From contig JABWCR010000004.1 in the NCBI GenBank assembly GCA_013359125.1, forward strand, positions 1 to 64,000: a DNA stretch of 64,000 nt. Reading direction: 5' to 3'. Position numbers and translations under genes: made by a program. Below, in pieces: positions 1-64,000 of this stretch (its first letter is position 1; each line of letters starts with the position of its first letter). The notes beneath the pieces were generated by a model that saw nothing but the letters and a program-made list of their open reading frames with translations, did not search any database and was not told the origin of the DNA. Origin of the DNA: Armatimonadota bacterium (GTDB lineage Bacteria; Armatimonadota; Fimbriimonadia; Fimbriimonadales; GBS-DC).

Positions 1-3000
1 CGACCACAAGCCCACCCAGGACGACCGGGGGCAGCGCCGAGATCTGCGCTTCGCGGTCCAGTTCGGCCAGGCGGCGCTGGAGCCGGGCCTGCAAGTCGTC
101 GGCGCGGCGGCGGGCCTCCTGGGAGTTGAGCCGCGCGCCGGCCCTGCCCGCCTGCTCCTGCAGCTTGAGCTGCTCGGTGCGGTGGTCCCAGTACGTGATA
201 TCTTTCGTGAGGCGATCCTTCACCGCGGCGCGGGTCTTCTCGATCCAGGCGAGCCGCCTGCCGCGCACTTCGGCGATGTGCTCGGGCACCACGTTCGCGA
301 TGGCGTGGCCCTGCGCTTTCTGCTCGATGCTCTGGCTGGATGCGTGCATGATCCACGCGCACTCGGGCCTGGCAAGCACGTCGGCCGCCGCCGGCTCACC
401 CTCGGCTAGCGGACGGTAGTCGAGGTACGGCGCGTACTGCAAGTGGCGCGTCCGTCCCTCGGCGTCCATCTCGACGTAGAGCAGGCGGCGCGAGATGGTG
501 CGCCGCTCGCCCGACGGCAGCAGGCTCGCGTCCTGAATGGCGTGTTCGAGAGTGAAGAGCACTCGGGGGATCGTGCCGGGGTCGCGCTCGTCTACCAGCA
601 CCGTGCCGCGCTTGAGCAGATCTCGGTGGCGCTCGAGGGTGAGGTCGAGCGCGGCATCGAGCAGCGGGTGGCCCGGGCAGACGAAGGCCGCGAGCGGCTG
701 GCCTGGCGGCGCGATCAGCTCCTTTTCGAAGGCGATGCGCTCGTAGCGCGACAGCACCGGATCGCCGGCGCCGATCTGGCGGTCGCGGTTGCGCACCGGC
801 GCGGGCACGTTCTTGATCTCGTAACGGCGCGGCTCGCGCTGGCGAACCGTGCCGCCCAGGCGCTGGAAGGCCTCGAGGAAGAACGACTCGATGTAGTACG
901 GCTGCAGGCGGCGCGCCTCGGCTCGCTCCATCTCTTCGCGGATGCGCGCCACTCGGCTCGAGTCCATCGCGTCGTGGGCGAGCGCGCGCTCCTCGATGAG
1001 TCCCTCGAGGTGGGGCCGGTCCACGCCGTGCTCGATGGTGCGGGTGAGGCGGTCGCGGACCTCGGGCTGGTCGCCGTAGCGGACGGCCTCGATCAGCAGG
1101 TCGCGCAGCGGCCGGCCGTCGAACTGGAGTTTGCCGAGCACGTCGAAGACCTGACCGCCCAGCGCCTGGCGCGCTTCTTCGAGCTTCTCCAGGAGGCGGC
1201 GGTAGACGTCGCCCTCGCGGGTCTCCTCGGCCACCAGGTTCCACAGGTGGCACACCTCGGTCTGGCCGATGCGGTGAATGCGGCCGAAGCGCTGCTCCAG
1301 GCGGTTCGGGTTCCAGGGCAGGTCGTAGTTCACCATCAGGTGCGCGCGCTGCAGGTTGATGCCCTCGCCGGCGGCGTCGGTGGCCAGCAGCACTTGGACC
1401 TCCGGGTCGTGCAGGAAGCTCTCCTGCGCCTTGCGCCGCTCCTCGCGCCCCATGCCGCCGTGGATCAGGACGAGCGATTGCGGGCGGCCGAGGAGCGAGC
1501 CGATCTGGCGTTCGAGGTAAGAAAGCGTGTCACGGTGCTCGGTGAAGATGACGAGCTTCTGGCGCGGAGAAGGGACAGGCTTCGGGATGGCACCGGCGCC
1601 GTAGGGCACGGTGGGCTCCGCGACCCGGCCGCCCAGCCCCACCGGAGTGAAGATCTCTCCCAGCAGGTGCGAGAGTTCGCGCCACTTGGTGTCCTGGCCG
1701 CTGCGCCGCACCTCGGCGGCGAGGGCTTCGAGGCGGCCGAGGGTGGCGATTTCCGCCTTCAGCTCCGCGACCGTCGCGGCCGCCGTGGCCTGGTCGAGGA
1801 TCTCTTCTTCGGCAGCCTCGACTTCGTTCTCGGGGGCTTCTTCGAGGTCCTCGACGTCATCGTCGTCCAGCACGGGGCCGGCCGCGACCGGCGCGGGAAC
1901 CGCGGCGCCGCGCTGCAGGAGCTCCAGTTCGCGCAGCCGTTTCTCCAGCCGCTCGCGCCGGCGGCGCAGCGACTGGTAGATCGCCTCGGGGGACGAGGCC
2001 AGGCGTCGCTGCAGGATGGTGAGGGCGAAGCCGATCGTGCCCGCGCGCTTGTCGTTCTGGAGCGCCTCGGCGCGGTTGAACTCCTCGCGGACGTACTCGG
2101 TCACTTCCTTGTAAAGGCGTGCCTCCGCGTCCGAGAGCCGATAGGGGACGGTGTAGGCGATGCGCTCGGGGAAGAGCGGCCTGCCGTTGAACTTGAGCAG
2201 GTTCTCCTTCACCATGCGGCGCATCAGGTCGGAGACCTCGACCTGGTGCACGCCGTCGCGGAACCTGCCCTCGAACCGGTCGCCGTCGAGCAGCGCCAGG
2301 AAGAGCTGAAAGTCCTCCTCCTTGCCGTTGTGCGGCGTGGCGGTCATCAGCAGGAAATGGCGCGTGAGGCCCGAGAGAAGCTGGCCGAGCCGGTAGCGCT
2401 TGGTGTATTTGACCTCGCCGCCGAAGAAGGTGGCGGAGAGCTTGTGCGCCTCGTCGCAGACGATCAGGTCGTAGCGACAGTCCGGCGCGCTGAGCTTCTG
2501 CTGCACGTCCTCGTTGCGCGACAGCTTGTCCAGGCGCGCGATGGCGAGATCGTTCTCGAGGAACCAGTTGCCGGTACGAGCGGCTTCGAGCTTGTCGTTG
2601 GTCAGGATCTCGAAGGGCAGATGAAACCGGCGGTGCAGTTCGTCCTGCCACTGCTCGGCCAGGCTGCCGGGGCAGACGATGAGACAGCGCTTCAAGTCGC
2701 CGCGGGCGATCAGCTCCTTGATGAGGAGCCCGGCCATGATCGTTTTGCCGGCACCGGGATCGTCGGCGAGCAGGAAGCGCAGCGGCTGGCGCGGCAGCAT
2801 CGCTTCGTAGACGGCCGTGATCTGATGCGGAAGCGGCTCAACCAGCGAGGTATGGACCGCGAGCACGGGATCGAAGATGTGCGCGAGACGGATGCGGTGC
2901 GCCTCGGCGACGAGGCGGAAGAGCGCGCCATCACCATCGAAGCTCCAGGGACGGCCGGCCTGGACGACCTCGAGGCGTGGCTCGTCGTGCCGGTAGAGAA

Positions 3001-3141
3001 TCTCGTCGGCTACGCGGCCATCCGGTCCGCGATGCACGAGGGTCATCGCGTCCGACCCGTGCCAGGTTACGCTGACGACCGTGACCAGCGCATCCGGCAG
3101 GATGCCGCGGATGGTGGCGTCGGGTTGGAGGTCTTCGAGTC

Positions 3142-3145
<4 letters not shown>
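1..3145 (-). CDS. SNF2/DEAD-type helicase, 3' end beyond window
   Basis: A large superfamily 2 helicase read on the minus strand from the ATG at 3145; at least 1048 residues before the window edge. Visible motifs are a Walker A (DDPGAGKT, Lys about residue 134), a DEAH box (CDEAH, about 231-234), an ATPH motif and a C-terminal helicase motif GRIHRIGQ (621-628), followed by a long charged, coiled-coil-rich region. The N-terminus ([18 protein letters not shown]) resembles helicases found beside DUF1156/DUF499 genes and DrmD of class 1 DISARM, so an anti-phage or restriction role is plausible but inferred. The start overlaps the stop of the hsdM fragment by ATGA, suggesting translational coupling. 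The gene is much richer in GC than the rest of the window, which points to horizontal transfer. Long open frames on the plus strand here are GC-driven shadows. Confidence 0.85.
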
Positions 3146-3846
<701 letters not shown>

Positions 3847-4034
3847 ATTTGACTGCGAGGCATTAGTATACCTTTTTGGAGAAACGCCCTAAAGTTAGGA
3901 CGGCGGGGCGCCGATAGAAGTACGGGGGCGAGGGCAGGCGGCGGTTGGGCATCTTGGAGGATGGGTTTGCGGCTATGGAACGGGCCGGCCGTGGCGCTTC
4001 CTTTGTCCACTACTTGTTTTATGGAGGCCTGCTT

Positions 4035-4730
4035 ATGGCCTTATTCAAACTTGGCGCATTTGCCGAGTACCTGACGGGCAAAGCCGGGAACACCGTGTTC
4101 GCCCGCACTAAGAGCGGCACGGTGGCGCGGGATTTTGTAATCCCCACCAACCCGAACACCGACGCGCAGCAGTTTGTCCGCAACAACCTGACGGACTCTT
4201 CGACCACATGGCGCACGATGTCGGCCATTCGCGTGAAGGCATGGAATCAGTATGCCAAGAACATCAAGAGGCGGTCTCGCGGCGGCCAGCTGCGGTCGAT
4301 GAACGGGATTAATGCGTTTACCGCGCTGACGACCAAGTTTCTGCAGGTCAACCCGAACGGCGTTATTCCGATGGATCCGCCGGTTGCGCCGTTTAAGGGC
4401 GACCCGATTAGTTTGAGCGCGACGGCCGGAGTGGGCGAGATCGAGTTCACTTCGGACGGCAACAACAGCAATAACGTGAAGACGGAGATTCTGCTGCAGC
4501 CGTTGGCCAGCGCCAATCGGAAGCCTCAGAAGGGCGGCTATATTTCGCACGGCTTCTTCAAGATGCAGGCGGGCAATCCGGTTTCGGTGTCTGTACCGAC
4601 AGGTCATTATGCCGCGGCCTATCGGTTTGTGAACACTCAGACCGGGCAGGATACGGGCATGAGGTTCCTGCCTGTGCTGACGGTGGCGATCTCGATCAGC
4701 ACGCCTGTAAAGTCGAAGAAGGCGGCGTAA
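4035..4730 (+). CDS. Hypothetical protein, DUF6266-like layout
   Basis: A 231-residue protein without a signal peptide or membrane segment. The ATG at 4035 is chosen because GGAGG lies 7 nt upstream (4023-4027); a TTG at 4015-region or further upstream would add residues without support. The N-terminus has the pattern GKAGNTVFARTKSGTVAR, then PTNPNTDAQQFVRNN and a WRTMS...AWNQYA helix pair, which recalls the layout of DUF6266-type proteins (GK.G....ts...NP.T.aQ...R). The C-terminal half reads as beta-rich. Such proteins have no settled function. It stands alone between the foreign-looking helicase locus and an amidohydrolase read in the other direction. I do not recognise the family with certainty. 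Confidence 0.6.
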   Translation: MALFKLGAFAEYLTGKAGNTVFARTKSGTVARDFVIPTNPNTDAQQFVRNNLTDSSTTWRTMSAIRVKAWNQYAKNIKRRSRGGQLRSMNGINAFTALTTKFLQVNPNGVIPMDPPVAPFKGDPISLSATAGVGEIEFTSDGNNSNNVKTEILLQPLASANRKPQKGGYISHGFFKMQAGNPVSVSVPTGHYAAAYRFVNTQTGQDTGMRFLPVLTVAISISTPVKSKKAA

Positions 4731-4752
4731 TTTGGTTTTGGCGGTATACTAT

Positions 4753-4779
4753 CGATGCCGCTGACGTTTGGCGGCGTCG
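4753..4779. terminator. Possible bidirectional hairpin between convergent genes
   Basis: CGATGCCGC (4753-4761) can pair with GCGGCGTCG (4771-4779) around a 9-nt loop, with one T-G wobble. It lies between two genes that converge, 4035-4730 and 4793-6091. There is no clear run of T on either side, so intrinsic termination is only a possibility. Confidence 0.35.
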
Positions 4780-4792
4780 ATCGGACTCTTAA

Positions 4793-6091
4793 TTAACGAT
4801 GGCCGGGCATGTTTAATCGCCCGGCCACTTCTTGGACGATCTCTCCGTCGGTTGCTTTCCAGTCTCCGTTTATCATCACGCTTCTTGTGTCGCGCTTTGT
4901 CGCCAGGTTGAGGATGGCCCATTCGATGTCAGGGCCTTTGGCCGGCGGGAGGCGCAGGATGCTGAGGTCGGCGGCCTTACCGGGTTCGATGGAGCCTGCG
5001 ACGTGGTCGAGACCGAGGGCTTTGGCGCCGTTCAATGTAATGGATTTGAGCCAGTCGCGTTCGGTAGGGGCATTGGGGCCGTGGAGGGATCGTTGCAGGT
5101 TCATGGCCAGTCGGGCTTCGGCGAAGAGGTCTTGATGGGGGCAGCTGACGGCGCCGTCCAGGCCGATAGAGACGGTCGATTGGCGTTGGATTGCGGTAGT
5201 CATGGGGGCGATGCCGTTGCTGAGCAGTGCGTTGGAGGATGGGCAATGCGCGATCTTGGCGCCCGATCGAGCGATTAGGTCGAGGTCTTGCTCGGTGGCA
5301 TGGACGCAGTGTGCAAGGATTGTGCGGTCGGTCAGCGCGCCGATGGAATTGAGGTATTGGATGGGAGTCGCGCTGGGGGATGGCCAAGTTAGTCCCCTGG
5401 ATTGGTAGAGTTGGGCGAAGGAGCCGCGGGCGTGTAGCGACCATTCCATCTCCGCTGGGGATTCGGAGGCGTGGATGCTGAGTTTCCAATTGCGCTGTTG
5501 GGCGCGGTGGAGGATGAGGCGGAAGAGGCTGTCGTGCACGGTGTAGAGGGCATGGGGGGAGGCGCCTATCTCGATCAGGTTGGTTGCGCCTTCTTGTTCG
5601 ATGGTCTGCCGATGTTGGTCGATTTTGGCTTCGAGTTCGTTAAGGATGGCTTGGTCGTCCATTGTGCTGCCGAGGCCGAAGGCTTCTTGGTAGACGACTC
5701 CGCGCAGACCGGCTTTAGCCATACCTATAGCGGTGCGGCCTGTATCGGTGTTATCGCCTACGGTTGTTACTCCGCCCAGGAGCATGGTCGCGCATCCGAG
5801 TGCGACCGATCGGTTCCACTGTTCTTCGGTCAGTTCGTTTTTGGCCGCAACCAAGCCACGGATCCACTCGAAGAAGTCGCTGGAGGTGGTCTTGCCGACG
5901 AGGGCTGCAAGTTCGAGGTGCGCGTGGGCGTTCACCAGACCGGGGAGGATGGCGCAGTCGTGAAAGTCGAAGTCGGGGGCGCGGTTGGAGGCGGGTCGGA
6001 TTTGTGCAATGGTTGCGCCTTCAATCACGACTTCGCCGTTTTGGATCGGTGGCGAGGAGACGGGCACGACCCATGAGGCGCGGAGGATCAC
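4793..6091 (-). CDS. Amidohydrolase (COG0402, possible aminofutalosine deaminase)
   Basis: A 432-residue metal-dependent hydrolase of the TRZ/ATZ and cytosine-deaminase superfamily. The metal ligands are visible: NAHAHLEL (HxH), PHALYT, SIHASES and the final Asp in LDGAVSCP; the C-terminal beta-sandwich has GSIEPGKAADLSILR. I place the start at GTG 6091, which overlaps the stop of the prepilin gene as GTGA; an upstream TTG is possible. Members of this family deaminate adenine-containing nucleosides or related compounds. Because mqnA and mqnP lie 14 kb away, the aminofutalosine deaminase step (MqnX) of the futalosine menaquinone pathway is an attractive role, but S-adenosylhomocysteine/methylthioadenosine or guanine deamination cannot be excluded from sequence inspection. 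Confidence 0.85.
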   Translation of the reverse strand: MILRASWVVPVSSPPIQNGEVVIEGATIAQIRPASNRAPDFDFHDCAILPGLVNAHAHLELAALVGKTTSSDFFEWIRGLVAAKNELTEEQWNRSVALGCATMLLGGVTTVGDNTDTGRTAIGMAKAGLRGVVYQEAFGLGSTMDDQAILNELEAKIDQHRQTIEQEGATNLIEIGASPHALYTVHDSLFRLILHRAQQRNWKLSIHASESPAEMEWSLHARGSFAQLYQSRGLTWPSPSATPIQYLNSIGALTDRTILAHCVHATEQDLDLIARSGAKIAHCPSSNALLSNGIAPMTTAIQRQSTVSIGLDGAVSCPHQDLFAEARLAMNLQRSLHGPNAPTERDWLKSITLNGAKALGLDHVAGSIEPGKAADLSILRLPPAKGPDIEWAILNLATKRDTRSVMINGDWKATDGEIVQEVAGRLNMPGHR

Positions 6092-6741
6092 AGAGGCGTG
6101 CTCCAAGCCTGCCACATTTGGTCGTAGGTGATATTTTTGAGATGCAGATCGGCATAGAGGCAGTTGTATCGGAAGCCCGGATCGGAGGGGTTTTCTATGA
6201 GGCCGAGGATGCGGTCGCCGTGCCATGCGCCGTTGGCGTCGAACAGGAGATTAACTTCGGCTGCGCGGTCGAACTGACCGACGCGGAGTTCGCGGAAGAT
6301 CACCTCGGTGCGGAGGAGGTAGCTGCTGCCAAACCGCTCGTAAGAGGTCGGCATGGCGTTGAAGGGTTCGCTGGTAAAGTCTTGCAGCTTATAGCCGATA
6401 TCGGCGGGGCAGCGCCAGATATCGCGGCTCTTTTGGTAGGGTTGGAGGACTTCGTGCAGCATGGGCATGTCCATGATGCGGATGCGCCATTGCGGAAAGT
6501 CGTTCCAGATTTGGGGCGTGAATTTATCGGTGGGATCGACGGCGTAGGGGTATTGCTCGTCGTGATCGTTGGCGTACATCTCCATCGATAGGCCGATTTG
6601 TCGCAGGTTGGAGGTGCAGACGGCCTGGCGTCCCTTGCGGCGGGCGGAGTTGAAAACAGGGAAGAGCAGCGCCGCCAGAATGCCGATGATGGCGATGACG
6701 GTCAGCAGTTCGACCAGGGTGAACCCTTTGCGCGCGCTCAC
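6088..6741 (-). CDS. Prepilin-type N-terminal cleavage/methylation protein
   Basis: A 217-residue secreted pilin-like protein. The class III leader is short (MSARKG) and is followed by FTLVELLTVIAIIGILAALL with the conserved Glu at mature position 5, so PilD-type peptidase would cut after Gly6. A conserved N-terminal coiled region (RRKGRQAVCTSNLRQIGLS) and a C-terminal YADLHLKNI, a variant of the family's DGH motif, place it among DUF1559/type II pseudopilin-like proteins that are highly expanded in Armatimonadota and Planctomycetota. The GTG start is 6 nt from a consensus TATAAT, which implies a leaderless message. The stop overlaps the amidohydrolase start by four bases. The specific surface or secretion role is unknown. 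Confidence 0.85.
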   Translation of the reverse strand: MSARKGFTLVELLTVIAIIGILAALLFPVFNSARRKGRQAVCTSNLRQIGLSMEMYANDHDEQYPYAVDPTDKFTPQIWNDFPQWRIRIMDMPMLHEVLQPYQKSRDIWRCPADIGYKLQDFTSEPFNAMPTSYERFGSSYLLRTEVIFRELRVGQFDRAAEVNLLFDANGAWHGDRILGLIENPSDPGFRYNCLYADLHLKNITYDQMWQAWSTPL

Positions 6742-6747
6742 AAAACT

Positions 6748-6753
6748 ATTATA
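6748..6753 (-). promoter_or_regulatory. -10 element of leaderless prepilin transcript
   Basis: TATAAT on the minus strand ends 6 nt before the GTG start at 6741. With transcription starting 6-7 nt after a -10 box, the message would begin at or next to the start codon. No Shine-Dalgarno sequence could fit. Confidence 0.6.
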
Positions 6754-6774
6754 CGGGTTTGTCGGGCGAAGAGT

Positions 6775-7458
6775 TCATTCGACGATGATGCCGCCGAACT
6801 TGCGCGATCGGGATCGGTAGTCTTCGAGCGCGGCTTGGAGATCGGTCGCGTCGAAGTCGGGCCAAAGGGTCTCGGTTATGTGCACTTCGGTGTAGGCGGT
6901 CTGCCAGATGAGGAAGTTGCTGAAGCGCATTTCGCCCGCGGTGCGGATGAGGAGATCGGGATCGGGCAGAGACGGTTGATAGAGGGCTTGGGCGAAGCGC
7001 TCTTCGGTCAGGTCGTTTGGGTCTATGTTTTGTTGGGCTAGTTTTTTGATGGCATCGATGATTTCGGCTCGTCCGCCGTAGTTGATGGCGAGGTTGACGG
7101 TGATTTTGGCGTTGTCTGCGGTTTCTTGCTGCGCGCGGGTGAGGGTTGATTGCAGGGATTCGGGCAGGTCGCCCATCCGTCCGCTGACGAGGATCCTGAC
7201 GCCGTTGCGCTTCATCACGGGGAGTTCTTCGATGGCGGTTTCTTCGATCAGGCGCATGAGGCCGTCTACTTCTTCTTTAGATCGTCTCCAGTTTTCGGTG
7301 CTGAAGGTGTAGAGCGAAAGGTATTGGACGTTGTAATCGGGCGCCATTTGGATGACGCGGCGGGCGGCTTTGTGGCCGTTGGCGTGTCCGACCAGGCGCG
7401 GCAAGCCTTGGCGCTCGGCCCAGCGGCCATTGCCATCCATGATGATCGCAACGTGCAC
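6775..7458 (-). CDS. uppS: Isoprenyl (undecaprenyl) diphosphate synthase
   Basis: A 227-residue cis-prenyltransferase that condenses isopentenyl diphosphate units onto farnesyl diphosphate to make the undecaprenyl carrier for cell-wall synthesis; cytosolic, membrane associated. The catalytic region is IIMDGNGRWAERQG, followed by GH.NG...A, YTFSTENWRR and the C-terminal DPDLLIRTAGEMRFSNFL block that binds substrate. The start used is GTG at 7458, 8 nt after the frr stop, with GGAGG about 13 nt upstream; the family usually has a few more N-terminal residues. It is the last gene of the rpsB-tsf-pyrH-frr-uppS operon, a gene order conserved in many bacteria. Confidence 0.95.
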   Translation of the reverse strand: MHVAIIMDGNGRWAERQGLPRLVGHANGHKAARRVIQMAPDYNVQYLSLYTFSTENWRRSKEEVDGLMRLIEETAIEELPVMKRNGVRILVSGRMGDLPESLQSTLTRAQQETADNAKITVNLAINYGGRAEIIDAIKKLAQQNIDPNDLTEERFAQALYQPSLPDPDLLIRTAGEMRFSNFLIWQTAYTEVHITETLWPDFDATDLQAALEDYRSRSRKFGGIIVE

Positions 7459-7466
7459 GGAGGCGG

Positions 7467-8057
7467 TCAGACCTCCATCAGTTCGGCTTCTTTCGCGGTC
7501 TGGGCTTTTTCGGCCAGTTCCTCGTACTGTTTGGTGATCTTCTGGACCTTTTCTTCGTAGGTGTGGCGGGCGTCTTCGCCGATTTTGTGCTGCTTTTCGA
7601 GGGCTCGCAGGTGTTCGACGGCGTCGCGTCGGATGTTGCGGATGGCTACGCGGCCTTCTTCCACGCGCTTGTGCACCTGTTTGATGAGGTCTTTGCGGCG
7701 TTCCTCGGTCAGTTGCGGCAAGTTCAGGCGGATGACTGTACCGTCGTTGCTGGGGTTGATGCCTAGGTCGGACTTGAGGATGGCTTTCTCGATGGGTTGG
7801 AGCATGTTGCGGTCCCAGGGTTGGATGGCCAGCACGCGGGGTTCGGGCACGGATATATTGGCCATTTGGTGCAGAGGCGTGTCGGTTCCGTAGTAGTCGA
7901 CGTGAATGCGTTCTAGGAGGGCGGGGTTGGCTCTTCCTGTGCGGTAGCCGCCTAATTCGTGCTTAAGGTGTTCGACGGCGTGTTTCATACGGTCTTCGGC
8001 GTCGTGAACGATCTTTTCGACCTGCGCCGTCATGTCCTCGTGAGGTTTGTGCGTCAT
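7467..8057 (-). CDS. frr: Ribosome recycling factor
   Basis: A 196-residue RRF, which with EF-G splits post-termination ribosomes. The long three-helix bundle is evident, with the signature GRANPALLERIHVDYYG near the N-terminus, PWDRNMLQPIEKAI and LTEERRKDL.KQVHK. It is about ten residues longer than the usual 185 because of an N-terminal MTHKPHEDM extension. The ATG at 8057 has a strong GAGGAGG Shine-Dalgarno sequence. It lies 28 nt after pyrH and 8 nt before uppS in the same operon. Confidence 0.97.
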   Translation of the reverse strand: MTHKPHEDMTAQVEKIVHDAEDRMKHAVEHLKHELGGYRTGRANPALLERIHVDYYGTDTPLHQMANISVPEPRVLAIQPWDRNMLQPIEKAILKSDLGINPSNDGTVIRLNLPQLTEERRKDLIKQVHKRVEEGRVAIRNIRRDAVEHLRALEKQHKIGEDARHTYEEKVQKITKQYEELAEKAQTAKEAELMEV

Positions 8058-8085
8058 GATTATGCCTCCTCTAGTTCGTTAGACT

Positions 8086-8820
8086 TTAGCTTATCGCGCC
8101 GACGACGGTGCCGATCGGCTCGCCCATGACCACTCGGAGGGCGTTGCCACGTTCGCGGGCGTTGAAGACGACGACCGGCAGATTGTGGTTCATGCTCATG
8201 GTGAATGCTGTCAGGTCCATTACGCCTAGTCGCTGGTCGAGCGCGTCTTGATAGCTAATGGCTGAGTATTTGACTGCGTTTGGGTTTGATTTTGGGTCGG
8301 AATCGTAGACGCCATCGACATTGGTGGCCTTCAGCAAGGCGTCGCAATGGAGTTCGACTGCTCTCAGCGCCGCGGCTGTATCGGTTGTAAAGTGCGGATT
8401 GCCGGTACCGGCACCGAGGATGACGACTCGGCCTTTTTCGAGGTGTCTCACGGCTCGGCGGCGGATGAACGGCTCGGCGACCATGTGCATGGCGATGGCG
8501 CTTTGCACGCGGGTTTCGATTTCGAGACGCTCAAGAGCGCCTTGAAGGGCGATGGCATTGATGACCGTTGCCAGCATTCCCATTTGGTCGGCGGTGGCGT
8601 GGTCGATTCCGGTCTTGCTGAAGGAGCTCCCGCGTACGATGTTTCCGCCGCCCACAACGACCGCGACTTGGCATCCCGCTCGGTGGACGTCGGCGACTTC
8701 TTGCGCCAGAAAGTTGATCGCATCCGTGTCCAAGCCGACACTGTTTGAGCCGGCAAAGGCCTCGCCGCTCAGTTTGAGCAGGATTCTGCGCCACCGGGGA
8801 GGCCTGCCGTTGTCGTTCAC
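8086..8820 (-). CDS. pyrH: UMP kinase
   Basis: A 244-residue bacterial-type UMP kinase of the amino acid kinase fold, converting UMP to UDP in pyrimidine nucleotide synthesis. Motifs: RRILLKLSGEAF at the N-terminus, VVGGGNIVRG (phosphate-binding), ATADQMGMLATVINA, GAGTGNPHFTTDTAAALRA and KATNVDGVYDSDP. I chose the GTG at 8820 because it gives an N-terminus like that of E. coli PyrH and GGAGAG is about 10 nt upstream; a TTG at 8844, inside the end of tsf, would add 8 residues. Third gene of the rpsB operon. Confidence 0.96.
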   Translation of the reverse strand: MNDNGRPPRWRRILLKLSGEAFAGSNSVGLDTDAINFLAQEVADVHRAGCQVAVVVGGGNIVRGSSFSKTGIDHATADQMGMLATVINAIALQGALERLEIETRVQSAIAMHMVAEPFIRRRAVRHLEKGRVVILGAGTGNPHFTTDTAAALRAVELHCDALLKATNVDGVYDSDPKSNPNAVKYSAISYQDALDQRLGVMDLTAFTMSMNHNLPVVVFNARERGNALRVVMGEPIGTVVGAIS

Positions 8821-8827
8821 GTTGGAT

Positions 8828-9670
8828 TTACTCTCCGACGCCAAATCGGACGAACTGCTTGATTTTTGCGTCTTCGCCGGCCTTCTTGACCAAGTCTTTG
8901 ATTTTGATGGAAGGGTCTCGGAAGTAGGGCTGCTCTATCAGGACATTAGCCTGGTAGAAGGCCTTTTCCAATCGACCTTGCGCGATTTTGGCGGCTTGTT
9001 CGGCTGGCTTGCCTTCGTTGATCGCGCGCTGCGTCTCAATTTCGAGTTCGCTGTCGATGACGTTTTGGGGAACGTCTTCTCGATGGAGATATTGGGCAGG
9101 AAAGGCTGCGAGCTGGATGCCGACTTCGTGCGCGGTCTCCCTAAGGACGCTGCTATCGGCAGAGCCGGTCATGTGGACGAGCACGCCGACCTTTTTGTTG
9201 TGGTGGAGGTAGGCGTCGACCAGTCCTGAACCGTCGCCAACTTGGACGACGCGCTTCAGTTCGATCTTTTCTCCGATTTTGCCCATGATGCGCTCGAGCG
9301 CTTGGCCGATGGTCTCGCCTGCGGCGCTAGACGCTTGATCGAGCAGTTCTTCGACGCTCGACGCTCCAGGCGCTTTGCCGATCATGTCGTTGGCGAGGGC
9401 GATGAAGTCGTCGTTCCGCGCCACGAAGTCGGTCTCGCAACGGAGGTCGATCATTGTGCCCTTGGTTCCATCGCTCGATACGGCGGTTGCGATGATGCCT
9501 TGGTTGGCCTCGCGATCGGCTCGTTTAGAAGCGATAACCGCGCCTTTTTCTCTAAGAATGGTGCGCGCGGCATCGAGATTGCCGCTCGCCTCTTCTAGGG
9601 CTTTTTTTACGTCCATGAAGCCCGCGCCGGTTTCGTCTCGGAGCTCCTTTATCATTTGTGGGGTTACCAT
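8828..9670 (-). CDS. tsf: Translation elongation factor Ts
   Basis: A 280-residue EF-Ts, the guanine nucleotide exchange factor for EF-Tu. The N-terminal UBA-like domain is VTPQMIKELRDETGAGFMDV with KKALEEASGNLDAA, followed by the TDFVARND motif that contacts the G domain of EF-Tu, and a duplicated core ending in VKKAGEDAKIKQFVRFGVGE. The ATG at 9670 follows the rpsB stop by 4 nt, so the two are translationally linked as in most bacteria. The upstream in-frame extension lies in the end of rpsB and is not part of the protein. Confidence 0.97.
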   Translation of the reverse strand: MVTPQMIKELRDETGAGFMDVKKALEEASGNLDAARTILREKGAVIASKRADREANQGIIATAVSSDGTKGTMIDLRCETDFVARNDDFIALANDMIGKAPGASSVEELLDQASSAAGETIGQALERIMGKIGEKIELKRVVQVGDGSGLVDAYLHHNKKVGVLVHMTGSADSSVLRETAHEVGIQLAAFPAQYLHREDVPQNVIDSELEIETQRAINEGKPAEQAAKIAQGRLEKAFYQANVLIEQPYFRDPSIKIKDLVKKAGEDAKIKQFVRFGVGE

Positions 9671-9674
9671 GCTA

Positions 9675-10595
9675 TCACTCCTCATCGGCAAAGCCGAACT
9701 TTCGCGCCAGATCGAACTCGTCCTCAACGCCTTTGGCGCTCGGTTCTTCGTCGTCCTTTCCGATCGACTTTGCTTTGGATTTGCTTGCTTTGGGTTTGTC
9801 GGTCGGGATGTCCTCGCCAAAAAGACGGCCATATTCGGCCACCTGGTCCTCTGGCAAGGGCGCTTCTTCCTCGATTTCGGGCAGTTCGATCGGTATTTCG
9901 TCATCCTGCCATTCCATTTGTTTTTCTTCGACGATCGTGTCGGCGATTCGGCCAGAGATCAGTCGAATAGAGCGGATCGCGTCGTCGTTGCCAGGAATGG
10001 GGAAGTTGACGTCTGCCGGGTCGCAGTTGGTATCAACGATACCGACGGTTGGGATTTGGAGCCTTCTGGCTTCTAGCGCCGCTGTGTGCTCTTGCTTGAG
10101 ATCGACGAGGAAGAGGGCTGCGGGCATGCCGGGCATGTCCTTGATGCCGCCGAGGTTCCTCTCCAGTTTTTCCAACTCCTTGTTGAGTTTGGACGCTTCC
10201 TTTCGGGGCAGGCTTTCGAACTCGCCTTCGTTCTTCATTCGCTCGAGTTCCTTCAGTCGGCGAATGCGCGATTGGATCGTCTTATAGTTGGTCAGCGTGC
10301 CGCCCAGCCACCGATGCGTAACGTAGTATTGATGGCTTTTCTTGGCGGCTTCTCTGATCGCTTCTTGGGCCTGTTTCTTGGTTCCGACGAAGAGGATGTG
10401 GCCGCCCTCGTTGATCGTCTCCTTGATGAAGTTGACCGCTGTGTTGAACATCTCCATCGTTTGGTGGAGATCGATGATGTAGATTCCGTTGCGCGCCCCG
10501 TAGATATGCTTCTTCATCTTAGGGTTCCAACGGCGAGTGTGGTGTCCGAAGTGAACTCCGGCCTCCAGCAGCTCTTTCATTGTGATCTGAGCCAA
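9675..10595 (-). CDS. rpsB: 30S ribosomal protein S2
   Basis: A 306-residue S2 with the canonical core ([72 protein letters not shown]). It has an acidic C-terminal tail of about 65 residues beyond the usual 240, rich in Glu, Asp and Lys and probably disordered. The start is TTG at 10595, giving [10 protein letters not shown], with GGAGG 8 nt upstream; longer in-frame versions lack a ribosome-binding site. It is the first gene of the operon, with a leader of about 100 nt after the promoter at 10704-10731; S2 often regulates its own operon through this leader, but I saw no defined structure. Confidence 0.96.
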
Positions 10596-10703
10596 TTGTT
10601 TAACCTCCAGGGTTTGTCCGCTCGCGCCGTCAGCCTCGATATCGACCCGGAATGATCCAGGCACCCCGACCGAGTCGGGCGCGATGCGAAATAGTGTTCG
10701 ATT

Positions 10704-10731
10704 AGTGTACCCGATGGCTGTATCCCGGCAA
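10704..10731 (-). promoter_or_regulatory. Probable sigma-70 promoter of rpsB operon
   Basis: On the minus strand TTGCCG (10731-10726) and TACACT (10709-10704) are separated by 16 nt. Transcription would start near 10697, about 100 nt before the rpsB start codon. It overlaps the region from which gyrA is transcribed in the opposite direction. Confidence 0.5.
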
Positions 10732-10741
10732 TTGGATCGGG

Positions 10742-10747
10742 TATACT
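10742..10747 (+). promoter_or_regulatory. Probable -10 element of gyrA
   Basis: TATACT lies 34 nt before the gyrA ATG, in the context GGGTATACT that recurs in front of several genes of the window. No good -35 hexamer is visible 16-18 nt upstream. A weak ribosome site (GCGAGG) precedes the start codon. Confidence 0.4.
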
Positions 10748-10781
10748 ACTATATCCTGCGTACACCCTTCTGCGAGGCGCT

Positions 10782-13256
10782 ATGAGTTCGGAAATCGGTC
10801 GAGACGTCATCTTAATGTCCATCGAAGAGGAGATGAAGCGCTCCTACATGGATTACGCCATGAGCGTAATCGTTGCACGAGCGCTTCCCGACGTTCGCGA
10901 TGGGCTAAAGCCGGTCCAACGTCGCATTCTCTTTGCGATGAAGGAGTTGGGTTTGACGCCGGACAACCCGCACACAAAGTGCGCCAAGGTTTGCGGTCAG
11001 ACTCAGAGCGATTTTCACCCTCACGGCACCGAGGTCATCTATCCCACATTGGCTCGGATGGCGCAGGATTTTGCCATGCGCTACGTGTTGGTGGACGGGC
11101 AAGGCAACTTTGGAAGCGTCGATGGCGATCCGCCAGCGGCGATGCGCTATACCGAGTGTCGGATGGCGCCTATTTCGTCCGAGATGCTGGCCGACATCGA
11201 TAAGGACACGGTCGATTGGGTGCCCAACTATTTGCAGGAGAGAGAAGAGCCGACAGTCTTTCCTACCAAGTTTCCCAACTTGCTGTGCAACGGCTGCCAA
11301 GGCATCGCCGTGGGCATGGCAACGAACATTCCGCCGCACAATTTGACCGAGGTGGTGGACGGCACTATCTATCGCCTTGAGAACCCCGATTGCGATCTGA
11401 ACGATTTGATGAAGTTCATCCCCGGGCCAGATTTTCCGACCGCTGGTTTGATCTTGGGCACGCGCGGCATTCGACAGGCCTACGAATCGGGTCGCGGATC
11501 GATTGTGATGCAGGCCAAAACGCAGATCGAACCGATGGACGGCGGCAAGAGCGCGATCGTCGTAACCGAACTGCCATACCAGGTGAACAAGCAGCGGCTG
11601 GTGGAGCAGATCGCGGAGTTGGTGAAACAGAAGAAGGTGGACGGCATCACCGATCTGAACGACTATACCGATCGCACGGGGATGCGGGTCGTCATTGAGT
11701 GCCGCCGAGATGTGCAGCCGAACCGCATTCTTAACTTTTTGCTGAAGCACACCAGCCTGAGAACGACTTTTGGCGCAAACATGCTGGCACTGGTCAATGG
11801 CGTGCCTAGGGTCTTGTCTCTAATCGATCTAATCGACAATTTTGTCAGCCATCGAAAGATTGTTATTCGTCGCCGTACGCTGTTCGAACTCTTTAGAGCA
11901 AAGAGCCGCGCGCATGTGTTGGAAGGCTTGCAGATCGCGATGCGCTTTTTGGACGAGATCATTGCGCTCATTCGAGCGGCCGAGTCGGCCGAGGTCGCGC
12001 GACGGCAAATGATGACGCGGTTTGGGCTGACCATGATCCAGGCCGATGCGATATTGAACATGCAGCTGCGACAATTGGCTCGGTTGGAGCAGCAGAAGTT
12101 GGAGGACGACTACAAGAACTTGTTGCTCGAGATTGGTCGATTGGATTACATTCTGGCCGATGAGAAGCGTATCGAGCAGATATTGAAGGATGAGTTGAAG
12201 CAAGTCAGAGACAAGCACGGCGATGAGCGGCGCACGAAGATCATGCTGCGCGAAGCGGACGAGATTACCGATGAGGAGCTGATTCCCGAGGAAGAGGGGT
12301 TGATTACGATCACGCGCGACGGCTATATCAAGCGGGTGAGCTTTGACGCCTATCGTTCGCAGAAGCGGGGCGGCAAGGGTGTGATCGCGGCGACCACTAA
12401 GGAAGAGGACGAAGTGTCTCAGCTCTTCCAAGTCAGCACTCACCATTACATGCTGTTCTTTACGGATCGGGGGAAGGTGTACCGGCTGAAGGCTTACGAG
12501 ATTCCGGAGGTCGGGCGTCAGGCGAAAGGTACGCCGATCATCAACTATATCAACATCGATTCCGATGAGAAGGTTACAGCTGCGCTGGCCATTCGGGATT
12601 TCAGCGGTGGCGGTTACTTCACCTTTGTAACGCGCCAGGGCGAGATCAAGCGCACGGCTAAGAAGGAGTTTGCAAACCTTCGCAGCAACGGTCTGATCTG
12701 TTTCGACATCGAAGAGGGCGACGACTTGCTTTGGGTGATTCCGACCTCGGGCGAGGATGAGCTTGCCCTGATCACTGAGCGCGGGATGTCGATCCGTTTT
12801 CACGAGAAGGGCGTCCCTTCGAGAGGTCGGCCTGCGGGCGGCGTGCGCGGCATAAGGCTTGGCAAGGACGATCGGGTGGTAGCGGCGGTTAAGGTGGCGG
12901 CCAAAGAGTCGCTGTTGATCGTTTGCGAGCATGGGTATGGCAAGAGGACTCCGCTTGAAGAGTATCGCATTCAAAGCCGGGGCGGCAAGGGCATTATCAC
13001 CATGAACGTAAAGGGCAAGGCGGGCTTGGTGGTGGGCGCCGAAGTGGTCGATAACAAGTCTCGCATCTTGCTGATCACGGCGCAGTCGAAGGGCATTCGG
13101 ATCACGATGAACGAGCTTCGGCAGATCGGTCGGAACACTCAAGGCGTGCGGCTGATCAACCTGGGTTCGGACGATCGTGTGAACGCTATAGCGAAACTGG
13201 TGCTGAACGACGAGCAGTTAGAGGCTGAGATGGCAACTGAGCGTAGCGAGGATTGA
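10782..13256 (+). CDS. gyrA: DNA gyrase subunit A
   Basis: An 824-residue type IIA topoisomerase A subunit; with GyrB it introduces negative supercoils. The N-terminal part has [20 protein letters not shown], the active-site tyrosine in AAMRYTECR (Tyr123) and the [10 protein letters not shown] block. The C-terminal domain has the GyrA-box QKRGGKG (near 526), which separates gyrase from ParC, and a further RGGKG repeat. The quinolone pocket is unusual: the sequence after HPHG is TEVIYPT, so E. coli Asp82, Ser83 and Asp87 correspond to Thr83, Glu84 and Pro88. The gene is monocistronic; gyrB is not adjacent. The ATG at 10782 agrees with the family N-terminus. Confidence 0.97.
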
Positions 13257-13262
13257 CGGAGT

Positions 13263-13760
13263 TTAGGGCGCAATCTGAACCCTAAACCCTCCAAGCCATG
13301 AGCCTTGACATTCGGCCGTGCCCGTCATGCCTTCGCCCACGACGTTGAATACTTCGAACGAAGTCTTAAACTCGGTCATCTTGCCGTCTCCCAGGTCTAA
13401 ACAGACAAAGTACTTAAGGTCGGGCGACGAGTCGTAGTACATGGTAACCGTCTCGCCCGTGGGCAAAATGGCGAACTTTGCCACGACTGCAACATTTTCG
13501 TAGGTTACGATTGGGCCGCGAGAGCCCGTCTTATCTAAGTAAATCCCATAACCGACCACTGTGGCCACCAGGGCTATTCCGAGTAGGAACAATAGACCGA
13601 AGAAGCCGCCTAGCGCCACCAAGCCCGGGATTCTATAAAGCAGCCCTAAAAGGCCGCCAAACAAGCCGAACACGATCCATCCGACGAAGCCGACAGCAAG
13701 GCAGACCATACCAAAATTGAACGCGGGGGACATCCAGCCAGATCGCTTGTCGGGATGCAA
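13263..13760 (-). CDS. Hypothetical two-membrane-segment protein
   Basis: A 165-residue protein with two or three hydrophobic segments (about residues 14-38 and 43-75, glycine- and leucine-rich) followed by an extracytoplasmic or cytoplasmic beta-rich domain with VTYENVAVVAKFAILPTGE and LGDGKMTEFKTSFEVFNVVGEG. The tail resembles small beta-barrel domains of DUF2500-like membrane proteins, but I do not recognise the family. The start is a TTG at 13760, 8 nt after the alkD-like gene; an internal ATG at 13733 would shorten it by nine residues. Last gene of the ispG-dinB-dinB-alkD cluster. Confidence 0.6.
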   Translation of the reverse strand: MHPDKRSGWMSPAFNFGMVCLAVGFVGWIVFGLFGGLLGLLYRIPGLVALGGFFGLLFLLGIALVATVVGYGIYLDKTGSRGPIVTYENVAVVAKFAILPTGETVTMYYDSSPDLKYFVCLDLGDGKMTEFKTSFEVFNVVGEGMTGTAECQGSWLGGFRVQIAP

Positions 13761-13768
13761 TTGGTTGT

Positions 13769-14434
13769 TTACCCCTGCCTTCGGACGAGTTCGGTGATCG
13801 CAATAGGGGCAAAGGGGGAGGTGCAGCCCTTTGGCGTTGGATAGTCGCGATAGGCACCGAGTTTTTCGCCAATCGCGATGGCGCGATCTCGGTGCGCGGG
13901 GTGATGGATGCCGATCTCGATAAGACAGAAGTTCATCGTCCAGCGAGCAAGTTCGGGCGCATCCTTCATTTCGCGTTCGATGCGGTCGAGGAGCGCCCCG
14001 ATGTCGATCCCTTCGGGAGTTTTAGCAACGCGCTCGGTCGTCAGGCTCCAGCCTGCGCGTCCGGCCGTTGGGTGATTGTCGGCCATCCATTTGAGGCGCA
14101 GGTTTTCCTTTTCCGAGTGATTCTTGACCACGTAGTTGGTCAGCCAGTCGGCCAGGTGGCCATAGTCCACAGAGCGCACCATTTTGTCCAACTCGCCCGC
14201 AGAGACGTCCTTAGGTTTTAGAATCAGAATCGCCAAGAAGCGAGCCTCGAGATTGCCGGTAGCCCAAAGTTGATCTGCGAGGGCGCGATCGGTCTTGATC
14301 TTCTTTGCCAGCGTGCGAAGGTCGCCCAATTTGACGCCAAACTGGTTGTCGCCCGCGCCGTTCTTGGCGTTTATCTTAAAGACCTGTTCGTTTCCGAGCG
14401 ATTTCAGCTCGGCCATTACTTGATCAACAGTCAT
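13769..14434 (-). CDS. DNA alkylation repair protein, AlkD-like HEAT-repeat glycosylase
   Basis: A 221-residue all-helical protein of the DNA alkylation repair (AlkC/AlkD-like) family, which excises N3- and N7-alkylated purines by trapping the lesion in a HEAT-repeat cradle. Recognisable blocks are FGVKLGDLRTLAKKIKTD, ATGNLEARFLAILI, VDYGHLADWLTNYVVKNH, which carries the Asp/Trp-type active-site region, and MNFCLIEIGIHHP. Size agrees with AlkD (about 235). It follows two DinB-family genes with a 16-nt gap, so a common response to alkylating or thiol stress is plausible. Confidence 0.85.
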   Translation of the reverse strand: MTVDQVMAELKSLGNEQVFKINAKNGAGDNQFGVKLGDLRTLAKKIKTDRALADQLWATGNLEARFLAILILKPKDVSAGELDKMVRSVDYGHLADWLTNYVVKNHSEKENLRLKWMADNHPTAGRAGWSLTTERVAKTPEGIDIGALLDRIEREMKDAPELARWTMNFCLIEIGIHHPAHRDRAIAIGEKLGAYRDYPTPKGCTSPFAPIAITELVRRQG

Positions 14435-14450
14435 AGGCTGAGGTCTCCTG

Positions 14451-14927
14451 CTAATCGAACTTCCAATGGACCTCGGCGTCGTTGTGGAGCGTTTGGATGT
14501 AGTTCAGCTGCCCATCGTGGTAGGACAGATGGGTCGCAACGATGTTGATCATCTCCATGGGCGAGGTTTTGCCTTGGGGAAGTTCGATCGTTTCGTACAA
14601 TTTATCTTCTGGCAGAGCTTGCCATGCGGAAAGCACCGCATCGCTCGCAGAGCGAAACTCCGAGATCAGCCGGTCGCGATGGCGAAACTCTTCGGGCGCT
14701 CTCATAAAGCCCTCGGTCGTCGGCCACGGGCCAGGGTCTTCGCCTCTTAGGCGCGTGGCGATGCGCTGGTTCACATAGAGGGTCTCGTAGGTGAAGTCGT
14801 AACCGGATCGGCATGTTTGGTTAGGACAGTGCGAAAGTTGTTCGTGAGACATGGCTTCCAGATCTTCCACGTACATCTTTGAAGATTCTTGAATGCGACG
14901 GGCAATGTATTCTTTGACGGATTCCAT
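14451..14927 (-). CDS. DinB-like superfamily protein (thiol-dependent transferase fold)
   Basis: A 158-residue four-helix-bundle protein of the DinB/YfiT superfamily. Metal-binding His positions appear in MINIVATHLSYHDGQLNYIQ near the C-terminus, the most conserved block of the family; an N-terminal His position is less clear. Members are often thiol-dependent S-transferases (bacillithiol or mycothiol) or metalloenzymes of unknown substrate. The ATG at 14927 has GGAGG upstream. Its tail, DAEVHWKFD, ends 16 nt before the alkD-like gene. Confidence 0.8.
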   Translation of the reverse strand: MESVKEYIARRIQESSKMYVEDLEAMSHEQLSHCPNQTCRSGYDFTYETLYVNQRIATRLRGEDPGPWPTTEGFMRAPEEFRHRDRLISEFRSASDAVLSAWQALPEDKLYETIELPQGKTSPMEMINIVATHLSYHDGQLNYIQTLHNDAEVHWKFD

Positions 14928-14943
14928 ACCGCCCTCCTTGTTC

Positions 14944-15459
14944 TTAAGTTTGTTCTGGCGTGGTTTCGCCTAGCAGATGTCGCATCAAGTATATCTGTCC
15001 GACATGATAGGCCACATGATACGACAGATAACGCAGGTGTCCTCCAACCGTTTTGTCGGGCGCCCAAGCTTTGGGCATTGGAGCATCGACCGTTTGCTCC
15101 AATTCTCTCAAGCGCGCAACGACGCTTCGATGAACGTTTTGCCACTCGGATTGGATCGCGCTCAGCTCCATCGTCGCTAAATCGTTGTGTATAGGGCTGT
15201 TCAGCATCTCTGGCGGGTACCAAAAGGTCGGTTGTAACAGTCGGCTTTCTACCGGCCATTCGTCTTGGCTGCGCTCGTCCAGGAAGCCGAAAACCCCCAA
15301 TGCCTCGCAATAGGCGATGTGGGCGACCTGCTCGCTGATAGAGAGAGTTTGGGGGTTGATCCGAACGTGCAGGTGCGAGGGTTCTACGCCGTCTAAGGCG
15401 CGATCGGCGTCCAGATAGTTGAACTCCAGCGAATCGACAATGGACTGGTATTCGATCAT
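14944..15459 (-). CDS. DinB-like superfamily protein
   Basis: A 171-residue DinB-fold protein. The conserved histidine pairs are visible: SISEQVAHIAYCEA, and HLRYLSYHVAYHVGQIYLMRHLL near the C-terminus, as expected of a metal-binding YfiT/DinB protein. It begins one base after the ispG stop codon (TAG-A-ATG), so its translation is probably coupled to ispG. It is only distantly similar to the following DinB gene, so the pair is not a recent duplication. Substrate unknown. Confidence 0.78.
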   Translation of the reverse strand: MIEYQSIVDSLEFNYLDADRALDGVEPSHLHVRINPQTLSISEQVAHIAYCEALGVFGFLDERSQDEWPVESRLLQPTFWYPPEMLNSPIHNDLATMELSAIQSEWQNVHRSVVARLRELEQTVDAPMPKAWAPDKTVGGHLRYLSYHVAYHVGQIYLMRHLLGETTPEQT

Positions 15460-15460
15460 T

Positions 15461-16660
15461 CTAGGGCTCTCTCCATACGCCGTCTTGCTTGAGCAGCGCG
15501 ATCAGTTCGTCTACGCCGGATTCGGCCGGAACGTCGTTTTTGATCAGTTCGCGCCGCCTATAGAGCGCGATCTTTCCCGGCCCGCGACCTACGTAGCCGT
15601 AGTCTGCATCGGCCATCTCGCCCGGCCCGTTGACGATGCAGCCCATTACGGCAATGTCCAGCCCGACTAAGTGCTTAGTGGCCTCGCGCACTTGGTTGAG
15701 CACAGTCGGCAGATCGAACTTCGTACGGCCACAACTGGGGCAGGCGATGTATTCTACGCGGGTTTTTCTGAGGCCCAAGGCTTGGAGAATGCCGTAGCAG
15801 GCTTCGATCTCGTTCACCGGGTCTTCGGCCAGAGATACTCGGATTGTGTCGCCGATGCCTTGTTCGAGCAATGTGCCGATGCCGATGGCGCTCTTGATTC
15901 GGGCGTACTCGCCATCGCCGGCCTCGGTAACGCCCAGGTGGATCGGGTAGTCGTAACCGCGCTTGTCCAGTTCGCTGGCCAGCAGGCGATTTGCAGAGAG
16001 CATCACGGCCACACGGCTCGCCTTCATCGAGATAATAATGTCGTGAAAGCCTCGCTCGCGGCAAATCTCAACGTACTCAAGCGCGCTGGCTGTCATGCCT
16101 TCCGGCGTATCGCCGTAAGTTACCAGAATGCGTTCGGAAAGGCTGCCATGGTTGACACCGATGCGCATAGCGATGCCGCGCTTTTTGCAGGCATCGACGA
16201 CCGGGCCAAACGTAGAGCGAACGGCGGCCAACTCTTGATCGATCTCGGCTTGACTGTATTCGAGCCGCGAGGGATCGGGCTTGCGAAAGACAAAGAGCCC
16301 TGGGTTGACGCGCACCTTATCGACGTGTTTGGCCGCTTCGATGGCGATCTCCATGCCTTGGTGGTGCACGTCGGCGACCAAGGGAATGTCCTGTCGGCCC
16401 ATTCGCTTTAATTCGGCTCTGATTTCGCCCGCCGATTCGGCTTCGCGCAGGTTGGCTGTGGCGAACCGGACGATTTCTGCGCCCGCGTCGGCCAGCTGGA
16501 CGATCTGGTTCGCGGCGGCCTTGGCGTCCAGGGTCGAGGCCGTGATCATCGACTGCACCCGGATGGGATTTCTTCCGCCGACGCCGATAGGGCCGACTTG
16601 GACTTCTCGCGTCCTGCGTCGCGCATCGAATCCCGCTATGTTGACCAGGCCGGTTTGCAT
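15461..16660 (-). CDS. ispG: 4-hydroxy-3-methylbut-2-en-1-yl diphosphate synthase (flavodoxin)
   Basis: A 399-residue IspG (GcpE), the iron-sulfur enzyme that converts methylerythritol cyclodiphosphate to HMBPP in the MEP isoprenoid pathway. Evidence: [57 protein letters not shown] and the cluster ligands in [14 protein letters not shown] and [19 protein letters not shown]. The ATG at 16660 gives [20 protein letters not shown]; a longer in-frame extension lacks family similarity and would overlap the divergent promoter region of apt. It heads a five-gene minus-strand cluster. Confidence 0.97.
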
Positions 16661-16750
16661 GGAACGATTATGACAGAAGGCCGCCGCGCGCGTTGGGTAT
16701 GCTTTGGGGCGTTTGCGGCGGCTACAACAAAAAATGCGGAGGCTGGATGA

Positions 16751-17272
16751 ATGAGCGAACTTTTGGCGGCGAGCTTGGTGCGAGACGTGCCCGACTTTCC
16801 GAAGCCGGGGATTATATTCAAGGACATCACCCCGATCTTGCAGCACCATGCGGCGCTACAGCAAGCCATCGATAAGATGTCCGAGTCGGTCTCTCGCATG
16901 AAGCCGGACGTCATCGTGGGCATTGAATCGAGAGGATTCGTTTTCGGCGTGCCTATCGCGCTCAATCTTGGTTTGGGTTTTGTGCCGGTGCGCAAGTTGG
17001 GCAAGCTTCCTCACGACCGCATCACCGAGGAGTACGCTTTGGAGTACGGCATCAACACCGTAGAGATGCACCGCGATGCTATTCATCCGGGCCAGGGCGC
17101 TGTCATTGTGGACGATCTATTGGCTACGGGCGGCACCGCGGCGGCGGCTATGCGGCTGATCGAGCGGTTGGGCGGCGAGACGCGCGGCATGTCGTGTTTG
17201 ATCGAGCTGACCTTCTTGCACGGCCGCAAAGCGCTGAGGGGTATCGATCTCGTACCGCTGATACAATATTAG
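16751..17272 (+). CDS. apt: Adenine phosphoribosyltransferase
   Basis: A 173-residue purine salvage enzyme that makes AMP from adenine and PRPP. The family blocks are all present: [20 protein letters not shown] at the N-terminus, [24 protein letters not shown] and the PRPP loop [16 protein letters not shown]. The start ATG at 16751 is preceded by an overlapping out-of-frame ATG at 16747 and GGAGG at about 16738. The downstream TPR gene begins 24 nt after the stop and may be co-transcribed. Confidence 0.97.
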
Positions 17273-17296
17273 GAGAGAGGTAAGATTCAAGGAGCA

Positions 17297-18088
17297 ATGT
17301 CGGGAGAGCCATTGACGAACGGGCGTTCGAACCTGGCCGAGAAGGCGCGGGCAGAGGGCGATAAGTATTTGAGAGCGGGGCGGATCGAGGAGGCCTTTCG
17401 AAGCTATCGCCAGGCCATCAGTGCCGATCAGAACGCGCCGGAGCGACACATTCACCTGGGCGATGCGTACGCCTATGCCGACATGTCGGCGCAAGCCGTC
17501 GCGCAGTATCGAAAGGCGAAGAAGATGAACCCGCGCGATCCGGAGCCGTACTTTGCCTTGGGTGAGATTTACAGGCGATATGGTCAGTTCGAGGCGTCTA
17601 TCGCGCACTTTGAGAAGGCCGTGGAACTGAGGCCGGACGCCGCTTTTTACTGCTTCAAGTTTGCGGAGACGCTGATGGTGGCCGACCGGCCCGGTCGTGC
17701 GGTCGAGATGGGCCGAGAAGCGGTCAATCGCGATCCGAGCAACGGATTCTATCGTTTTTGGCTGGCCGATCTGTTGGAGACATGCGGCGAAGCGGAAGAG
17801 GCCGTGCAGGAGATGGAGATTGCCGCGCTACTGACGCCCGAAGACGACTACTATCAGTTTCGTCACAGCGTGCTTTGTATGCGGGTAGGCGATTTGGCGG
17901 CCGCGATTGCTGCGATCGGGCGCGCGCTTCAGATCAACCCGAACAGTCAGCTTTATGCCGCGTTCTTGGGCGACGCGCTGAGCGCGTTGGGGCGGACGAC
18001 GCAGGCGCAAGAGGCGTATAAACTGGCGGGCGATTTAGACCCTTACGACGCCGAGATGCTGCGCCGGGCAAGGCGGCAGATCGGGTAG
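17297..18088 (+). CDS. Tetratricopeptide-repeat protein
   Basis: A 263-residue cytoplasmic protein made almost wholly of TPR units of 34 residues: AEGDKYLRAGRIEEAFRSYR, then LGDAYAYADMSAQAVAQYRK, ALGEIYRRYGQFEASIAHFEK and more degenerate repeats to the C-terminus. No signal peptide and no catalytic domain. The ATG at 17297 has GGAG upstream. It probably scaffolds protein contacts; nothing in its surroundings names a partner. It ends opposite psd with a repeat-containing gap between them. Confidence 0.85.
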   Translation: MSGEPLTNGRSNLAEKARAEGDKYLRAGRIEEAFRSYRQAISADQNAPERHIHLGDAYAYADMSAQAVAQYRKAKKMNPRDPEPYFALGEIYRRYGQFEASIAHFEKAVELRPDAAFYCFKFAETLMVADRPGRAVEMGREAVNRDPSNGFYRFWLADLLETCGEAEEAVQEMEIAALLTPEDDYYQFRHSVLCMRVGDLAAAIAAIGRALQINPNSQLYAAFLGDALSALGRTTQAQEAYKLAGDLDPYDAEMLRRARRQIG

Positions 18089-18159
18089 CGAGAGTAGCAA
18101 GGTTAGATCGCCGTCCTTCCGGTCGGCTTTCCGAACAGGTCTTCGTATTGGCTCCGTTT

Positions 18160-18198
18160 GTACTCAAAATTGTGCTACACATTGAAAAAATCCCGTTC
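18160..18198 (+). repeat. 39-bp dispersed repeat, copy A
   Basis: The core GTACTCAAAATTGTGCTACA (18160-18179) is followed by a 10-nt spacer and ATCCCGTTC (18190-18198). The same architecture occurs at 33929-33967 and, inverted, at 51149-51187. It sits between the convergent TPR and psd genes. The rest of the 179-nt gap holds a hairpin-like GGGGAG...CTCCCC at 18236-18267. Confidence 0.85.
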
Positions 18199-18235
18199 GG
18201 ACGGAACGCCGTGCCGAAACAGATAAAGAGCAAGT

Positions 18236-18267
18236 CGGGGAGCGAAGTCATCGTCGCTGCCTCCCCG
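18236..18267. terminator. Hairpin at end of psd
   Basis: CGGGGAG and CTCCCCG can form a 7-bp stem around an 18-nt loop that has an inner GCGA/TCGC pairing. It lies at the 3' end of psd, between convergent genes. No T tract is obvious, so it may be a terminator or a REP-like structure. Confidence 0.3.
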
Positions 18268-18987
18268 TCAAGTTGTCTTGTCGAGCGCTCTTAAGAGCGG
18301 CGTGACGCCGCCGGCAGTTTGGTCGCCGACTTTGCACAGGATTTCGACTTCGGTCGAGAAGACGGCCAGATCGACTTGACTGCCGCGCTCGATAAAGGAG
18401 ACTTTTTGTGCCGGGTGGAGAACTTGGCCTTCCTGGATGTAAGTGGTGATCTTGTTGACGTATTTGTCGGCGATCTCGACCATGGCCAGTTTGACTTTTT
18501 CGCCTTGCAGGAAAATGGTCTGGCGCTCGTTCTCTAACTGGTATCTCTTGCCTAGCAGGTCCATAGCGCGTCGAAAGTAGGTCAGATTCACGTATTCCCA
18601 TAGATCGACCATAGGCAGGTTAACGCGAGCGTCTACTTTGTGAATCTTCTCTACAGCGCCGGCGATGGGCGCATAGTTGTAGTGAACGTCCAGGGGGCTC
18701 ATGTAGATGCCGATCAGCCAGCCTTGGCCCTCTTGGGCGCCTTTGTCCCAGTCGGTGTGAGTTATTTCGCTGATCTCGATGGGGCGGCCTAGTTTTTCGC
18801 ACTCCACCTTGCCCTGCTCGATTCGTCTGATGTAGACGACCTTGCCATCGCACGGCGCCAGGATTAGGTCAGGGTCTTCGGGCGGCTGGCGAACAGGGTC
18901 TCGATAGAACCAGATTTTTCTTAAGAACCATAGAACAGCGCCCCAGGCAAGGGCGATGCCGACAACCGTATAGAGGACTATCTCCAT
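18268..18987 (-). CDS. psd: Phosphatidylserine decarboxylase-like protein
   Basis: A 239-residue membrane-anchored enzyme of the pyruvoyl-dependent decarboxylase family, which would make phosphatidylethanolamine from phosphatidylserine. One N-terminal transmembrane segment (VLYTVVGIALAWGAVLWFL) precedes FRDPVR-type sequence, a metabolite pocket YMSPLDVHYNYAPIAG and the maturation site ERGSQVDLAVF, where self-cleavage before Ser creates the pyruvoyl group. The C-terminus VEILCKVGDQTAGGVTPL also fits. The short form resembles archaetidylserine-type decarboxylases. Its ATG overlaps the carboxylate-amine ligase gene by 10 nt. Confidence 0.85.
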   Translation of the reverse strand: MEIVLYTVVGIALAWGAVLWFLRKIWFYRDPVRQPPEDPDLILAPCDGKVVYIRRIEQGKVECEKLGRPIEISEITHTDWDKGAQEGQGWLIGIYMSPLDVHYNYAPIAGAVEKIHKVDARVNLPMVDLWEYVNLTYFRRAMDLLGKRYQLENERQTIFLQGEKVKLAMVEIADKYVNKITTYIQEGQVLHPAQKVSFIERGSQVDLAVFSTEVEILCKVGDQTAGGVTPLLRALDKTT

Positions 18988-20015
18988 TCGCGCCAGGCCT
19001 TATAAACGGTGAAGGGAAGTCTGACAAGATAGTAGCCGACCAGGCCCGCCGCGCCTTTGACCGCGCTTCCATGTGATTTTAGCGGCGCGCCAGGCTCGAA
19101 GACTCCCGTACGATAGGCGCGATCAAGGGCGGAGTAGGTCTTCTCCAATCCTTGTTGAGCATGGAACTCGGTCAGTTCGTCCGCAATCGTGCGCTCAAAG
19201 AGCCAGTCCGGCGCAGGCGTGATTCTACGCAGTTCGTCTAAGACCGATCGAAGCCTGGGAGTCAGTCCAATGGTGCAGGCGTCCTCTCTCAATGCGGCGT
19301 ATTGCTCCAGGTCGAGCGGCATCGTTTCGGGCCAAAGCGCGATAGCCTGTACAATGCGCAAAACTTCTCGCAATCGGGCCAAGTCCCAGACTGGGTCGAG
19401 CGCTCGCAGTTCGACAGTGCCCAGACGGCGAGAGACGATCAAGTCTTGAAAACGGTAGAGCGGATCGTCGCGCAGCGCCCCGATCGCGAACGAGCAGGCG
19501 GCTCTGGCGGACGGGCCGACCGGGCGACCATTGAGAAACGGGCTGGAAGCGCAGGCCAGGATGAGCAGGGGCATGAAGCGCGCGATGTTCTGATAGATGC
19601 GTTGTCGCTCGCGCACTGGGGCGCCGATGTGGATGTGCAGTCCGCTGGTATTGGTGCTGCCCGCGATGTCGAAGAGCATCCCGACGGGCACAATGTAAGC
19701 GTCATCGACGGCCCAGGCCAAGTCGCGGCGCCGAGCCGACAAGTCGGATAAGACTTCATCGATGGAGGCATGAGCGTCCGTTGAGATTTCGACGCCGCTC
19801 ATCAGGCACTCTTTCGCGTCCTTCCCTCGAGAGAAGTTAGAGGCGGATCGAAAGTAGTATCGCTTCGGGTCCTTTGCCAGGAGCTTTGACAGATAGTAGA
19901 GGGAGTTAAGGGTGGGTCGAGTCGGCTGCGTGATGAAGACTTCTTCTTCGATGCCAAGCGTAATTGCGGTCGATGCTAAAGGCAGGGCTGTAGCCATCGC
20001 CATTGAGCCGGTCAT
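18978..20015 (-). CDS. Carboxylate-amine ligase, glutamate-cysteine ligase type 2-like (YbdK)
   Basis: A 345-residue ATP-grasp-like ligase of the GCS2/YbdK family. Motifs: LGIEEEVFITQP at the N-terminus (Glu residues bind metal), CLMSGVEISTDAHASIDEVL, TSGLHIHIGAPVRER (the GLHVHVG-type block) and a C-terminal RTG and AVKGAAG region. Members ligate a carboxylate to an amine; only some make gamma-glutamylcysteine, so the product is uncertain. The ATG at 20015 overlaps the mqnA stop as ATGA. A link to thiol synthesis would suit the DinB genes nearby, but that is speculation. Confidence 0.8.
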   Translation of the reverse strand: MTGSMAMATALPLASTAITLGIEEEVFITQPTRPTLNSLYYLSKLLAKDPKRYYFRSASNFSRGKDAKECLMSGVEISTDAHASIDEVLSDLSARRRDLAWAVDDAYIVPVGMLFDIAGSTNTSGLHIHIGAPVRERQRIYQNIARFMPLLILACASSPFLNGRPVGPSARAACSFAIGALRDDPLYRFQDLIVSRRLGTVELRALDPVWDLARLREVLRIVQAIALWPETMPLDLEQYAALREDACTIGLTPRLRSVLDELRRITPAPDWLFERTIADELTEFHAQQGLEKTYSALDRAYRTGVFEPGAPLKSHGSAVKGAAGLVGYYLVRLPFTVYKAWREWR

Positions 20016-20764
20016 GCAGTCGTTCCTCGCGCAAAGCGACCGGCTTCGGTCAAGAATCGCTCCAAACCTTCTAATTCTCGATTGCCCAGGTCGTACTTCA
20101 TGGCGTTGGTCAGATAGTCGAGACATTGGTCGAATGGGAGGCTCAGGCGAACGGCTTCTCGCTGGGCGATTTCGGGCAGGCGCGACAAGCCGAGCGCTTT
20201 CGATGATTGGCACACCTCTGCTATCTCATCAAAGGGAGCGTCCGGCGCCGCCAGCCAACCGGCCCAGACGAAAGGCAGTCCGGTCCAATCTCGCCAAACT
20301 TCCCCCATGTCTATCGCGGTCAATCCGCCTCCACTGGCCGACATGCCCGCATCGCCGATCATCAGGGCCGCGTCGGCCAATTCTAACATGGTCTCTAAAT
20401 CGGCGGGGACGGAGACGAACTCTGGCGCGATACCGATGCGTTGCTCAAAGTAGATCCGTGTCAGCAAAGACGAGGTCAGGGAGCCGGAATCCAAGGCGAC
20501 TTTCCGCACATTGCTCAGAGGCATTTTCGAGAAAAGGCGCACGCTTTTGGTAGGGCCGTCGGATGCGATTGCGACCTCGGTTACCAGCCGCAGGTTGGGC
20601 CGCCTTATCAGTTCGACCGAAGATACCAGCGCCGCATCGATCTCGCCTGCCTCCAACTGCGCGGCAAGTTCAGACGGAAGAGCGAAACTAAGTTCGACGC
20701 GCTCCATCCCCTCGATAAGGGGCTTGGCGTTGAGAAACGGCACCGAGCCGAGGCGCAGCTTCAT
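20012..20764 (-). CDS. mqnA: Chorismate dehydratase of the futalosine pathway
   Basis: A 250-residue periplasmic-binding-fold enzyme (MqnA/MqnD family) that dehydrates chorismate to 3-[(1-carboxyvinyl)oxy]benzoate, the first step of futalosine menaquinone synthesis. The N-terminus is LRLGSVPFLNAKPLIEGM; conserved blocks include DAALVSSVELIRRPN, VALDSGSLTSSLLTRI, ALMIGDAGMSA and TGLPFVWAGWLAAPD. The start overlaps the mqnP stop by ATGA, so both are translationally coupled. The next gene (ligase) starts at its stop codon. Confidence 0.92.
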   Translation of the reverse strand: MKLRLGSVPFLNAKPLIEGMERVELSFALPSELAAQLEAGEIDAALVSSVELIRRPNLRLVTEVAIASDGPTKSVRLFSKMPLSNVRKVALDSGSLTSSLLTRIYFEQRIGIAPEFVSVPADLETMLELADAALMIGDAGMSASGGGLTAIDMGEVWRDWTGLPFVWAGWLAAPDAPFDEIAEVCQSSKALGLSRLPEIAQREAVRLSLPFDQCLDYLTNAMKYDLGNRELEGLERFLTEAGRFARGTTA

Positions 20765-21645
20765 GCAACCGCCTTGTCGATCGCCGCAAAGCCAAAGAAA
20801 ACGATGCCCATGATGCCGTTGAGAGTGAAGAAGGCCATGTCTAACCGGCTGAGATCGTTCGCCTTGACTAAACTCTGTTCATAGGCCAGCAGCGCCGCAC
20901 AAAAGAGCGCGCCGACGAAGTACCAGGCGCCCGCTCCTAGGGCTATCCCTGCTCCGATCAGTAATCCAATGCAGGCCAAATGAGAGACTCTGGATGCGAG
21001 CAGCGCGTTGGACGTTCCGAACCGCTGAGGGAAACTGTGCAACCTTTCCTCGCGATCGAAGGCCTCGTCTTGAAGGCTGTAGAGGATGTCGAAGCCTGCG
21101 ACCCAGAACGCGACCGCTCCGGTCAGCCACAGAACTGCCCAGTCGATGTCTCCCGTTACGGCGACCCACGCTGCCGCAGGAGCGATGCCCAAAGACAATC
21201 CCAGCCAGAAGTGCGAGAGCCATGTAAATCGCTTGGCATAGGAGTAGGAGAGGACGACGATCAGCGCGATGGGGGACAGCGCGAGCGCGAGGGGATTCAA
21301 CTGCCAAGCGGCCAAGACCAACAAACCAGCCCCGGCGATGCAAAGCAGCGACATTTGGGGCGCCGTCAATTGGCCGGTCGGCAAAGCCCTCTTCGCGGTT
21401 CGTGGATTTTTGGCATCGACATCGCGATCGATCAATCGATTGAACGCCATGGCCGACGTGCGCGCTCCGACCATAGCGACGACGATCCAGCCGATTGTGC
21501 GAGCCGAGGGGAAGCCGTCCGCGGCATAGATCATGCCGAGCAGAGCAAAAGGAAGCGCAAAGATAGAGTGCTCAAACTTGACCGCTTCAAGAACGACTCG
21601 AATCTGTTGCAGGATGCTTCTTTGGGAACTCGCGCTGTCGATCAT
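20761..21645 (-). CDS. mqnP: UbiA-family prenyltransferase of menaquinone synthesis
   Basis: A 294-residue integral membrane protein with about eight helices that prenylates the aromatic menaquinone precursor. The first Asp-rich motif is in AFNRLIDRDVDAKNPRTAKR, the typical form of MqnP/UbiA-like enzymes in futalosine organisms, and the second is in YSLQDEAFDREE. Near-identical spacing and the ATGA overlap with mqnA support this role over ubiquinone or heme O synthesis. It starts the four-gene operon mqnP-mqnA-ligase-psd; the short upstream gap shares the promoter region with the divergent nucleotidyltransferase. Confidence 0.9.
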   Translation of the reverse strand: MIDSASSQRSILQQIRVVLEAVKFEHSIFALPFALLGMIYAADGFPSARTIGWIVVAMVGARTSAMAFNRLIDRDVDAKNPRTAKRALPTGQLTAPQMSLLCIAGAGLLVLAAWQLNPLALALSPIALIVVLSYSYAKRFTWLSHFWLGLSLGIAPAAAWVAVTGDIDWAVLWLTGAVAFWVAGFDILYSLQDEAFDREERLHSFPQRFGTSNALLASRVSHLACIGLLIGAGIALGAGAWYFVGALFCAALLAYEQSLVKANDLSRLDMAFFTLNGIMGIVFFGFAAIDKAVA

Positions 21646-21725
21646 TGCCCTTTGCTGTTGAGTCTACCCAATGGCGGTGTATACGGGTTTTGCGAAATTT
21701 ATCGCGGCAATCGCGCAACTTGGGC

Positions 21726-21731
21726 TACAAT
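21726..21731 (+). promoter_or_regulatory. -10 element of leaderless nucleotidyltransferase transcript
   Basis: TACAAT ends 7 nt before the ATG at 21739. Transcription would begin at or just before the start codon. No Shine-Dalgarno sequence is present in the 7-nt gap. The same spacing occurs at 45928-45933. Confidence 0.55.
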
Positions 21732-21738
21732 ATGACCG

Positions 21739-22644
21739 ATGTCGATCCAAAAGGCTGTCATCCCGCTTGCAGGCTTGGGAACAAGGCTTTATCCGGTCTC
21801 GACCGTCATTCCAAAGGGCCTTTTGCCGTTTGTTTTGGCGGACGGTTCCGTTGCGACCGGCATCCAACTGATTATCGAGGACGCTTTGCGAGCGGGCATT
21901 GAGAAGATTTGTCTGGTCGTGCATCCTGAATCGCTGGAGCAGTATCAGCGATTCTTCGATGGTTATATAGATCGTTACGCGGCGGCGCTTGCTCTGAAGC
22001 CTGAGCTTTCGAGACAGAGGGAGAGGCTTGTGGAGATGAAGGCTCGAATCGAGTATGCCTTCCAAGATCGGCCGTTGGGTTTTGGACACGCTGTATGGTG
22101 CGCTTCGGACTTTGCAGACGGCGATCCGGCGCTCGTTCTGTTGGGCGATCATCTAGTGATTAGCGATGGGGAAAGCTGCTCGGCGCAGCTCATGAGAGCG
22201 TACGATACGGTAGGCGCCACAACGATCGGGGTTCATCGCATTGATGCGAGCCGCGTAAACCTCTATGGCATACTGCGCGGCCAGGCCACCACAGACCCGG
22301 AGCTCTATGAGGCGCTGGACATTGTGGAGAAGCCGACCGAGCGCTTAGCCGCCGACCAGTTGCAGACTCAAACCCTTCCATCGGGCCAGTTTCTGGCGCA
22401 CTTTGGTCTCTTCGCCTTTACAGGCGGCATTTGGGACGCGCTGGACGAGTTGGTGGGATCGCATAGCGACGACGAGGAGATTCAGCTGACGACGGCCGAG
22501 CGGATGCTCGTCGATCGAGAGCCGTGCTATGCGTATGAGATCGATGGTTCATCGCTCGATTTTGGAATCGCGTCGGGCTATGCCGAGGCTTTCCAGTCCG
22601 TGTCTCGATCGGTATTTCCTTCGCAACTGACCGTCTCGTCGTGA
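21739..22644 (+). CDS. Sugar-1-phosphate nucleotidyltransferase (UTP-glucose-1-phosphate uridylyltransferase-like)
   Basis: A 301-residue nucleotidyltransferase of the GalU group. The N-terminal signature is PLAGLGTRLYPVSTVIPKGL, with the Lys that binds the sugar phosphate, then ALVLLGDHLV for metal and nucleotide binding, GIL...DIVEKPT and SLDFGIASGYAEAF. Length agrees with GalU. The substrate is probably glucose-1-phosphate with UTP, giving UDP-glucose for polysaccharide or lipid synthesis, but dTDP or CDP variants cannot be excluded. It has no co-directional partner. Confidence 0.85.
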   Translation: MSIQKAVIPLAGLGTRLYPVSTVIPKGLLPFVLADGSVATGIQLIIEDALRAGIEKICLVVHPESLEQYQRFFDGYIDRYAAALALKPELSRQRERLVEMKARIEYAFQDRPLGFGHAVWCASDFADGDPALVLLGDHLVISDGESCSAQLMRAYDTVGATTIGVHRIDASRVNLYGILRGQATTDPELYEALDIVEKPTERLAADQLQTQTLPSGQFLAHFGLFAFTGGIWDALDELVGSHSDDEEIQLTTAERMLVDREPCYAYEIDGSSLDFGIASGYAEAFQSVSRSVFPSQLTVSS

Positions 22645-22724
22645 ATCCATTCGCGCATTACAAACCCCGCAAGCACCAAGCAGAATGTGGCAAAAATTAG
22701 CGCTACCGCGTTCCACATGTCCAT
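22578..22724 (-). CDS. Small single-pass membrane protein, uncertain
   Basis: A possible 48-residue protein (MDMWNAVALIFATFCLVLAG, then FVMREWIHDETVSCEGN) with one hydrophobic helix and a charged tail. A GGAGGG lies immediately upstream of the ATG at 22724, but very close to it. Its C-terminal part overlaps the end of the nucleotidyltransferase gene on the other strand by 67 nt. No known family is recognised; it may be only a chance frame. Confidence 0.3.
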   Translation of the reverse strand: MDMWNAVALIFATFCLVLAGFVMREWIHDETVSCEGNTDRDTDWKASA

Positions 22725-22840
22725 CCCTCCCCCGCCCCCACGGCGGCATTTTGTTCCCCACATCAATCTTCCGCGCCAGAGCGATTTGCTCCCCGTCATA
22801 AAGCGCCGGTTTTGCCAAGACAGGTAGACTTTCGAGCGAT

Positions 22841-23245
22841 ATGGACGAGGGCTGGATCGAGACGGAGTTCGATGTGCGTTACGCTGAGACCGATGCGATG
22901 GGCGTCGTCTATTACGCTAACTACTTTGTATGGTTCGAGGTGGCTCGAGGCGCCTATTGCAAGCATCACGGCATCGACTATCAGGCGATCGAGAAGACCG
23001 GCTCTCTGATGGCCGTCGTGGACGCTTCGTGCCGATTTCGCGCTCCCGCTCGATATGGGGACACGATCCGCGTCCGGGCCAGGATAACGGAGCAGAAGCG
23101 AGCGACCGTCTCCGTTCAGTACGAAATCTATAACGCTGTTACGGGGCAGATGCTGGCAACGGGCCATACTCGGCATATGTGGGTTAATGGCTCTGGAAGG
23201 CCCTCTCGGACGCCCGAAAGTCTGAAGGGTCTCTTGGGCGCTTGA
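22841..23245 (+). CDS. Acyl-CoA thioesterase, YbgC/4HBT family
   Basis: A 134-residue hotdog-fold thioesterase. The catalytic motif is VRYAETDAMGVVYYANYFVW, with Asp in the DAMG position and the Tyr-Asn pair typical of YbgC; LMAVVDASCRFRAPARYGD follows. The protein hydrolyses short or medium acyl-CoA and in other bacteria is linked to Tol-Pal or phospholipid metabolism; no tol-pal genes are present here. The ATG at 22841 is preceded by TAGACT 10 nt upstream, another candidate short-leader promoter. Confidence 0.88.
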   Translation: MDEGWIETEFDVRYAETDAMGVVYYANYFVWFEVARGAYCKHHGIDYQAIEKTGSLMAVVDASCRFRAPARYGDTIRVRARITEQKRATVSVQYEIYNAVTGQMLATGHTRHMWVNGSGRPSRTPESLKGLLGA

Positions 23246-23370
23246 CCGAAACTTCTGGATTGAGAGACAATCGCATCGCCGATCGGCAGAAGATTCGGCC
23301 GGACCAAGAGATAGATGCAGGAATCCGGTATCCTAACGGCCAATAATCTTCTTAGGAACGGAGGATTCGA

Positions 23371-25101
23371 TTGGCATTCTCTAAGTTTTTTGGGATTCTG
23401 GTTGTCGCGGCCATTGGTTTTGCCGCTTTGGACGATGCGCCGTCTCTTAACTTTTCCGCCCACAAGGCTACCGTAGTCGTCTTCTTGGGCTCCGAGTGTC
23501 CGGCTGTGCCGCGCATCGCGCCTCGACTAAACGAACTTCACGAGCAGTTTGGAAAGCAGGACGTGCAGTTTATCGCGCTCTATCCGAACGGTAGCGATAC
23601 GGCTGCGATGGTGAGAGACCATGCAAAGCGCATGGGGTTTGGCTTTGAATGCCGCATCGATCTCAAAGGTCAAGTTGCAAAGCAGCTTGGTGCGACCAAA
23701 ACGCCTGAGATCGTGGTCGTCGACGCTAAGGGGAGAAAAGTTTATCAGGGCGCCATCGACAGCGACGCCAAGGTAGCCAACCCTCAGCATCGATACGCCG
23801 AGAGGGCGATCTCCGCGGCCATCAATGGCAAGAGCATGGACCCGTCGCGAACCGAAGTGGTCGGTTGTTTCATCAAGACCGAAGCGACTGTGAATGGGAA
23901 AGAGGTCGCGACGTTCGTTGACGACATCGCCCCGATCATGTTCGAGTATTGCACCCCTTGCCATCGTCCCGGCCAGATCGGTCCGTTTCCGCTTATTAAC
24001 TACGACGATGCGAAAAAGTGGGCTCAGGAGATCGAGCACTATACGCACAATCGGACCATGCCTCCTTGGAAGCCTCAGCCCGGCCATGGCGATTTTCGGG
24101 GCGAACGGCGACTTTCGGACGCACAGTTGGCTTCGATCAAGCAATGGGTGGAAGCTGGGTGTCCTCAGGGCGATCCGTCGCACATGCCCAAGCAGCCCGA
24201 CTATCCTCAAGGATGGGAGATGGGCGTTCCTGACGTTGTGGCGCAAATGCCGCAGGCTTACGATGTGGCCGGTACGGGCACAGACGAGTATCGCTACTTT
24301 GTAATCCCGGTCGAAGCTCCAGAAAACTCCGCGATGATCGGTATCGACATTGTGCCGGGCAGTCGCGAAGTGGTCCACCATGCCAACGTCTATGTCGATG
24401 TTACGGGCGCGGCGCGAAAGTTGGACGAGGCGGACCCGGGCGTCGGTTATTCCAATTTCGGCAGTCCTGGCTTCTTGCCGACTATGATGTTGGGTGGCTG
24501 GGTGCCGGGCATGAGGCCGATGCGACTGCATCAAGGCTATGGCGTCGTGCTGCCACGCAAGTTCGATCTTGTGCTACAGGTGCATTACTTCAAGCGCGGA
24601 CAGACGTATCGCGATCAGACCAAGGTCGGGCTCTATTTGGGCAAAGCGTCTGAAGTCAAGCCCGTACAGCTGGCCGTGCTGAGCGACACTCGATTCACGA
24701 TTCCGGCGAACGATCCGGCGTTCAAGATTCAGCGCAGTTGGACGGTGGCCAAGAAGGTCGAGTTGGTCGCTATCATGGCTCATGCGCACCTGGTTTGCAA
24801 AGACGTCAAGGTCTCGGCCAAGATGCCGAACGGCGAAGAGCGCAACCTGCTGTGGATCGACGATTACGACTTTAACTGGCAAGAGACCTACTTTTACAAG
24901 CAGCCCATGACGCTCGAGCCGGGCACCGTGGTAACCGCCAGGGGTCTCTACGACAACTCGGAGAAGAACAAGCGCAACCCCAATTCGCCTCCAAAGCCGG
25001 TAAAGTATGGGGACAAAACGACGGACGAAATGTTCTATGTCTTCTTGGCAGTAGCGGATGAGACGGCCAAAGGCTCGGGCTTCATCATAACAGGGCTATG
25101 A
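23371..25101 (+). CDS. Thioredoxin-fold, cytochrome c and copper type II monooxygenase-like fusion
   Basis: A 576-residue secreted protein. After a short hydrophobic N-terminus, residues about 28-165 are a redoxin domain (FLGSECPAVPRIAP, single Cys in the CxxC position). A cytochrome c site follows, CTPCH (194-198). The C-terminal half resembles copper type II ascorbate-dependent monooxygenases: VHHANVY (His336, His337), LQVHYF (His405) could bind CuA, and MAHAHL (His471, His473) and Met513 could bind CuB. This architecture is common in Planctomycetota and related phyla; the substrate is unknown. The TTG at 23371 has CGGAGG 6 nt upstream. The stop overlaps the start of the M1 aminopeptidase gene by ATGA. 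Confidence 0.8.
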   Translation: MAFSKFFGILVVAAIGFAALDDAPSLNFSAHKATVVVFLGSECPAVPRIAPRLNELHEQFGKQDVQFIALYPNGSDTAAMVRDHAKRMGFGFECRIDLKGQVAKQLGATKTPEIVVVDAKGRKVYQGAIDSDAKVANPQHRYAERAISAAINGKSMDPSRTEVVGCFIKTEATVNGKEVATFVDDIAPIMFEYCTPCHRPGQIGPFPLINYDDAKKWAQEIEHYTHNRTMPPWKPQPGHGDFRGERRLSDAQLASIKQWVEAGCPQGDPSHMPKQPDYPQGWEMGVPDVVAQMPQAYDVAGTGTDEYRYFVIPVEAPENSAMIGIDIVPGSREVVHHANVYVDVTGAARKLDEADPGVGYSNFGSPGFLPTMMLGGWVPGMRPMRLHQGYGVVLPRKFDLVLQVHYFKRGQTYRDQTKVGLYLGKASEVKPVQLAVLSDTRFTIPANDPAFKIQRSWTVAKKVELVAIMAHAHLVCKDVKVSAKMPNGEERNLLWIDDYDFNWQETYFYKQPMTLEPGTVVTARGLYDNSEKNKRNPNSPPKPVKYGDKTTDEMFYVFLAVADETAKGSGFIITGL

Positions 25102-27104
25102 TCGCTGAACTGCTGGCGATTGTTCTTGCTAATGGCTTGCACGAGCCTTGTTTGCGGTCAAGCGCTTCAGTTCGGCCAATCGCTGTAGTCGAGAACTTCG
25201 GCGATACCGATGTGCTGGATTACGACCTTGAGATCGAGATCGTCCCGTCGCAAGGTCGATTGATCGGTCGGAACAAGATCTTTGCCGTGTCGCAAACACA
25301 AGGCCTGGCCGAATTCACCTTTCGGCTCGACGTCAATCTTCCAATTACGGGTCTTCTGTTGGATGATCGACCGATAGGCTTTACGCGATTGAACAATTCG
25401 ACCGTGCGCGCCCACTTCGACCAGACCTATAATTCCGGGCAGAGTTTTGTGCTGGAAGTCGCTTATGACGGGCAGCCCGTCTCAGAGGGATTTGGCTCGA
25501 TCGTTTATGGGACTTATACGAGCGGCGCGCCCTATGTCTATACGCTGAGCGAGCCTTGGTATGCCTATACCTGGTGGCCGAACAAGGACGACAACACGGA
25601 CAAGGCAACATTTTCCTTTGCGGTAACGGCGCCTCAAGAGTTGACCGTTGCGGCGAACGGCCGCAGCATGGGTGTAGAGAACCTAAGCGGCAATCGCAGA
25701 AAATTCCTGTGGCGGACGGACTATCCGATGGTTCCCTATCTTTTGGCGTTCGGGGCGACGGTGTACAACACTTGGTCGCGCCCGTTCAATCATGCTGGCG
25801 GACAGATGCCGGTCGACTTCTACATCGTCCCACAAAGCGATTCTACGGGGAACCGACAAGCGTGGGAACTTTGCCTGCCGATGCTGACCACCTTTGGCCA
25901 ACTCTACGGGGAGTATCCCTTTATCGAAGAGAAGTACGGCATCTATCAATTTTCCTTTGGCGGCGGGATGGAGCACCAAACGATGACCGGCCAGGGAGGA
26001 TGGGGCGAATCGCTCACGGCGCACGAACTCGCGCATCAATGGTGGGGCGACATGATCACCTGCGCAACCTGGCACGACATCTGGCTCAACGAGGGCTTTG
26101 CCACTTATTCCGAGGCGCTTTGGCTGGAGAACAAGCCGGGGAGTTCCGGCCTTGCCGCGCTCAAGTCGGCAATGAACAGCCGCCGGCCGCAAAACGTTGG
26201 CGGGACTGTCTATCGTTACGACATCAGCACGGTCAATAGCATCTTCAGTTCCACCTATTCCTATCGCAAGGGCGGATGGGCGCTGCACATGCTTCGGGGC
26301 GTTTTGGGCGACGAGATGTTTTACCGATCGCTTGAGGCTTATCGAAAGCAGTTTCAGTATCAGTCCGTAACCACGGATCAGTTCAAGGACGTTGTGGAAG
26401 AGACAGTGGGACAGGATTTGGACTACTTTTTCAACCAGTGGATCTATGGCGGCGGCGCGCCGGCCTACGAGTGGGGCGCGGCCAACACACTGATCAACGG
26501 AAGGCGGTTTCTGCTGGTTAGAATCCGGCAAACGCAGACGAGTTACCCCTTGTTCAAGATGCCGATAGACTTCCGAGCGACCGTATCGGGCGCGCAACAG
26601 CGATGGCGGCTTTGGAACGACGCAGCGGTACAGCACTACGTCATCCCGGTTGCAGCCTCGGCTTCTAGCGCTCAGTTCGACCCGGATGCGTGGATCTTGG
26701 CGACCAACGTCAGCAATGTCTCCTATGTGAGCGGCCCGCCAACGATCGTCGCTATGAACCCTTCGCCGTTTACGGACGGCGCTACGAACGTCGATCGCAT
26801 AGAGATCAGTTTTCACACGCCTGTGAATGCCTCGGCCAACCACTTTCAGGTAATGGATGCGGCGAATCGTTCGTACGAGTTTGCTTTCGAGCACGTTCAG
26901 TCGAGCGGCTTGGTTCGGTTGAACTTCAAAGGTCCCCTCTTGCCGGGCGATTATCGTGTGGTCGTCTCGGATCAGATCACGGCTGTCAACTCCGGCCAGC
27001 GACTGGACGGCGAAATCCTCTCGCCCGATAAGAACCAAGCGCTCCCATCGGGCAACGGCCTCGCCTCCGGCAGCGCCGCGCTCCCCTTTAGAATCGTTCG
27101 GTAA
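25098..27104 (+). CDS. M1 family metallopeptidase with C-terminal Ig-like domain
   Basis: A 668-residue zinc aminopeptidase. The zinc site is HELAHQWWGD (His309, Glu310, His313) with Glu332 in LNEGFATYSEALW, and the GxMEN-like exopeptidase motif is FGGGMEHQT. The N-terminal domain is the beta-rich M1 saddle; a C-terminal extension (about 550-668) reads like a SbsA/Ig-like domain (PTIVAMNPSPFTDGATNVDR) and may hold the enzyme at the cell surface. A hydrophobic but poorly defined N-terminus may be a signal peptide. It overlaps the preceding gene by four bases, so a shared extracellular function is likely. It ends just before the TetR promoter. Confidence 0.88.
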   Translation: MIAELLAIVLANGLHEPCLRSSASVRPIAVVENFGDTDVLDYDLEIEIVPSQGRLIGRNKIFAVSQTQGLAEFTFRLDVNLPITGLLLDDRPIGFTRLNNSTVRAHFDQTYNSGQSFVLEVAYDGQPVSEGFGSIVYGTYTSGAPYVYTLSEPWYAYTWWPNKDDNTDKATFSFAVTAPQELTVAANGRSMGVENLSGNRRKFLWRTDYPMVPYLLAFGATVYNTWSRPFNHAGGQMPVDFYIVPQSDSTGNRQAWELCLPMLTTFGQLYGEYPFIEEKYGIYQFSFGGGMEHQTMTGQGGWGESLTAHELAHQWWGDMITCATWHDIWLNEGFATYSEALWLENKPGSSGLAALKSAMNSRRPQNVGGTVYRYDISTVNSIFSSTYSYRKGGWALHMLRGVLGDEMFYRSLEAYRKQFQYQSVTTDQFKDVVEETVGQDLDYFFNQWIYGGGAPAYEWGAANTLINGRRFLLVRIRQTQTSYPLFKMPIDFRATVSGAQQRWRLWNDAAVQHYVIPVAASASSAQFDPDAWILATNVSNVSYVSGPPTIVAMNPSPFTDGATNVDRIEISFHTPVNASANHFQVMDAANRSYEFAFEHVQSSGLVRLNFKGPLLPGDYRVVVSDQITAVNSGQRLDGEILSPDKNQALPSGNGLASGSAALPFRIVR

Positions 27105-27110
27105 CCCCCC

Positions 27111-27139
27111 TTGACAAACCAGTTGACCGCTGGTATAAT
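27111..27139 (+). promoter_or_regulatory. Consensus sigma-70 promoter of TetR-RND operon
   Basis: TTGACA (27111-27116) and TATAAT (27134-27139) are both perfect hexamers with a 17-nt spacer, the strongest promoter of the window. The spacer and -10 region carry operator-like palindromes listed separately, which suits a strong promoter held off by the downstream TetR protein. Transcription would start near 27146. Confidence 0.8.
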
Positions 27140-27170
27140 AGTGACCAGTGGTCGCGAATGACCCGCGGTC
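27125..27170 (+). promoter_or_regulatory. Triple palindromic operator for TetR repressor
   Basis: Three related short palindromes follow each other: GACCGCTGGT (27125-27134), GACCAGTGGTC (27143-27153) and GACCCGCGGTC (27160-27170). Their starts are 18 and 17 nt apart. The consensus is GACCNNNGGTC. The first covers the spacer and -10, the second the likely start site. Binding by the adjacent TetR protein is an inference. Confidence 0.7.
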
Positions 27171-27253
27171 TTGATATTTATATTCATAATTTTGATACTT
27201 GCCGCCTTGATTATTTGACTTTCCGTAAATCTGAGAGGTAGACTGAGAATCTG

Positions 27254-27874
27254 ATGCTGGACTGTCCAGGCCGTAGAGAGCGCAGAAGGGAGGAGACCAA
27301 GACCAAAATCGTCAATTCGGCGATGGAACTTTTGGCCGAGAAGCCCTATGATCAGATCACGGTCGAAGACATTACCGAGCGCGCCGACGTGGCCAAAGGC
27401 ACTTTCTTCCGCCATTTTCCATCCAAGGATCTTGTGCTGCTCGAATATGTGGACGCGCTTGTAGAGGAAGTCAACCTTCAGATCGAGCAAATTCTATGCG
27501 GCAACCAAGGCGAATCGGCCTGGGAGTTATTGGAGCGAATTGCCGTCCTTGTTGCCGAGCACGACGGCCGATCGAAGACTTTTGCTCGAACCTTGACCAG
27601 TATTTGTTGCACCAACGAAGAGGTTCGCCGGGCGCTGGTGTCTATGCACGACGATGCGGCTATGGGAACGGAGCAGCTCATTCTATACGGCGTACAGAAG
27701 GGCGAGTTTCGTTCGGACGTGCCGGCAAGACAGGTCGCCGAGCAGGTGATTCGCCTCTATGCGCAATGTCTGCACATATGGTGCATGAGAGAAGAGATCA
27801 CCGATCTGACGGCTCTGGTTAGGGAGACGCTTGCATTTTTCAAACCTGCAATAGATAGAGGAGAAGCGAAGTGA
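27254..27874 (+). CDS. TetR/AcrR family transcriptional repressor
   Basis: A 206-residue regulator. The N-terminal helix-turn-helix is recognisable: ETKTKIVNSAMELLAEKPYD, then VEDITERADVAKGTFFRHFP with the typical G-FF-HF recognition helix. The C-terminal all-helical region is the ligand pocket and dimer interface. It lies first in an operon with an outer-membrane channel, adaptor and RND pump, so it most likely represses its own operon and is relieved by a pump substrate. The promoter region upstream has three palindromes. The ATG at 27254 has GAGAGG at about 27233. Confidence 0.92.
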   Translation: MLDCPGRRERRREETKTKIVNSAMELLAEKPYDQITVEDITERADVAKGTFFRHFPSKDLVLLEYVDALVEEVNLQIEQILCGNQGESAWELLERIAVLVAEHDGRSKTFARTLTSICCTNEEVRRALVSMHDDAAMGTEQLILYGVQKGEFRSDVPARQVAEQVIRLYAQCLHIWCMREEITDLTALVRETLAFFKPAIDRGEAK

Positions 27875-29172
27875 GGATTCTGTCGACGATGGCGCTGGGG
27901 CTGTGCTTGGTCGCAATCTCGCTGCCGCAAGAGAAGCTAACGCTCGATCGGGCGATCGAGCTCGGTCTAAAGAATAATCGCCACTTGCTTGCCCAGGCAG
28001 AGCAAGTGAATCGGGCCAACTCCAAGATTGCCGAGGCTCGCGCAGGCGCGCTGCCGCAGGTCGACGCAACGGCCACGTACACGCGATTTGACAAGGTAGC
28101 CAAGGCGACGTTTGGTCCGCCCGACAATCCGGTAACGGTTCCGCTCGGCTCGATAGAGAACCGATCTGCCAATGTAAAGATCGAACAGATCGTCGATATC
28201 AACGGCCTGGTCAAGACGGGCCTTCGCACGGCGGACGAACTCTCTCTCGTTGCGAGGTACCGATATGAGCAGGCCAAGAGTCAGTTGATTTTGGACATTG
28301 TAACCGCCTTTAGCGACGTGCTAAGGGCTATGGCGCATGTTGAAGTTGCCGAAGAGGCCGTCAGCAATGCCAAAGAACGATTGCGCATCACAAACGCTCA
28401 GGTGGATGCCGGAATCGCCGCTCGGTTTGATGTGTTGCGGGCTGAGACTCAGGTCTCTCAGTTTGAACAACAGCGCTTGTCGGCTGTCAATGCAGTCGCG
28501 CTGGCAAAAGCCAATCTGAACACCGTGTTGGCCCGACCCGTCGCAGAACCGATCGAGCTCGATGCTAACATAGACCGACCGGCCTACCTTAAGGACCTGG
28601 CTCTCTATACCAAGCAGGCTCGAGAGAAGCGGCCAGAGGTGTTGGCGGCTGCCTCGGATGTGAAGCTTTCGAACTACAGCAAGACCATTGCGAGCGCCCA
28701 AAACAAGCCGACGCTAATTCTCAACGGTCAATGGAACTTCAACCTCAATACGGCGACGTTCAACCCGAACAAGATCAGCTTCACGGCGAACGCGATCCTC
28801 TCGGCGCCCCTGTTTGACGCCGGCATTGGGAGAGCCAAGGTTCGTCAGGCCGAAGCCGATGTGCGCGCTGCAGAACTGACTCTTCAACAAACTACCGACA
28901 TCGTTGCGCTGGAAGTCCAGTCCGCATTGCTGAACTTAGAGGACGCCGAGAAGCGGATCGCCGTTGCGCGTTCGGGCTTGGAACAAGCGGCCGAGGGTTT
29001 GCGGCTTGCAAAACTTCGATACGAGGCAGGCGTCTCTTCGCCTCTCGAGATCAGCGATGCCGAAGTTGCCTATGCCCAAGCGCGAATCAATTTGGTTACC
29101 GCAGAATTCGACTATATCGTCAGCCACGCTCGCTTGATGAAGGCGACAGGAACCAACATAGAGGGAAAATAG
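27871..29172 (+). CDS. TolC-family outer-membrane channel protein
   Basis: A 433-residue secreted protein with an N-terminal signal (MRILSTMALGLCLVAISLP) and two outer membrane efflux protein repeats. Long amphipathic coiled-coil helices are plain (KEKLTLDRAIELGLKNN, then AEARAGALPQVDATATYTRF; later RYEAGVSSPLEISDAEVAYA). It would form the trimeric duct of the tripartite efflux pump. The GTG start at 27871 overlaps the TetR stop as GTGA. Outer-membrane export implies a diderm cell envelope. Confidence 0.9.
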   Translation: MRILSTMALGLCLVAISLPQEKLTLDRAIELGLKNNRHLLAQAEQVNRANSKIAEARAGALPQVDATATYTRFDKVAKATFGPPDNPVTVPLGSIENRSANVKIEQIVDINGLVKTGLRTADELSLVARYRYEQAKSQLILDIVTAFSDVLRAMAHVEVAEEAVSNAKERLRITNAQVDAGIAARFDVLRAETQVSQFEQQRLSAVNAVALAKANLNTVLARPVAEPIELDANIDRPAYLKDLALYTKQAREKRPEVLAAASDVKLSNYSKTIASAQNKPTLILNGQWNFNLNTATFNPNKISFTANAILSAPLFDAGIGRAKVRQAEADVRAAELTLQQTTDIVALEVQSALLNLEDAEKRIAVARSGLEQAAEGLRLAKLRYEAGVSSPLEISDAEVAYAQARINLVTAEFDYIVSHARLMKATGTNIEGK

Positions 29173-29173
29173 C

Positions 29174-30622
29174 ATGAAAATGGACTATCGTCAATCGGGG
29201 CTTTTCTCAGCCGCGCTCGTTGGGCTTATTGCGCTTTCGTCGTGCAGCAAGCCAAACGCTTCGCCTGCCAAAGAAACAGGCGCGGAAGCGACGGCGATCG
29301 CTGTCGGAGTCGAAAAAATATCTGCGGGCAATCTCGAACAGACCGTGGACGTTACCGGCAATCTGATCGCGACGCAGGATGTCATTGTTTCTCCAAAGAT
29401 AGGAGGCAAGATCGAGCGGCTGCTGGTTCGGGAAGGGGACAAAGTCTCGCGCGGTCAGGTGATCGCGATTCAAGATACTTCTGATCTGTCTGCACAATTG
29501 GCGCAAGCGCAGGCGGCCGTTCGAGCGGCGGAAGCTCGGTTGGCACAGGCGAACACTCAGGCCCGAATCGAGCCCGCCATGGCCGAATCTCAAATTCAAA
29601 CTTCGCGCGCCGCTGTTTTAGCCGCAAAGGCGCGGCTCGATGCTCTTAAAGCGGGCGCAAGGCCGCAGGAGAGGGAGCAGGCGCAGAGCGCCGTCAATTC
29701 GGCAAAGGCGCAGCTAGATTGGGCGCAGACCGATTACGATTCGACCAAGCAGCTGGTGGATGCGGGCGCATTGGGCCGGACCGCCTTGATTGCCAAGAAG
29801 TCTGCCCTTGACGGGGCGCAGGCCAACTATCAGAATGCGTTGAAAGCCCTAAGTCTTGTTCAGGAAGGCCCGCGGCAAGAAGACATCGATGCCGCAGCGC
29901 AGCAGCTTCGTCAGGCAGAGGAAGCCTACAACCAATCGGTTACGGGCAGGGCGTCCGTTCAACTTCGGAACGATGAAGCGGCCGCGGCTCGCGCGACGGT
30001 CGCTCAGGCCGAGGCCAACCTCCGATATGCAAGGCAGCAATTGGACAACGCCTACGTCAAGGCGCCCTTCGATGGAGTCGTCGCCGACAAGTTGTTAGAG
30101 GCCGGCGCGATGGCCGCGGCGGGCACGCCGGTCGTACGATTGGTTACGCCTGGAAGGCTCTTTTTGGAGGCAACGGTCTCGGAAACTTTGGTCCAGCAGG
30201 TTCGTGCAGGCCAGATGGTGCGCGTCGAGGTTGATGCGCTGCCCGGCAAGGAGTTTGATGCCAGGGTCGACAAGATCTATCCGGCTGCCGACCACGCAGG
30301 TCGAAGCTTTAAGGCGCGCATTGCCTTGAGCAACGCTACGGCTGAGCTGAGGCCCGGCATGTTTGCGCGGGGCCGCATTGTCGTCCGGGAGTTTCGCAAC
30401 GTGCCGCTCACTCCCAGGTCGGCCATTGTCGAGACGGCTGGCGACGTGAGAACCTATATCGTTCGAAACGGCAAAGCCGTCGAGCGGAAGGTGCGGATCG
30501 TTTATGCCAGCAGCGACCGGGTCTATGCCGAAGGGATGCAAGTTGGAGAGAGCGTGATTACCCGAGGCGTCGATCTCATGTCGAATGGCGTTCCGGTGAA
30601 CATCGTTGGCGGACAAGAGTAA
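29174..30622 (+). CDS. RND efflux periplasmic adaptor (membrane fusion lipoprotein)
   Basis: A 482-residue adaptor subunit. The signal peptide ends in a lipobox, ALSSC (Cys about residue 25), so it is lipid anchored. The biotinyl-lipoyl halves (VSPKIGGKIERLLVREGDKV and APFDGVVADKLLEAGAMAAAGTPVVRL) flank a long Ala/Gln-rich helical hairpin (about residues 100-270), which is unusually repetitive and longer than AcrA's. Beta-barrel and membrane-proximal domains follow. It starts 1 nt after the TolC-type gene and is 16 nt upstream of the RND pump. Confidence 0.9.
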   Translation: MKMDYRQSGLFSAALVGLIALSSCSKPNASPAKETGAEATAIAVGVEKISAGNLEQTVDVTGNLIATQDVIVSPKIGGKIERLLVREGDKVSRGQVIAIQDTSDLSAQLAQAQAAVRAAEARLAQANTQARIEPAMAESQIQTSRAAVLAAKARLDALKAGARPQEREQAQSAVNSAKAQLDWAQTDYDSTKQLVDAGALGRTALIAKKSALDGAQANYQNALKALSLVQEGPRQEDIDAAAQQLRQAEEAYNQSVTGRASVQLRNDEAAAARATVAQAEANLRYARQQLDNAYVKAPFDGVVADKLLEAGAMAAAGTPVVRLVTPGRLFLEATVSETLVQQVRAGQMVRVEVDALPGKEFDARVDKIYPAADHAGRSFKARIALSNATAELRPGMFARGRIVVREFRNVPLTPRSAIVETAGDVRTYIVRNGKAVERKVRIVYASSDRVYAEGMQVGESVITRGVDLMSNGVPVNIVGGQE

Positions 30623-30638
30623 GGGGGGAGGTTAGGCT

Positions 30639-33600
30639 ATGTGGCTCACTCGAGTTGCAATCACTCGTCCGGTTACCATCACCATGTTTATGGTGGGGAT
30701 CCTGGTGTTAGGCATCTATTCGCTCGGCAAGATGAAAGTCGAGATGAACCCAAAGACCGACTTTCCCATCGTAACGGTCGCCACTAGTTATCCGGGCGCG
30801 CCGCCCGATGAGATTGAAACCCTGGTTACCAAGCCGATAGAGGACGCTGCGGGCGCTGTGAGCGGGGTCAAGTCGATCAACTCCGTGTCGCAGTACGGAC
30901 TCTCGATCGTTACCGTCGAGTTTTATTTGGGCACCGACACCAACATCGCGTTTAGCGACGTTCGAGCCAAGGTGGACGCCGCGCGCGGAGAATTGCCTCG
31001 CGAAGTCTTGCCTCCGGTGGTCAGCAAATTAGACAACAACATCCAGCCGGTGCTCTATATCTCGATGACTGGCCGGCGGTCGGCAGCCGATCTGCGAGAC
31101 TTGGCCGATAATGTGATCAAGGACCGTTTGGGCAATGTCTCGGGCGTGGCCAGCGTCGAAGTGGCCGGAGGCGAGCAGCGCGAAATCCAGATCACCGTCA
31201 ATCGCACGCGCCTTGAAGCTTACCAACTGACCATCGGAGACGTGCAAAAGGCTATCCAAGCCGCGAGCCTAAACGTTCCAGCCGGGCAGATTACGGAAGG
31301 CGCCCAGGAGTACGGGGTGCGAATGCTCGGCGAGTTTAAGAGCATCGACGAGATTCGAGATTTGAAGCTGCCATTGCAGAACAGGCGCGATCCTAACTCT
31401 CCCGGACCGGCTATCCGCCTGAAGGACGTTGCCGATGTGCGGGATACTACCGCGGAGCGTCGAGTTTATACTCGTTTGAACGGCAAGGATAACGTGGCGA
31501 TCGTTGTGCAGCAAGCCAGCGATGCCAGCGCAGTCGACGTGGCCGACGGCGTCAAAGCGGTGATTGGGGAGATTGGGCAAGAGTATCCAGACCTCCAGTT
31601 CACCTACACGCAAGACATGTCGGAGAACATCAAAGAGAGCATCTTCGATCTTCGCGTGGCGTTGTTCATGGCGGTCATTCTGGTCGTGCTGATCGTCTAT
31701 CTCTTCCTATACAATCTCCGCGGCACCTTTATCGTTTCGCTCGCCATTCCGACCTGTATTTTCGCCACCTTCATCTTGATCAACTTTCTCGGCTTCTCGA
31801 TCAACTTTATGACGATGATGGCGCTTTCGCTGGCTGTTGGAATCTTGGTCGATGACGCGATCGTCGTCTTAGAGAACACCTATCGGCACTTAACATTGGG
31901 CGAAGACCCGGTGCAAGCGGCCTATAACGGTCGAAGCGAGATCGGCATCGCAGCGATTACGATCACGCTCATCGACGTGGTGGTGTTTTTGCCCATCGCA
32001 TTCATGGGCGGCATTACCGGTCAGTTCTTCAAGTCGTTCGGAATCACGATCGCGGCGGCCACGCTCTTTTCGCTCTTTGTCTCCTTTACCATCACGCCGA
32101 TGTTGGCCAGCCGGTGGTACCGAAAGGGAGAAGGCGTCGAGGAGCCAAAGGGGTTCTTCAAGTGGTTCGATCGCAACTACCGCCGGTTCGAGCGAGGCTA
32201 TCGCAGAGTGTTGGCGTTCGCGCTCAATCATCGCTGGTTCGTGGTCTTGACGGGCAACGGCGCCTTGATCGGTTTGATGGTCGTTATTGGATGGGCCGCG
32301 GCCAACGGCAAGGACTTGTTGCCTTTCCGCTTTGCGCCCGGGCAGGATCAAGGTCAGATATCCGTGCACGTCAAACTGCCGCCGGATTCTTCCCTTGCTC
32401 AGACGGACGCGGTCGTCAAGAGAATCGAGGAAGCTGCGATGGAGTTGGACGACGCGCGCTACGTCAGCTCTCGGATCGGGAGTTCGTCCACCGGCGCTTG
32501 GGGAGCGGGCGACCGAGGCCCGCAGTTTGCCGACGTGAGCGTAACGCTCCATCACAAGAAGAGCCTGCTCGATTCGATTCTCTTTTGGCAGAAGCACGAC
32601 GAAGCCCTTCGCACGCGCCTGGACACCGACATTGCGGCGGAACTGCGCGAAAAGATCGGTGTGATCCCAGGCGCGCGCATCAGCGTCTCGGCCGTCAGCG
32701 GATTTGGCGGCGGATGGGGCGCGCCCATCAACATGACCCTCTCTGGAAAGGACACCGCGGCGCTTGTGCAGACCGCGGACGCCGTGAAAGCCGTCATTGC
32801 GCGGATACCGGGCATCAAAGACCCCGACCTCAGTTGGCAGTCCGGCAAGCCGGAGATCCAAGCCGCTATCGACCGAGTGAGAGCGGCGTCGCTAGGCGTC
32901 AGCTCGGCGGAGGTCGCTGGAACGTTGCGCACAGCGCTAGAAGGCAACACCGATGTCAAGTACCGCGAATTCGGGCGCGAATATCCGATCCGTATTCAGT
33001 TCCGACCGGAAGATCGCGCCGAGATCGGCCAAGTGGGCGACGTGGTTGTCTCGTATGTCGGCGGAATGCCGATTCGATTGCGCGACGTGGCTAGCATGGA
33101 CGTGGCGAGCGGGCCGACCAAGATTCAGCGCAACGACCGGCAGCGCCAGATCGGCGTGCTCGCCCAGCTTCAGCCTGGCTACTCGCCCGGAAACATGGCT
33201 GTGCAAGTACGCGAAGAGCTCAGCAAGGCCAACGTCGTTCCGCCCGGGATCGCCCTAGGCTGGGAAGGCGAGAACAAGGTCATGGCCGACGAGAGCGGCT
33301 ATATGGGCGCGGCGCTCATGCTCGCCTTCATCTTGGTCTACCTGCTGATGGCCGCTCTGTTCGAAAACATGCTCACCCCCCTCGTCATCATGTTCAGCCA
33401 GCCTCAGGCGCTGGTCGGCGCCCTGCTCGCGCTGATCATCACCGGCGTTGGTATGAATATCGTCGCCATGATCGGCATCATCATGCTGGTCGGCTTGGTG
33501 GGCAAGAACGCTATTCTGCTGGTCGATTACACCGGCACGCTAAGGGCGCGAGGCCTGCCCAGGCGCGAAGCCCTGTTGGAAGCCGGTCCGACGCGATTGA

Positions 33601-33887
33601 GACCGATCATGATGACCACTATCGCAATGGTTTTGGGCATGATGCCGATCGCGCTGGCGCTAGGACGCGGCTCGGAGTTCCGCGCGCCGCTCGGGATCGC
33701 CGTCATTGGCGGCCTGATCGTCTCGACCCTGCTGACGCTCGTTGTCATCCCGGCGACCTATACCATCCTGGACGACTTTAGCCAGTGGACAACGAGGCTG
33801 AAGAATCGCGCGCTGGGACGCACGAACGGGGAAGTCTCCTACGAATCGCTCGACGCGATCGATGAGGGGATCAAGTCGCGCGAGTAG
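30639..33887 (+). CDS. RND efflux transporter permease, HAE1/AcrB type
   Basis: A 1082-residue inner-membrane pump with 12 predicted helices and two large periplasmic loops. Evidence includes the N-terminus TRVAITRPVTITMFMVG, MNPKTDFPIVTVATSYPGA, the first TM4 proton-relay pair LVDDAIVVLEN (Asp near residues 405-406), FMGGITGQFF and the second-half MIGIIMLVGLVGKNAILLVDY. It exports drugs, bile-like compounds or other amphiphiles; the substrate cannot be told. Last gene of the TetR-regulated operon. GGGGAGG precedes the ATG at 30639. Confidence 0.95.
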   Translation: MWLTRVAITRPVTITMFMVGILVLGIYSLGKMKVEMNPKTDFPIVTVATSYPGAPPDEIETLVTKPIEDAAGAVSGVKSINSVSQYGLSIVTVEFYLGTDTNIAFSDVRAKVDAARGELPREVLPPVVSKLDNNIQPVLYISMTGRRSAADLRDLADNVIKDRLGNVSGVASVEVAGGEQREIQITVNRTRLEAYQLTIGDVQKAIQAASLNVPAGQITEGAQEYGVRMLGEFKSIDEIRDLKLPLQNRRDPNSPGPAIRLKDVADVRDTTAERRVYTRLNGKDNVAIVVQQASDASAVDVADGVKAVIGEIGQEYPDLQFTYTQDMSENIKESIFDLRVALFMAVILVVLIVYLFLYNLRGTFIVSLAIPTCIFATFILINFLGFSINFMTMMALSLAVGILVDDAIVVLENTYRHLTLGEDPVQAAYNGRSEIGIAAITITLIDVVVFLPIAFMGGITGQFFKSFGITIAAATLFSLFVSFTITPMLASRWYRKGEGVEEPKGFFKWFDRNYRRFERGYRRVLAFALNHRWFVVLTGNGALIGLMVVIGWAAANGKDLLPFRFAPGQDQGQISVHVKLPPDSSLAQTDAVVKRIEEAAMELDDARYVSSRIGSSSTGAWGAGDRGPQFADVSVTLHHKKSLLDSILFWQKHDEALRTRLDTDIAAELREKIGVIPGARISVSAVSGFGGGWGAPINMTLSGKDTAALVQTADAVKAVIARIPGIKDPDLSWQSGKPEIQAAIDRVRAASLGVSSAEVAGTLRTALEGNTDVKYREFGREYPIRIQFRPEDRAEIGQVGDVVVSYVGGMPIRLRDVASMDVASGPTKIQRNDRQRQIGVLAQLQPGYSPGNMAVQVREELSKANVVPPGIALGWEGENKVMADESGYMGAALMLAFILVYLLMAALFENMLTPLVIMFSQPQALVGALLALIITGVGMNIVAMIGIIMLVGLVGKNAILLVDYTGTLRARGLPRREALLEAGPTRLRPIMMTTIAMVLGMMPIALALGRGSEFRAPLGIAVIGGLIVSTLLTLVVIPATYTILDDFSQWTTRLKNRALGRTNGEVSYESLDAIDEGIKSRE

Positions 33888-33928
33888 CGGAGAAGCCTAG
33901 GCGCCTTAGATTATCCAGGGCTCGCTTC

Positions 33929-33967
33929 GTACTCAGAATTGTGCTACAAATCGAGAGATTCCCGTTC
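33929..33967 (+). repeat. 39-bp dispersed repeat, copy B
   Basis: The core GTACTCAGAATTGTGCTACA (33929-33948) differs from copy A at one base. A 10-nt spacer and TTCCCGTTC (33959-33967) complete it. It follows the RND pump gene by 41 nt and precedes the large hairpin. The flanking genes are convergent. Confidence 0.85.
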
Positions 33968-33986
33968 AGCTATAGGAAAGACCATC

Positions 33987-34065
33987 GGGAGGGCGAGCGT
34001 CCCCGCGAGCCGTTGTGTCGGACTCGCAAGTCTGGTCCTTGGCTCGTGGGGACGCTCGCCCTCCC
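33987..34065. repeat. REP-like 25-bp inverted repeat hairpin
   Basis: The left arm (33987-34011, beginning GGGAGGGCGAGCGTCC) and right arm (34041-34065, ending GGACGCTCGCCCTCCC) pair over 25 bp with one G-T wobble, around a 29-nt loop with an inner GACT/AGTC pairing. GC-rich, palindromic and intergenic, it matches the profile of REP/BIME elements or a mobile hairpin. No transposase gene adjoins it. Confidence 0.75.
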
Positions 34066-34112
34066 AATAGCAGGCAAGTCCGATCAAGCAACTTACAGCG
34101 CAGAGGGCCGGT

Positions 34113-34697
34113 TTAGACGGTCGAGGGGCTCGCGTCGAAGAGTCTTCGAGCCTCGAGCCGCGGTGCGTGCAGGAACTTGAGACCCATATAATTTTGGCCT
34201 TTGTCGTCGACGCCTTGGTGAGTGATCTCGCCCGTTGCGACGACGGGAATGTCTTCTGCGAAGAGGCAATACTTGACGACGAGGCAGGCGCCGGCTTCGT
34301 AGGCATTGGGCGAGACGATTTTCATCCCGCCGTGGCTAATGTCGTGGATTTCGCCGTCGAGCCAGCCGCCCTCTTGTTGGTCCAAGTCTCGAAATGTACA
34401 GGCCACTCGGCAGGGTTGGCGGTTGCCGCGTCTGCGCTGTTGCCGCGTCATGACGGTTGAGGCCTGGACCACCAACAGGTCGTCCGAAACGCGCTTGATC
34501 AGGGTATCGACGGTATGCCGCCCTGCCGCGGTTGAAACGGTCATCTGCACCTTCTCGCCGATCGGAAAGAGGCTGGCGGCTCTGGGCAGCGAACCGATTT
34601 GGATGTGAATGCCGGCGTCATCATAGGCAACGATTTTTCCTCTGACAGATACTCCCGTTCTGATTGCCTTCACCCTCGCACTGTGCGCTGCCGCCAT
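34113..34697 (-). CDS. PilZ domain protein
   Basis: A 194-residue cytoplasmic protein with an N-terminal YcgR-like beta domain (VRGKIVAYDDAGIHIQIGSL, residues about 12-80) and a C-terminal PilZ domain. The c-di-GMP binding elements are QRRRGNRQPCR (RxxxR type) and DGEIHDISHGGMKIVSP (D/NxSxxG type). It probably links cyclic di-GMP to motility or exopolysaccharide output. The ATG at 34697 has GGAGG just upstream. It is divergent from leuS and its own promoter is not clear. Confidence 0.85.
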   Translation of the reverse strand: MAAAHSARVKAIRTGVSVRGKIVAYDDAGIHIQIGSLPRAASLFPIGEKVQMTVSTAAGRHTVDTLIKRVSDDLLVVQASTVMTRQQRRRGNRQPCRVACTFRDLDQQEGGWLDGEIHDISHGGMKIVSPNAYEAGACLVVKYCLFAEDIPVVATGEITHQGVDDKGQNYMGLKFLHAPRLEARRLFDASPSTV

Positions 34698-34762
34698 GTT
34701 CCGCCTCCGCTTGTTAGTTTCTTTGTTCCACATCCGAGGCGGAGATGTCTAATAGGCGAAGG

Positions 34763-34768
34763 TATAAT
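34763..34768 (+). promoter_or_regulatory. -10 element of leuS
   Basis: TATAAT ends 13 nt before the leuS ATG; a start near 34775 gives a leader of only about six bases, without a ribosome-binding site. The 14-mer GGCGAAGGTATAAT is identical in front of trxA (52147-52160). No -35 box is evident. Confidence 0.5.
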
Positions 34769-34781
34769 TTCCGTTCTCAAA

Positions 34782-37331
34782 ATGGAACCCTACGAGCCAG
34801 GAATCATTGAGCCGGCGCGCCAGAAACTGTGGCAAGACGCCTATCGGGCAGAGATCGAGCCCGGGCGTCCAAAGCGATATGTGCTCGAGTTCTTTCCTTA
34901 TCCTTCCGGTCACGGATTGAGCGTGGGGCATTGTCGGAACTATGCGACGACCGACGCTTTGGCACGATTTTTGAGAATGTGCGGTTACAACGTGTTGCAT
35001 CCGATGGGCTGGGACGCCTTTGGCCAGCCTGCGGAGATGGAGGCGATCAAGAAGGGCTCGCATCCGAAGAAGACCGTGCCGACCTACGTGGCGGAGTACA
35101 AGCGTCAGCTGGACTTGATCGGGATGTCGTACGACTGGAGCCGCGAGATCAACAGTTCGGCGCCGGAGTATTATCGCTGGACGCAGTGGATATTTTTGCA
35201 GTTGTACCGTCGGGGTTTAGCGTACCGCGCCAACGCGCCGGTCAACTGGTGTCCTAACTGTCGGATCGTGCTGGCCAACGAAGAGGTTGAGGGCGGGCTG
35301 TGCTGGCGCTGCGATACCAAGGTTGAAAAGAAGCCGCTGACGCAGTGGTTTTTTAAGATTACCGCCTATGCCGAAAGGCTCTTAAGCGGCTTGGACGGCA
35401 TCGATTGGCCCGAGGGGATCAAGACGCAGCAGCGGAACTGGATCGGCCGCAGCGAGGGTGTTGAGTTTCGGCTGGAAATTGAGGGATCCGATCGCGCGCT
35501 GACGGTGTTTACGACTCGAATCGACACGGCGTTCGGGGTTACATTTGCCGTCTTGTCGCCGGAACATCCTTTGGTGTCGGTCTTGACGACCGACGAACAA
35601 CGGGACTCTGTAGAAGCCTATGTGGAGACTGCTTCGCGGTTAGAAGAAAACGTTCGTATGGCGGCCAATCGCGAGCGGACGGGCGTCTTCACCGGATCGT
35701 ATGCGATCAACCCGTTTAATGGCGAGCGGATTCCGATCTATGTAGCGGATTACGTGCTAATGGGCTATGGTTCGGGCGCGATTATGGCGGTGCCCGGCCA
35801 TGACGAGAGAGACTTTGAGTTTGCCAAGCGGCACAGTTTGGAGATTCGTCAGGTCATCGAGTGCACAGGGTGGACGGCCGAAGAGTGGAGGGACGAATAC
35901 ACGGCCGATGGTTTGATGGTCAATTCGGGCGAGTTCAGCGGCCTCTCAAATCGAGAGGGGATGGTTCGAATGGCCGAGCAATTGGAGTCGCGCGGGATTG
36001 GACAGCGGAGGGTGAACTACCGTCTGCGCGATTGGCTGATCAGCCGACAGCGCTATTGGGGCGCCCCGATCCCAATCGTCCATTGCGACCAGTGCGGCGT
36101 TGTGCCTGTGCCAGAAGATCAACTGCCGGTGCTTTTGCCCGACATTGAGGAGTATCAGCCGACGAACGACGGTCGGTCGCCGTTGGCGCTGATTCCGGAG
36201 TTTGTAAACGTCTCTTGCCCTGAGTGCGGGGGCATGGCTCAGCGCGAGACGGACACAATGGGCGGTTTTGCCTGCTCCAGTTGGTACTTTTTGCGCTTTG
36301 CCGATCCGCACAACGATCACGCAGCGTTCAGCCGCGATACGGTCGATTATTGGCTGCCGGTCGATTACTATGTAGGCGGTGCCGAGCATGCGGTGATGCA
36401 TCTGCTCTACGCGCGATTTTGGACCAAGTTTTTGTACGACGAGGGTTTGATCGGGTTCGATGAGCCGTTTGTGCGGTTGCGCAATCAGGGCATGCTTCAG
36501 GCATTGACGCCTTACCGCCCGCCACATGGCGAAGAGACCGTGAAACTCGGCGAGCCTGGGATACTGGTTCGTCAAGACGAGTTGGGCAGCTACGATAAGG
36601 ACGACCTGATTTGGGTATGGGAGAAGATGTCCAAATCGAAGGAAAACGTCGTTACGCCGGACGAGGTTGTCGAGAAGTACGGGGCCGATACGCTACGACT
36701 TTGGGAGATGTTCGTAGCGCCTTTCGACCAGAGCGTGCAATGGGACGAGAACGGCGTGCGCGGGGTCAATCGTTACTTGCATCGGCTATGGCGATTGGCG
36801 ATGGAGTTTTTGCCCAACTTCGACCGGGATTGGCGCTCTCGCGTTGGCGAGGAAGGCAAGGCGTTGCGGCACAAGACGCATGCGACGATCAAGAAGGTTC
36901 GCTCGGATCTGGAGGGTTTTCGCTTCAATACGGCTGTAGCGGCGATTATGGAATGGACGAACGAGCTGAGCGACCACATCGGTTCGGCGGGTCCTGTTGC
37001 AGTCGCGAGCGAGGCCATGGAGTCGCTGATTTTGGTTTTGGCGCCCCTTGCGCCTCACATCACGGACGAACTTTGGAGCCGGTATGGATTTGAGGGGTCG
37101 GTGCATACTCAGCCGTATCCTGAAGCGGATGAATCTCTGGCCGAGGCAGACGAGATAACCCTGATCATCCAGGTCAACGGCAAACTGCGAGATCGGATCA
37201 GCGTGCCTGCGGGCATTGACGAAGAGGAGATGCGCCAGTTAGCGCTGAACAGTCCCAAGGTCGGCGATGCGGCGCAGAACGCCAAGAAGGTGATCGTAGT
37301 GCCTGGTCGACTGGTGAATATCGTCGTTTAA
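34782..37331 (+). CDS. leuS: Leucyl-tRNA synthetase
   Basis: An 849-residue class I synthetase that charges tRNA-Leu. Signatures: FFPYPSGHGLSVGHCRNY (HIGH-type motif), WCPNC zinc knuckle with a second CWRC, the editing domain with TRIDTAFGVTFAVLSPEHP and GYGSGAIMAVPGHDERD, and KMSKS at 615-619. C-terminal anticodon-binding helices end in VNGKLRDRI...KKVIVVPGRLVNIVV. Editing of misacylated isoleucine or valine should be intact. The ATG at 34782 gives MEPYEPGIIEPARQKLWQ, matching the family; a long upstream in-frame extension crosses the divergent PilZ gene and is not used. Confidence 0.97.
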   Translation: MEPYEPGIIEPARQKLWQDAYRAEIEPGRPKRYVLEFFPYPSGHGLSVGHCRNYATTDALARFLRMCGYNVLHPMGWDAFGQPAEMEAIKKGSHPKKTVPTYVAEYKRQLDLIGMSYDWSREINSSAPEYYRWTQWIFLQLYRRGLAYRANAPVNWCPNCRIVLANEEVEGGLCWRCDTKVEKKPLTQWFFKITAYAERLLSGLDGIDWPEGIKTQQRNWIGRSEGVEFRLEIEGSDRALTVFTTRIDTAFGVTFAVLSPEHPLVSVLTTDEQRDSVEAYVETASRLEENVRMAANRERTGVFTGSYAINPFNGERIPIYVADYVLMGYGSGAIMAVPGHDERDFEFAKRHSLEIRQVIECTGWTAEEWRDEYTADGLMVNSGEFSGLSNREGMVRMAEQLESRGIGQRRVNYRLRDWLISRQRYWGAPIPIVHCDQCGVVPVPEDQLPVLLPDIEEYQPTNDGRSPLALIPEFVNVSCPECGGMAQRETDTMGGFACSSWYFLRFADPHNDHAAFSRDTVDYWLPVDYYVGGAEHAVMHLLYARFWTKFLYDEGLIGFDEPFVRLRNQGMLQALTPYRPPHGEETVKLGEPGILVRQDELGSYDKDDLIWVWEKMSKSKENVVTPDEVVEKYGADTLRLWEMFVAPFDQSVQWDENGVRGVNRYLHRLWRLAMEFLPNFDRDWRSRVGEEGKALRHKTHATIKKVRSDLEGFRFNTAVAAIMEWTNELSDHIGSAGPVAVASEAMESLILVLAPLAPHITDELWSRYGFEGSVHTQPYPEADESLAEADEITLIIQVNGKLRDRISVPAGIDEEEMRQLALNSPKVGDAAQNAKKVIVVPGRLVNIVV

Positions 37332-37388
37332 CTTAAACTTAACGGCTCATCGGGTACCTTTGGACCAATTGGCTAAAGGAGGCTGAGA

Positions 37389-38276
37389 ATGTTCGGTATT
37401 CGTTCAGCAGTGATATCCATTGGTGCGGCGGCGTTGTGCCTGACCGCCGGAGCACAGTTGAAGTTCAGCGAGATTTTTATCAATCCGCCTGGCAACGACA
37501 ATGGTTTTGAATACATCGAGTTGGTGAGCGACGTTCCCAATTTTCAGATGACTGGGTATTGGGTGGTGATTATCGAAGGAGACGGCACGGTTGCCGGAGT
37601 CGTCGATCAGGCGCTGAATTTGAGCGCATTCTCGACAGGATCAAACGGTATGTTCTTGTGGAGGGATGCGGAGACGGTCTTGTGCCCATCTCCGGAATCG
37701 GGCACGTCGCTCCATGTCGCGGACTTTGTCCCGGACATTGAGAACGGTACGAACACCTACCTGATCGCGCGCAATTTTACAGGTTCGGTAGGGATGGATC
37801 TGGACACCAACAACGATGGCGTGCTGGACTTGTTGCCTTGGGACGAGGTTATCGATGCCGTGGCATGGAACGAGAACGAAGCTGGCGAGAGGATGTATGC
37901 CGCACAGTTGGGCGGATTCGAGTTTCCAACCGGTTTTAACTGGACGCCCGATATCGCCTTGCGCGTGTGCGGAGAGTGGGTTCTGTCAGATACATTGGGC
38001 ACGGGCCCGGGACCATGGCGGCTTGACGATGTTCGCCGGTTTCCTGCGGAAGCTCTTTGGTCTGGGTATAAGGTTACGCCAGGCTCTTACAACCCTACCA
38101 TTCTAGGCGACGTGAACGGCGACGGCGTGGTGGACGACACGGACCTGGCCTTGGTGTTGGAGAGTTTTGGGAGCGACAACGCTTGCTTGACGGCGGACAT
38201 CAACGGCGACGGCGTGGTGGACGACACCGATCTTGCAATCGTGCTCGAAGCGTTTGGGCTTTCCTGCGGCGAGTAG
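37389..38276 (+). CDS. Secreted protein with dockerin-like C-terminal repeats
   Basis: A 295-residue exported protein. A signal peptide (MFGIRSAVISIGAAALCLTA, cleaved after AGA) precedes a lamin-tail-like domain (KFSEIFINPPGNDNGFEYIE), then two EF-hand-like dockerin segments: GDVNGDGVVDDTDLALVLES and ADINGDGVVDDTDLAIVLEA. The two repeats are also nearly identical as DNA (38110-38150 and 38197-38238), pointing to a recent duplication. Calcium binding and cell-surface complex assembly are inferred from the family, and no cohesin was seen. GGAGG precedes the ATG. A perfect 12-bp hairpin follows the stop. Confidence 0.85.
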   Translation: MFGIRSAVISIGAAALCLTAGAQLKFSEIFINPPGNDNGFEYIELVSDVPNFQMTGYWVVIIEGDGTVAGVVDQALNLSAFSTGSNGMFLWRDAETVLCPSPESGTSLHVADFVPDIENGTNTYLIARNFTGSVGMDLDTNNDGVLDLLPWDEVIDAVAWNENEAGERMYAAQLGGFEFPTGFNWTPDIALRVCGEWVLSDTLGTGPGPWRLDDVRRFPAEALWSGYKVTPGSYNPTILGDVNGDGVVDDTDLALVLESFGSDNACLTADINGDGVVDDTDLAIVLEAFGLSCGE

Positions 38277-38281
38277 GGTTG

Positions 38282-38311
38282 GATGGAGGGCGGATCGAGC
38301 CGCCCTCCATC
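38282..38311. terminator. Perfect 12-bp hairpin after dockerin gene
   Basis: GATGGAGGGCGG (38282-38293) pairs exactly with CCGCCCTCCATC (38300-38311) around ATCGAG. It begins a few bases after the dockerin gene stop. A T run comes only 25 nt later (38336), so it may be a REP-like element or a terminator. Confidence 0.55.
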
Positions 38312-38348
38312 GGCAGGAACCCCAGTTTTTGTGCTGAACTTGACGCCC

Positions 38349-38993
38349 ATGTCCGAACTTTACAATCCAGGCATGATGCCGTACATAACGGGTCTTTTGC
38401 CGGCGCGACACCCCATATTGATCGAGATGGAGGAGCGGGCTGAGAAGGACGGTTTTCCCATTGTTGGCGCTGCGAGCGGTCAGTTCTGCTACATGATCGC
38501 TAAGATGATCGGCGCGCGGAGCGTTTTCGAGTTAGGTTCGGGCTATGGGTATAGCACGGCATGGTTCGCTCGGGCGGTGAGGGAGAACGGCGGGGGCAAG
38601 GTGCATCACGTCGTCTGGCACGAGGACTTGAGCAAGGATGCACAATCGTATCTGGATCGATTGGGCTATGGCGATATGGTCGAGTATCACTTTGGCGAAG
38701 CGGTCGCCTATCTGAAGGATCAGACTGGCACGTTCGACTTGATCTTCAACGATATCGACAAGGAGGGCTATCCGGGTTCGATTCCGCTCATCAAGGAGCG
38801 TCTCAATCCGGGCGGCGTTTTGATCGTCGACAACATCTTGTGGAGCGGGCGGGTTTTCGATTCGGAGGATCAGTCGGACGCGACGGTTGCTATACGAAAG
38901 ACGGCCCAGATCGTGTTCGACGATCCCGAGTTTGCCGCGAGCATTGTGCCCTTGCGAGACGGATTGTTGGTGGCGCGGTATCAGCCCAAGTGA
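38349..38993 (+). CDS. O-methyltransferase, class I SAM-dependent
   Basis: A 214-residue methyltransferase of the caffeoyl-CoA/catechol O-methyltransferase family. Motif I is VFELGSGYGYSTAWFA, the metal and substrate region is DLIFNDIDKEGYPGSI and the C-terminal LNPGGVLIVDNILWSGRVFD with an aspartate-rich end. I start it at ATG 38349, MSELYNPG; an in-frame ATG at 38283 would put the hairpin at 38282-38311 in the coding region. The substrate is unknown. Its stop overlaps the P-II gene as GTGA. Confidence 0.88.
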   Translation: MSELYNPGMMPYITGLLPARHPILIEMEERAEKDGFPIVGAASGQFCYMIAKMIGARSVFELGSGYGYSTAWFARAVRENGGGKVHHVVWHEDLSKDAQSYLDRLGYGDMVEYHFGEAVAYLKDQTGTFDLIFNDIDKEGYPGSIPLIKERLNPGGVLIVDNILWSGRVFDSEDQSDATVAIRKTAQIVFDDPEFAASIVPLRDGLLVARYQPK

Positions 38994-39328
38994 AACGGAT
39001 TCAAGCGGTTATCCGGCCGATTCGGTTTGAAGCGGTGAAGGTTGCGCTCGAGGAGATCGGCGTCCACGGTCTGTCGGTGATCGAGGCGCGGGGATTTGGC
39101 CGCCAGCAGGGGCACACGGAGAAGTATCGCGGCAGCGCGTATGCGGTGAATCTGTTGCCCAAGATCGTCTTAGAGATTGTTGCGCGCGACGACCAGGTCG
39201 ATGAGACGCTGAAGGCGATCGTAGACGCGGCTCAGACCGGCGAGATCGGCGACGGCAAGATCTTTGTCAGCGATGTGGAGGAGGCTATCCGCATTCGCAC
39301 CGGCGAGCGCGGCGAAGCGGCGCTTTAG
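38990..39328 (+). CDS. glnB: Nitrogen regulatory protein P-II
   Basis: A 112-residue P-II protein, exactly the family length. Motifs: KRIQAVIRPIRFEAVKVAL at the N-terminus, the T-loop region GFGRQQGHTEKYRGSAYAV, in which the Tyr of RGSAY corresponds to the uridylylated Tyr51, and TGEIGDGKIFVSDVEEAIRI at the C-terminus. P-II reads ATP/ADP and 2-oxoglutarate and controls nitrogen assimilation. The GTG at 38990 overlaps the O-methyltransferase stop by four bases, and neither amtB nor glnA adjoins it, which is unusual. An in-frame frame extends upstream through the other gene but is not protein coding. Confidence 0.94.
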   Translation: MKRIQAVIRPIRFEAVKVALEEIGVHGLSVIEARGFGRQQGHTEKYRGSAYAVNLLPKIVLEIVARDDQVDETLKAIVDAAQTGEIGDGKIFVSDVEEAIRIRTGERGEAAL

Positions 39329-39828
39329 GGCTGTGTCAACACCATGACGGGCACGCTGGGCAAACGAACAAAGAATCTATAGCGGTTTTCTGCGCGGTGC
39401 GTTTGGATAGAGAACTCGCAGGACGATTCTTCCGAAAGGCTAACCATTTTGATCTCGGTGGGTAAAGGCGAATCCGTTTCTAACCCATCTTCCATTGCGA
39501 AAAGCGCGTCCTCCTCTCCTTGTATCGCGGGCGCTGTTGCTTTTGACGGAATCGGGGCAATACTCTTTTTCGGCGCCTTTCGCTCTGGCTTGGTTGAAGT
39601 CAAAACGGTTTTACCGGGCTCGACAGGCTTTGGTACCGAAATATCTGCGTTCAGGCTGGTAGAGTTGGCGCTAAAGAGTTGGCTGGCGCGTTGCGCAACC
39701 GTGGTCGCGAGCGTATCGATCGCCTTCTGGCTTTGGTAGGCAAGATTCTTTGCGAAACCTCCGCTGACCAATGCCAGCAAAGCGCCGAGCATGATCACCA
39801 TTATGGGCAGCCTTATTCGCTCGTTCAT
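39325..39828 (-). CDS. Hypothetical secreted or membrane-anchored protein
   Basis: A 167-residue protein with an N-terminal hydrophobic segment (LPIMVIMLGALLALVSGGFA) that serves as a signal or anchor, a Pro/Lys/Thr-rich linker (VPKPVEPGKTVLTSTKPERK and beyond) and a short C-terminal domain, FSIQTHRAENRYRFFVRLPS. I do not recognise it. Its stop overlaps the P-II stop by three bases on opposite strands. GGAG lies upstream of the ATG at 39828. Confidence 0.55.
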   Translation of the reverse strand: MNERIRLPIMVIMLGALLALVSGGFAKNLAYQSQKAIDTLATTVAQRASQLFSANSTSLNADISVPKPVEPGKTVLTSTKPERKAPKKSIAPIPSKATAPAIQGEEDALFAMEDGLETDSPLPTEIKMVSLSEESSCEFSIQTHRAENRYRFFVRLPSVPVMVLTQP

Positions 39829-39876
39829 CTTGTCGTCTCCTGTTAGAAGGGTAAACGAACGAAGCGCTGTTTGGTT

Positions 39877-40776
39877 TCACCCAATTCTTTCCAGTTCCTC
39901 GCGAGGCCAGTTTGCGGCGTTGGCCCCGGCTTCGTAAGAGGACTGCAGAAAATCGAGAATCATCTGATCGGGGTCTTGGGACTTTCGCACGGCTTCGTAG
40001 GGCAACAGCGCCATTGGAGAGCCGCGGAGTTCGATCCATTGGGCTTCTTTCGGCGCAAGTTGGGAATTGGCGAAGGATTCGGGCAATGGGGCATGGTAGC
40101 AGTAGAAGGCCGGCGCTGGGTAATTGTCGTCGCCGAACCAGAATCCTGCGCTGTTGACCTCGTGCGAATAGGCTTCCTGTGTTACTTTGTCGGCATTGGG
40201 CATTGCGGGGGCTCTTTGGCCGGAAAAGCGCGCAACAGCCAGATCGAAGCTGTGCCAAAAGAACTGGACCGGGCTGGATTTGCCGATAAATCGGCCTCGG
40301 AATTGCTTGAAGACAGGCTCTATTTGCGTCAGCGTCATCCATGCACGGGTTACGGCATCGGCATCGAAGGTCGCGTGATCATGGTCGACCGGAAAGGGCG
40401 TTTTGCTCTTACAGTCGTAGGGCTTAGCGATTATGGAGACTTGAATACCCATTTCTGCGAGCGACCGAAAGAGATCTGCGTAGCAGTCTGCGATGGGGCG
40501 AGATGTTAAGGGAAGGAAAAGCGTTCGATCTGGGCTGCGCACGACGATTTGACGGTCGACGAGGTCTTGTTCGATCTCGAAGCTGCCCTCGCCATAGGGA
40601 ATTGGCCCCGTCGTGATTCCCCTTGGCGAAATATAGAGGGTTGCATGCCACCAGTGGTTCATCTTTGGATGCAGTTTAAGTCGGATTTTGCCCATCATCT
40701 GGGAGACGAGTTGCCAGTAGAGTCGGCTGTCTTCCCATTCGCTCAATGGGAGATCGGGCAGGCGGCCAGCGTTCAT
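39877..40776 (-). CDS. DUF5996 family protein
   Basis: A 299-residue cytoplasmic protein. The start chosen is ATG 40776, giving MNAGRLPDLPLSEWEDSRLY; a longer frame would run into the antiporter. Typical DUF5996 blocks are WQLVSQMMGKIRLKLHPKMN, HWWHATLYISPRGITTGPIP, FKQFRGRFIGKSSPVQFFWH and FWFGDDNYPAPAFYCYHAP. The family is widespread but has no established function. It lies 4 nt after the antiporter gene and probably in the same transcript. Confidence 0.75.
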   Translation of the reverse strand: MNAGRLPDLPLSEWEDSRLYWQLVSQMMGKIRLKLHPKMNHWWHATLYISPRGITTGPIPYGEGSFEIEQDLVDRQIVVRSPDRTLFLPLTSRPIADCYADLFRSLAEMGIQVSIIAKPYDCKSKTPFPVDHDHATFDADAVTRAWMTLTQIEPVFKQFRGRFIGKSSPVQFFWHSFDLAVARFSGQRAPAMPNADKVTQEAYSHEVNSAGFWFGDDNYPAPAFYCYHAPLPESFANSQLAPKEAQWIELRGSPMALLPYEAVRKSQDPDQMILDFLQSSYEAGANAANWPREELERIG

Positions 40777-40780
40777 GAGG

Positions 40781-42238
40781 TCAATATACCTTTCTTTCGA
40801 ACAGCGAGCGAAGTTCTTGCTGGTCTTCCTTTCGAGTCGCCAAGAGGATAGCGTCTCCCGCCTGAAGGATAGTGGATCCGCGGGGAATGTAGGAATCATC
40901 GCCGCGAACAAGCAGGACGATGAGCGCCGAACGGGGAAGATTCAGTTCGACCACCTGTTTACCAACAGCAGGAGAGTTGGGCGCCAGGGTGATTTCAAGA
41001 AGGTTCTTTTCAACTTTTTTGAGGGGGATATTGGGTGGCGAATTGTCTATGACGTCCAAGGCTTTGGCGATTGGGCCGAGCAGGGTCCCTTGAATCGCAA
41101 CGGAAGTCAAGACTACGAAGAAGACGAGGTGAAAGAGGGTCTGCGCTTCCGGCAATCCATAGGACATCGGAATGGTAGCGAGAATGATGGGTGTGGCGCC
41201 CCGGAGTCCTGTCCAGGAGACGAAGAGCTTATCGCGCTTTCGCAGGGACCTTTCGCCAAACAGGGAAACGAATACCGCAATAGGTCTAGCGACAAGGATC
41301 AGCACGCCTGACAAAATCACGCCAGCGGCCGCAACTTCTCCTAATTGTCTTGGGAAGACCTGAAGTCCAAAGATCAAGAACATCGTGATCTGCATGAACC
41401 AGGCGAGGCCTTCGTGAAACTGGACTAGACCGATTTTGTAAAGGAAATTGCGTCTTCCCATCGTGAGGCCGGTCAGGTAGACGGCCAGAAAACCGCTTCC
41501 GCCGATCGAGGCCGTTAGTCCGAACGATGTGATGACGAGAGCGGTAGTCGCCACGTAGTATAGACCGACGTACTCGAGCCTTAGGCGGTTGATCAACCAA
41601 ACGGCGGCCAGACCGACCAACGGTCCAAGAATGGCTCCGATACTCATTTGCTGAACGAAGAGAGGCACTAGTGCGAGGATGTTCGTTTCTGGCTGAAGCA
41701 TCATCTCGGTCAAGGCAATTGTCAGGAAGACTGCCATTGGATCGTTTAAGCCGGACTCAAGCTCTAGGAGAGGAGCCAGTCGTCCTTTGATACGAATGCT
41801 TCTTGCCCTTAAGACTCCAAAAACCGCCGCGGCGTCAGTCGATGCGACGATAGATCCGATGAGAAGTCCTTCGACGGGCGAGATGTTGAGCAGGTAGACG
41901 GCAGAGAAACCAACCAGCGCGGCGGTGATGACAACGCCTAAAGTGGCAAGCGATAAACCATGAGCTAGGATTGGCCTAACCGACTTCCAGTCTGTCTCAA
42001 GGCCGCCTGAGAACAGAATAATGCACAGGGCTATCGTGCCCACTGCACCAGCAAGCGGAGCGTTGTCGAAGTGGATGCCGCCTGGGCCGTCGCCACCGGC
42101 CAACATGCCCATGCCCAAGAATAGTAAGAGCGCGGGTACGCCCAATTTTGCGCTTGCCTTGCTTGCTAGCACGCCGCCAAGAATCAGGAGACCGGCTACG
42201 GCCAATCCCTGTTCTAGAGTGAATGGTAACGAAGGCAT
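40781..42238 (-). CDS. Cation/proton antiporter, NhaP2/CvrA type
   Basis: A 485-residue membrane transporter of the CPA1 group with about 12 helices. Evidence: LLILGGVLASKASAKLGVPA, GSIVASTDAAAVFGVLR, the conserved ELESGLNDPMAVFLTI motif, and FVSWTGLRGATPIILATIP. The C-terminal region (about 400-485) is a TrkA-C/RCK_C domain (KQVVELNLPRSALIVLL...PRGSTILQAGDAILLATR), which fits potassium/proton exchange regulated by a ligand. The ATG at 42238 begins MPSLPFTLEQGL. Neighbours do not reveal the cation. Confidence 0.9.
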   Translation of the reverse strand: MPSLPFTLEQGLAVAGLLILGGVLASKASAKLGVPALLLFLGMGMLAGGDGPGGIHFDNAPLAGAVGTIALCIILFSGGLETDWKSVRPILAHGLSLATLGVVITAALVGFSAVYLLNISPVEGLLIGSIVASTDAAAVFGVLRARSIRIKGRLAPLLELESGLNDPMAVFLTIALTEMMLQPETNILALVPLFVQQMSIGAILGPLVGLAAVWLINRLRLEYVGLYYVATTALVITSFGLTASIGGSGFLAVYLTGLTMGRRNFLYKIGLVQFHEGLAWFMQITMFLIFGLQVFPRQLGEVAAAGVILSGVLILVARPIAVFVSLFGERSLRKRDKLFVSWTGLRGATPIILATIPMSYGLPEAQTLFHLVFFVVLTSVAIQGTLLGPIAKALDVIDNSPPNIPLKKVEKNLLEITLAPNSPAVGKQVVELNLPRSALIVLLVRGDDSYIPRGSTILQAGDAILLATRKEDQQELRSLFERKVY

Positions 42239-42333
42239 GGCTCGCTGGCGGTTCTTCAGGCCGTTCCCATAGAAAAGATTCGCTAGGCGGGCACGCGCTC
42301 CTTCTTGCAGCAACTTTCTATGGCTTCAGCCAG

Positions 42334-42339
42334 TATAAT
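42334..42339 (+). promoter_or_regulatory. -10 element of thioredoxin-TPR gene
   Basis: TATAAT lies 37 nt before the ATG at 42376, leaving a normal leader with a GGAG ribosome site. The -35 region (CAACTT, 17-nt spacing) is weak. It also lies in the gap upstream of the divergent antiporter gene. Confidence 0.4.
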
Positions 42340-42375
42340 TGATTGTGCGCCTCGGGAGGGGCAAGGAGAACGAGC

Positions 42376-43464
42376 ATGAACAAAGCGGCGATGGTTGGAG
42401 CATTGGCGATAGGATTGGGTCTGTGCGGAGCGTTCGGTCAGAACACGCTAAAGGTGGGGAGCGCGGCTCCCAAGCTGACGGTGGCGAAATGGGTGAAAGG
42501 CACACCGATCAAACAGTTTGACAAAGGCAAGACTTATGTCGTGGAGTTTTGGGCGACTTGGTGCGGGCCGTGCAGAACGTCGATCCCGCACATCACCGAG
42601 CTTGCGAAGAAGCATAAAGGCAAGGTCGAGGTGATCGGGGTCAGCATTTGGGAAACTCGCGATCCGAAAGACACGAGCTACTATGCGACCGTTACCGATT
42701 TTGTGGCTCAAATGGGCGATAAGATGGGTTACACGGTCGGAGTCGACGGGCCGGAAGGCACGATCGCAAAGGCGTGGATGGAGGCAGCGGGGCAGAACGG
42801 CATTCCGACCGCGTTCATCATCGACAAAACGGGCAAGATCGCATGGATCGGCCATCCGATGTCGATGGACAAGCCGTTAGAGCAGATCATTGCCGGCACG
42901 TTCGACTCGAAGGCCTACGCCAAACAGATGGAGGAAGAAGAAGCCGCACAGGGCGCCCTGATGGAGATGATGGCGGAATTGGGCGATCTGGTTCAAGCCG
43001 GAAAGCATCAGGAAGCGCTGAACAAGTTGGGCGAAGCCGAGAAGAAGCATCCCGCGATGGCCGAGCAGTTTGAGATGATCAAACTCGGCATCATGATCGA
43101 GGGAACTATGGAAGGCGCGGCGGATCAAGCGACCAAGTTGGCCGCCAAGCACAAGGACAATGCCGAAGCGCTGAACAACTATGCATGGATGATGGTAGAG
43201 GAAGAGGCCCTGACCAAGAAGCACCCGAAGGCGGCAGATGTTGCGCTGAAGATCGCTGAGGATGCCGTGAAGCTGAGCAAAGAGGGCACGAGCCATATTC
43301 TGGACACTCTGGCCATGTGCTGGTTTCGAAAGGGCGACATCGAGAAGGCGATCGAGTGGCAGACGAAGGCGATCGAGCAGGGCACAAAGGAAAAGGCCGA
43401 TCCGGAGTTGATACAAGAGATGACGGAGCGGCTGAAGATGTTCAAGTCGAAGCGGACGAACTAA
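42376..43464 (+). CDS. Exported TlpA-like thioredoxin with C-terminal TPR-like helices
   Basis: A 362-residue secreted protein. A signal peptide (AAMVGALAIGLGLCGAFGQ) precedes a TlpA/ResA-like thioredoxin domain (about 30-175) with the active site WCGPCR in VVEFWATWCGPCRTSIPHI, and the cis-Pro in NGIPTAFIIDK. Residues about 195-362 are helical and acidic, with TPR-like units (ALNNYAWMMVEEEALTKKHP, LDTLAMCWFRKGDIEKAIEW). It likely reduces or oxidises extracytoplasmic proteins while binding a partner by the TPR half. The start at 42376 is supported by AAGGAGAA. Confidence 0.88.
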   Translation: MNKAAMVGALAIGLGLCGAFGQNTLKVGSAAPKLTVAKWVKGTPIKQFDKGKTYVVEFWATWCGPCRTSIPHITELAKKHKGKVEVIGVSIWETRDPKDTSYYATVTDFVAQMGDKMGYTVGVDGPEGTIAKAWMEAAGQNGIPTAFIIDKTGKIAWIGHPMSMDKPLEQIIAGTFDSKAYAKQMEEEEAAQGALMEMMAELGDLVQAGKHQEALNKLGEAEKKHPAMAEQFEMIKLGIMIEGTMEGAADQATKLAAKHKDNAEALNNYAWMMVEEEALTKKHPKAADVALKIAEDAVKLSKEGTSHILDTLAMCWFRKGDIEKAIEWQTKAIEQGTKEKADPELIQEMTERLKMFKSKRTN

Positions 43465-44621
43465 TCGGCTTCGAACCAAAGGCACTTAAGATATAGGCTC
43501 TCGGGAAACTGCACGAGGTGCGGATGATCGGGAGCCTGTATCGTTATGTCCCGCAGAAACAGTCGGCGGCCCCGGTCTGACGCGGCCAACCGCGCCGATT
43601 CGATCACGCCTTCGGCGCTCAGTTGATAGGAGCAGCTGCAGGCAACGATCTTGCCGTTCGGTTTCAGCCGAGGCAGCGCGTTGTAGATCAGCTTCCAGAT
43701 GGCCCACTTGAGCGAGCTTTTGCCCGTGCGGGACTTGGCGATGGCAGGCGGATCGAGGATAATCCAGTCGTATTTTTCGCTGCTCGCCTCTAACCACTCG
43801 AATGCGTTTCCAACGATGAACTCCGCCTTGAGATTGTTGCGGTCGGCGTGTTGGTTGGCAAGTTCGATGGCTTCGGGAAGGATATCGACGCCAACGACCG
43901 TTGCGCCAGCGCGAGCGGCATAGAGGCTCATGGCGCCGGTGTAGCAAAAGAGGTCGGCGACCGATTCGCCGGGCTTTACTTCGGTTTCAAACTTTCGGCG
44001 GGTCTCGCGCTGGTCGAGATAGAAGCCTGTCTTGAGACCCTGGGCGAAGGGGGCATTGAACTCGAACCCCGATTCTTGAAAGTCAACGGTTTCGCCCGGC
44101 TCGCCCCAAATTGGGCCGAAGAATGGTTGAAGGCCTTCTTCTTCGCGCCCAGCCATGTCGCTCCGTTCGTATATGCCGCGCGGATTGAATACGCTCGCAA
44201 GCGCTTCGAGCCAAAGAGGCTTGAGGCGATCTATTGCAGCGGTGCGAGATTGGACGACCAAGACGTCTGCATATTGATCGATTATGAGGCCTGGCAGCCC
44301 GTCTGCTTCGGAGAACACGACGCGCATCGCATTCGTTTCGGAAATCCAACGTGCGCGATTCTCCTTGGCCAATTCAATGCGTTCTGCGAAGAAGCCAAGG
44401 TCGATTGGACGTTCGATCAGCGAGAATATGCGAAGCGGGAAGCGGCTCTTGCCGTTGAAGCTGGCGATGGCGACGAACTGGCCGTTTGAATCGGTAACCC
44501 TCACAATGTCGCCCGGCTTTGGGTCGTCGTTGACGAAGAGGATCTCGCCTCTTTGCACCCACGGGTAGAAGCCGCGCAGTTTCTTGTCTCGCCCTCGTTT
44601 GAGGCGGACTTCAGCGTGCAT
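43461..44621 (-). CDS. rRNA large-subunit methyltransferase, RlmI-like
   Basis: A 386-residue SAM-dependent 5-methylcytosine-type RNA methyltransferase. The N-terminal PUA-like domain contains LRGFYPWVQRGEI; the methylase part has GLPGLIIDQYADVLVVQ, GFYLDQRETRR, SVADLFCYTGAMSLYAAR, ILDPPAIAKSR and KIVACSCSYQ, the PPA and SCS positions bearing the active-site residues. E. coli RlmI methylates C1962 of 23S rRNA. The ATG at 44621 gives MHAEVRLKRGRDKK; a TTG six bases upstream is possible. It overlaps the ADP-ribosylglycohydrolase gene by 11 nt. Confidence 0.9.
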   Translation of the reverse strand: MHAEVRLKRGRDKKLRGFYPWVQRGEILFVNDDPKPGDIVRVTDSNGQFVAIASFNGKSRFPLRIFSLIERPIDLGFFAERIELAKENRARWISETNAMRVVFSEADGLPGLIIDQYADVLVVQSRTAAIDRLKPLWLEALASVFNPRGIYERSDMAGREEEGLQPFFGPIWGEPGETVDFQESGFEFNAPFAQGLKTGFYLDQRETRRKFETEVKPGESVADLFCYTGAMSLYAARAGATVVGVDILPEAIELANQHADRNNLKAEFIVGNAFEWLEASSEKYDWIILDPPAIAKSRTGKSSLKWAIWKLIYNALPRLKPNGKIVACSCSYQLSAEGVIESARLAASDRGRRLFLRDITIQAPDHPHLVQFPESLYLKCLWFEAD

Positions 44622-45885
44622 GGACAAGCCTCAATGTTCGGTCGGCAAGGCCGGAGATTCGGAGTTCGGCCATACCGAACAGACCGGTCGCAAGGCGGTC
44701 TTTTAGGGGTTTAGTCCAGCGTTTCGGCAGATTCGAGGCTCCCAGCGATGCGCCGAGAATGCTGCCGACCGTTGCCGCGTTGCAATCGGTGTCGAGTCCC
44801 ATTTCGACGGCAAGGCCGACACAGCGCGAGAAGTCCGGCCAGCCCCAAAGCAGCGCAATGAGCGCGATGGCATCGTTGTTGACAGCGTGCACCCAATGGT
44901 ATTGGCCAAAAAAGGATCGGTCAATCGCGTCTCGAGCGTCTTGGGCAGACAGTCCCTGCTTGTGCCACTCCAGCACGGCGGCGACCATGGCCGCGTGGCG
45001 AGAATCCTTTGGCGTAACGGCAATGCCTGCCTTTAGAATCTGAAAGATGTCGTCGGTAACGAACGCCTTTGCGATGGCGGCGGCAAAGAACATCGCGCTG
45101 TAGACGCCGTTTTTAACGTGGCTGAGGGTTGCGTCTTTGTAAGCAAGTTCGGCCGCCCGAGCGGGGTTGCCCGGATGGGCGTAGGCGTAAGCGTCAACCC
45201 GAATACGCGCACCGATCCATTCTCGATAGGGGTTCATAAAGGTCGCCGGGTCTTCTTCGTCGTTGACGATGTTCTTGTAGGCAACGCGCTCCGCAGTGTA
45301 GGTTTGATAGTAGGGCAGGTAAGTCAGCCAGCCTTCAGCAACGTTCTCGGTCGTCAACTTTGCCCCGTGCTTTTCAAGAAGAAGAAGGCCGAGCACGCTA
45401 TAGTCCGTGTCGTCGTCTCTTTCTGCACGATGAAACGAGCCTTTAGTACAGTAAAGGTAAGGGTTTGGGATTCTCTTGGGGCGTTTTCTCGATTCGGCCG
45501 GCAGGTAGTCCTCTACGCGGTCAAGACCGGCGCCTGCTATGTACTCCGCGATCTGTCGTCTGGACCAGCCTTCGACCGGTTTGCCGGCCATGCATCCGGC
45601 ACAACGGCCCAGCCAGGCGCCGAGCATCTGATCGGGCAGGCGATTGGGATCTGGCTTCTCGTTGCGGGGCTTGCGTTGGACAATGTCGCCCCATGCCGAG
45701 GGTTCAATAAAGGGCCAATCGCGTTTTTGGCGCATGGTAGAGAGTTCGCGGTAGAGCCCCATCGCCTCGTCGAATTGGACGGCGCGTTCCACGCGCTCAG
45801 CGATCCAAAACGTGTCCGCTCCTTCTTCCGTTTTCTGTCTCAGTTCGGCGCAGAGCAGTTCCAGCAGGGCGTCCACGTCTCGCAT
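44611..45885 (-). CDS. ADP-ribosylglycohydrolase family protein
   Basis: A 424-residue hydrolase. Metal-binding motifs of the DraG/ARH family are visible: MLGAWLGRCAGCMAGKPVEG near residue 85, ERDDDTDYSVL, and GLDTDCNAATVGSILGASLG near the C-terminus. The enzyme could remove ADP-ribose from a protein or nucleic-acid target or act on free ADP-ribose derivatives. A 75-residue helical N-terminus precedes the usual domain. No ADP-ribosyltransferase lies next to it. The ATG at 45885 starts MRDVDALLELLC, and transcription is divergent from the ABC transporter. Confidence 0.88.
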   Translation of the reverse strand: MRDVDALLELLCAELRQKTEEGADTFWIAERVERAVQFDEAMGLYRELSTMRQKRDWPFIEPSAWGDIVQRKPRNEKPDPNRLPDQMLGAWLGRCAGCMAGKPVEGWSRRQIAEYIAGAGLDRVEDYLPAESRKRPKRIPNPYLYCTKGSFHRAERDDDTDYSVLGLLLLEKHGAKLTTENVAEGWLTYLPYYQTYTAERVAYKNIVNDEEDPATFMNPYREWIGARIRVDAYAYAHPGNPARAAELAYKDATLSHVKNGVYSAMFFAAAIAKAFVTDDIFQILKAGIAVTPKDSRHAAMVAAVLEWHKQGLSAQDARDAIDRSFFGQYHWVHAVNNDAIALIALLWGWPDFSRCVGLAVEMGLDTDCNAATVGSILGASLGASNLPKRWTKPLKDRLATGLFGMAELRISGLADRTLRLVHAR

Positions 45886-45927
45886 TGGCTTTATGTTCGG
45901 GGCCGGAAGGTTCTTACCTGCCTATGC

Positions 45928-45933
45928 TACAAT
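45928..45933 (+). promoter_or_regulatory. -10 element of leaderless ABC ATPase transcript
   Basis: TGCTACAAT carries an extended -10 (TG) and ends 7 nt before the ATG at 45941. Transcription should start at the start codon itself. No Shine-Dalgarno sequence fits in TCCGCCC. Confidence 0.6.
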
Positions 45934-45940
45934 TCCGCCC

Positions 45941-46681
45941 ATGATAGTTTCAGACCGGTTGAGCAAACGATACGGCAGCGTTCAGGCGGTTCGTTCGCTG
46001 AGTCTGACGGTCGATGCGGGGGAGATTTACGGGTTTTTGGGTCCCAATGGCGCGGGCAAGACCACCACGATTAAGATGTTGACGGGATTGTTGAGGCCGA
46101 CAGAAGGTTCGGCGCGAGTTGGCGGCTTCGATTTGGAGAGTCAGCCCGTACAGGCGAAGCGTCTGATCGGGTTTGTGCCGGACAATCCGTTTCTTTATGA
46201 AAAATTGACCGGTAGAGAGTACTTGCGGCTGACGGGCGACTTATGGGGCGTTGACGGCGAGGGTCGAGAAGAGCGGATTGCGGCGCTGTTAGAGGAGTTT
46301 GAGCTTACGGAGAAGGCCGATTCGATCATACAAAGCTACTCGCGAGGGATGAGGCAAAAGACGGCATTAGCGGCGGCGCTGTTGCATTCGCCGAAGGCGC
46401 TGTTTTTGGACGAGCCGACGGTGGGACTGGACCCTAAGGGGGCGCGTCTGCTTAAGGACACATTGTTGAAATTGGCGGATGCTGGCGCAGCGGTGTTCAT
46501 TTCGACGCACATCCTGGAGATTGCAGAGCAACTCTGCGATCGCGTCGGTATTGTGCGCGATGGCGAGTTGATCGCCGAAGGAGAGCCTCGCGAGCTGCTG
46601 ACAAACTCGAACAATGCCTCTTTGGAAGAACTCTTTCTTGAGCTGACCGAGTCGGCAATGGCGCTGGAGCTGGCCGAGTAG
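45941..46681 (+). CDS. ABC transporter ATP-binding protein (NatA-like)
   Basis: A 246-residue ATPase of the ABC-2/NatA class. Walker A is GPNGAGKTTTIKML, the Q-loop region follows, the signature is YSRGMRQKTALAAALLHSP, Walker B is ALFLDEPTVGLDP and the H-loop is ISTHILEIAEQ. The start is ATG 45941, leaderless; a 43-residue longer frame would include the promoter. No ABC permease lies beside it. The next gene, a CPBP membrane protease, begins directly after its TAG, so the two are coupled. Confidence 0.92.
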   Translation: MIVSDRLSKRYGSVQAVRSLSLTVDAGEIYGFLGPNGAGKTTTIKMLTGLLRPTEGSARVGGFDLESQPVQAKRLIGFVPDNPFLYEKLTGREYLRLTGDLWGVDGEGREERIAALLEEFELTEKADSIIQSYSRGMRQKTALAAALLHSPKALFLDEPTVGLDPKGARLLKDTLLKLADAGAAVFISTHILEIAEQLCDRVGIVRDGELIAEGEPRELLTNSNNASLEELFLELTESAMALELAE

Positions 46682-47542
46682 ATGCCGATCGTGTGGAGCG
46701 GAGACAGCGCTAAGTGGTTAGTCGCGCTGGGCGGGCTGAACTGCATTTTGATCTTCGTTTGGTTCGTGCATCATCTGAGAATTCAGCGCGGGCAGGCTGG
46801 ATTGCTGGCCAGGCGGTGGAGTTTGGTGGATTTGGCGGCCGCGGTGCAGTTTGCCTTGGTCATACTGGCTGGAATTGGAATCGCGGCAGCGATCTTGCTC
46901 AGGCCTGTGCTACAAGATGCGTCGGAGCCGTTAGGCGCTCGAGAATTGGCTTTCTTGGCGATCATGACTTTGGCACAGTTCGGCGTCTTGGCCGGCGCCG
47001 CTATCGTGCTGTGCGCAGGCAAGTACCAGATGACTTGGTCCGCGTTCGGTCTAGACCGGCTGAACTCGTCGCGGTTGGCTTTGGGGGCCCTATACGGAGT
47101 TGGGGCGTTGGCGGCTTCCGCAATCTCTATCCGCATTTTTGAAGCGATCGACAAGGGGCCGCTGGGCAATCCGTTTACGCGCGATATAGCGAGCGATCCA
47201 TCGGCTCAGGCGGTTCAAGAGTTTGCGGCCCGAGCGATGGACAGTCCGATCTTTGTGCTCGCGATAGTCGCGGTGGTTGCAGGGCTTGCGCCGTTTTGCG
47301 AGGAGTTGTTCTTTCGAGGCCTGCTGTTGCGCAGTTTTTCTGCGCGGATGGGGCGAGGCTTTGGCATTCTGATCTCGTCGCTGATCTTTGCCGCGGCGCA
47401 CGGGTCGGCGGTCGGGTTCGTGCCTCGGTTTATCATGGGAGCGCTGTTCGCCAGCGTTACATTGCGCACGGGTTCGCTGTGGCCTGCAATCGTTGCCCAT
47501 GCAGCAAACAACTCGGTCGCGCTCTTTGCATTGATGCAGTAG
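46682..47542 (+). CDS. CPBP family intramembrane metalloprotease
   Basis: A 286-residue multi-pass membrane protein with about eight helices. The CPBP motif 1 is PFCEELFFRGLL (Glu-Glu...Arg) and motif 2 is SSLIFAAAHGS with the catalytic His; a further His is in PAIVAHAANNS. It belongs to the CAAX protease/bacteriocin-processing (Abi) family, which cleaves prenylated proteins or confers bacteriocin immunity. Because it abuts an ABC ATPase without a permease, an ATPase-linked membrane protease or permease-like role may be considered. Confidence 0.88.
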   Translation: MPIVWSGDSAKWLVALGGLNCILIFVWFVHHLRIQRGQAGLLARRWSLVDLAAAVQFALVILAGIGIAAAILLRPVLQDASEPLGARELAFLAIMTLAQFGVLAGAAIVLCAGKYQMTWSAFGLDRLNSSRLALGALYGVGALAASAISIRIFEAIDKGPLGNPFTRDIASDPSAQAVQEFAARAMDSPIFVLAIVAVVAGLAPFCEELFFRGLLLRSFSARMGRGFGILISSLIFAAAHGSAVGFVPRFIMGALFASVTLRTGSLWPAIVAHAANNSVALFALMQ

Positions 47543-47552
47543 ACTATCGTCC

Positions 47553-48386
47553 ATGCGATTTTTCCTTTTTGAGGACGATGAAGGCGCTGCGATCGGGGTC
47601 GAGTTTGAGGGCGCGCACTACCGAGCGGGCGACATAGCAACCACTTCGCGGCCCGAAGAGTGGCTCCAAGCGCTCAGCTTGCTGATGTTGACCAATCCGC
47701 GCGGCCTGCCGGAGATCGATGCGAGCGAGATTCGGTTCTTGCCTGCAGTTCTCAACCCATCGAAGGTGATTGCGATCGGGTTGAACTACCGAGACCATTG
47801 CAAGGAGCAGGGCTTGCCGGAACCTGAGTTTCCGACGGTTTTCGCAAAGTACCCTTCGTCTTTGACCGGTCATCGGACCGAAGTTCGGTATCCAAAGGCG
47901 ACCAGCGCATTAGACTACGAAGCAGAATTAGGAATCGTGATTGGGAAGACTGCACAAAACGTAACCGTGGACGACGCGGCCGGGCACATTGCCGGCTATG
48001 CGATCGTTAACGACCTGACGGCAAGGGATTTGCAAAAGTTGGAGAAGCAGTTTGTAAGGGCCAAGTCGTTTGATGGCTTCGCGCCCTGCGGACCCTATCT
48101 CGTTCCAGCGCGAAATGTGCCCGATCCGATGAAGTTAGCGATTCGATTGTGGGTCAACGACGAGCTTCGACAGTCGTCGAGCACGTCGGAGATGGTGTTT
48201 GGTGTCAACCAGTTGGTTTCGCACCTGTCTCAAGGGGCGACGCTACTGCCGGGCGATCTGATCATTACCGGGACTCCGGCCGGGGTTGGATTCTATCGAG
48301 AGCCGCAGGGGTTGTTGAAGCCGGGCGACCGTGTGCGGATCGAACTGGACGGGCTTGGCGTTTTAGAGAACGCCATTGTGGATTAG
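47553..48386 (+). CDS. Fumarylacetoacetate hydrolase family protein
   Basis: A 277-residue enzyme of the FAH fold. Evidence: VIAIGLNYRDHCKEQGL, DYEAELGIVIGKTAQ (the metal-binding Glu-x-Glu-type region), GYAIVNDLTARDLQK, SFDGFAPCGPYLVPA and TGTPAGVGFYREPQG, which is the typical GTPxGVG tail. Such enzymes hydrolyse C-C bonds of acylpyruvates or oxaloacetate-like compounds; substrate not determined. The ATG at 47553 is 10 nt after the CPBP gene; TAGACT, 7 nt before it, would also allow a separate leaderless message. It converges with the DnaJ gene, overlapping by four bases. Confidence 0.88.
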   Translation: MRFFLFEDDEGAAIGVEFEGAHYRAGDIATTSRPEEWLQALSLLMLTNPRGLPEIDASEIRFLPAVLNPSKVIAIGLNYRDHCKEQGLPEPEFPTVFAKYPSSLTGHRTEVRYPKATSALDYEAELGIVIGKTAQNVTVDDAAGHIAGYAIVNDLTARDLQKLEKQFVRAKSFDGFAPCGPYLVPARNVPDPMKLAIRLWVNDELRQSSSTSEMVFGVNQLVSHLSQGATLLPGDLIITGTPAGVGFYREPQGLLKPGDRVRIELDGLGVLENAIVD

Positions 48387-49411
48387 GCGCTCTTGCCCCA
48401 ATCGGAAACGAACCAGCCGGTTAGCAGTCCCGCGAACACCACATTGCCGCCAAAGAGCAACGTAGCGCCGAAAGCCTGAAAATAAGCGACCGCGAAGAGG
48501 ATCGCAAAGAGACCGGCGGCTCCGTAGGCCTTGTTGAGCGATGGGCTGCCGCCTCCGTGAATGGTTGAGATCAGGGCGTAGATTGCGGCGGACAAAGGAA
48601 AGCACAACAGGGCGATGAGCGCCAAGATTAGACCCGGACCCTTAATGGGCAGGGCGTCCTGCACGGCTTGCACCCAGCCGGACGCCGACATGAGCACGCC
48701 TAGCAACAGGCCGCAGATCGCCATGTAAAGAAGCAGGTTGGAGCTCCACGCGCCGATGCCCGCGCTGCCAATGGCTTGGCCGGGCGCCAACAGCGCCATA
48801 AAGACGGTGAAGAGGCAGCCGGAGAAGCCGATGATCTGGGCAGCCATTTTGACGCCGTCCGCTGCAGGAGCGATCGGCGTTGCGGGTTCGGCTGCCCGAG
48901 TCTTGGCCAATCGGGTGAACTTCTTTTGCAGCGAGTCGTTGTTCGGGTCGAGTTGCAGAGCGATTGTGTAGGAGGAAAGCGCGAGTTCAGACTTGCCTTG
49001 TATCCGATAGACATCGCCAACGATGGTATGAGCGAGCGCCGAGCGAGGCTGTATCTTCGCGGCGGCTTTGGCTTTGGCGAGCGCCTCGAAGAAGCGCCCG
49101 GCGACGAAGGCGAGTTCGGCCTCGTGGAGCAGGCGTTTGTACTCCTCGCCCTTGTTCGGTTGGCTTTGCGTTGGTCGCGGCTTCGGCTTTGGCGGCCGTT
49201 GGTTCATCTGTAGCAGCGCATCGAACTGCTTTCTTCGCTCTGGATTGCTGAGAACCTGATAGGCTTCTTGGACTCTAAGGAACTGTTCTTTGGCGGCGCT
49301 GGACGGATTGACGTCCGGGTGAAACTGGCGCGCTAGCTCGCGGTACTTAGCGCGGATTTCATCTTGGGTCGCCTGACGGCTGAGGCCGAGCGTCTTGTAA
49401 TGGTCGGTCAT
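48383..49411 (-). CDS. DnaJ-domain membrane protein
   Basis: A 342-residue protein with a J domain at the N-terminus (MTDHYKTLGLSRQATQDEIR with HPDV at residues 32-35), a TPR-like linker (AKAAAKIQPRSALAHTIVGD) and about five hydrophobic helices in the C-terminal half (residues about 190-340). The J domain recruits DnaK; membrane segments would place this at the inner membrane. Its ATG shares one base with the stop of the GspF gene (TAATG), so the two are translated together. Confidence 0.82.
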   Translation of the reverse strand: MTDHYKTLGLSRQATQDEIRAKYRELARQFHPDVNPSSAAKEQFLRVQEAYQVLSNPERRKQFDALLQMNQRPPKPKPRPTQSQPNKGEEYKRLLHEAELAFVAGRFFEALAKAKAAAKIQPRSALAHTIVGDVYRIQGKSELALSSYTIALQLDPNNDSLQKKFTRLAKTRAAEPATPIAPAADGVKMAAQIIGFSGCLFTVFMALLAPGQAIGSAGIGAWSSNLLLYMAICGLLLGVLMSASGWVQAVQDALPIKGPGLILALIALLCFPLSAAIYALISTIHGGGSPSLNKAYGAAGLFAILFAVAYFQAFGATLLFGGNVVFAGLLTGWFVSDWGKSA

Positions 49412-50610
49412 TATTCCCCAGCGCCTTGGAATATTTGCGCGAAGTAGCCGCTATAGAAGGAGATAACGATGTAGCCGACATAAATCGCGGCGGCCAAGAG
49501 CGCCACGATGCCAAGGATGGTGGCGGCCTGATGACTGCCGACCTCGCTTTCGGCCTCATAGAACTCGGCGACCTTGTTGACCATTGAATCCAATGAGCCG
49601 GTCTGTTCGCCCGTAGCGACCATATCGATCACCATGGGCGGGAACACGCCCGTGGCCGCGATGCTCTCGGCAATCCCTGCTCCTGATTCCAGTTTTGTGG
49701 CAACGGGCGAGATGCTGGCTGCCAGGTACTCGTTGCCGGAGGCTTCCGCAGAAATACGTATGGCATGGGTGATGGGCACGCCTGCGGCATAGAGGGCGCC
49801 CAACGCCCGTCCAAATCGAGCGAGGCAGATTTGGCGAAGAGTCTTTCCGATCCAGGGAAGCGAAATCAAAATCGCGTCGATGGCGCGGCGAATGGTCATG
49901 CTTTGGGTTGCAATCCGCCAGGCAGCCCAAACAGCGAAGAGAACTCCAAAGATTTTGAGAAAGGTCATAGCCATTTGGATCGCGAACTCGCCAGGCGGCA
50001 TTCCCTGGCCAGTGATCATATAAATGATCGGGCCGGGAAGAGCAGGAATGATGAGCGCCATGAACATGACCAATTTTGGGTAGAACGTGAGGCGGCGTAT
50101 CAGTCGGCGCAAGGCTAATTCGCGCTCCAGGTACTCTGCGATCTGCCGCGAGGCGCTTTCTAGCAATCCGCCTTCGACGCCTACTCGGATGATTGCGCGC
50201 TGCACCTTGCTAAAGATGTGCGGATGTCGGTCGAAAGCCTCGGCCAGATTCTCGCCGCCCATGACTGAATCTCGGATATTGAGCAGCGCTCGACGCAGTT
50301 TGACGTTGCCCGCCTGATTGCTCAATGTGTACAGCACTTGAACCAAGGGGACGCCTGCCGCGATCATGGTGGCGAATTGTCGGAAGAAGATGGCGAGATG
50401 GTGAAGGCCGACGCCGCCGAAGAGCGGTCGGACGACGCGGTCTCGGGCGGCTGTAGCGGCTGTTACCGGCTCGGCATCGGCGTACATTTCGAGCGGCCAG
50501 AAGCCCATGCCTCGCACTTGGTCGTTGGCGTCGAGGCGCGATGCGGCAAACACGGAGCCTTGCACCGTGTTGCCCTCTTGATCTCGCGCAATGTATCGAA
50601 AGACCGCCAT
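49411..50610 (-). CDS. Type II secretion/type IV pilus assembly platform protein (GspF/PilC-like)
   Basis: A 399-residue inner-membrane protein with two GspF domains. Visible blocks include FRQFATMIAAGVPLVQVLYTL in the first and GRALGALYAAGVPITHAI plus DMVATGEQTGSLDSMVNKV in the second, each followed by a hydrophobic region; three transmembrane segments are apparent. It forms the platform that a PilB/GspE ATPase turns to extend pili or pseudopili. No pilB or pilD is nearby. The prepilin-like gene at 6088-6741 is a possible client but lies far off. Confidence 0.88.
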   Translation of the reverse strand: MAVFRYIARDQEGNTVQGSVFAASRLDANDQVRGMGFWPLEMYADAEPVTAATAARDRVVRPLFGGVGLHHLAIFFRQFATMIAAGVPLVQVLYTLSNQAGNVKLRRALLNIRDSVMGGENLAEAFDRHPHIFSKVQRAIIRVGVEGGLLESASRQIAEYLERELALRRLIRRLTFYPKLVMFMALIIPALPGPIIYMITGQGMPPGEFAIQMAMTFLKIFGVLFAVWAAWRIATQSMTIRRAIDAILISLPWIGKTLRQICLARFGRALGALYAAGVPITHAIRISAEASGNEYLAASISPVATKLESGAGIAESIAATGVFPPMVIDMVATGEQTGSLDSMVNKVAEFYEAESEVGSHQAATILGIVALLAAAIYVGYIVISFYSGYFAQIFQGAGE

Positions 50611-50653
50611 AATGAGCGTCCGTGGCGATAATTATGCATCAAAGGGCGCACCG

Positions 50654-51172
50654 ATGATCTTTTGGGTCAAGCAACGGCCTCTTCTTGCGGCGGTTCTGAT
50701 GGCGAGCGTGCTGCTGTACGATTTGCCTAGAGAAGTTTCTCTGGCGGCGGCTGCTAGCGCATTGTCCGCTTTAATTTTTGGGGGTCTTGCACTGGGGCCG
50801 ATTGCAGGATCCCGGACATTTCTGAACGAGATGCGCAGGTTGTTTGCGAATGCCCCATTGAAGACGGCTACGGTCGCAGGGCTGTTTGCAGCCTTGGTCG
50901 AGGAGCCATTGTTTCGGTTGGCGATTCAAGACCGTTTTGGTCTTGTCGCGGCTTTGTTCGCATTCTGGGCGCTCCATTTGCGGCCCGGGTTTCCAATAGC
51001 CTCTTTGACGGCGGCTGTCCCAGCAACGATTTTGGCGCTTTCTTACGAACTGGCTGACGACTTTTGGGCGAACGCTATCGCGCACGGCGTCTTTGATTTT
51101 GGTGCAGCGCTGTCGATTGGGACTTTCCTTCGTCGTCAAGATCCGCGCGAACGGGATTCTGCAAAAATGTAG
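50654..51172 (+). CDS. CPBP family intramembrane protease, small
   Basis: A 172-residue membrane protein with about five hydrophobic helices. The CPBP motif is ALVEEPLFRLAIQDR (Glu-Glu-x3-Arg) and a second His-containing segment is FWANAIAHGVFDFGAA. It is shorter than the 286-residue CPBP protein at 46682. The start ATG at 50654 gives MIFWVKQRPLL. The last eight residues (RERDSAKM) and the TAG stop lie within copy C of the 39-bp repeat, which therefore has rewritten the C-terminus. Confidence 0.75.
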   Translation: MIFWVKQRPLLAAVLMASVLLYDLPREVSLAAAASALSALIFGGLALGPIAGSRTFLNEMRRLFANAPLKTATVAGLFAALVEEPLFRLAIQDRFGLVAALFAFWALHLRPGFPIASLTAAVPATILALSYELADDFWANAIAHGVFDFGAALSIGTFLRRQDPRERDSAKM

Positions 51173-51187
51173 CACAATTTTGAGTAC
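51149..51187 (-). repeat. 39-bp dispersed repeat, copy C
   Basis: On the minus strand this is GTACTCAAAATTGTGCTACA (51187-51168), a 10-nt spacer and ATCCCGTTC (51157-51149). The core is identical to copy A. It overlaps the end of the small CPBP gene and provides its TAG stop. The gap before the convergent PEP-CTERM gene also holds the hairpin at 51236-51253. Confidence 0.85.
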
Positions 51188-51235
51188 GAATCAACCCTGG
51201 AGCGCATTGGTTTGCCGAGGCCAAGGACAAGGGAA

Positions 51236-51253
51236 GCCACCCGGAAGGGTGGC
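51236..51253. terminator. GGAA-tetraloop hairpin between convergent genes
   Basis: GCCACCC (51236-51242) and GGGTGGC (51247-51253) pair around GGAA; the flanking GGAA (51232-51235) and TTCC (51255-51258) can extend the stem past a bulged G. It may terminate one or both converging genes, or be a REP-like element. Confidence 0.45.
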
Positions 51254-51274
51254 GTTCCAAATCCGAACTTTATG

Positions 51275-52099
51275 TTATGAACGGCGTCGGCGTTTGGCAA
51301 AGGCTCCGCCGACCAGTCCCAAGGCCAGAATAGCGATGCTGGACGGCTCTGGCACCGGGCCGAACGTTAGGCCGGAGACGCCTCGCTGCCCCATGCTGCC
51401 GACCAGGGTCTCGGTACCCAGCAACGGATCGATGATATAAAGTTCAGAATCGAAGTTCGTCCCCGTCGTGTCGTGCGCGTGGCTGGCGTAGAAAACGTCA
51501 AAACGCGGCAGAATCGTGAGCGCGGGGTAGACGCGCTGCAGGTTGACCACGTTCGAGATCGCTCCCGTGCCGGTGTCTATCCGGAAGAGCGCGCGGGGAC
51601 CATTTAGGTTGATTCCCCACAGGTTGTCGAAGGTATCGAAAGCCAAAGCATCGACATCCCACGCAACGGCAGAATTGCCATACGGAACGACTGTCGCGAC
51701 GTTGCCGTTGGTCAGGTTCATCTCTCCAAACGACTCGGCGGCAATGTCGGCGTCGGTCGAGATCGAGGCGATCGTACGGTCGCGGCTATCCGCGGCCAGG
51801 GCTTCTATGTAAGGAAACTGACCGGGATTGAGTTCGACCTCGCTGCCGGGATCAAAGTCGAAACGCAAAATCTTTCCGCCAGCGTAGGACGCATAGAAGT
51901 GGCTGCCGACAAACTCGAGACTGTCAAAGTTCTGGTACTGCGCGGGGAGTTGCCTGAGCAAGGTCGAACTTCCGTCCGATCGATTGATCTCGAGCAATTT
52001 TCCGTCGTGGGTAATGCCGTACATAAGGAACCGATCGGTGGCGAAGGCAGTTAAGGATAGACACAGCGTGAGGCAGACGAGCAAGATTCTGCGAAGCAT
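51275..52099 (-). CDS. PEP-CTERM sorting domain protein
   Basis: A 274-residue exported protein. A signal peptide (MLRRILLVCLTLCLSLTAFA) is followed by a beta-propeller-like region describing repeated short strands (GITHDGKLLEINRSDGSSTL and FDTFDNLWGINLNGPRALFR) and a C-terminal PEP-CTERM anchor: VPEPSSIAILALGLVGGAFA followed by KRRRRS. This tail is cut by an exosortase (EpsH-type), so the organism should have one and make exopolysaccharide. The ATG at 52099 has AGGAGG upstream. Function is unknown. Confidence 0.85.
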   Translation of the reverse strand: MLRRILLVCLTLCLSLTAFATDRFLMYGITHDGKLLEINRSDGSSTLLRQLPAQYQNFDSLEFVGSHFYASYAGGKILRFDFDPGSEVELNPGQFPYIEALAADSRDRTIASISTDADIAAESFGEMNLTNGNVATVVPYGNSAVAWDVDALAFDTFDNLWGINLNGPRALFRIDTGTGAISNVVNLQRVYPALTILPRFDVFYASHAHDTTGTNFDSELYIIDPLLGTETLVGSMGQRGVSGLTFGPVPEPSSIAILALGLVGGAFAKRRRRS

Positions 52100-52154
52100 G
52101 GCACAGCCTCCTTTCAAATTGAATCGACCCCGTAAATATACCTCTTGGCGAAGG

Positions 52155-52160
52155 TATAAT
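52155..52160 (+). promoter_or_regulatory. -10 element of trxA
   Basis: TATAAT in the shared 14-mer GGCGAAGGTATAAT, which also precedes leuS. It is 56 nt before the trxA ATG, giving a normal leader with GGAGG. Confidence 0.5.
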
Positions 52161-52216
52161 CGGGGCGCTTGGAACCTAAAGATGCGTCCGAGCATAATAT
52201 GGGGTGGAGGTGAACG

Positions 52217-52543
52217 ATGTCGTTAGCAGCTCCCATGACGAATGCCGAATGGCAAGACAAGGTTATCAATTCAGCGACTCCGACATTAGTGGACTTTTGG
52301 GCGGAGTGGTGCGGCCCGTGCAAACAGATCGCGCCCGAAGTGGACAAAGTCGCCGAGAAGTACTCGGGGAAGCTGAACGTTTATAAGGTCGATGTCGATA
52401 CAGAGGGCGCTCTGGCCGGCCAGTACGGAGTGATGAGCATTCCAACTCTGTTGGTCTTTAAGGGCGGCCAAGTGGTAGAGCAGATCGTCGGCTTTCATTC
52501 GGCCGATCAGATCGCTTCGAAGATAAGCAAGCACGTCGAGTAA
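52217..52543 (+). CDS. trxA: Thioredoxin
   Basis: A 108-residue cytosolic thioredoxin with the active site FWAEWCGPCKQIAPEVDKVA, the cis-Pro loop MSIPTLLVFKGG and no leader sequence. The reductase partner is not in the window. GGAGG sits upstream of the ATG at 52217. It converges with the dicarboxylate symporter gene with a 5-nt gap. Confidence 0.96.
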   Translation: MSLAAPMTNAEWQDKVINSATPTLVDFWAEWCGPCKQIAPEVDKVAEKYSGKLNVYKVDVDTEGALAGQYGVMSIPTLLVFKGGQVVEQIVGFHSADQIASKISKHVE

Positions 52544-52548
52544 TCAGG

Positions 52549-53880
52549 TTAAGCGCCGCCTGTCGGTTCTGGCACGGCGGCGCTTTCAGCAAACCCCTTT
52601 CCTCCGTCCAGCCTGGTAACGCAAGCCGCGATCGTGATGTCTCCTGTAACATTCAGGACTGTTCGGGACATGTCGAGAATGCGGTCGATTCCTAAGACGA
52701 TGGCGATCGACTCGGGCGGGGCTCCGGTCATCCCGACGATGAGCGCGATCATGGGCCAAGCGCCGCCCGGAACGCCGGCAGTGCCGACTCCGGCCAGAAT
52801 CGCAAGCCCCATCACCTGAAACTGCATTTCTAGAGAGAGGTCTCCGCCAAAGAGCTGCGCCAAAAACAGCACGGTAACCCCTTCGAACAGCGCCGTGCCG
52901 TTTTGATTGGCCGTTGCGCCGACGGTGAGCACGAAGGAGCTGATGTTGCGCGGCAGGCCGACATCGACCTCGGCCGATCGGAGCGCGGTCGGAAGGGTCG
53001 CGTTGCTGCTGCTGGTGGCAAATGCGGTGAGCATGACGGTGCGAATTTGGCGAAAGAACTCCAGCGGGTTTCGACGAGCGATGAACTTAAGAGCGAGGCT
53101 GTAGACGCCGAACTGGTGAAGCGCAAGCGTTGCCAGCACGACGGCGACATACTTGCCAAGCGGCAGAAAAAGGCTAAGCCCAACAATCGCAGTGGTATGG
53201 AAAATGAGCGCAAAGACACCGATGGGCGCCAGTTTCATGGCGAACTCGATCACTTTCAGCGAGATTTCGAAGAGGCCCGCCATAAAACTCTTGATGGGCG
53301 CGACTTTGTCTCCGGCGGCGGCGTTCATGGCCAAGCCGAAGACAACTGCGAAAAACATGAGCGGCAAGAGGCCGCCTTCCAATGCTCGATTCGCTTCGGC
53401 CAACGGGTTGCGCGGTATGAACTCGACGATAACCTGCATAAAGGTCTTGCTTTCGGATTTGGCCGTTTCGACATGCTTAGTGGCGTCTGCTTTGAAGCCG
53501 CTGGCTTCCAACAGTTCTTCTCGTTTTTCGGTCGAGATGCCATCGCCTGGTCGAACCCAGTTGACCGCGGTTACTCCGATGACGACGGCTGTGCCACTGA
53601 GCAAGAGGGTCAGGAGCAGGGAGTAGACGCCGACGCGACCAACCTTTCGGGCATCGCCGATCTCGCAGACGCCGAGCGTAAGCGCAGAAAATAAAAGGGG
53701 AACCACGATCATGAAGATCATTCTCATAAAGGCGTCGCCAACTGGGCGCACGTAGCCTTCGGAGAACGTCTTAAGGGCTGCCTGGTCTGGGTAGAAGCTT
53801 TGCGCGAGGGTTCCTACCACGGCTCCCAGCAAGAGGCTGAGCAAGATCTTGCCGTGCAGAGGAAGTTTCCTGAAGCTCAT
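52549..53880 (-). CDS. Sodium/proton:dicarboxylate or amino acid symporter (DAACS family)
   Basis: A 443-residue membrane transporter of the glutamate transporter/GltP fold with eight helices and two reentrant hairpins. Evidence: the serine-rich hairpin AFATSSSNATLPTALRSAE, the motif GATANQNGTALFEGVTVLFL, and GTAGVPGGAWPMIALIVGMT with IDRILDMSRTVLNVTGDITI. Substrate may be aspartate, glutamate or C4-dicarboxylates. The ATG at 53880 (MSFRKLPLHGKIL) is used because longer frames run upstream into the gap shared with the divergent ABC-F gene. Confidence 0.92.
   Translation of the reverse strand: MSFRKLPLHGKILLSLLLGAVVGTLAQSFYPDQAALKTFSEGYVRPVGDAFMRMIFMIVVPLLFSALTLGVCEIGDARKVGRVGVYSLLLTLLLSGTAVVIGVTAVNWVRPGDGISTEKREELLEASGFKADATKHVETAKSESKTFMQVIVEFIPRNPLAEANRALEGGLLPLMFFAVVFGLAMNAAAGDKVAPIKSFMAGLFEISLKVIEFAMKLAPIGVFALIFHTTAIVGLSLFLPLGKYVAVVLATLALHQFGVYSLALKFIARRNPLEFFRQIRTVMLTAFATSSSNATLPTALRSAEVDVGLPRNISSFVLTVGATANQNGTALFEGVTVLFLAQLFGGDLSLEMQFQVMGLAILAGVGTAGVPGGAWPMIALIVGMTGAPPESIAIVLGIDRILDMSRTVLNVTGDITIAACVTRLDGGKGFAESAAVPEPTGGA
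52551..52585. terminator. Possible terminator after trxA
   Basis: AAGCGCCGCC (52551-52560) pairs with GGCGGCGCTT (52576-52585) over ten base pairs, followed by TTC. It lies in the end of the convergent symporter gene and could terminate trxA transcription. Confidence 0.4.
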
Positions 53881-53941
53881 AGACAGCGGGCTATTCGGCG
53901 ATCGTACTTGCGTTCCTGCAAGAGGCCATAATAGGGCGTCT

Positions 53942-55813
53942 ATGAGTCTGCTCACTGTGCGCGGCCTGGAGATCGCTTTTGGCGTCGATGTTCTATTCAG
54001 CGATGTGTCGTTTACGGTCGGTCGGCGGCAGAAAATCGGCCTGGTCGGTCGCAATGGGTGCGGCAAGACGACTCTGTTGCGGATTGTTTGCGGCTTGACG
54101 GAGCCGGATCGAGGGCGCGTCGAGATTCACGGTCGCACCGAACTGGGCTATCTGCGGCAAGAGCCCAACATGGGCAAGGATAGAACGGTTCGAGAAGAAG
54201 CGGAGAACGCTTTTCAGCACATTCTGGATTTGGAGCAGAGGATGGCAAAGGCCGCCGAGCGGATGGCGAGCTCGGACGAGGCGGTTGAAGAGTATGGCGC
54301 TTTGAGGGAGCGGTTTGACGCGATGGGCGGATACGATGCGCTGCGAGACATCCCGACGGCCTTGCGAATGCTGGGTTTTAGCCTCGAAGATCAGGGCAAG
54401 CGCGTTTCGATGTTGTCGGGCGGCGAAAAGACAAGGCTAGGCTTGGCAAAACTCTTGCTCAACGGGCCGGACCTGATGATTCTGGACGAACCGACGAACC
54501 ACTTAGACTTGAAGGCGACCGAGTGGTTGGAGGGCTATCTGAAGGGGTTTGGCGGCGGGCTGATCGTTGTGTCGCACGACCGGTACTTCTTGGATCGTGT
54601 CTGTACGCACATTGCGGATTTGGAGCGTGGCCGGCTGACGCTCTTTGCGGGCAACTACTCCAACTTTGTCCAGCAAAAGGAGTTGAGAAAGCAGCAGGAT
54701 TTGGAGCGATATGAACGAGAGCAAGCGGAGATTGCGCGTCTGGAGCTCTTTTTTGAACAGTGGAAGAACACGCCCTCCAAACGATCGCAGGCTGTGATGC
54801 GAAAGCGGTGGGCGGAGCGGATCAAGAAGACGGCGATCGAGAAGCCGCCCGGAGCGCAGAAGAGCATGGCTGGCGCGGTGAAAAGCATTGCGCGATCGGC
54901 GACAGAGGTCGTTCGGACTGACGACCTTGGAATGGCGTTTGGAAACCGCGCGCTGTTTAGCGGGCTGAGCTTTCGACTGGAGCGGGGAGAGAAGCTGGGC
55001 GTGATCGGCCCGAACGGAGCGGGAAAGACGACGCTGATCAAGATTCTGCTTGGTGAGATCGAGCCGACCTCGGGGCGCGTCAAGATAGGCGGCGGCGTAT
55101 CGATCGGCTACTATGCGCAAGAGGCTTCCGGCTTGGATTTCGAGGCGACCGTGCTGGAAAACATGTTGGATGCGGCGCCCATGCGGGCGGAGGAGGCCAG
55201 AAATCACTTAGGGCGCTTTCTGTTTTCTGGCGAGGATGCGTTCAAACCTGTCTCAGCGCTGTCCGGCGGAGAGAAGAACAAACTGGCGCTGGCGCAATTG
55301 ACCTATGCAAGCCCAAATCTCCTGATCCTGGACGAACCGACGAACCACTTGGACGCCGAATCGCGGGAGGCGCTGAAGGAGATGCTAATTGTCTACCCAG
55401 GCACCGTGATCCTTATCTCGCACGATCGTTATCTGTTGGATCAGGTTACACAGGCGACCCTGGCGATCGAGGATGGAAACGCCGAACTCTATCCCGCACC
55501 CTATTCTGAATACAAGGCCCGAGCCAGGCCGGTGGAGAGGCCGCAAGTCGCGAGGGCTACAGATGGATTGAACTTTAAGCAGTTGGCAAAGGAGCGATCG
55601 CGAGCGTTGACTGCAGTCGAGAAGGCCGAGAAGCGCGTGGCGGAGATCGAAGATCGCTTGAGGGCGTGCGAGCGGGCATTGGCCAATCCTCAACCGGGGG
55701 ACAGCCTCTATGAACTGACGCTAAGGCACGGAAAGATCACCGATGAGCTTCAGGCGGCGATTGGCGACTGGGAAACGGCTGTGAAGCATGCCGAAGACAT
55801 AGGGGCCAATTAA
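53942..55813 (+). CDS. ABC-F family ATPase (Uup/EttA-like)
   Basis: A 623-residue cytosolic protein of two ABC domains and no membrane segments. Walker A sequences are GRNGCGKTTLL and GPNGAGKTTLI; signatures are LSGGEKTRLGLAK and LSGGEKNKLALAQ; each has a DEPTNHLD Walker B. The linker between them, with its charged long helix (about 250-320), and the C-terminal coiled coil identify the ABC-F class, which acts at the ribosome. Target-protection or translation-quality roles are possible. A CATAAT lies 9 nt before the ATG at 53942, suggesting another nearly leaderless transcript. Confidence 0.92.
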   Translation: MSLLTVRGLEIAFGVDVLFSDVSFTVGRRQKIGLVGRNGCGKTTLLRIVCGLTEPDRGRVEIHGRTELGYLRQEPNMGKDRTVREEAENAFQHILDLEQRMAKAAERMASSDEAVEEYGALRERFDAMGGYDALRDIPTALRMLGFSLEDQGKRVSMLSGGEKTRLGLAKLLLNGPDLMILDEPTNHLDLKATEWLEGYLKGFGGGLIVVSHDRYFLDRVCTHIADLERGRLTLFAGNYSNFVQQKELRKQQDLERYEREQAEIARLELFFEQWKNTPSKRSQAVMRKRWAERIKKTAIEKPPGAQKSMAGAVKSIARSATEVVRTDDLGMAFGNRALFSGLSFRLERGEKLGVIGPNGAGKTTLIKILLGEIEPTSGRVKIGGGVSIGYYAQEASGLDFEATVLENMLDAAPMRAEEARNHLGRFLFSGEDAFKPVSALSGGEKNKLALAQLTYASPNLLILDEPTNHLDAESREALKEMLIVYPGTVILISHDRYLLDQVTQATLAIEDGNAELYPAPYSEYKARARPVERPQVARATDGLNFKQLAKERSRALTAVEKAEKRVAEIEDRLRACERALANPQPGDSLYELTLRHGKITDELQAAIGDWETAVKHAEDIGAN

Positions 55814-57765
55814 CCGCCTTCCTTTTCTCGCAGGATGATGAGCTGTCTCGTGATCGTGTCGAGCTTATCGTAGAAGGCTTTGATCTCAGCGTATTGGGCG
55901 GCCGGCGCTTGGTACCGTTTGTAGGCGGAAGAGCGCGCGATCGTAACCGTGCGGCCTTCGGTCGTCACTTCGTAGCGATAATCGATGAAGTCGTTGTTGA
56001 CCTGGTGGCTTTTCGGCATGTCGAGGACTTCGAATCCTTCCGGCAGTTCGATGGTAATGACTGTGAGGGAGGGGTTGCTCTTTCTGAATACGATCGGAAA
56101 CTTTCGAGTTTCTTTGGTAAAAGGGTTGGTCGATGCCCTAGAAATGGATTGGTCCATGCCGGGATAGATGAGCATGACATCGGCCACTTTCAGCGCCCAC
56201 TCTGGCGCATCGATGGCGAACAGTTCTTCGAACGGTTTGCCTAAAGCCTTGGGGTCTGAGAACGAGTGCTCGGCGACGGTCGCGCCTGCGGCGATGCGAT
56301 TGGCTTGGGCTCGAAGCCCTTCTTCCATCGACCTGGGCGTGGCCATCGAATAGGCCGCTCGTTTCATGGCGGACGTTGAGCCAAAGTCGACGGTGCGTTG
56401 TCGGAGATGGGCCGTGCCGTCCTTCTCCAATTTGATGGAGAGGTGGTTCTCTGCGACGTATTGGCTCGGTCGTTCGGTCGCAACCTTTGCCCATTCGTTC
56501 TTCGCGCCGATCCGAACGACGGTCGCGCCATAAACGTCGATCGGGAGTTCTTCTAGGCCGGCGAAGCGCAGAAACGGATTGATCGCGTAGCTTTTGCCGC
56601 TGATGACAGCCTCGGTCCACACCGATGCGAACCAGTCTGGCGAGGGCGGGCGTTCTGTCAGGGGTCTTTCTGGCTCGCCGAACGGCTCCATGATAAACAG
56701 ATTGGCCTCGATTCCGGCCTCTTTTAGCATGGCTCGCAACAGTACAGCCGCATCGAGTTCGCTCGCATAGCCCAATTGAAGGAGTTTGTCCGCGGGCATC
56801 GGTTCAAAGTCGATCTGGGTTGGCAGCGCGCTGGCAGCGTGCAGGCTTTCTGCGATCCAGTCTCGTAGAGCGAGAGCGATCTGTTCCGGTGTATTGTGCG
56901 CGGCTTTGGCCGCGGCGATAGCCTGCTTGGCTCTTTCGGGCAACGGATAGTCGCGATTGAGCTTCTTGCCGAACCAGTCGAAGAGTTCTTGCCACTCCAT
57001 CTTGCGGGTTACCACGACGTAAGGGTAGAGTTGTTCTTCGCTGGGCATGAACGGCTCGGCCTCGATGTGTTCCATGTAGCTGACGTCCCATCGATAGAGC
57101 AGTCGGTTGCCAGGCAAGGTCGTCGGGCTTGGAACCGTCGCGCCGTTGTAGGGCTTGATGAGCAACGGGTAGTCCTTGGGAACCACGACTTCCATAACGT
57201 CTTGGAGGCATGGGAGCATGTTCTTCATAGTGAGGCGCGTGTGGTAGTAGCCGGGCATGATGGGCTTGAGCGTGGTCAGTTCGTACTCGAAATCTCGAAA
57301 GTAGCCGGCTCTGACTTCTGGCAACGAACAGTCGATGGTTCTTGATTGCGGGTAGGCTGGATAATCCGACTCATGGCTTCGGTCGAAGACCCTGTTGGGG
57401 GCTACGTTGTAGCTTCTGCCATCGGGGGTTAGCATCCGAGCGCTGATGAGGCGGACTTTCTCTTTGCCAGGCGTGTAGCTCATGCTGAGTTCGCCCAGGC
57501 CCTCCTCCGACGATTCGCGCATGAGTTTCTCGATGTTTCGATGAATGATGCTGACGGTTCCATCGGTCTTGATCTCGATTCGGGCATAGGCCAGAAGGAG
57601 AAATGTGGAGAGTTCGGGATAGTCCTTGGACTGAGGGGCCTTTTTCAAGAGCGCTTTAGTCTGATCGTCCAGCGGCTTTTGATTGAGGTCCTTAACGATG
57701 GACGGATCGGCGACTTGGGCATAGCCGACGGACAGCGCGAGGCATATGGAGAGGATCGATTTCAT
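55810..57765 (-). CDS. DUF3857/transglutaminase-like protein, degenerate active site
   Basis: A 651-residue secreted protein with a signal peptide (MKSILSICLALSVGYAQ), a DUF3857 domain (about 45-260) and a transglutaminase-like domain (about 275-420). In the sibling gene at 57762-59663 the motif is YGDCKDMSTLL, but here it is GYASELDAAVLL, so the nucleophilic Cys is replaced (Glu336 or Ser335 at that place); the expected His and Asp blocks are WTEAVISGKSYAINP rather than HCIARAQVGDRVYWLD. It therefore looks catalytically dead. A C-terminal beta-rich half follows. It is overlapped by ATGA with its upstream sibling. Confidence 0.85.
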   Translation of the reverse strand: MKSILSICLALSVGYAQVADPSIVKDLNQKPLDDQTKALLKKAPQSKDYPELSTFLLLAYARIEIKTDGTVSIIHRNIEKLMRESSEEGLGELSMSYTPGKEKVRLISARMLTPDGRSYNVAPNRVFDRSHESDYPAYPQSRTIDCSLPEVRAGYFRDFEYELTTLKPIMPGYYHTRLTMKNMLPCLQDVMEVVVPKDYPLLIKPYNGATVPSPTTLPGNRLLYRWDVSYMEHIEAEPFMPSEEQLYPYVVVTRKMEWQELFDWFGKKLNRDYPLPERAKQAIAAAKAAHNTPEQIALALRDWIAESLHAASALPTQIDFEPMPADKLLQLGYASELDAAVLLRAMLKEAGIEANLFIMEPFGEPERPLTERPPSPDWFASVWTEAVISGKSYAINPFLRFAGLEELPIDVYGATVVRIGAKNEWAKVATERPSQYVAENHLSIKLEKDGTAHLRQRTVDFGSTSAMKRAAYSMATPRSMEEGLRAQANRIAAGATVAEHSFSDPKALGKPFEELFAIDAPEWALKVADVMLIYPGMDQSISRASTNPFTKETRKFPIVFRKSNPSLTVITIELPEGFEVLDMPKSHQVNNDFIDYRYEVTTEGRTVTIARSSAYKRYQAPAAQYAEIKAFYDKLDTITRQLIILREKEGG

Positions 57766-59663
57766 TCGACTTTTTTCCTTAGGACAAAGACCTCTCGGGC
57801 GAGTTTGCTTTGTTTGAGATACGCTTTGCGAACATCTTCATACTTGTCGACCGGCAGCGTCTCGTCCTTACCGATTACAAGGCTCGTTGAGGTTAAGACG
57901 TTGCCGCTCAGTTTGAAATCGCTCTCGATGCGAGAGCCAGGAAAATCCTTTGACTTGAGATCCGGCGATGCCAGAAGTTCGAAACCTTCAGGGAACTCGA
58001 TGCGGATAGAAGTCTTGGTCTTGGGCGCCTCGGTAAAGAAGATCGGGTATTTGCGGCTTGGGTCGGTGAAGGCGGCGCTGCCGCCCGCGCCTGCAAAGCC
58101 GCCCAAACTTCGGGGAACCAGCATGACGTTGCCCGGCGTCAGAGCGAACTCTTGAAGCTCCATGTCGGCGGTCATGGTCATGGGTCGATCCCAGTCGTCA
58201 GTGTCGGTCCAGGTCAGGTTTGTGATCTTTCCAGACTTGGCGAACGACTTGGGCATGCTCTCTTTGATCTCTTCGAGCTCCTTTGGGCTCAGGTCGGCAA
58301 AGGTCGCTCGCAACTGAGCAGCCATGTCTTGGCGACCTGTGAGAGCGAGTTTGACCGTTGCAGAACCATCGGGCTTGACGATCACGGATGCGTCGACCTC
58401 CATCATTGGGGGCAGCGCGCCAAAGTCAGGGAGTTTTTCGAACTGTCCCTTCTCGATAACGAGCGCTTTGCAGCCTGCCAAAGAGCTAGGAACATCTTCG
58501 GCGCCAAAGTACCCGCCGGTCGCATCGAGCCAATAGACTCGGTCGCCGACTTGCGCTCTGGCGATACAGTGGTCGAAGCTATAGGGGCCTTCCCAGTAAA
58601 GGTCGGGCGGTTCGTTGCGCGAGTCAAATCGAATCAGCGCCCAAGTGGCCTCGACTTGTGCCGCACGGAGCATTCCGACCAAGAGGGTGGACATGTCCTT
58701 ACAATCGCCGTACTTGCTGGTGCAGATCTGTTCGGCCGAGTGCGGCTGATAGCCGGATTCGCCCAATTCGACGGCTACATAGCGTATGTTCTGCTGAACC
58801 CAGCGGTATACGGCCTTGACGCGATCTTCGAGGCTGGAGTGTCGGCTCACGATGCCTTGTACGACGGTTTTCGCAATCGCCGGCAAGGCTTCGCGCCCTT
58901 TGGCGAGCGATTGAAACCACTTGTCAACCTCTGCCCAACTCGTTTCCGATGCGATTTCGACATAAGGGAAGATTTGTTTGGGCGGCGGCATGTTCGGCTC
59001 GCCCTTCAGCTCTTCCAGTTGCGAGTACTCGATGGTGTACCGATTGCGACCGTCGGACAGGGTCTCTATCTTGATCGGAGGCGCGCCGTTGAGCGATCGA
59101 TGCCTGAGCTTCCAACGGGGCGCGGCTGTGATGACGGTTGACGACTGAACCGTGGGAGTCGAGGAAAGAAGGAACTCGGAGTGATGGAAGAAGCCCGGCA
59201 TTCTGGGCCTGCTATCGGTTTCGTATTCCAGCTCTAACACCGATCCGACTCGAACATCCGGGAAGACGAACGATTTGGCTCGGGTGTCTTCGTACATGGC
59301 TGCGCCCGAGTAGACCGGTTCGTCCGAGATGCTGGCAGGAAGAACGTTCTGTACTCGGCCGTCCGACTGAATAGTTCTGGCGGTTAGGATGGTCATTTGG
59401 TCGTAATGGCCGCTGTAGTTTAGGCTGACTTCGGCGGCGGACCGTCCGGCATCGGTCAGCACCTTGCGGACCGTACGGATTCTTGTTATAGTCGTTGCGT
59501 CGGGTCCAAGAAATGTGGTTTCGCGCCTCAAGATCGTCAGGAGCGAGGAGTTTGGGAAGCGATCTGCCGACGGGGCAGACTGGATTGCTTGACGAAGCTC
59601 GTCGCTGAGCCCGTCTTGGGTTGGGAATAGGGCGATCAGAAGCAATAATTGGGGTATCAGCAT
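57762..59663 (-). CDS. DUF3857/transglutaminase-like protein, intact triad
   Basis: A 633-residue exported protein (signal MLIPQLLLLIALFPTQ). An N-terminal DUF3857 domain is followed by a transglutaminase-like core whose triad is visible: Cys321 in SKYGDCKDMSTLLVGMLRA, His365 in FDHCIARA and Asp380 in VYWLDATGGYF. The C-terminal half is beta-rich. Similar proteins are common in Bacteroidota and Planctomycetota, and are probably periplasmic or surface peptide-modifying enzymes of unknown substrate. It is the first gene of a pair; the second overlaps it by four bases. GGAG precedes the ATG at 59663. Confidence 0.88.
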   Translation of the reverse strand: MLIPQLLLLIALFPTQDGLSDELRQAIQSAPSADRFPNSSLLTILRRETTFLGPDATTITRIRTVRKVLTDAGRSAAEVSLNYSGHYDQMTILTARTIQSDGRVQNVLPASISDEPVYSGAAMYEDTRAKSFVFPDVRVGSVLELEYETDSRPRMPGFFHHSEFLLSSTPTVQSSTVITAAPRWKLRHRSLNGAPPIKIETLSDGRNRYTIEYSQLEELKGEPNMPPPKQIFPYVEIASETSWAEVDKWFQSLAKGREALPAIAKTVVQGIVSRHSSLEDRVKAVYRWVQQNIRYVAVELGESGYQPHSAEQICTSKYGDCKDMSTLLVGMLRAAQVEATWALIRFDSRNEPPDLYWEGPYSFDHCIARAQVGDRVYWLDATGGYFGAEDVPSSLAGCKALVIEKGQFEKLPDFGALPPMMEVDASVIVKPDGSATVKLALTGRQDMAAQLRATFADLSPKELEEIKESMPKSFAKSGKITNLTWTDTDDWDRPMTMTADMELQEFALTPGNVMLVPRSLGGFAGAGGSAAFTDPSRKYPIFFTEAPKTKTSIRIEFPEGFELLASPDLKSKDFPGSRIESDFKLSGNVLTSTSLVIGKDETLPVDKYEDVRKAYLKQSKLAREVFVLRKKVE

Positions 59664-59711
59664 TTGGCTCTATTTTCTCCTTTGGGTTCGGCGCATCCTG
59701 CCTGACTCGTG

Positions 59712-59717
59712 TATATT
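59712..59717 (+). promoter_or_regulatory. -10 element of leaderless diheme protein transcript
   Basis: TATATT ends 6 nt before the ATG at 59724. The in-frame ATG at 59718 and a GTG at 59709 lie in or too close to the box, so 59724 is preferred. No ribosome-binding site can be seen. Confidence 0.5.
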
Positions 59718-59723
59718 ATGGAT

Positions 59724-62714
59724 ATGAAGGCGTTCGCGGCTTCGTTCGGCTTGTCCGTCGGCTTGCTCATTTGTGCCTACGTTGCTTCGAACGACAAAAT
59801 TCCCGCGCCGTTGCTTGCATTGGAAAAACGGTTTGAGTCCCAGATATGGCCGATCCTGAACTCGAACGGATGCGTCGCCTGCCACACATCGGGTAAAGGA
59901 GGCCCTCTCGAACTGCCCAAGGCGCCGAGGGATGCCTTTTATCATCTGGTAGACGAGGGCTACTTTGACGCCGCGCAGCCAATGAGCCTGGCTGTCCGAT
60001 TGACCGAGCAAGAGAACGATCGGGTTATGCCGCCGCCGCCGTTAGAGCGTTGCGAGCAGGGCGCGATCGATCGAATAGTCGCATTCTCTGCCGAAGTGAT
60101 GGAGGCGATCAGCAGTTCGGGAATTGATCTCAAAAGGGAACCGCCATTGTCTGCGCGGATTCCCTATGTCGGCGCCAAGCCCGATCCAGGCGAGACGCCC
60201 GCGCTCACTTACTATCAACTAAAGCAGAAGATCTTGGCGCTTTTTGGCGACGATTGGGTTCGAGACGGGAAGGACCGTTGGGCAGAGAGCGCAGCGCTCT
60301 TCGGGGGCGCCGATTTTCACAAGAGTTTTTCTGAATCGAACCGCATTACCGCACAATATCTGACCGGCGTCGATCGGCTGGCGAAGGATGTGGTTTCTCG
60401 GGCCTATCTCAATGCTGCCGGGCCGTTTCAAGGCCTATCGTTGGAACTCGCGGATCCGCGCAAGTTGAAATCGGTCGATGCGCAGTACAAAGCGGCAATC
60501 CGGCATCTGTACCGGCGTCTCTTGTTCCGCGATCCGTCCGTTGCAGAGGAGACGTCGTCGTTCAAGTTGGTTCAGTCGGTCTATGCGAACGAAAGTCGTT
60601 TGATGGCGGAGGAGTCGGAGATTGCGTTCGAGGTCGTCGCAACCGATCGAGACGGCATGAAAGCATCGGCGACCGTTTCTATGACCCTACTCAATTCGGA
60701 GCTGGCCGTGTATCAGGAAGAGATCGATCAATCGGAGGGCAAGGGCGTCGTCGTCAAGAAGCTTCAGGGAACGTTTTTGCTTAAGAAAGGCGATGTAAGA
60801 CAGTCCGTGAGAATCGACAATGCCGAGACGGAAGGCGTGGTCAGCGTTTTTGGAATCGAGACGGCGCCTGTTGGAGGGGGGGCGAAGCGGATCAAGGCCA
60901 ACGATCGGTCGGTCAGGGCGGAAGGCGCCTGGAAGCGAGACGGCGACGGCTATCACGACAACGACGAAAGCAAGGGCGCGAACTCGATTGTGTTTCCGCT
61001 CGCAGTGGATCAGGACGGGGAGTATGAGATCGCGCTCGTTTACAAGGTGTTTGGCGATCGGTACATGTCGAAGCGAACAGTGGTCGAGGTGGCCAACCAT
61101 AGCAGGCGCCAGATTCAGGAAAAACGTTTGGAAGAGACAGGCGTTGGGGCTTGGCTGGTCGATCAATCGGACGATGCAAGGCCGCATTGGCAACCGAACG
61201 CGAAGTTTCGGTTTACCGATGCCGGGCATGGCGTTACGATCAGCAATGCGAACACGCGGAAGGAGGTTTCGGCAGACGCCGTGCGATTCGTGCCTGACAG
61301 AGGCGAACCGATCCTCGTTCGCAGCACAGAAGCCAAGGGGCATGAGGATTGGGCCGAGTTCAAGCACAAGTCGTTCGAGGCTTACAACACAGTCGGTCCG
61401 AAGCTATTGAGCGACGAGAACAAGCGAAAGGGCGAATTAACACTGCGCTACTCTCCGGTGGGTCGTTCTGGATGGAGCCAAGACGCGCTCTATCGAGTAC
61501 AAGTCGTCTATCCCGGCAAGCAATTTAGCGAGACGCGGGTTCCGGTTACCATTTCGGCAGCGTTTTCAACGCCGATCCTCCGCATAGCGCGTCCCTTGCG
61601 GGTTCAAGTTGGCCAGAAAGCAGTCATCCAAGCGGAAGCGCGAAATGTGCAGGCTTCGCCCATTGCGCTCGCTTGGAAACAGATTGGCGGTCCAAAGGTT
61701 GCCTTGAAGGCGTCGGCCAGTAGCACGATCGAATTTGTAGCGCCCAAATTGTCGCCCAAACAGGCTGCGTGGGAGGCGCTTGCTCAAGCCCTGATGCGGC
61801 ATCCGGATTTTCTGCTTTCTCGTCCGCCCAGCTTAGACGCGGTGAAGGATTCAGCGACGATCAAGCGATTGCGACTGGTATGGATCGCTCAAGACTTGGC
61901 AGGCAGGCCGCCAACGGACCAAGAGGTCGCCCGGTTGGATCGAGGGGAAAGCTTTGCTCAGTTGATAGACGCCTACTTGGCTTCGGACGAGTTCGATCGG
62001 TTCTTTATACGGCGCGTCAGGCTTTACTTGGAATCGAGGGGCAGCGACGAAGACGAGGAGCCGGTTCGTTTGTGGCGCTATGTGCTGAATAATGGACGGG
62101 CTGTCGCAGAGTTGCTGACTGCAGACTATACGGTGGGGACAAATGGAGAAAAGAGGGAGCGGCCCGCTCAGCACGGCAAGACCGGGTTGCTGACGATGAA
62201 GGGGTTTATGAACGGCAAGCCAGGGCTGCCGCACTTTAATTATGCGGCGATCGTAGCCGAGAAGTTTCTAGATTACTCGTTCGAGGTGCCTCCCGAGATT
62301 GTGGAAGCAAGGCAAACGGCGACGGCAGCCGGTACGACCGATCCGAAATCGTCCTGCTACTCTTGCCACAAGGTGTTGACGCCGCTGGCCTACCAGCGAT
62401 TGCGATGGAAAGACGACGGCACATACGCAGAGCAGGCAGATGGCAAAGCGATCGACGATACGGATAGAGGAGCCGTTGCGTCGTATCCATTTAAGGGGCG
62501 GGGAATGGAAGCATTTGCCGCGCAGGCGGTCGAGTCGGAGCGCTTTGCGCGCGCTATGATCAACGTCCACTTTCTTTTTATGAACGGACGGCTCATGCGC
62601 TGGCAGACGGATGAGAGGGAGACCTATCTGCGCCTGCGAGCGACTTACGAGCGGCATGGCGGCAAGATCAAGCCCATCCTAAAAGCGATCTTGCTAGAGC
62701 GGGTCGCTCGATAG
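59724..62714 (+). CDS. Large secreted diheme protein with golvesin-like domain
   Basis: A 996-residue exported protein with an N-terminal hydrophobic segment (LSVGLLICAYVASN) and heme c sites CVACH (Cys50-His54) near the N-terminus and CYSCH (878-882) near the C-terminus. About residues 385-545 are golvesin-like: EGAWKRDGDGYHDNDESK, VDQDGEYEIALVY, ISNANTRKEVSADAVRFVPD. The C-terminal region with the second heme site, GLLTMKGFMNGKPGLPHFN and the FMNGR tail resembles the DUF1588/DUF1585 cytochromes of Planctomycetota. A redox role at the cell surface is likely; the partner is unknown. Its stop overlaps the opposite parB gene by 21 nt. Confidence 0.75.
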   Translation: MKAFAASFGLSVGLLICAYVASNDKIPAPLLALEKRFESQIWPILNSNGCVACHTSGKGGPLELPKAPRDAFYHLVDEGYFDAAQPMSLAVRLTEQENDRVMPPPPLERCEQGAIDRIVAFSAEVMEAISSSGIDLKREPPLSARIPYVGAKPDPGETPALTYYQLKQKILALFGDDWVRDGKDRWAESAALFGGADFHKSFSESNRITAQYLTGVDRLAKDVVSRAYLNAAGPFQGLSLELADPRKLKSVDAQYKAAIRHLYRRLLFRDPSVAEETSSFKLVQSVYANESRLMAEESEIAFEVVATDRDGMKASATVSMTLLNSELAVYQEEIDQSEGKGVVVKKLQGTFLLKKGDVRQSVRIDNAETEGVVSVFGIETAPVGGGAKRIKANDRSVRAEGAWKRDGDGYHDNDESKGANSIVFPLAVDQDGEYEIALVYKVFGDRYMSKRTVVEVANHSRRQIQEKRLEETGVGAWLVDQSDDARPHWQPNAKFRFTDAGHGVTISNANTRKEVSADAVRFVPDRGEPILVRSTEAKGHEDWAEFKHKSFEAYNTVGPKLLSDENKRKGELTLRYSPVGRSGWSQDALYRVQVVYPGKQFSETRVPVTISAAFSTPILRIARPLRVQVGQKAVIQAEARNVQASPIALAWKQIGGPKVALKASASSTIEFVAPKLSPKQAAWEALAQALMRHPDFLLSRPPSLDAVKDSATIKRLRLVWIAQDLAGRPPTDQEVARLDRGESFAQLIDAYLASDEFDRFFIRRVRLYLESRGSDEDEEPVRLWRYVLNNGRAVAELLTADYTVGTNGEKRERPAQHGKTGLLTMKGFMNGKPGLPHFNYAAIVAEKFLDYSFEVPPEIVEARQTATAAGTTDPKSSCYSCHKVLTPLAYQRLRWKDDGTYAEQADGKAIDDTDRGAVASYPFKGRGMEAFAAQAVESERFARAMINVHFLFMNGRLMRWQTDERETYLRLRATYERHGGKIKPILKAILLERVAR

Positions 62715-63551
62715 GCTATCGATCTCTTCTCGTTTGTTGGCGATGATCTCGGAGAGTTCGGAGAGAGCCGATTTGAGCGAGGCCAAGTGCCCGGGATGGA
62801 GGGAATCGACTTCCAAAAGGTCCAAGTATCGGGCGAAGCTCTGAATGTGTACCGCCGGGCCGGTGATGGCTGGTCGAACTGCGGCCTTGCCTATAGGCTC
62901 GGCAAGGAGCTCTTGTGCGAGTTCGGGCGACTGGGTCATGCTGCGCACAAGGCTTTCGGCTTGTGCAGAGGTGAGCCCCTCCTTGCGAATCTTGTTTGCC
63001 AGTCCGCGCTGCAATTCAGGCGTTTCGTTCAGGTCTCTCAAACTTCTTGCATGCGACTCGGTCAAGGCTCCCGACGCAGGCCTGCCTTGCGAACTGATCA
63101 CCTGTTCTGAGATTTCCTCTGGAAGTTCCAAGATGCTGAGCGCATTCCGCACGCTGCGTTCGCTGAGCCCGAGCATGTTGGCAATATCCGTCGTAGCCAG
63201 GCCTTGGCTGGTTTTTAGGGCGGCCAATCCTCGTGCTTTCTCGAGCGGCGACAGATCTTCTCTTTGAAGATTCTCTATCAGTTGTTCAGCGGCGATCTCG
63301 GCAGGATCGATCTCTTTGACAATGCAGGGGATCTGTGTCAGCCCGGCCGATTGGGCCGCGCGCCAGCGGCGTTCGCCGGTTACTATCTGGAACATGTCGA
63401 CGCTGTGCAGAGGGCGGACGGTTATCGGATTCAGCAGGCCGTGGCGGCGAATGCTGTCTGCCAGCCCCAAAAGGAGTTGTTCGTCGTATTCTTGTCTCGG
63501 CTGATCGGGATCTTCGATGATTTTGTCAACGGGTATGGTCTGGACTTCCAT
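62694..63551 (-). CDS. parB: ParB/Spo0J/Noc-type partition protein
   Basis: A 285-residue DNA-binding CTPase. The N-terminal domain shows IPVDKIIEDPDQPRQEYDE, the Arg-rich CTP motif GERRWRAAQSAG and IENLQREDLSPLEKARG; the helix-turn-helix is TTDIANMLGLSERSVRN, followed by helical parS-binding sequence. Length and layout are those of chromosomal ParB. No parA is adjacent: the upstream neighbour is a divergent oxidoreductase, so it is either an orphan paralog or its ParA lies elsewhere. No parS-like sequence was found in the window. The ATG at 63551 gives MEVQTIPVDKII. Confidence 0.92.
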   Translation of the reverse strand: MEVQTIPVDKIIEDPDQPRQEYDEQLLLGLADSIRRHGLLNPITVRPLHSVDMFQIVTGERRWRAAQSAGLTQIPCIVKEIDPAEIAAEQLIENLQREDLSPLEKARGLAALKTSQGLATTDIANMLGLSERSVRNALSILELPEEISEQVISSQGRPASGALTESHARSLRDLNETPELQRGLANKIRKEGLTSAQAESLVRSMTQSPELAQELLAEPIGKAAVRPAITGPAVHIQSFARYLDLLEVDSLHPGHLASLKSALSELSEIIANKREEIDSLSSDPL

Positions 63552-63599
63552 GTGCGGGTTTTCTCCTACAGACTAGTTTACCCGGGGCTTTGTTTGGGG

Positions 63600-63605
63600 T
63601 AGAAT
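63600..63605 (+). promoter_or_regulatory. -10 element of Gfo/Idh/MocA gene
   Basis: TAGAAT ends 10 nt before the ATG at 63616. This would leave a leader of three to four bases and no ribosome-binding site. Confidence 0.4.
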
Positions 63606-63615
63606 CGACCGAACG

Positions 63616-64000
63616 ATGACTGATCAACTTGGGATAGGGATCATTGGCGCCGGCGGAGTATCGGGCGCCCATGCTAAAGCCTACCAATACTTGGGACAGA
63701 AAACGCGGCTTGTGGCGGTGGCCGATACGGACGCCGATACCGCGAGAGCATTCAAGGAACGGTACCAGTTTGATCAGTGGACGACGGACTATCAAGAGCT
63801 GATCTCTCGCGAGGACGTTCACGCTGTGAGCATCTGCACGCCTCACCATCTGCACTGCAAGCATAGCGTGGACGCGCTGAACGCAGGCAAACACGTCTTG
63901 GTCGAAAAGCCGATGGCGATCAGTCTTGAAGAAGCCGACGCGATGATCGCAGCCAGCGAGCGCAACAACAAGAAACTCGCTGTTGTTTATCAGCTTAGAA
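63616..64000 (+). CDS. Gfo/Idh/MocA family oxidoreductase, 3' end beyond window
   Basis: The first 128 residues of an NAD(P)-dependent sugar-type dehydrogenase, open to the window end. The N-terminal Rossmann fold is GIGIIGAGGVSGAHAKAYQY with VAVADTDADTARAF; the family motif EKP appears as VLVEKPMAISLEEADAMI, preceded by VSICTPHHLH. Substrate cannot be judged from this half. It is divergent from parB. Confidence 0.9.
   Translation, partial: MTDQLGIGIIGAGGVSGAHAKAYQYLGQKTRLVAVADTDADTARAFKERYQFDQWTTDYQELISREDVHAVSICTPHHLHCKHSVDALNAGKHVLVEKPMAISLEEADAMIAASERNNKKLAVVYQLR

Follow-up and report, generated by a model that had tools for sequence, protein, structure and literature searches.

A short intergenic repeat with an almost invariant 10-bp core is dispersed through the draft genome of this bacterium (2,824,748 bp, or 2.82 Mb, in 47 contigs). 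The repeat family is previously undescribed and was seen in one species only, having been found in no other genome searched. Our leading explanation, to which we give about an even chance, is that the repeat serves as the end (boundary) module of small, non-autonomous composite (BIME/MITE-like) intergenic elements that make up a new, lineage-specific family. Evidence for mobility comes from inward-facing pairs, from cargo that moves and from insertions at gene ends. The lack of target duplications and of a DDE-type transposase (PF01609 and rve, draft genome), the predominance of single copies and the conservation of those single copies speak against a simple MITE or REPIN.

Anatomy and constraint of the repeat

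The window, a 64-kb stretch of DNA (positions 1-64000 of contig C4 in genome G000; C4:1-64000), holds three copies. Copy 1 (CGTTTGTACTCAAAATTGTGCTACACATTGAAAAAATCCCGTTCG) lies at 18155..18199 on the plus strand, with its core, TTGTGCTACA, at 18170-18179. Copy 2 (GCTTCGTACTCAGAATTGTGCTACAAATCGAGAGATTCCCGTTCA), also on the plus strand, lies at 33924..33968 with its core at 33939-33948, and copy 3 (GATTCGTACTCAAAATTGTGCTACATTTTTGCAGAATCCCGTTCG) lies on the minus strand at 51148..51192 with its core at 51168-51177. The sequence-only reading had reported a 39-bp repeat at 18160-18198, 33929-33967 and 51149-51187, and all three copies are present there: the pattern GTACTCARAATTGTGCTACA-N10-WTCCCGTTC matches exactly three times in the window, with 0 mismatches and with 0 matches expected from dinucleotide shuffles. 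The 39-bp unit is real but longer than reported, beginning 5 nt earlier at GATTC and ending at CGTTCG.

Copy 1 separates genes for a TPR-repeat protein (17312..18088, plus strand) and a phosphatidylserine decarboxylase (18268..18987, minus strand), and copy 2 separates genes for an AcrB-type RND transporter (30684..33887, plus strand) and a PilZ-domain protein (34113..34673, minus strand). At copy 3, a gene for an Rce1/CPBP-type protease (50591..51172, plus strand) was missed by the codon-usage gene caller and recovered by Pfam; its last codons and TAG stop (51170-51172) are supplied by the copy, and the gene on the other side encodes a PEP-CTERM protein (51275..52024, minus strand). Given the protease gene, all three gaps are convergent, as had been claimed. 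Copies were also correctly said to adjoin hairpins, and the hairpin beside copy 2 is an inverted pair (33987..34065; arms at 33987-34010 and about 34041-34065) of a second dispersed palindrome, R1 (GGCTCGCGGGGACGCTCGCCCTCCC). No match to Rfam was found in the window.

The sequence-only reading proposed a search of the genome on both strands, and further copies are present: 89 were found at no more than three mismatches (44 forward, 45 reverse), and the reversed-pattern control gave 0. A 51-column profile gave about 118 full copies at E<1e-6 in the whole draft genome, a count that is perhaps slightly low because 150 first-look candidates were scored. Few of these copies are truncated, and their edges are sharp. 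By hand count from the profile matches, about 26 of the 29 copies near contig ends face the break with their interior side, as expected if the interior runs into longer repeats, where assembly fails. Many contig breaks inside repeat islands (e.g., L064, L075, L076 and L080) carry a long inverted repeat, CTCCCCTCCCTAAACTCGCCAGAGTTTGGGGAGGGGATACAGGGGAGGGGCACAATCG, which may be a further repeat family.

The unit of about 45 bp has the layout GATTCGTACTCAWWW-TTGTGCTACA-N~11-TCCCGTTCG, often with GGG just upstream. When aligned, the copies form a sharply bounded GATTC-GTACTCA-WWW-TTGTGCTACA-spacer of 11-TCCCGTTCG, with an excess of GGG 3 nt before GATTC. The genome copies uphold the idea of a constrained multi-block DNA element and revise its details. 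Three blocks are found in place of two, the middle one, TTGTGCTACA, carrying nearly all of the absolute constraint, and the spacer that had been described as varying freely has conserved positions at T22, A27 and A29.

When the core was left unspecified in the search, 87 of the 88 matches were real and 86 had TTGTGCTACA intact. Among 102 copies picked without the core, there was 1 change in the 10 core positions compared to 196 in 21 flank positions (p about 5e-32). Even in the 32 lowest-scoring full copies, 0/320 core positions were changed and the flanking blocks differed at 12–31%. Rare variants were distributed in the same way, with 30 in the flanks versus 1 in the core (p=9e-5). A core that is intact even in degenerate copies is not predicted by simple post-insertion decay. 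Elsewhere in the motif, adjacent dinucleotides alternate as units (AA/TT at 8-9, TT/AA at 20-21 and TC/GG at 31-32).

The consensus can fold as a hairpin with a bulged T. Across copies, the positions that would pair showed no covariation between arms, and in an arm-swap folding test the observed mean of -1.34 was no better than that of shuffled arms (-1.39 +/- 0.09); recognition as an RNA or single-stranded DNA hairpin was therefore rejected as unlikely. As swapped arms leave the folding energy unchanged and the arms do not covary, the motif is predicted from sequence to be recognised most likely as duplex DNA. Some copies, tending to lower scores (e.g., L228, L230, L234 and L235), carry a AAAAGGCCGCTTTT-like sequence in place of TCCCGTTCG; they are possibly an ancestral subfamily with the same core.

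Placement, pairing and mosaics

We compared gap types in 460 kb of the genome, consisting of the window and 20 stretches, most of which were chosen around copies, using a home-made codon-usage gene caller. Among the gaps called, 34 were convergent, 62 divergent and 196 tandem, and 12, 5 and 10 of these, respectively, were occupied. Counting the third window gap as convergent, 13/35 convergent gaps were occupied compared to 14/257 other gaps (Fisher p about 7e-7); the rates themselves (35–37% for convergent gaps) are inflated by the choice of copy-enriched stretches, and the comparison between gap types should not be. The convergent-gap preference suggested by the window is borne out in this sample, and placement is not random with respect to gene orientation. 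Single copies occur in divergent gaps too, and tandem-gap copies are 9 sense and 17 antisense relative to the gene. This placement resembles avoidance of 5' regions more than it does a function on the sense strand. There was no strand preference by GC skew (23:19), and a role as a replication-strand marker was rejected.

Besides the protease gene in the window, a pyroglutamyl peptidase gene (pcp, at L019) gains its tail, ERDFLQM*, from the repeat, and solved homologues do not align to this tail. About 12 genes have a TGA or TAA stop codon that overlaps the start of the motif by two bases.

Neighbouring copies within 600 bp of each other are arranged 17 inward, 0 outward and 5 direct (p=1.5e-5). 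The interiors of these pairs span 28–285 bp and contain REP-like palindromes, with little else in common and no common coding sequence. There are 15–17 such two-ended units, and most copies are single. No excess flank identity indicative of a target-site duplication was detected for pairs or singles, extending the observation already made for the window. Flank identity was 0.799 for pair members versus 0.835 for singles (permutation P=0.87), so singles are at least as conserved as pairs.

Sharing of sequence between copies is often one-sided. In 22 copy pairs, sequence is shared 3' of the motif and not 5' of it; at L002, L024 and L058, a long common interior is present and homology ends exactly at GATTC. 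A further 26 copy pairs share 5' but not 3' sequence, and most of these come from a single family in which an R1 palindrome is fused to the upstream side. Modules thus change at the edges of the motif, which form the joints. The palindromes themselves are concentrated around the motif. Among the matches listed, 34/38 contig-interior clusters of R1 lie within 500 bp of a copy, as do 41/50 contig-interior clusters of a further palindrome, R2 (GGAACGCCAGGCTTCTGCCTGGC), and this zone makes up 3.6% of the genome. Many copies stand alone without REPs.

Candidate enzymes and related systems

A pattern search of 290 other genomes of the phylum gave no copy, and neither did profile searches of 17 genomes of the same family (none of the same genus among them) and, with stricter filters, of 60 other members of the order. 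There was no exact pattern in GTDB genome contigs or IMG/VR and no match in plasmids, and phage matches to the motif reached E values of 0.2–0.8 only, which is chance level. A literature search returned no paper on such a repeat; among the papers listed, the core string matched unrelated ones alone, in fields where primers are usual. One relative from the same family (G175, L118-L120) has 36 copies of a repeat containing GTTTGTAGCCTACCTGTGAGGGATTGAAAC within 36 kb, probably a CRISPR array.

The draft genome encodes no DDE_Tnp_1 (PF01609) or rve protein, the two DDE-type families searched, and no 1–3 kb element bounded by two copies was found among the profile-match positions. A gene at the end of contig C4 was considered as an autonomous element and proved to be a low-complexity reading frame only. 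Taken with the plasmid, phage, GTDB and IMG/VR searches, the absence of PF01609 and rve genes led us to reject an IS end traceable to a known IS, in agreement with the sequence-only reading, which had argued against an ordinary IS end.

Four Y1_Tnp genes are present: two RAYTs above the NCBIfam cut-off, one apparently frameshifted RAYT and one sigma-70 region-4 fusion. Within the 3.2–3.3 kb around these four genes there is no motif copy, and other palindromes are present. The RAYT gene at L100:840-1960 has tandem AGTACCGCCGGCGTCC(C/T)CGCCGGCC palindromes on both sides, evidently the REP family of that RAYT. The RAYT at L101:1240-2025 is split over two overlapping frames, a probable frameshift, and is flanked by CCCTCCACACC(..)GGTGTGGAGGG palindromes. 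The palindromes flanking both RAYTs also occur in the repeat islands. The fourth gene (L099:1399-2097, plus strand; G000:C18:22723-23421) is single-copy, fuses an IS200-like Y1 domain to a sigma-70 region-4-like HTH, lies downstream of pyrB and is found in 18/18 genomes of the family. It looks like a vertically kept, domesticated transposase that is catalytically dead, because aligned members have NQV(H/I/N) or EQVH where active Y1 enzymes have their HxH pair.

Several known systems resemble the family in part. Like BIMEs and REP/REPINs, it consists of short extragenic repeats in about a hundred copies that occur as inverted doublets with a variable spacer, as singles and in mosaics with other repeats, in a genome with RAYTs. 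As in BIME-type mosaics, R1 and R2 clusters lie mostly within 500 bp of the motif, and modules shuffle at the motif edges. Unlike REP/REPIN sequences, the motif is not palindromic, has no conserved hairpin in the arm-swap test, lacks a GTAG-type tetranucleotide tag among its conserved positions and is absent from the 3.2–3.3 kb RAYT loci. RAYTs act on palindromes that follow a GTAG-type tag (PMC8266576), and REPIN doublets are reported to be better conserved than singles (PMC3116915), the reverse of the flank identities measured here.

Prokaryotic MITEs are likewise small, non-coding, intergenic and high in copy number, with some stop codons supplied by the element, and the inward ends of the 15–17 two-ended units here are TIR-like. 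In contrast to MITEs, the family shows no target-site duplication, most copies are single-ended, interiors are not common across the family and a search for PF01609 and rve in the draft genome found no cognate transposase. In the neisserial intergenic mosaics, dRS3 and RS elements also bound modules of other repeats; dRS3 is a 20-bp palindromic repeat, whereas the motif here is asymmetric, 45 bp long and built around an invariant 10-bp core. The chromosome-organising sites matS and parS are short palindromes that are similarly dispersed, with a highly conserved duplex core in one clade. Unlike these sites, the motif is long, asymmetric, mosaic-associated and absent from relatives.

Explanations for the repeat

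Copy number, anatomy, constraint, placement, pair geometry, mosaic junctions and stop-codon overlap are shown directly by the sequence; that the repeat is mobile, that a protein recognises it and that a mobiliser acts on it in trans are inferred. As the end module of a composite element, the motif would be read by the predicted protein in its duplex form. Recognition would rest mainly on TTGTGCTACA, flanked by weaker contacts to GATTCGTACTCA in one direction and to CC(G)TTC, roughly one to two helical turns off, in the other. Either a lone motif or two inward-facing motifs enclosing cargo would form the unit that is copied into many gaps, and insertions would survive mainly beside the 3' ends of genes, particularly between convergent ones. 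Palindromes of the REP type, including some that belong to the resident RAYTs, would gather inside and beside these units, producing mosaics like BIMEs or the neisserial mosaic elements. The putative mobiliser may sit in unassembled or unbinned sequence. Further observations count against an end module: no Y1 transposase gene lies beside a copy, and some copies, those of the R1-linked family, share 5' but not 3' sequence.

The conservation of singles and the core test leave a host-protein binding site as a serious rival, which we regard as possible but tentative. Each copy would be a duplex site under selection, concentrated between convergent genes and bound by a nucleoid, domain-boundary or insulator-type protein, with mosaics made by local duplication and recombination. 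The nearly invariant core, with its single rare variant, fits such a site, as do the alternation of AA and TT with no TpA next to the core, of the kind seen in shape readout, the share of convergent gaps occupied in the copy-enriched stretches and the lack of a PF01609 or rve transposase in the genome. However, the conserved stretch, at 45 bp or more, is long for a single site, inverted pairs face inward without exception, and shared cargo stops exactly at the motif. Copies also overlap gene ends as insertions would, show no strand or replication bias and are absent from all relatives searched.

Both a protein-binding site and a miniature mobile element had been offered by the sequence-only reading; both stand, and probably both apply. 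In one specific combination, which we consider unlikely, a lineage-specific class of dispersed duplex sites was copied in the manner of mobile elements and then selected for a host function, for example as a boundary or transcription-collision site between convergent genes, with a putative protein reading TTGTGCTACA and REP palindromes landing there.

It is decidedly doubtful that the motif is a non-palindromic, linker-like part of BIME-type mosaics, with an IS200-like (Y1) REP-associated transposase doing the copying. The clustering of REP palindromes at the motif, the two RAYTs above the cut-off plus a broken one, and the presence in islands of the palindromes flanking L100 and L101 are consistent with this explanation, but no RAYT lies beside a copy, many copies lack REPs, the motif has neither a conserved hairpin nor a GTAG-type tag, and singles are not decayed.

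An orientation-dependent element of mRNA 3' ends, which had been suggested earlier, or one that works as a terminator or by RNA pairing, would account for the convergent-gap preference and the closeness to stop codons; it is very improbable, since tandem-gap copies show no sense bias and the arms do not covary, and single copies in divergent gaps and the lack of an Rfam match in the window also stand against it. It is equally improbable that the repeat forms the inverted termini of a conventional DDE insertion sequence: inward pairs and contig breaks on the interior side would fit, and full-length copies of a high-copy IS could drop out of a draft assembly, but neither target-site duplications nor PF01609 or rve proteins were found, searches of GTDB contigs, IMG/VR and plasmids gave no match, and the interiors have no coding sequence in common.

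With about 120 copies in which the core is the most constrained part, a DNA-binding protein or recombinase is predicted in this bacterium. The repeat anchors most REP-type palindromes of the genome, making it a natural case for how intergenic mosaics start and for why convergent gaps collect them. If single copies are kept by selection, the line between the end of a mobile element and a host regulatory site would be blurred.

Follow-up and report, generated by a model that had tools for sequence, protein, structure and literature searches.

A consensus promoter overlaid by TetR-type operator sites ahead of a probably autorepressed efflux operon in an Armatimonadota bacterium

TetR-family repressors of the TtgR, AcrR and MtrR type act as local regulators of RND pumps, and BioQ of Corynebacterium glutamicum is a biotin regulator. 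The regulator considered here differs from the TtgR/AcrR/MtrR type in its low sequence similarity and in the position of its gene, which comes first in the apparent transcription unit. Self-regulation of TetR-family proteins via several operators is already known; the evenly phased array of variable copy number that we describe, which is merged with an extended -10 element, is a variant of this theme. A long operator for comparison is that of EthR from Mycobacterium tuberculosis, which is reported to be bound by a cooperative octamer over 55 bp (excerpt of PMC9210681, citing Engohang-Ndong 2004). Both systems combine a TetR-family repressor with a long operator, and EthR chains came first by E-value (TM about 0.5) in the comparison with the model of the regulator encoded in the window, i.e. 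the whole stretch of 64,000 nucleotides that was analysed. However, the EthR operator is built from a different word, repeated in both direct and inverted orientation (same excerpt), whereas three (in the extreme up to five) separate palindromes occur here, placed 17-18 bp apart inside a consensus promoter. Moreover, the target of EthR is ethA and not a pump (same excerpt), whereas the tetR gene of the window heads an efflux operon.

Another related case is MbdR of Azoarcus sp. CIB, an autorepressor whose own promoter P3R carries three predicted operators and gives several retarded bands (excerpt of PMC4424350). Its structure (4uds) ranks by sequence among the nearest solved ones (E 4.8e-16). 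The differences are an operator of the form ATAC-N10-GTAT, a weak P3R and the additional control of separate catabolic promoters, as given in the same excerpt. QacR and CprB place two dimers cooperatively on one DNA stretch, the CprB pair sitting on opposite sides without contact (excerpt of PMC4150764). In these cases a single stretch of 22-28 bp carries both dimers according to that excerpt, whereas separate sites 17-18 bp apart are found here. The 13-bp operator of BioQ, TGAAC-N3-GTTAC, has the same 5-N3-5 architecture as the sites described below; it differs in its word and takes one dimer per motif (excerpt of PMC9210681). Among the literature matches listed, judged by titles and abstract openings, none describes three evenly spaced TetR operators in one promoter, and none an armatimonad TetR operator.

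The features of the locus are collected in Table 1. The preliminary description had called TTGACA-N17-TATAAT a perfect sigma-70 promoter, and both its sequence and its coordinates are right: the element at 27111-27139 reaches 12 of 12 in the consensus score and carries, in addition, TG ahead of the -10 hexamer. It is the window's sole exact match to TTGACA-N15-19-TATAAT, for which a mean of 0.00 was expected, and only 6 exist in the 2.82-Mb assembly. Three palindromes had likewise been described across this promoter, and the words GACCGCTGGT, GACCAGTGGTC and GACCCGCGGTC indeed begin at 27125, 27143 and 27160 (GACC-N3-GGT), with steps of 18 and 17 bp; in the longer form TGACC-N3-GGT they begin at 27124, 27142 and 27159. 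The predicted recognition word is 13 bp long and reads TGACCRNYGGTCA in most family copies, which revises the earlier shorter word. Site 1 lacks one base of the full 11-mer, as its final position lies within TATAAT. Since operator 1 and the extended -10 element share bases, a repressor on site 1 would mask bases that are read by sigma.

Table 1. Features of the promoter-operator block and the genes behind it (positions in the window)
Feature	Position	Strand	Remark
-35 hexamer TTGACA	27111..27116	+	exact consensus
Operator 1, TGACCGCTGGTAT	27124..27136	+	in the -35/-10 spacer, overlaps the -10; 8 of 10 positions
Extended -10, TGG-TATAAT	27131..27139	+	first bases double as right half of operator 1
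Operator 2, TGACCAGTGGTCG	27142..27154	+	covers the inferred start site; 9 of 10 positions
Transcription start (inferred from promoter position)	27146..27147	+	about 7 nt past the -10
Operator 3, TGACCCGCGGTCT	27159..27171	+	early leader; 9 of 10 positions
Second promoter-like site, TTGACT-N18-TAGACT	27215..27244	+	9 of 12 consensus; no operator copies
TetR-family repressor, 206 aa	27254..27874	+	PF00440, E 1.6e-14
TolC-type outer membrane efflux protein	27871..29172	+	PF02321
RND periplasmic adaptor (membrane fusion protein)	29174..30622	+	TIGR01730 above cut-off
RND permease (AcrB-type)	30639..33887	+	PF00873, E 3.8e-266

An efflux operon had been assumed behind the promoter, and this assignment holds: tetR leads the order tetR-tolC-adaptor-RND, the genes for outer membrane factor, adaptor and permease of a tripartite RND system adjoin, and the promoter-operator block is kept upstream of the orthologues. 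The tetR gene reads as the first gene of an apparent single transcription unit. The gene on the upstream side, which is M1 peptidase-like, terminates at 27104, six bases short of the -35 hexamer. The same gene order was found at 12 of the 15 other family loci, including G008, in which the RND gene is cut by the contig end; G015 and G017 display only tetR-tolC and G013 only tetR before their contigs end.

A second promoter-like site near the tetR start codon was noticed as well (Table 1). It contains the 16-mer TGAGAGGTAGACTGAG, which is identical to a stretch in the promoter of a distant homologue (L001/L059), where the 18-bp spacer is also alike. In the upstream regions of the other 15 family members, the closest match to this 16-mer has at least 4 mismatches, and G002 possesses a second promoter-like site of its own. 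A 13-base core of the element has one exact copy in the genome. Copies with one mismatch were discarded, given 2 further ones against 5 for the reversed control; as they are no commoner than that control, the exact copy alone is noteworthy. Directly after the tetR start codon (27257-27269) lies a perfect 13-bp palindrome, CTGGACTGTCCAG, which may be due to chance.

The array and the single word behave differently in terms of expectation. The 11-mer GACCNNNGGTC occurs 3 times in the window against 1.04 expected, a number that is reached by 7 of 100 shuffles. The third exact copy, at 41615, carries C in place of the first T of the 13-mer and was disregarded. The preliminary description had raised the recurrence of this word at other promoters, which is not borne out: genome-wide, 51 sites stand against 48 for the reversed word, i.e. 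the background level, and a regulon-wide motif was rejected on this ground. In contrast, when 64-kb sequences were simulated 300 times with a first-order Markov model, the 10-mer GACCNNNGGT formed on average only 0.003 pairs per strand at distances of 16-19, and triples at such steps were seen in none of the simulated windows and once in the real one. The triple array, unlike the single word, is not chance. An explanation of the whole block by chance or low complexity, for which the background frequency of the single 11-mer could be quoted, is extremely improbable in view of the 0 triples in 300 simulations and the presence of the block in 16 of 16 orthologues.

This conservation was evaluated in 18 genomes of the same family, its own included. 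An orthologue of the regulator was found in 16 of them; the two genomes lacking it are 65 and 68% complete. The other 15 family regulators share 37-46% identity with the TetR of the window. The promoter-operator block precedes the orthologue in all 16 cases, whereby 11 of the 16 rows come from one genus (g4), so that these counts are not independent. The -35 hexamer is TTGACA in 15 rows and TTGACT in one, the -10 hexamer is TATAAT in 14, and the T of the TGn position is kept in 15. The spacer of 17 nt is peculiar to the window, while it measures 18 in the other 15 orthologues. Steps of 18 and then 17 bp separate the operators in 14 of the 16. One exception is G002, with steps of 19 and 17 and sites that score 8; the other is G004, which has no recognisable site 1 and instead a weak further site past site 3 (steps 17 and 17). 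In the opposite direction, G005 carries five operator copies with steps of 18, 17, 17 and 18. At L009 and L073 (G005), the four downstream copies have A for G in the right half-site (TGACC-N3-AGTC), a change that seems common to all four at once.

The three sites are unequal across the family, site 2 being the most complete one; the scores that follow are based on an operator consensus that was refined partly on loci later scored. At least 8 of 10 positions are matched by site 2 in all 16 orthologues, and the full 10 in 10 of them. Site 1 attains at least 7 of 10 in 15 of 16 (not in G004); its left half is TGAC(C/T) in 15 and its right half GGTAT or GGTAC in all 16, the latter being fixed because the -10 element dictates those bases. 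Site 3 attains at least 7 of 10 in all 16 and never more than 9; its left half is TGAC(C/T) throughout (in G002 taken one base further on), and its right half opens with GGTT or GGTA in 13, the window being among the exceptions.

When the upstream regions were anchored on the -10 element, the mean column information was 1.35 bits in the block (-25 to +36), against 0.27 bits in the upstream (-60 to -36) and 0.33 bits in the downstream flank (37 to 79). The signal is concentrated in the half-sites with 1.6-1.8 bits (1.76, 1.70 and 1.61 for sites 1, 2 and 3), compared to 0.96 bits for the N3 centres and 0.59 bits for the linkers. With one row per genus (6 rows) the contrast is smaller, 1.21 bits for the block versus 0.62 and 0.50 for the flanks, because a small sample raises the flank background; in both the full and the per-genus set, the half-sites exceed N3 centres and linkers. 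An exact operator pair was detected in 11 of the 18 family genomes and there at the tetR locus only. Among the seven without it, five have the block with imperfect sites and two are those in which the orthologue was not found. Beyond the family, the pair turned up once each in 6 of 273 genomes, and the reversed control once in 17 of 291; matches rarer than their control are regarded as background.

A search of the phylum at E 1e-24 yielded a homologue of the regulator in 26 of 291 genomes, comprising 16 of its own family, seven of family f13, one of f14 and two of f28. Upstream of tetR, TGAC(C/T)-N3-(A/G)GTCA is present in one or two copies at all eight f13 and f14 homologues. In six of these eight, a right half-site lies exactly 17 bp upstream of the 13-mer; of the remaining loci, one has two full sites 18 bp apart and one a single site. 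A single site is the state in f14, and one full site is also the rule in f13. A TTGAC-type promoter-like site precedes the 13-mer in 7 of the 8. All four genes are in place in the f14 genome (G116), and six of the seven f13 loci (L085, L086, L088-L091) show tetR-tolC-adaptor without an adjacent RND match, including G099/L089, whose contig stops right past the adaptor so that an RND gene could not appear; the contig of the f13 genome G107 shows tetR alone. At the two f28 homologues, the 13-mer was not found in the 283 and 350 bp read upstream, and neither a tolC nor an adaptor neighbour was seen. No such operator occurs in the upstream 260 bp of three weaker TetR matches from the same order either (G040, G042, G056). 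Counting sites with at least 9 of 10 positions at 25 loci (without the window) resulted in 27 sites in 8,000 bp upstream versus 5 in 219,518 bp elsewhere; at least one such upstream site exists at 22 of the 25, the misses being G002 and the two f28 loci. Furthermore, a pattern-based contig scan for relatives outside the phylum returned L001, a Chthonomonadaceae MAG contig that covers residues 3-181 and whose upstream sequence is the same as at the G107 locus, and three partial matches (L002-L004) of 26-68 residues.

The regulator itself contains the TetR_N helix-turn-helix (PF00440, 53.8 bits against a cut-off of 24). Its structural model, which was computed from a two-row alignment, is all-helical; the best of five models has a mean pLDDT of 71 and the other four 49-55. 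In the fold comparison, the chains of EthR and of Thermus thermophilus FadR lead by E-value with TM of about 0.5-0.6, and the modelling thus gives modest support for an all-helical TetR-like fold. By sequence profile, the FadR proteins of T. thermophilus (3ang) and Bacillus subtilis (3whb) lead among the solved structures, and TtgR and MtrR structures are also among the matches. With regard to AcrR, MtrR and other NCBIfam equivalogs, 22 models match at E 0.001 and none reaches its cut-off, the best one scoring 51.5 bits where 150 are required. Only the regulator itself was retrieved when its own genome was searched for a second relative at E 0.001. Residues 44-55, which span the predicted recognition helix, match the window at 83-92% identity in an alignment of 12 relatives (11 of the 15 from the family plus L001), compared to 23-41% for residues 66-206. 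A retained helix in an otherwise diverged protein is the pattern expected for a fixed operator together with a drifting ligand pocket. In the regulator tree, from which G010 and G017 (family) and G101 (f13) are missing and in which long branches meet, 14 family rows form a well-supported group, and so do the 12 rows that remain when the window and G005 are taken away (100/99 each). As this places the window and G005 outside the remaining family rows, the multi-site operator form probably dates back to the ancestor of the family.

With an inverted repeat that spans the promoter of the tetR unit and is conserved in orthologues, the locus has the layout of an autoregulated TetR operator. Judged from sequence conservation, TetR very probably represses its own operon through the operator sites in the promoter. 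A TetR dimer would bind each 13-bp copy and shut off the tetR-tolC-adaptor-RND unit that includes its own gene. Site 2, which lies over the start site and is more complete across the family than the other two, would be filled first; a dimer on site 1 would join cooperatively and block recognition of -35 and -10, and another one on site 3 would likewise join and block early transcription. The dimers would each be rotated by roughly 120 degrees about the helix. A ligand, probably a pump substrate, would free the dimers, the strong promoter could fire, and repressor and pump would be produced together. For the cooperative filling order, with site 2 before sites 1 and 3, the chances are in our view about even. 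That sites 1 and 3 are imperfect in 16 of 16 orthologues counts against the assumption that all three are filled simultaneously, and since sites 2 and 3 score alike in the window, the order with site 2 first is weaker for the window itself.

The preliminary description had also argued that a spacing off the helical repeat suggests dimers on different faces of the DNA, and the geometry fits. At 10.5 bp per turn, 17 bp correspond to 223 degrees, 18 bp to 257 and 35 bp to 120, which would put the three dimers on three faces near 120 degrees apart. We infer that such a placement would suit packing without clash. The fixed steps of 17-18 bp are suggestive of cooperative binding of several dimers; however, the CprB dimers sit on one DNA without mutual contact, so that a fixed spacing need not imply contact. 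A more far-reaching and tentative idea, which we consider somewhat unlikely, is that repressor dimers line up on the DNA as a one-dimensional helical array that can be extended, with one dimer every 17-18 bp and about 120 degrees, so that three of them would encircle the promoter. Its unit number would have been tuned by lineage (1, one and a half, 2, 3 and up to 5 units), with unit 1 fused into the extended -10 element.

The autorepression as such is not contested by the explanation that does without a cooperative array, which concerns the cooperative step only: site 2 alone would repress, and sites 1 and 3 would be independent auxiliaries providing avidity or reserve. Perfect copies (10 of 10) at site 2 in 10 of 16 orthologues and at sites 1 and 3 in none speak in its favour, and the single site of f14 and the mostly single full site of f13 agree with it. 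But the half-sites of sites 1 and 3 are conserved to a similar extent as those of site 2 (1.76 and 1.61 versus 1.70 bits), although those of site 1 are partly shared with the -10, and the steps of 17-18 bp stay constant even in the five-copy array and for the f13 half-sites. We regard this explanation as doubtful. Far less credit is given to a bystander role of the adjacent tetR, with the palindromes bound by another regulator, which is very unlikely, since the word accompanies this tetR in three families, was missing from the stretches read at the two f28 homologues that show no efflux neighbours and is concentrated upstream of tetR (27 sites versus 5 elsewhere).

The repeats could finally act as RNA, with sites 2 and 3 building a leader hairpin or attenuator: GGTC of site 2 is able to pair with its complement GACC in site 3, and one scan called a terminator-like stem at 27150-27170. 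The same stem scan, however, expects 0.9 such stems by chance, site 1 is conserved in spite of its position upstream of the inferred start, the linkers are poorly conserved (0.59 bits), the palindromes are retained in distant homologues, and Rfam gave no match at gathering score over 26900-27400. A role as RNA is hence highly improbable. Under the preferred reading, repression by TetR bound to the palindromes, the locus is of interest in several respects. In a phylum that is probably little studied, it represents a promoter-operator with a clear phylogenetic footprint, which names the recognition word together with the regulator that likely reads it. Related repressors preceded by one to five evenly spaced operators form a natural series, which would offer a direct measure of how number and spacing affect repression and its steepness, and the strong promoter is a possible inducible part, provided that the tight gating is true.

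Two further observations concern other parts of the window. In the single protein encoded at 23371-25101, a thioredoxin/AhpC-like part is joined to a copper monooxygenase C-terminal domain. At the contig start (1-3846), the G+C content is 0.71 in the first 2-kb step and 0.65 in the second, compared to about 0.57 in most of the window, and long frames whose translations, read by eye, resemble an SNF2-type helicase and a type I-like DNA methylase are found there, which may point to a defence-type island or a foreign contig end.
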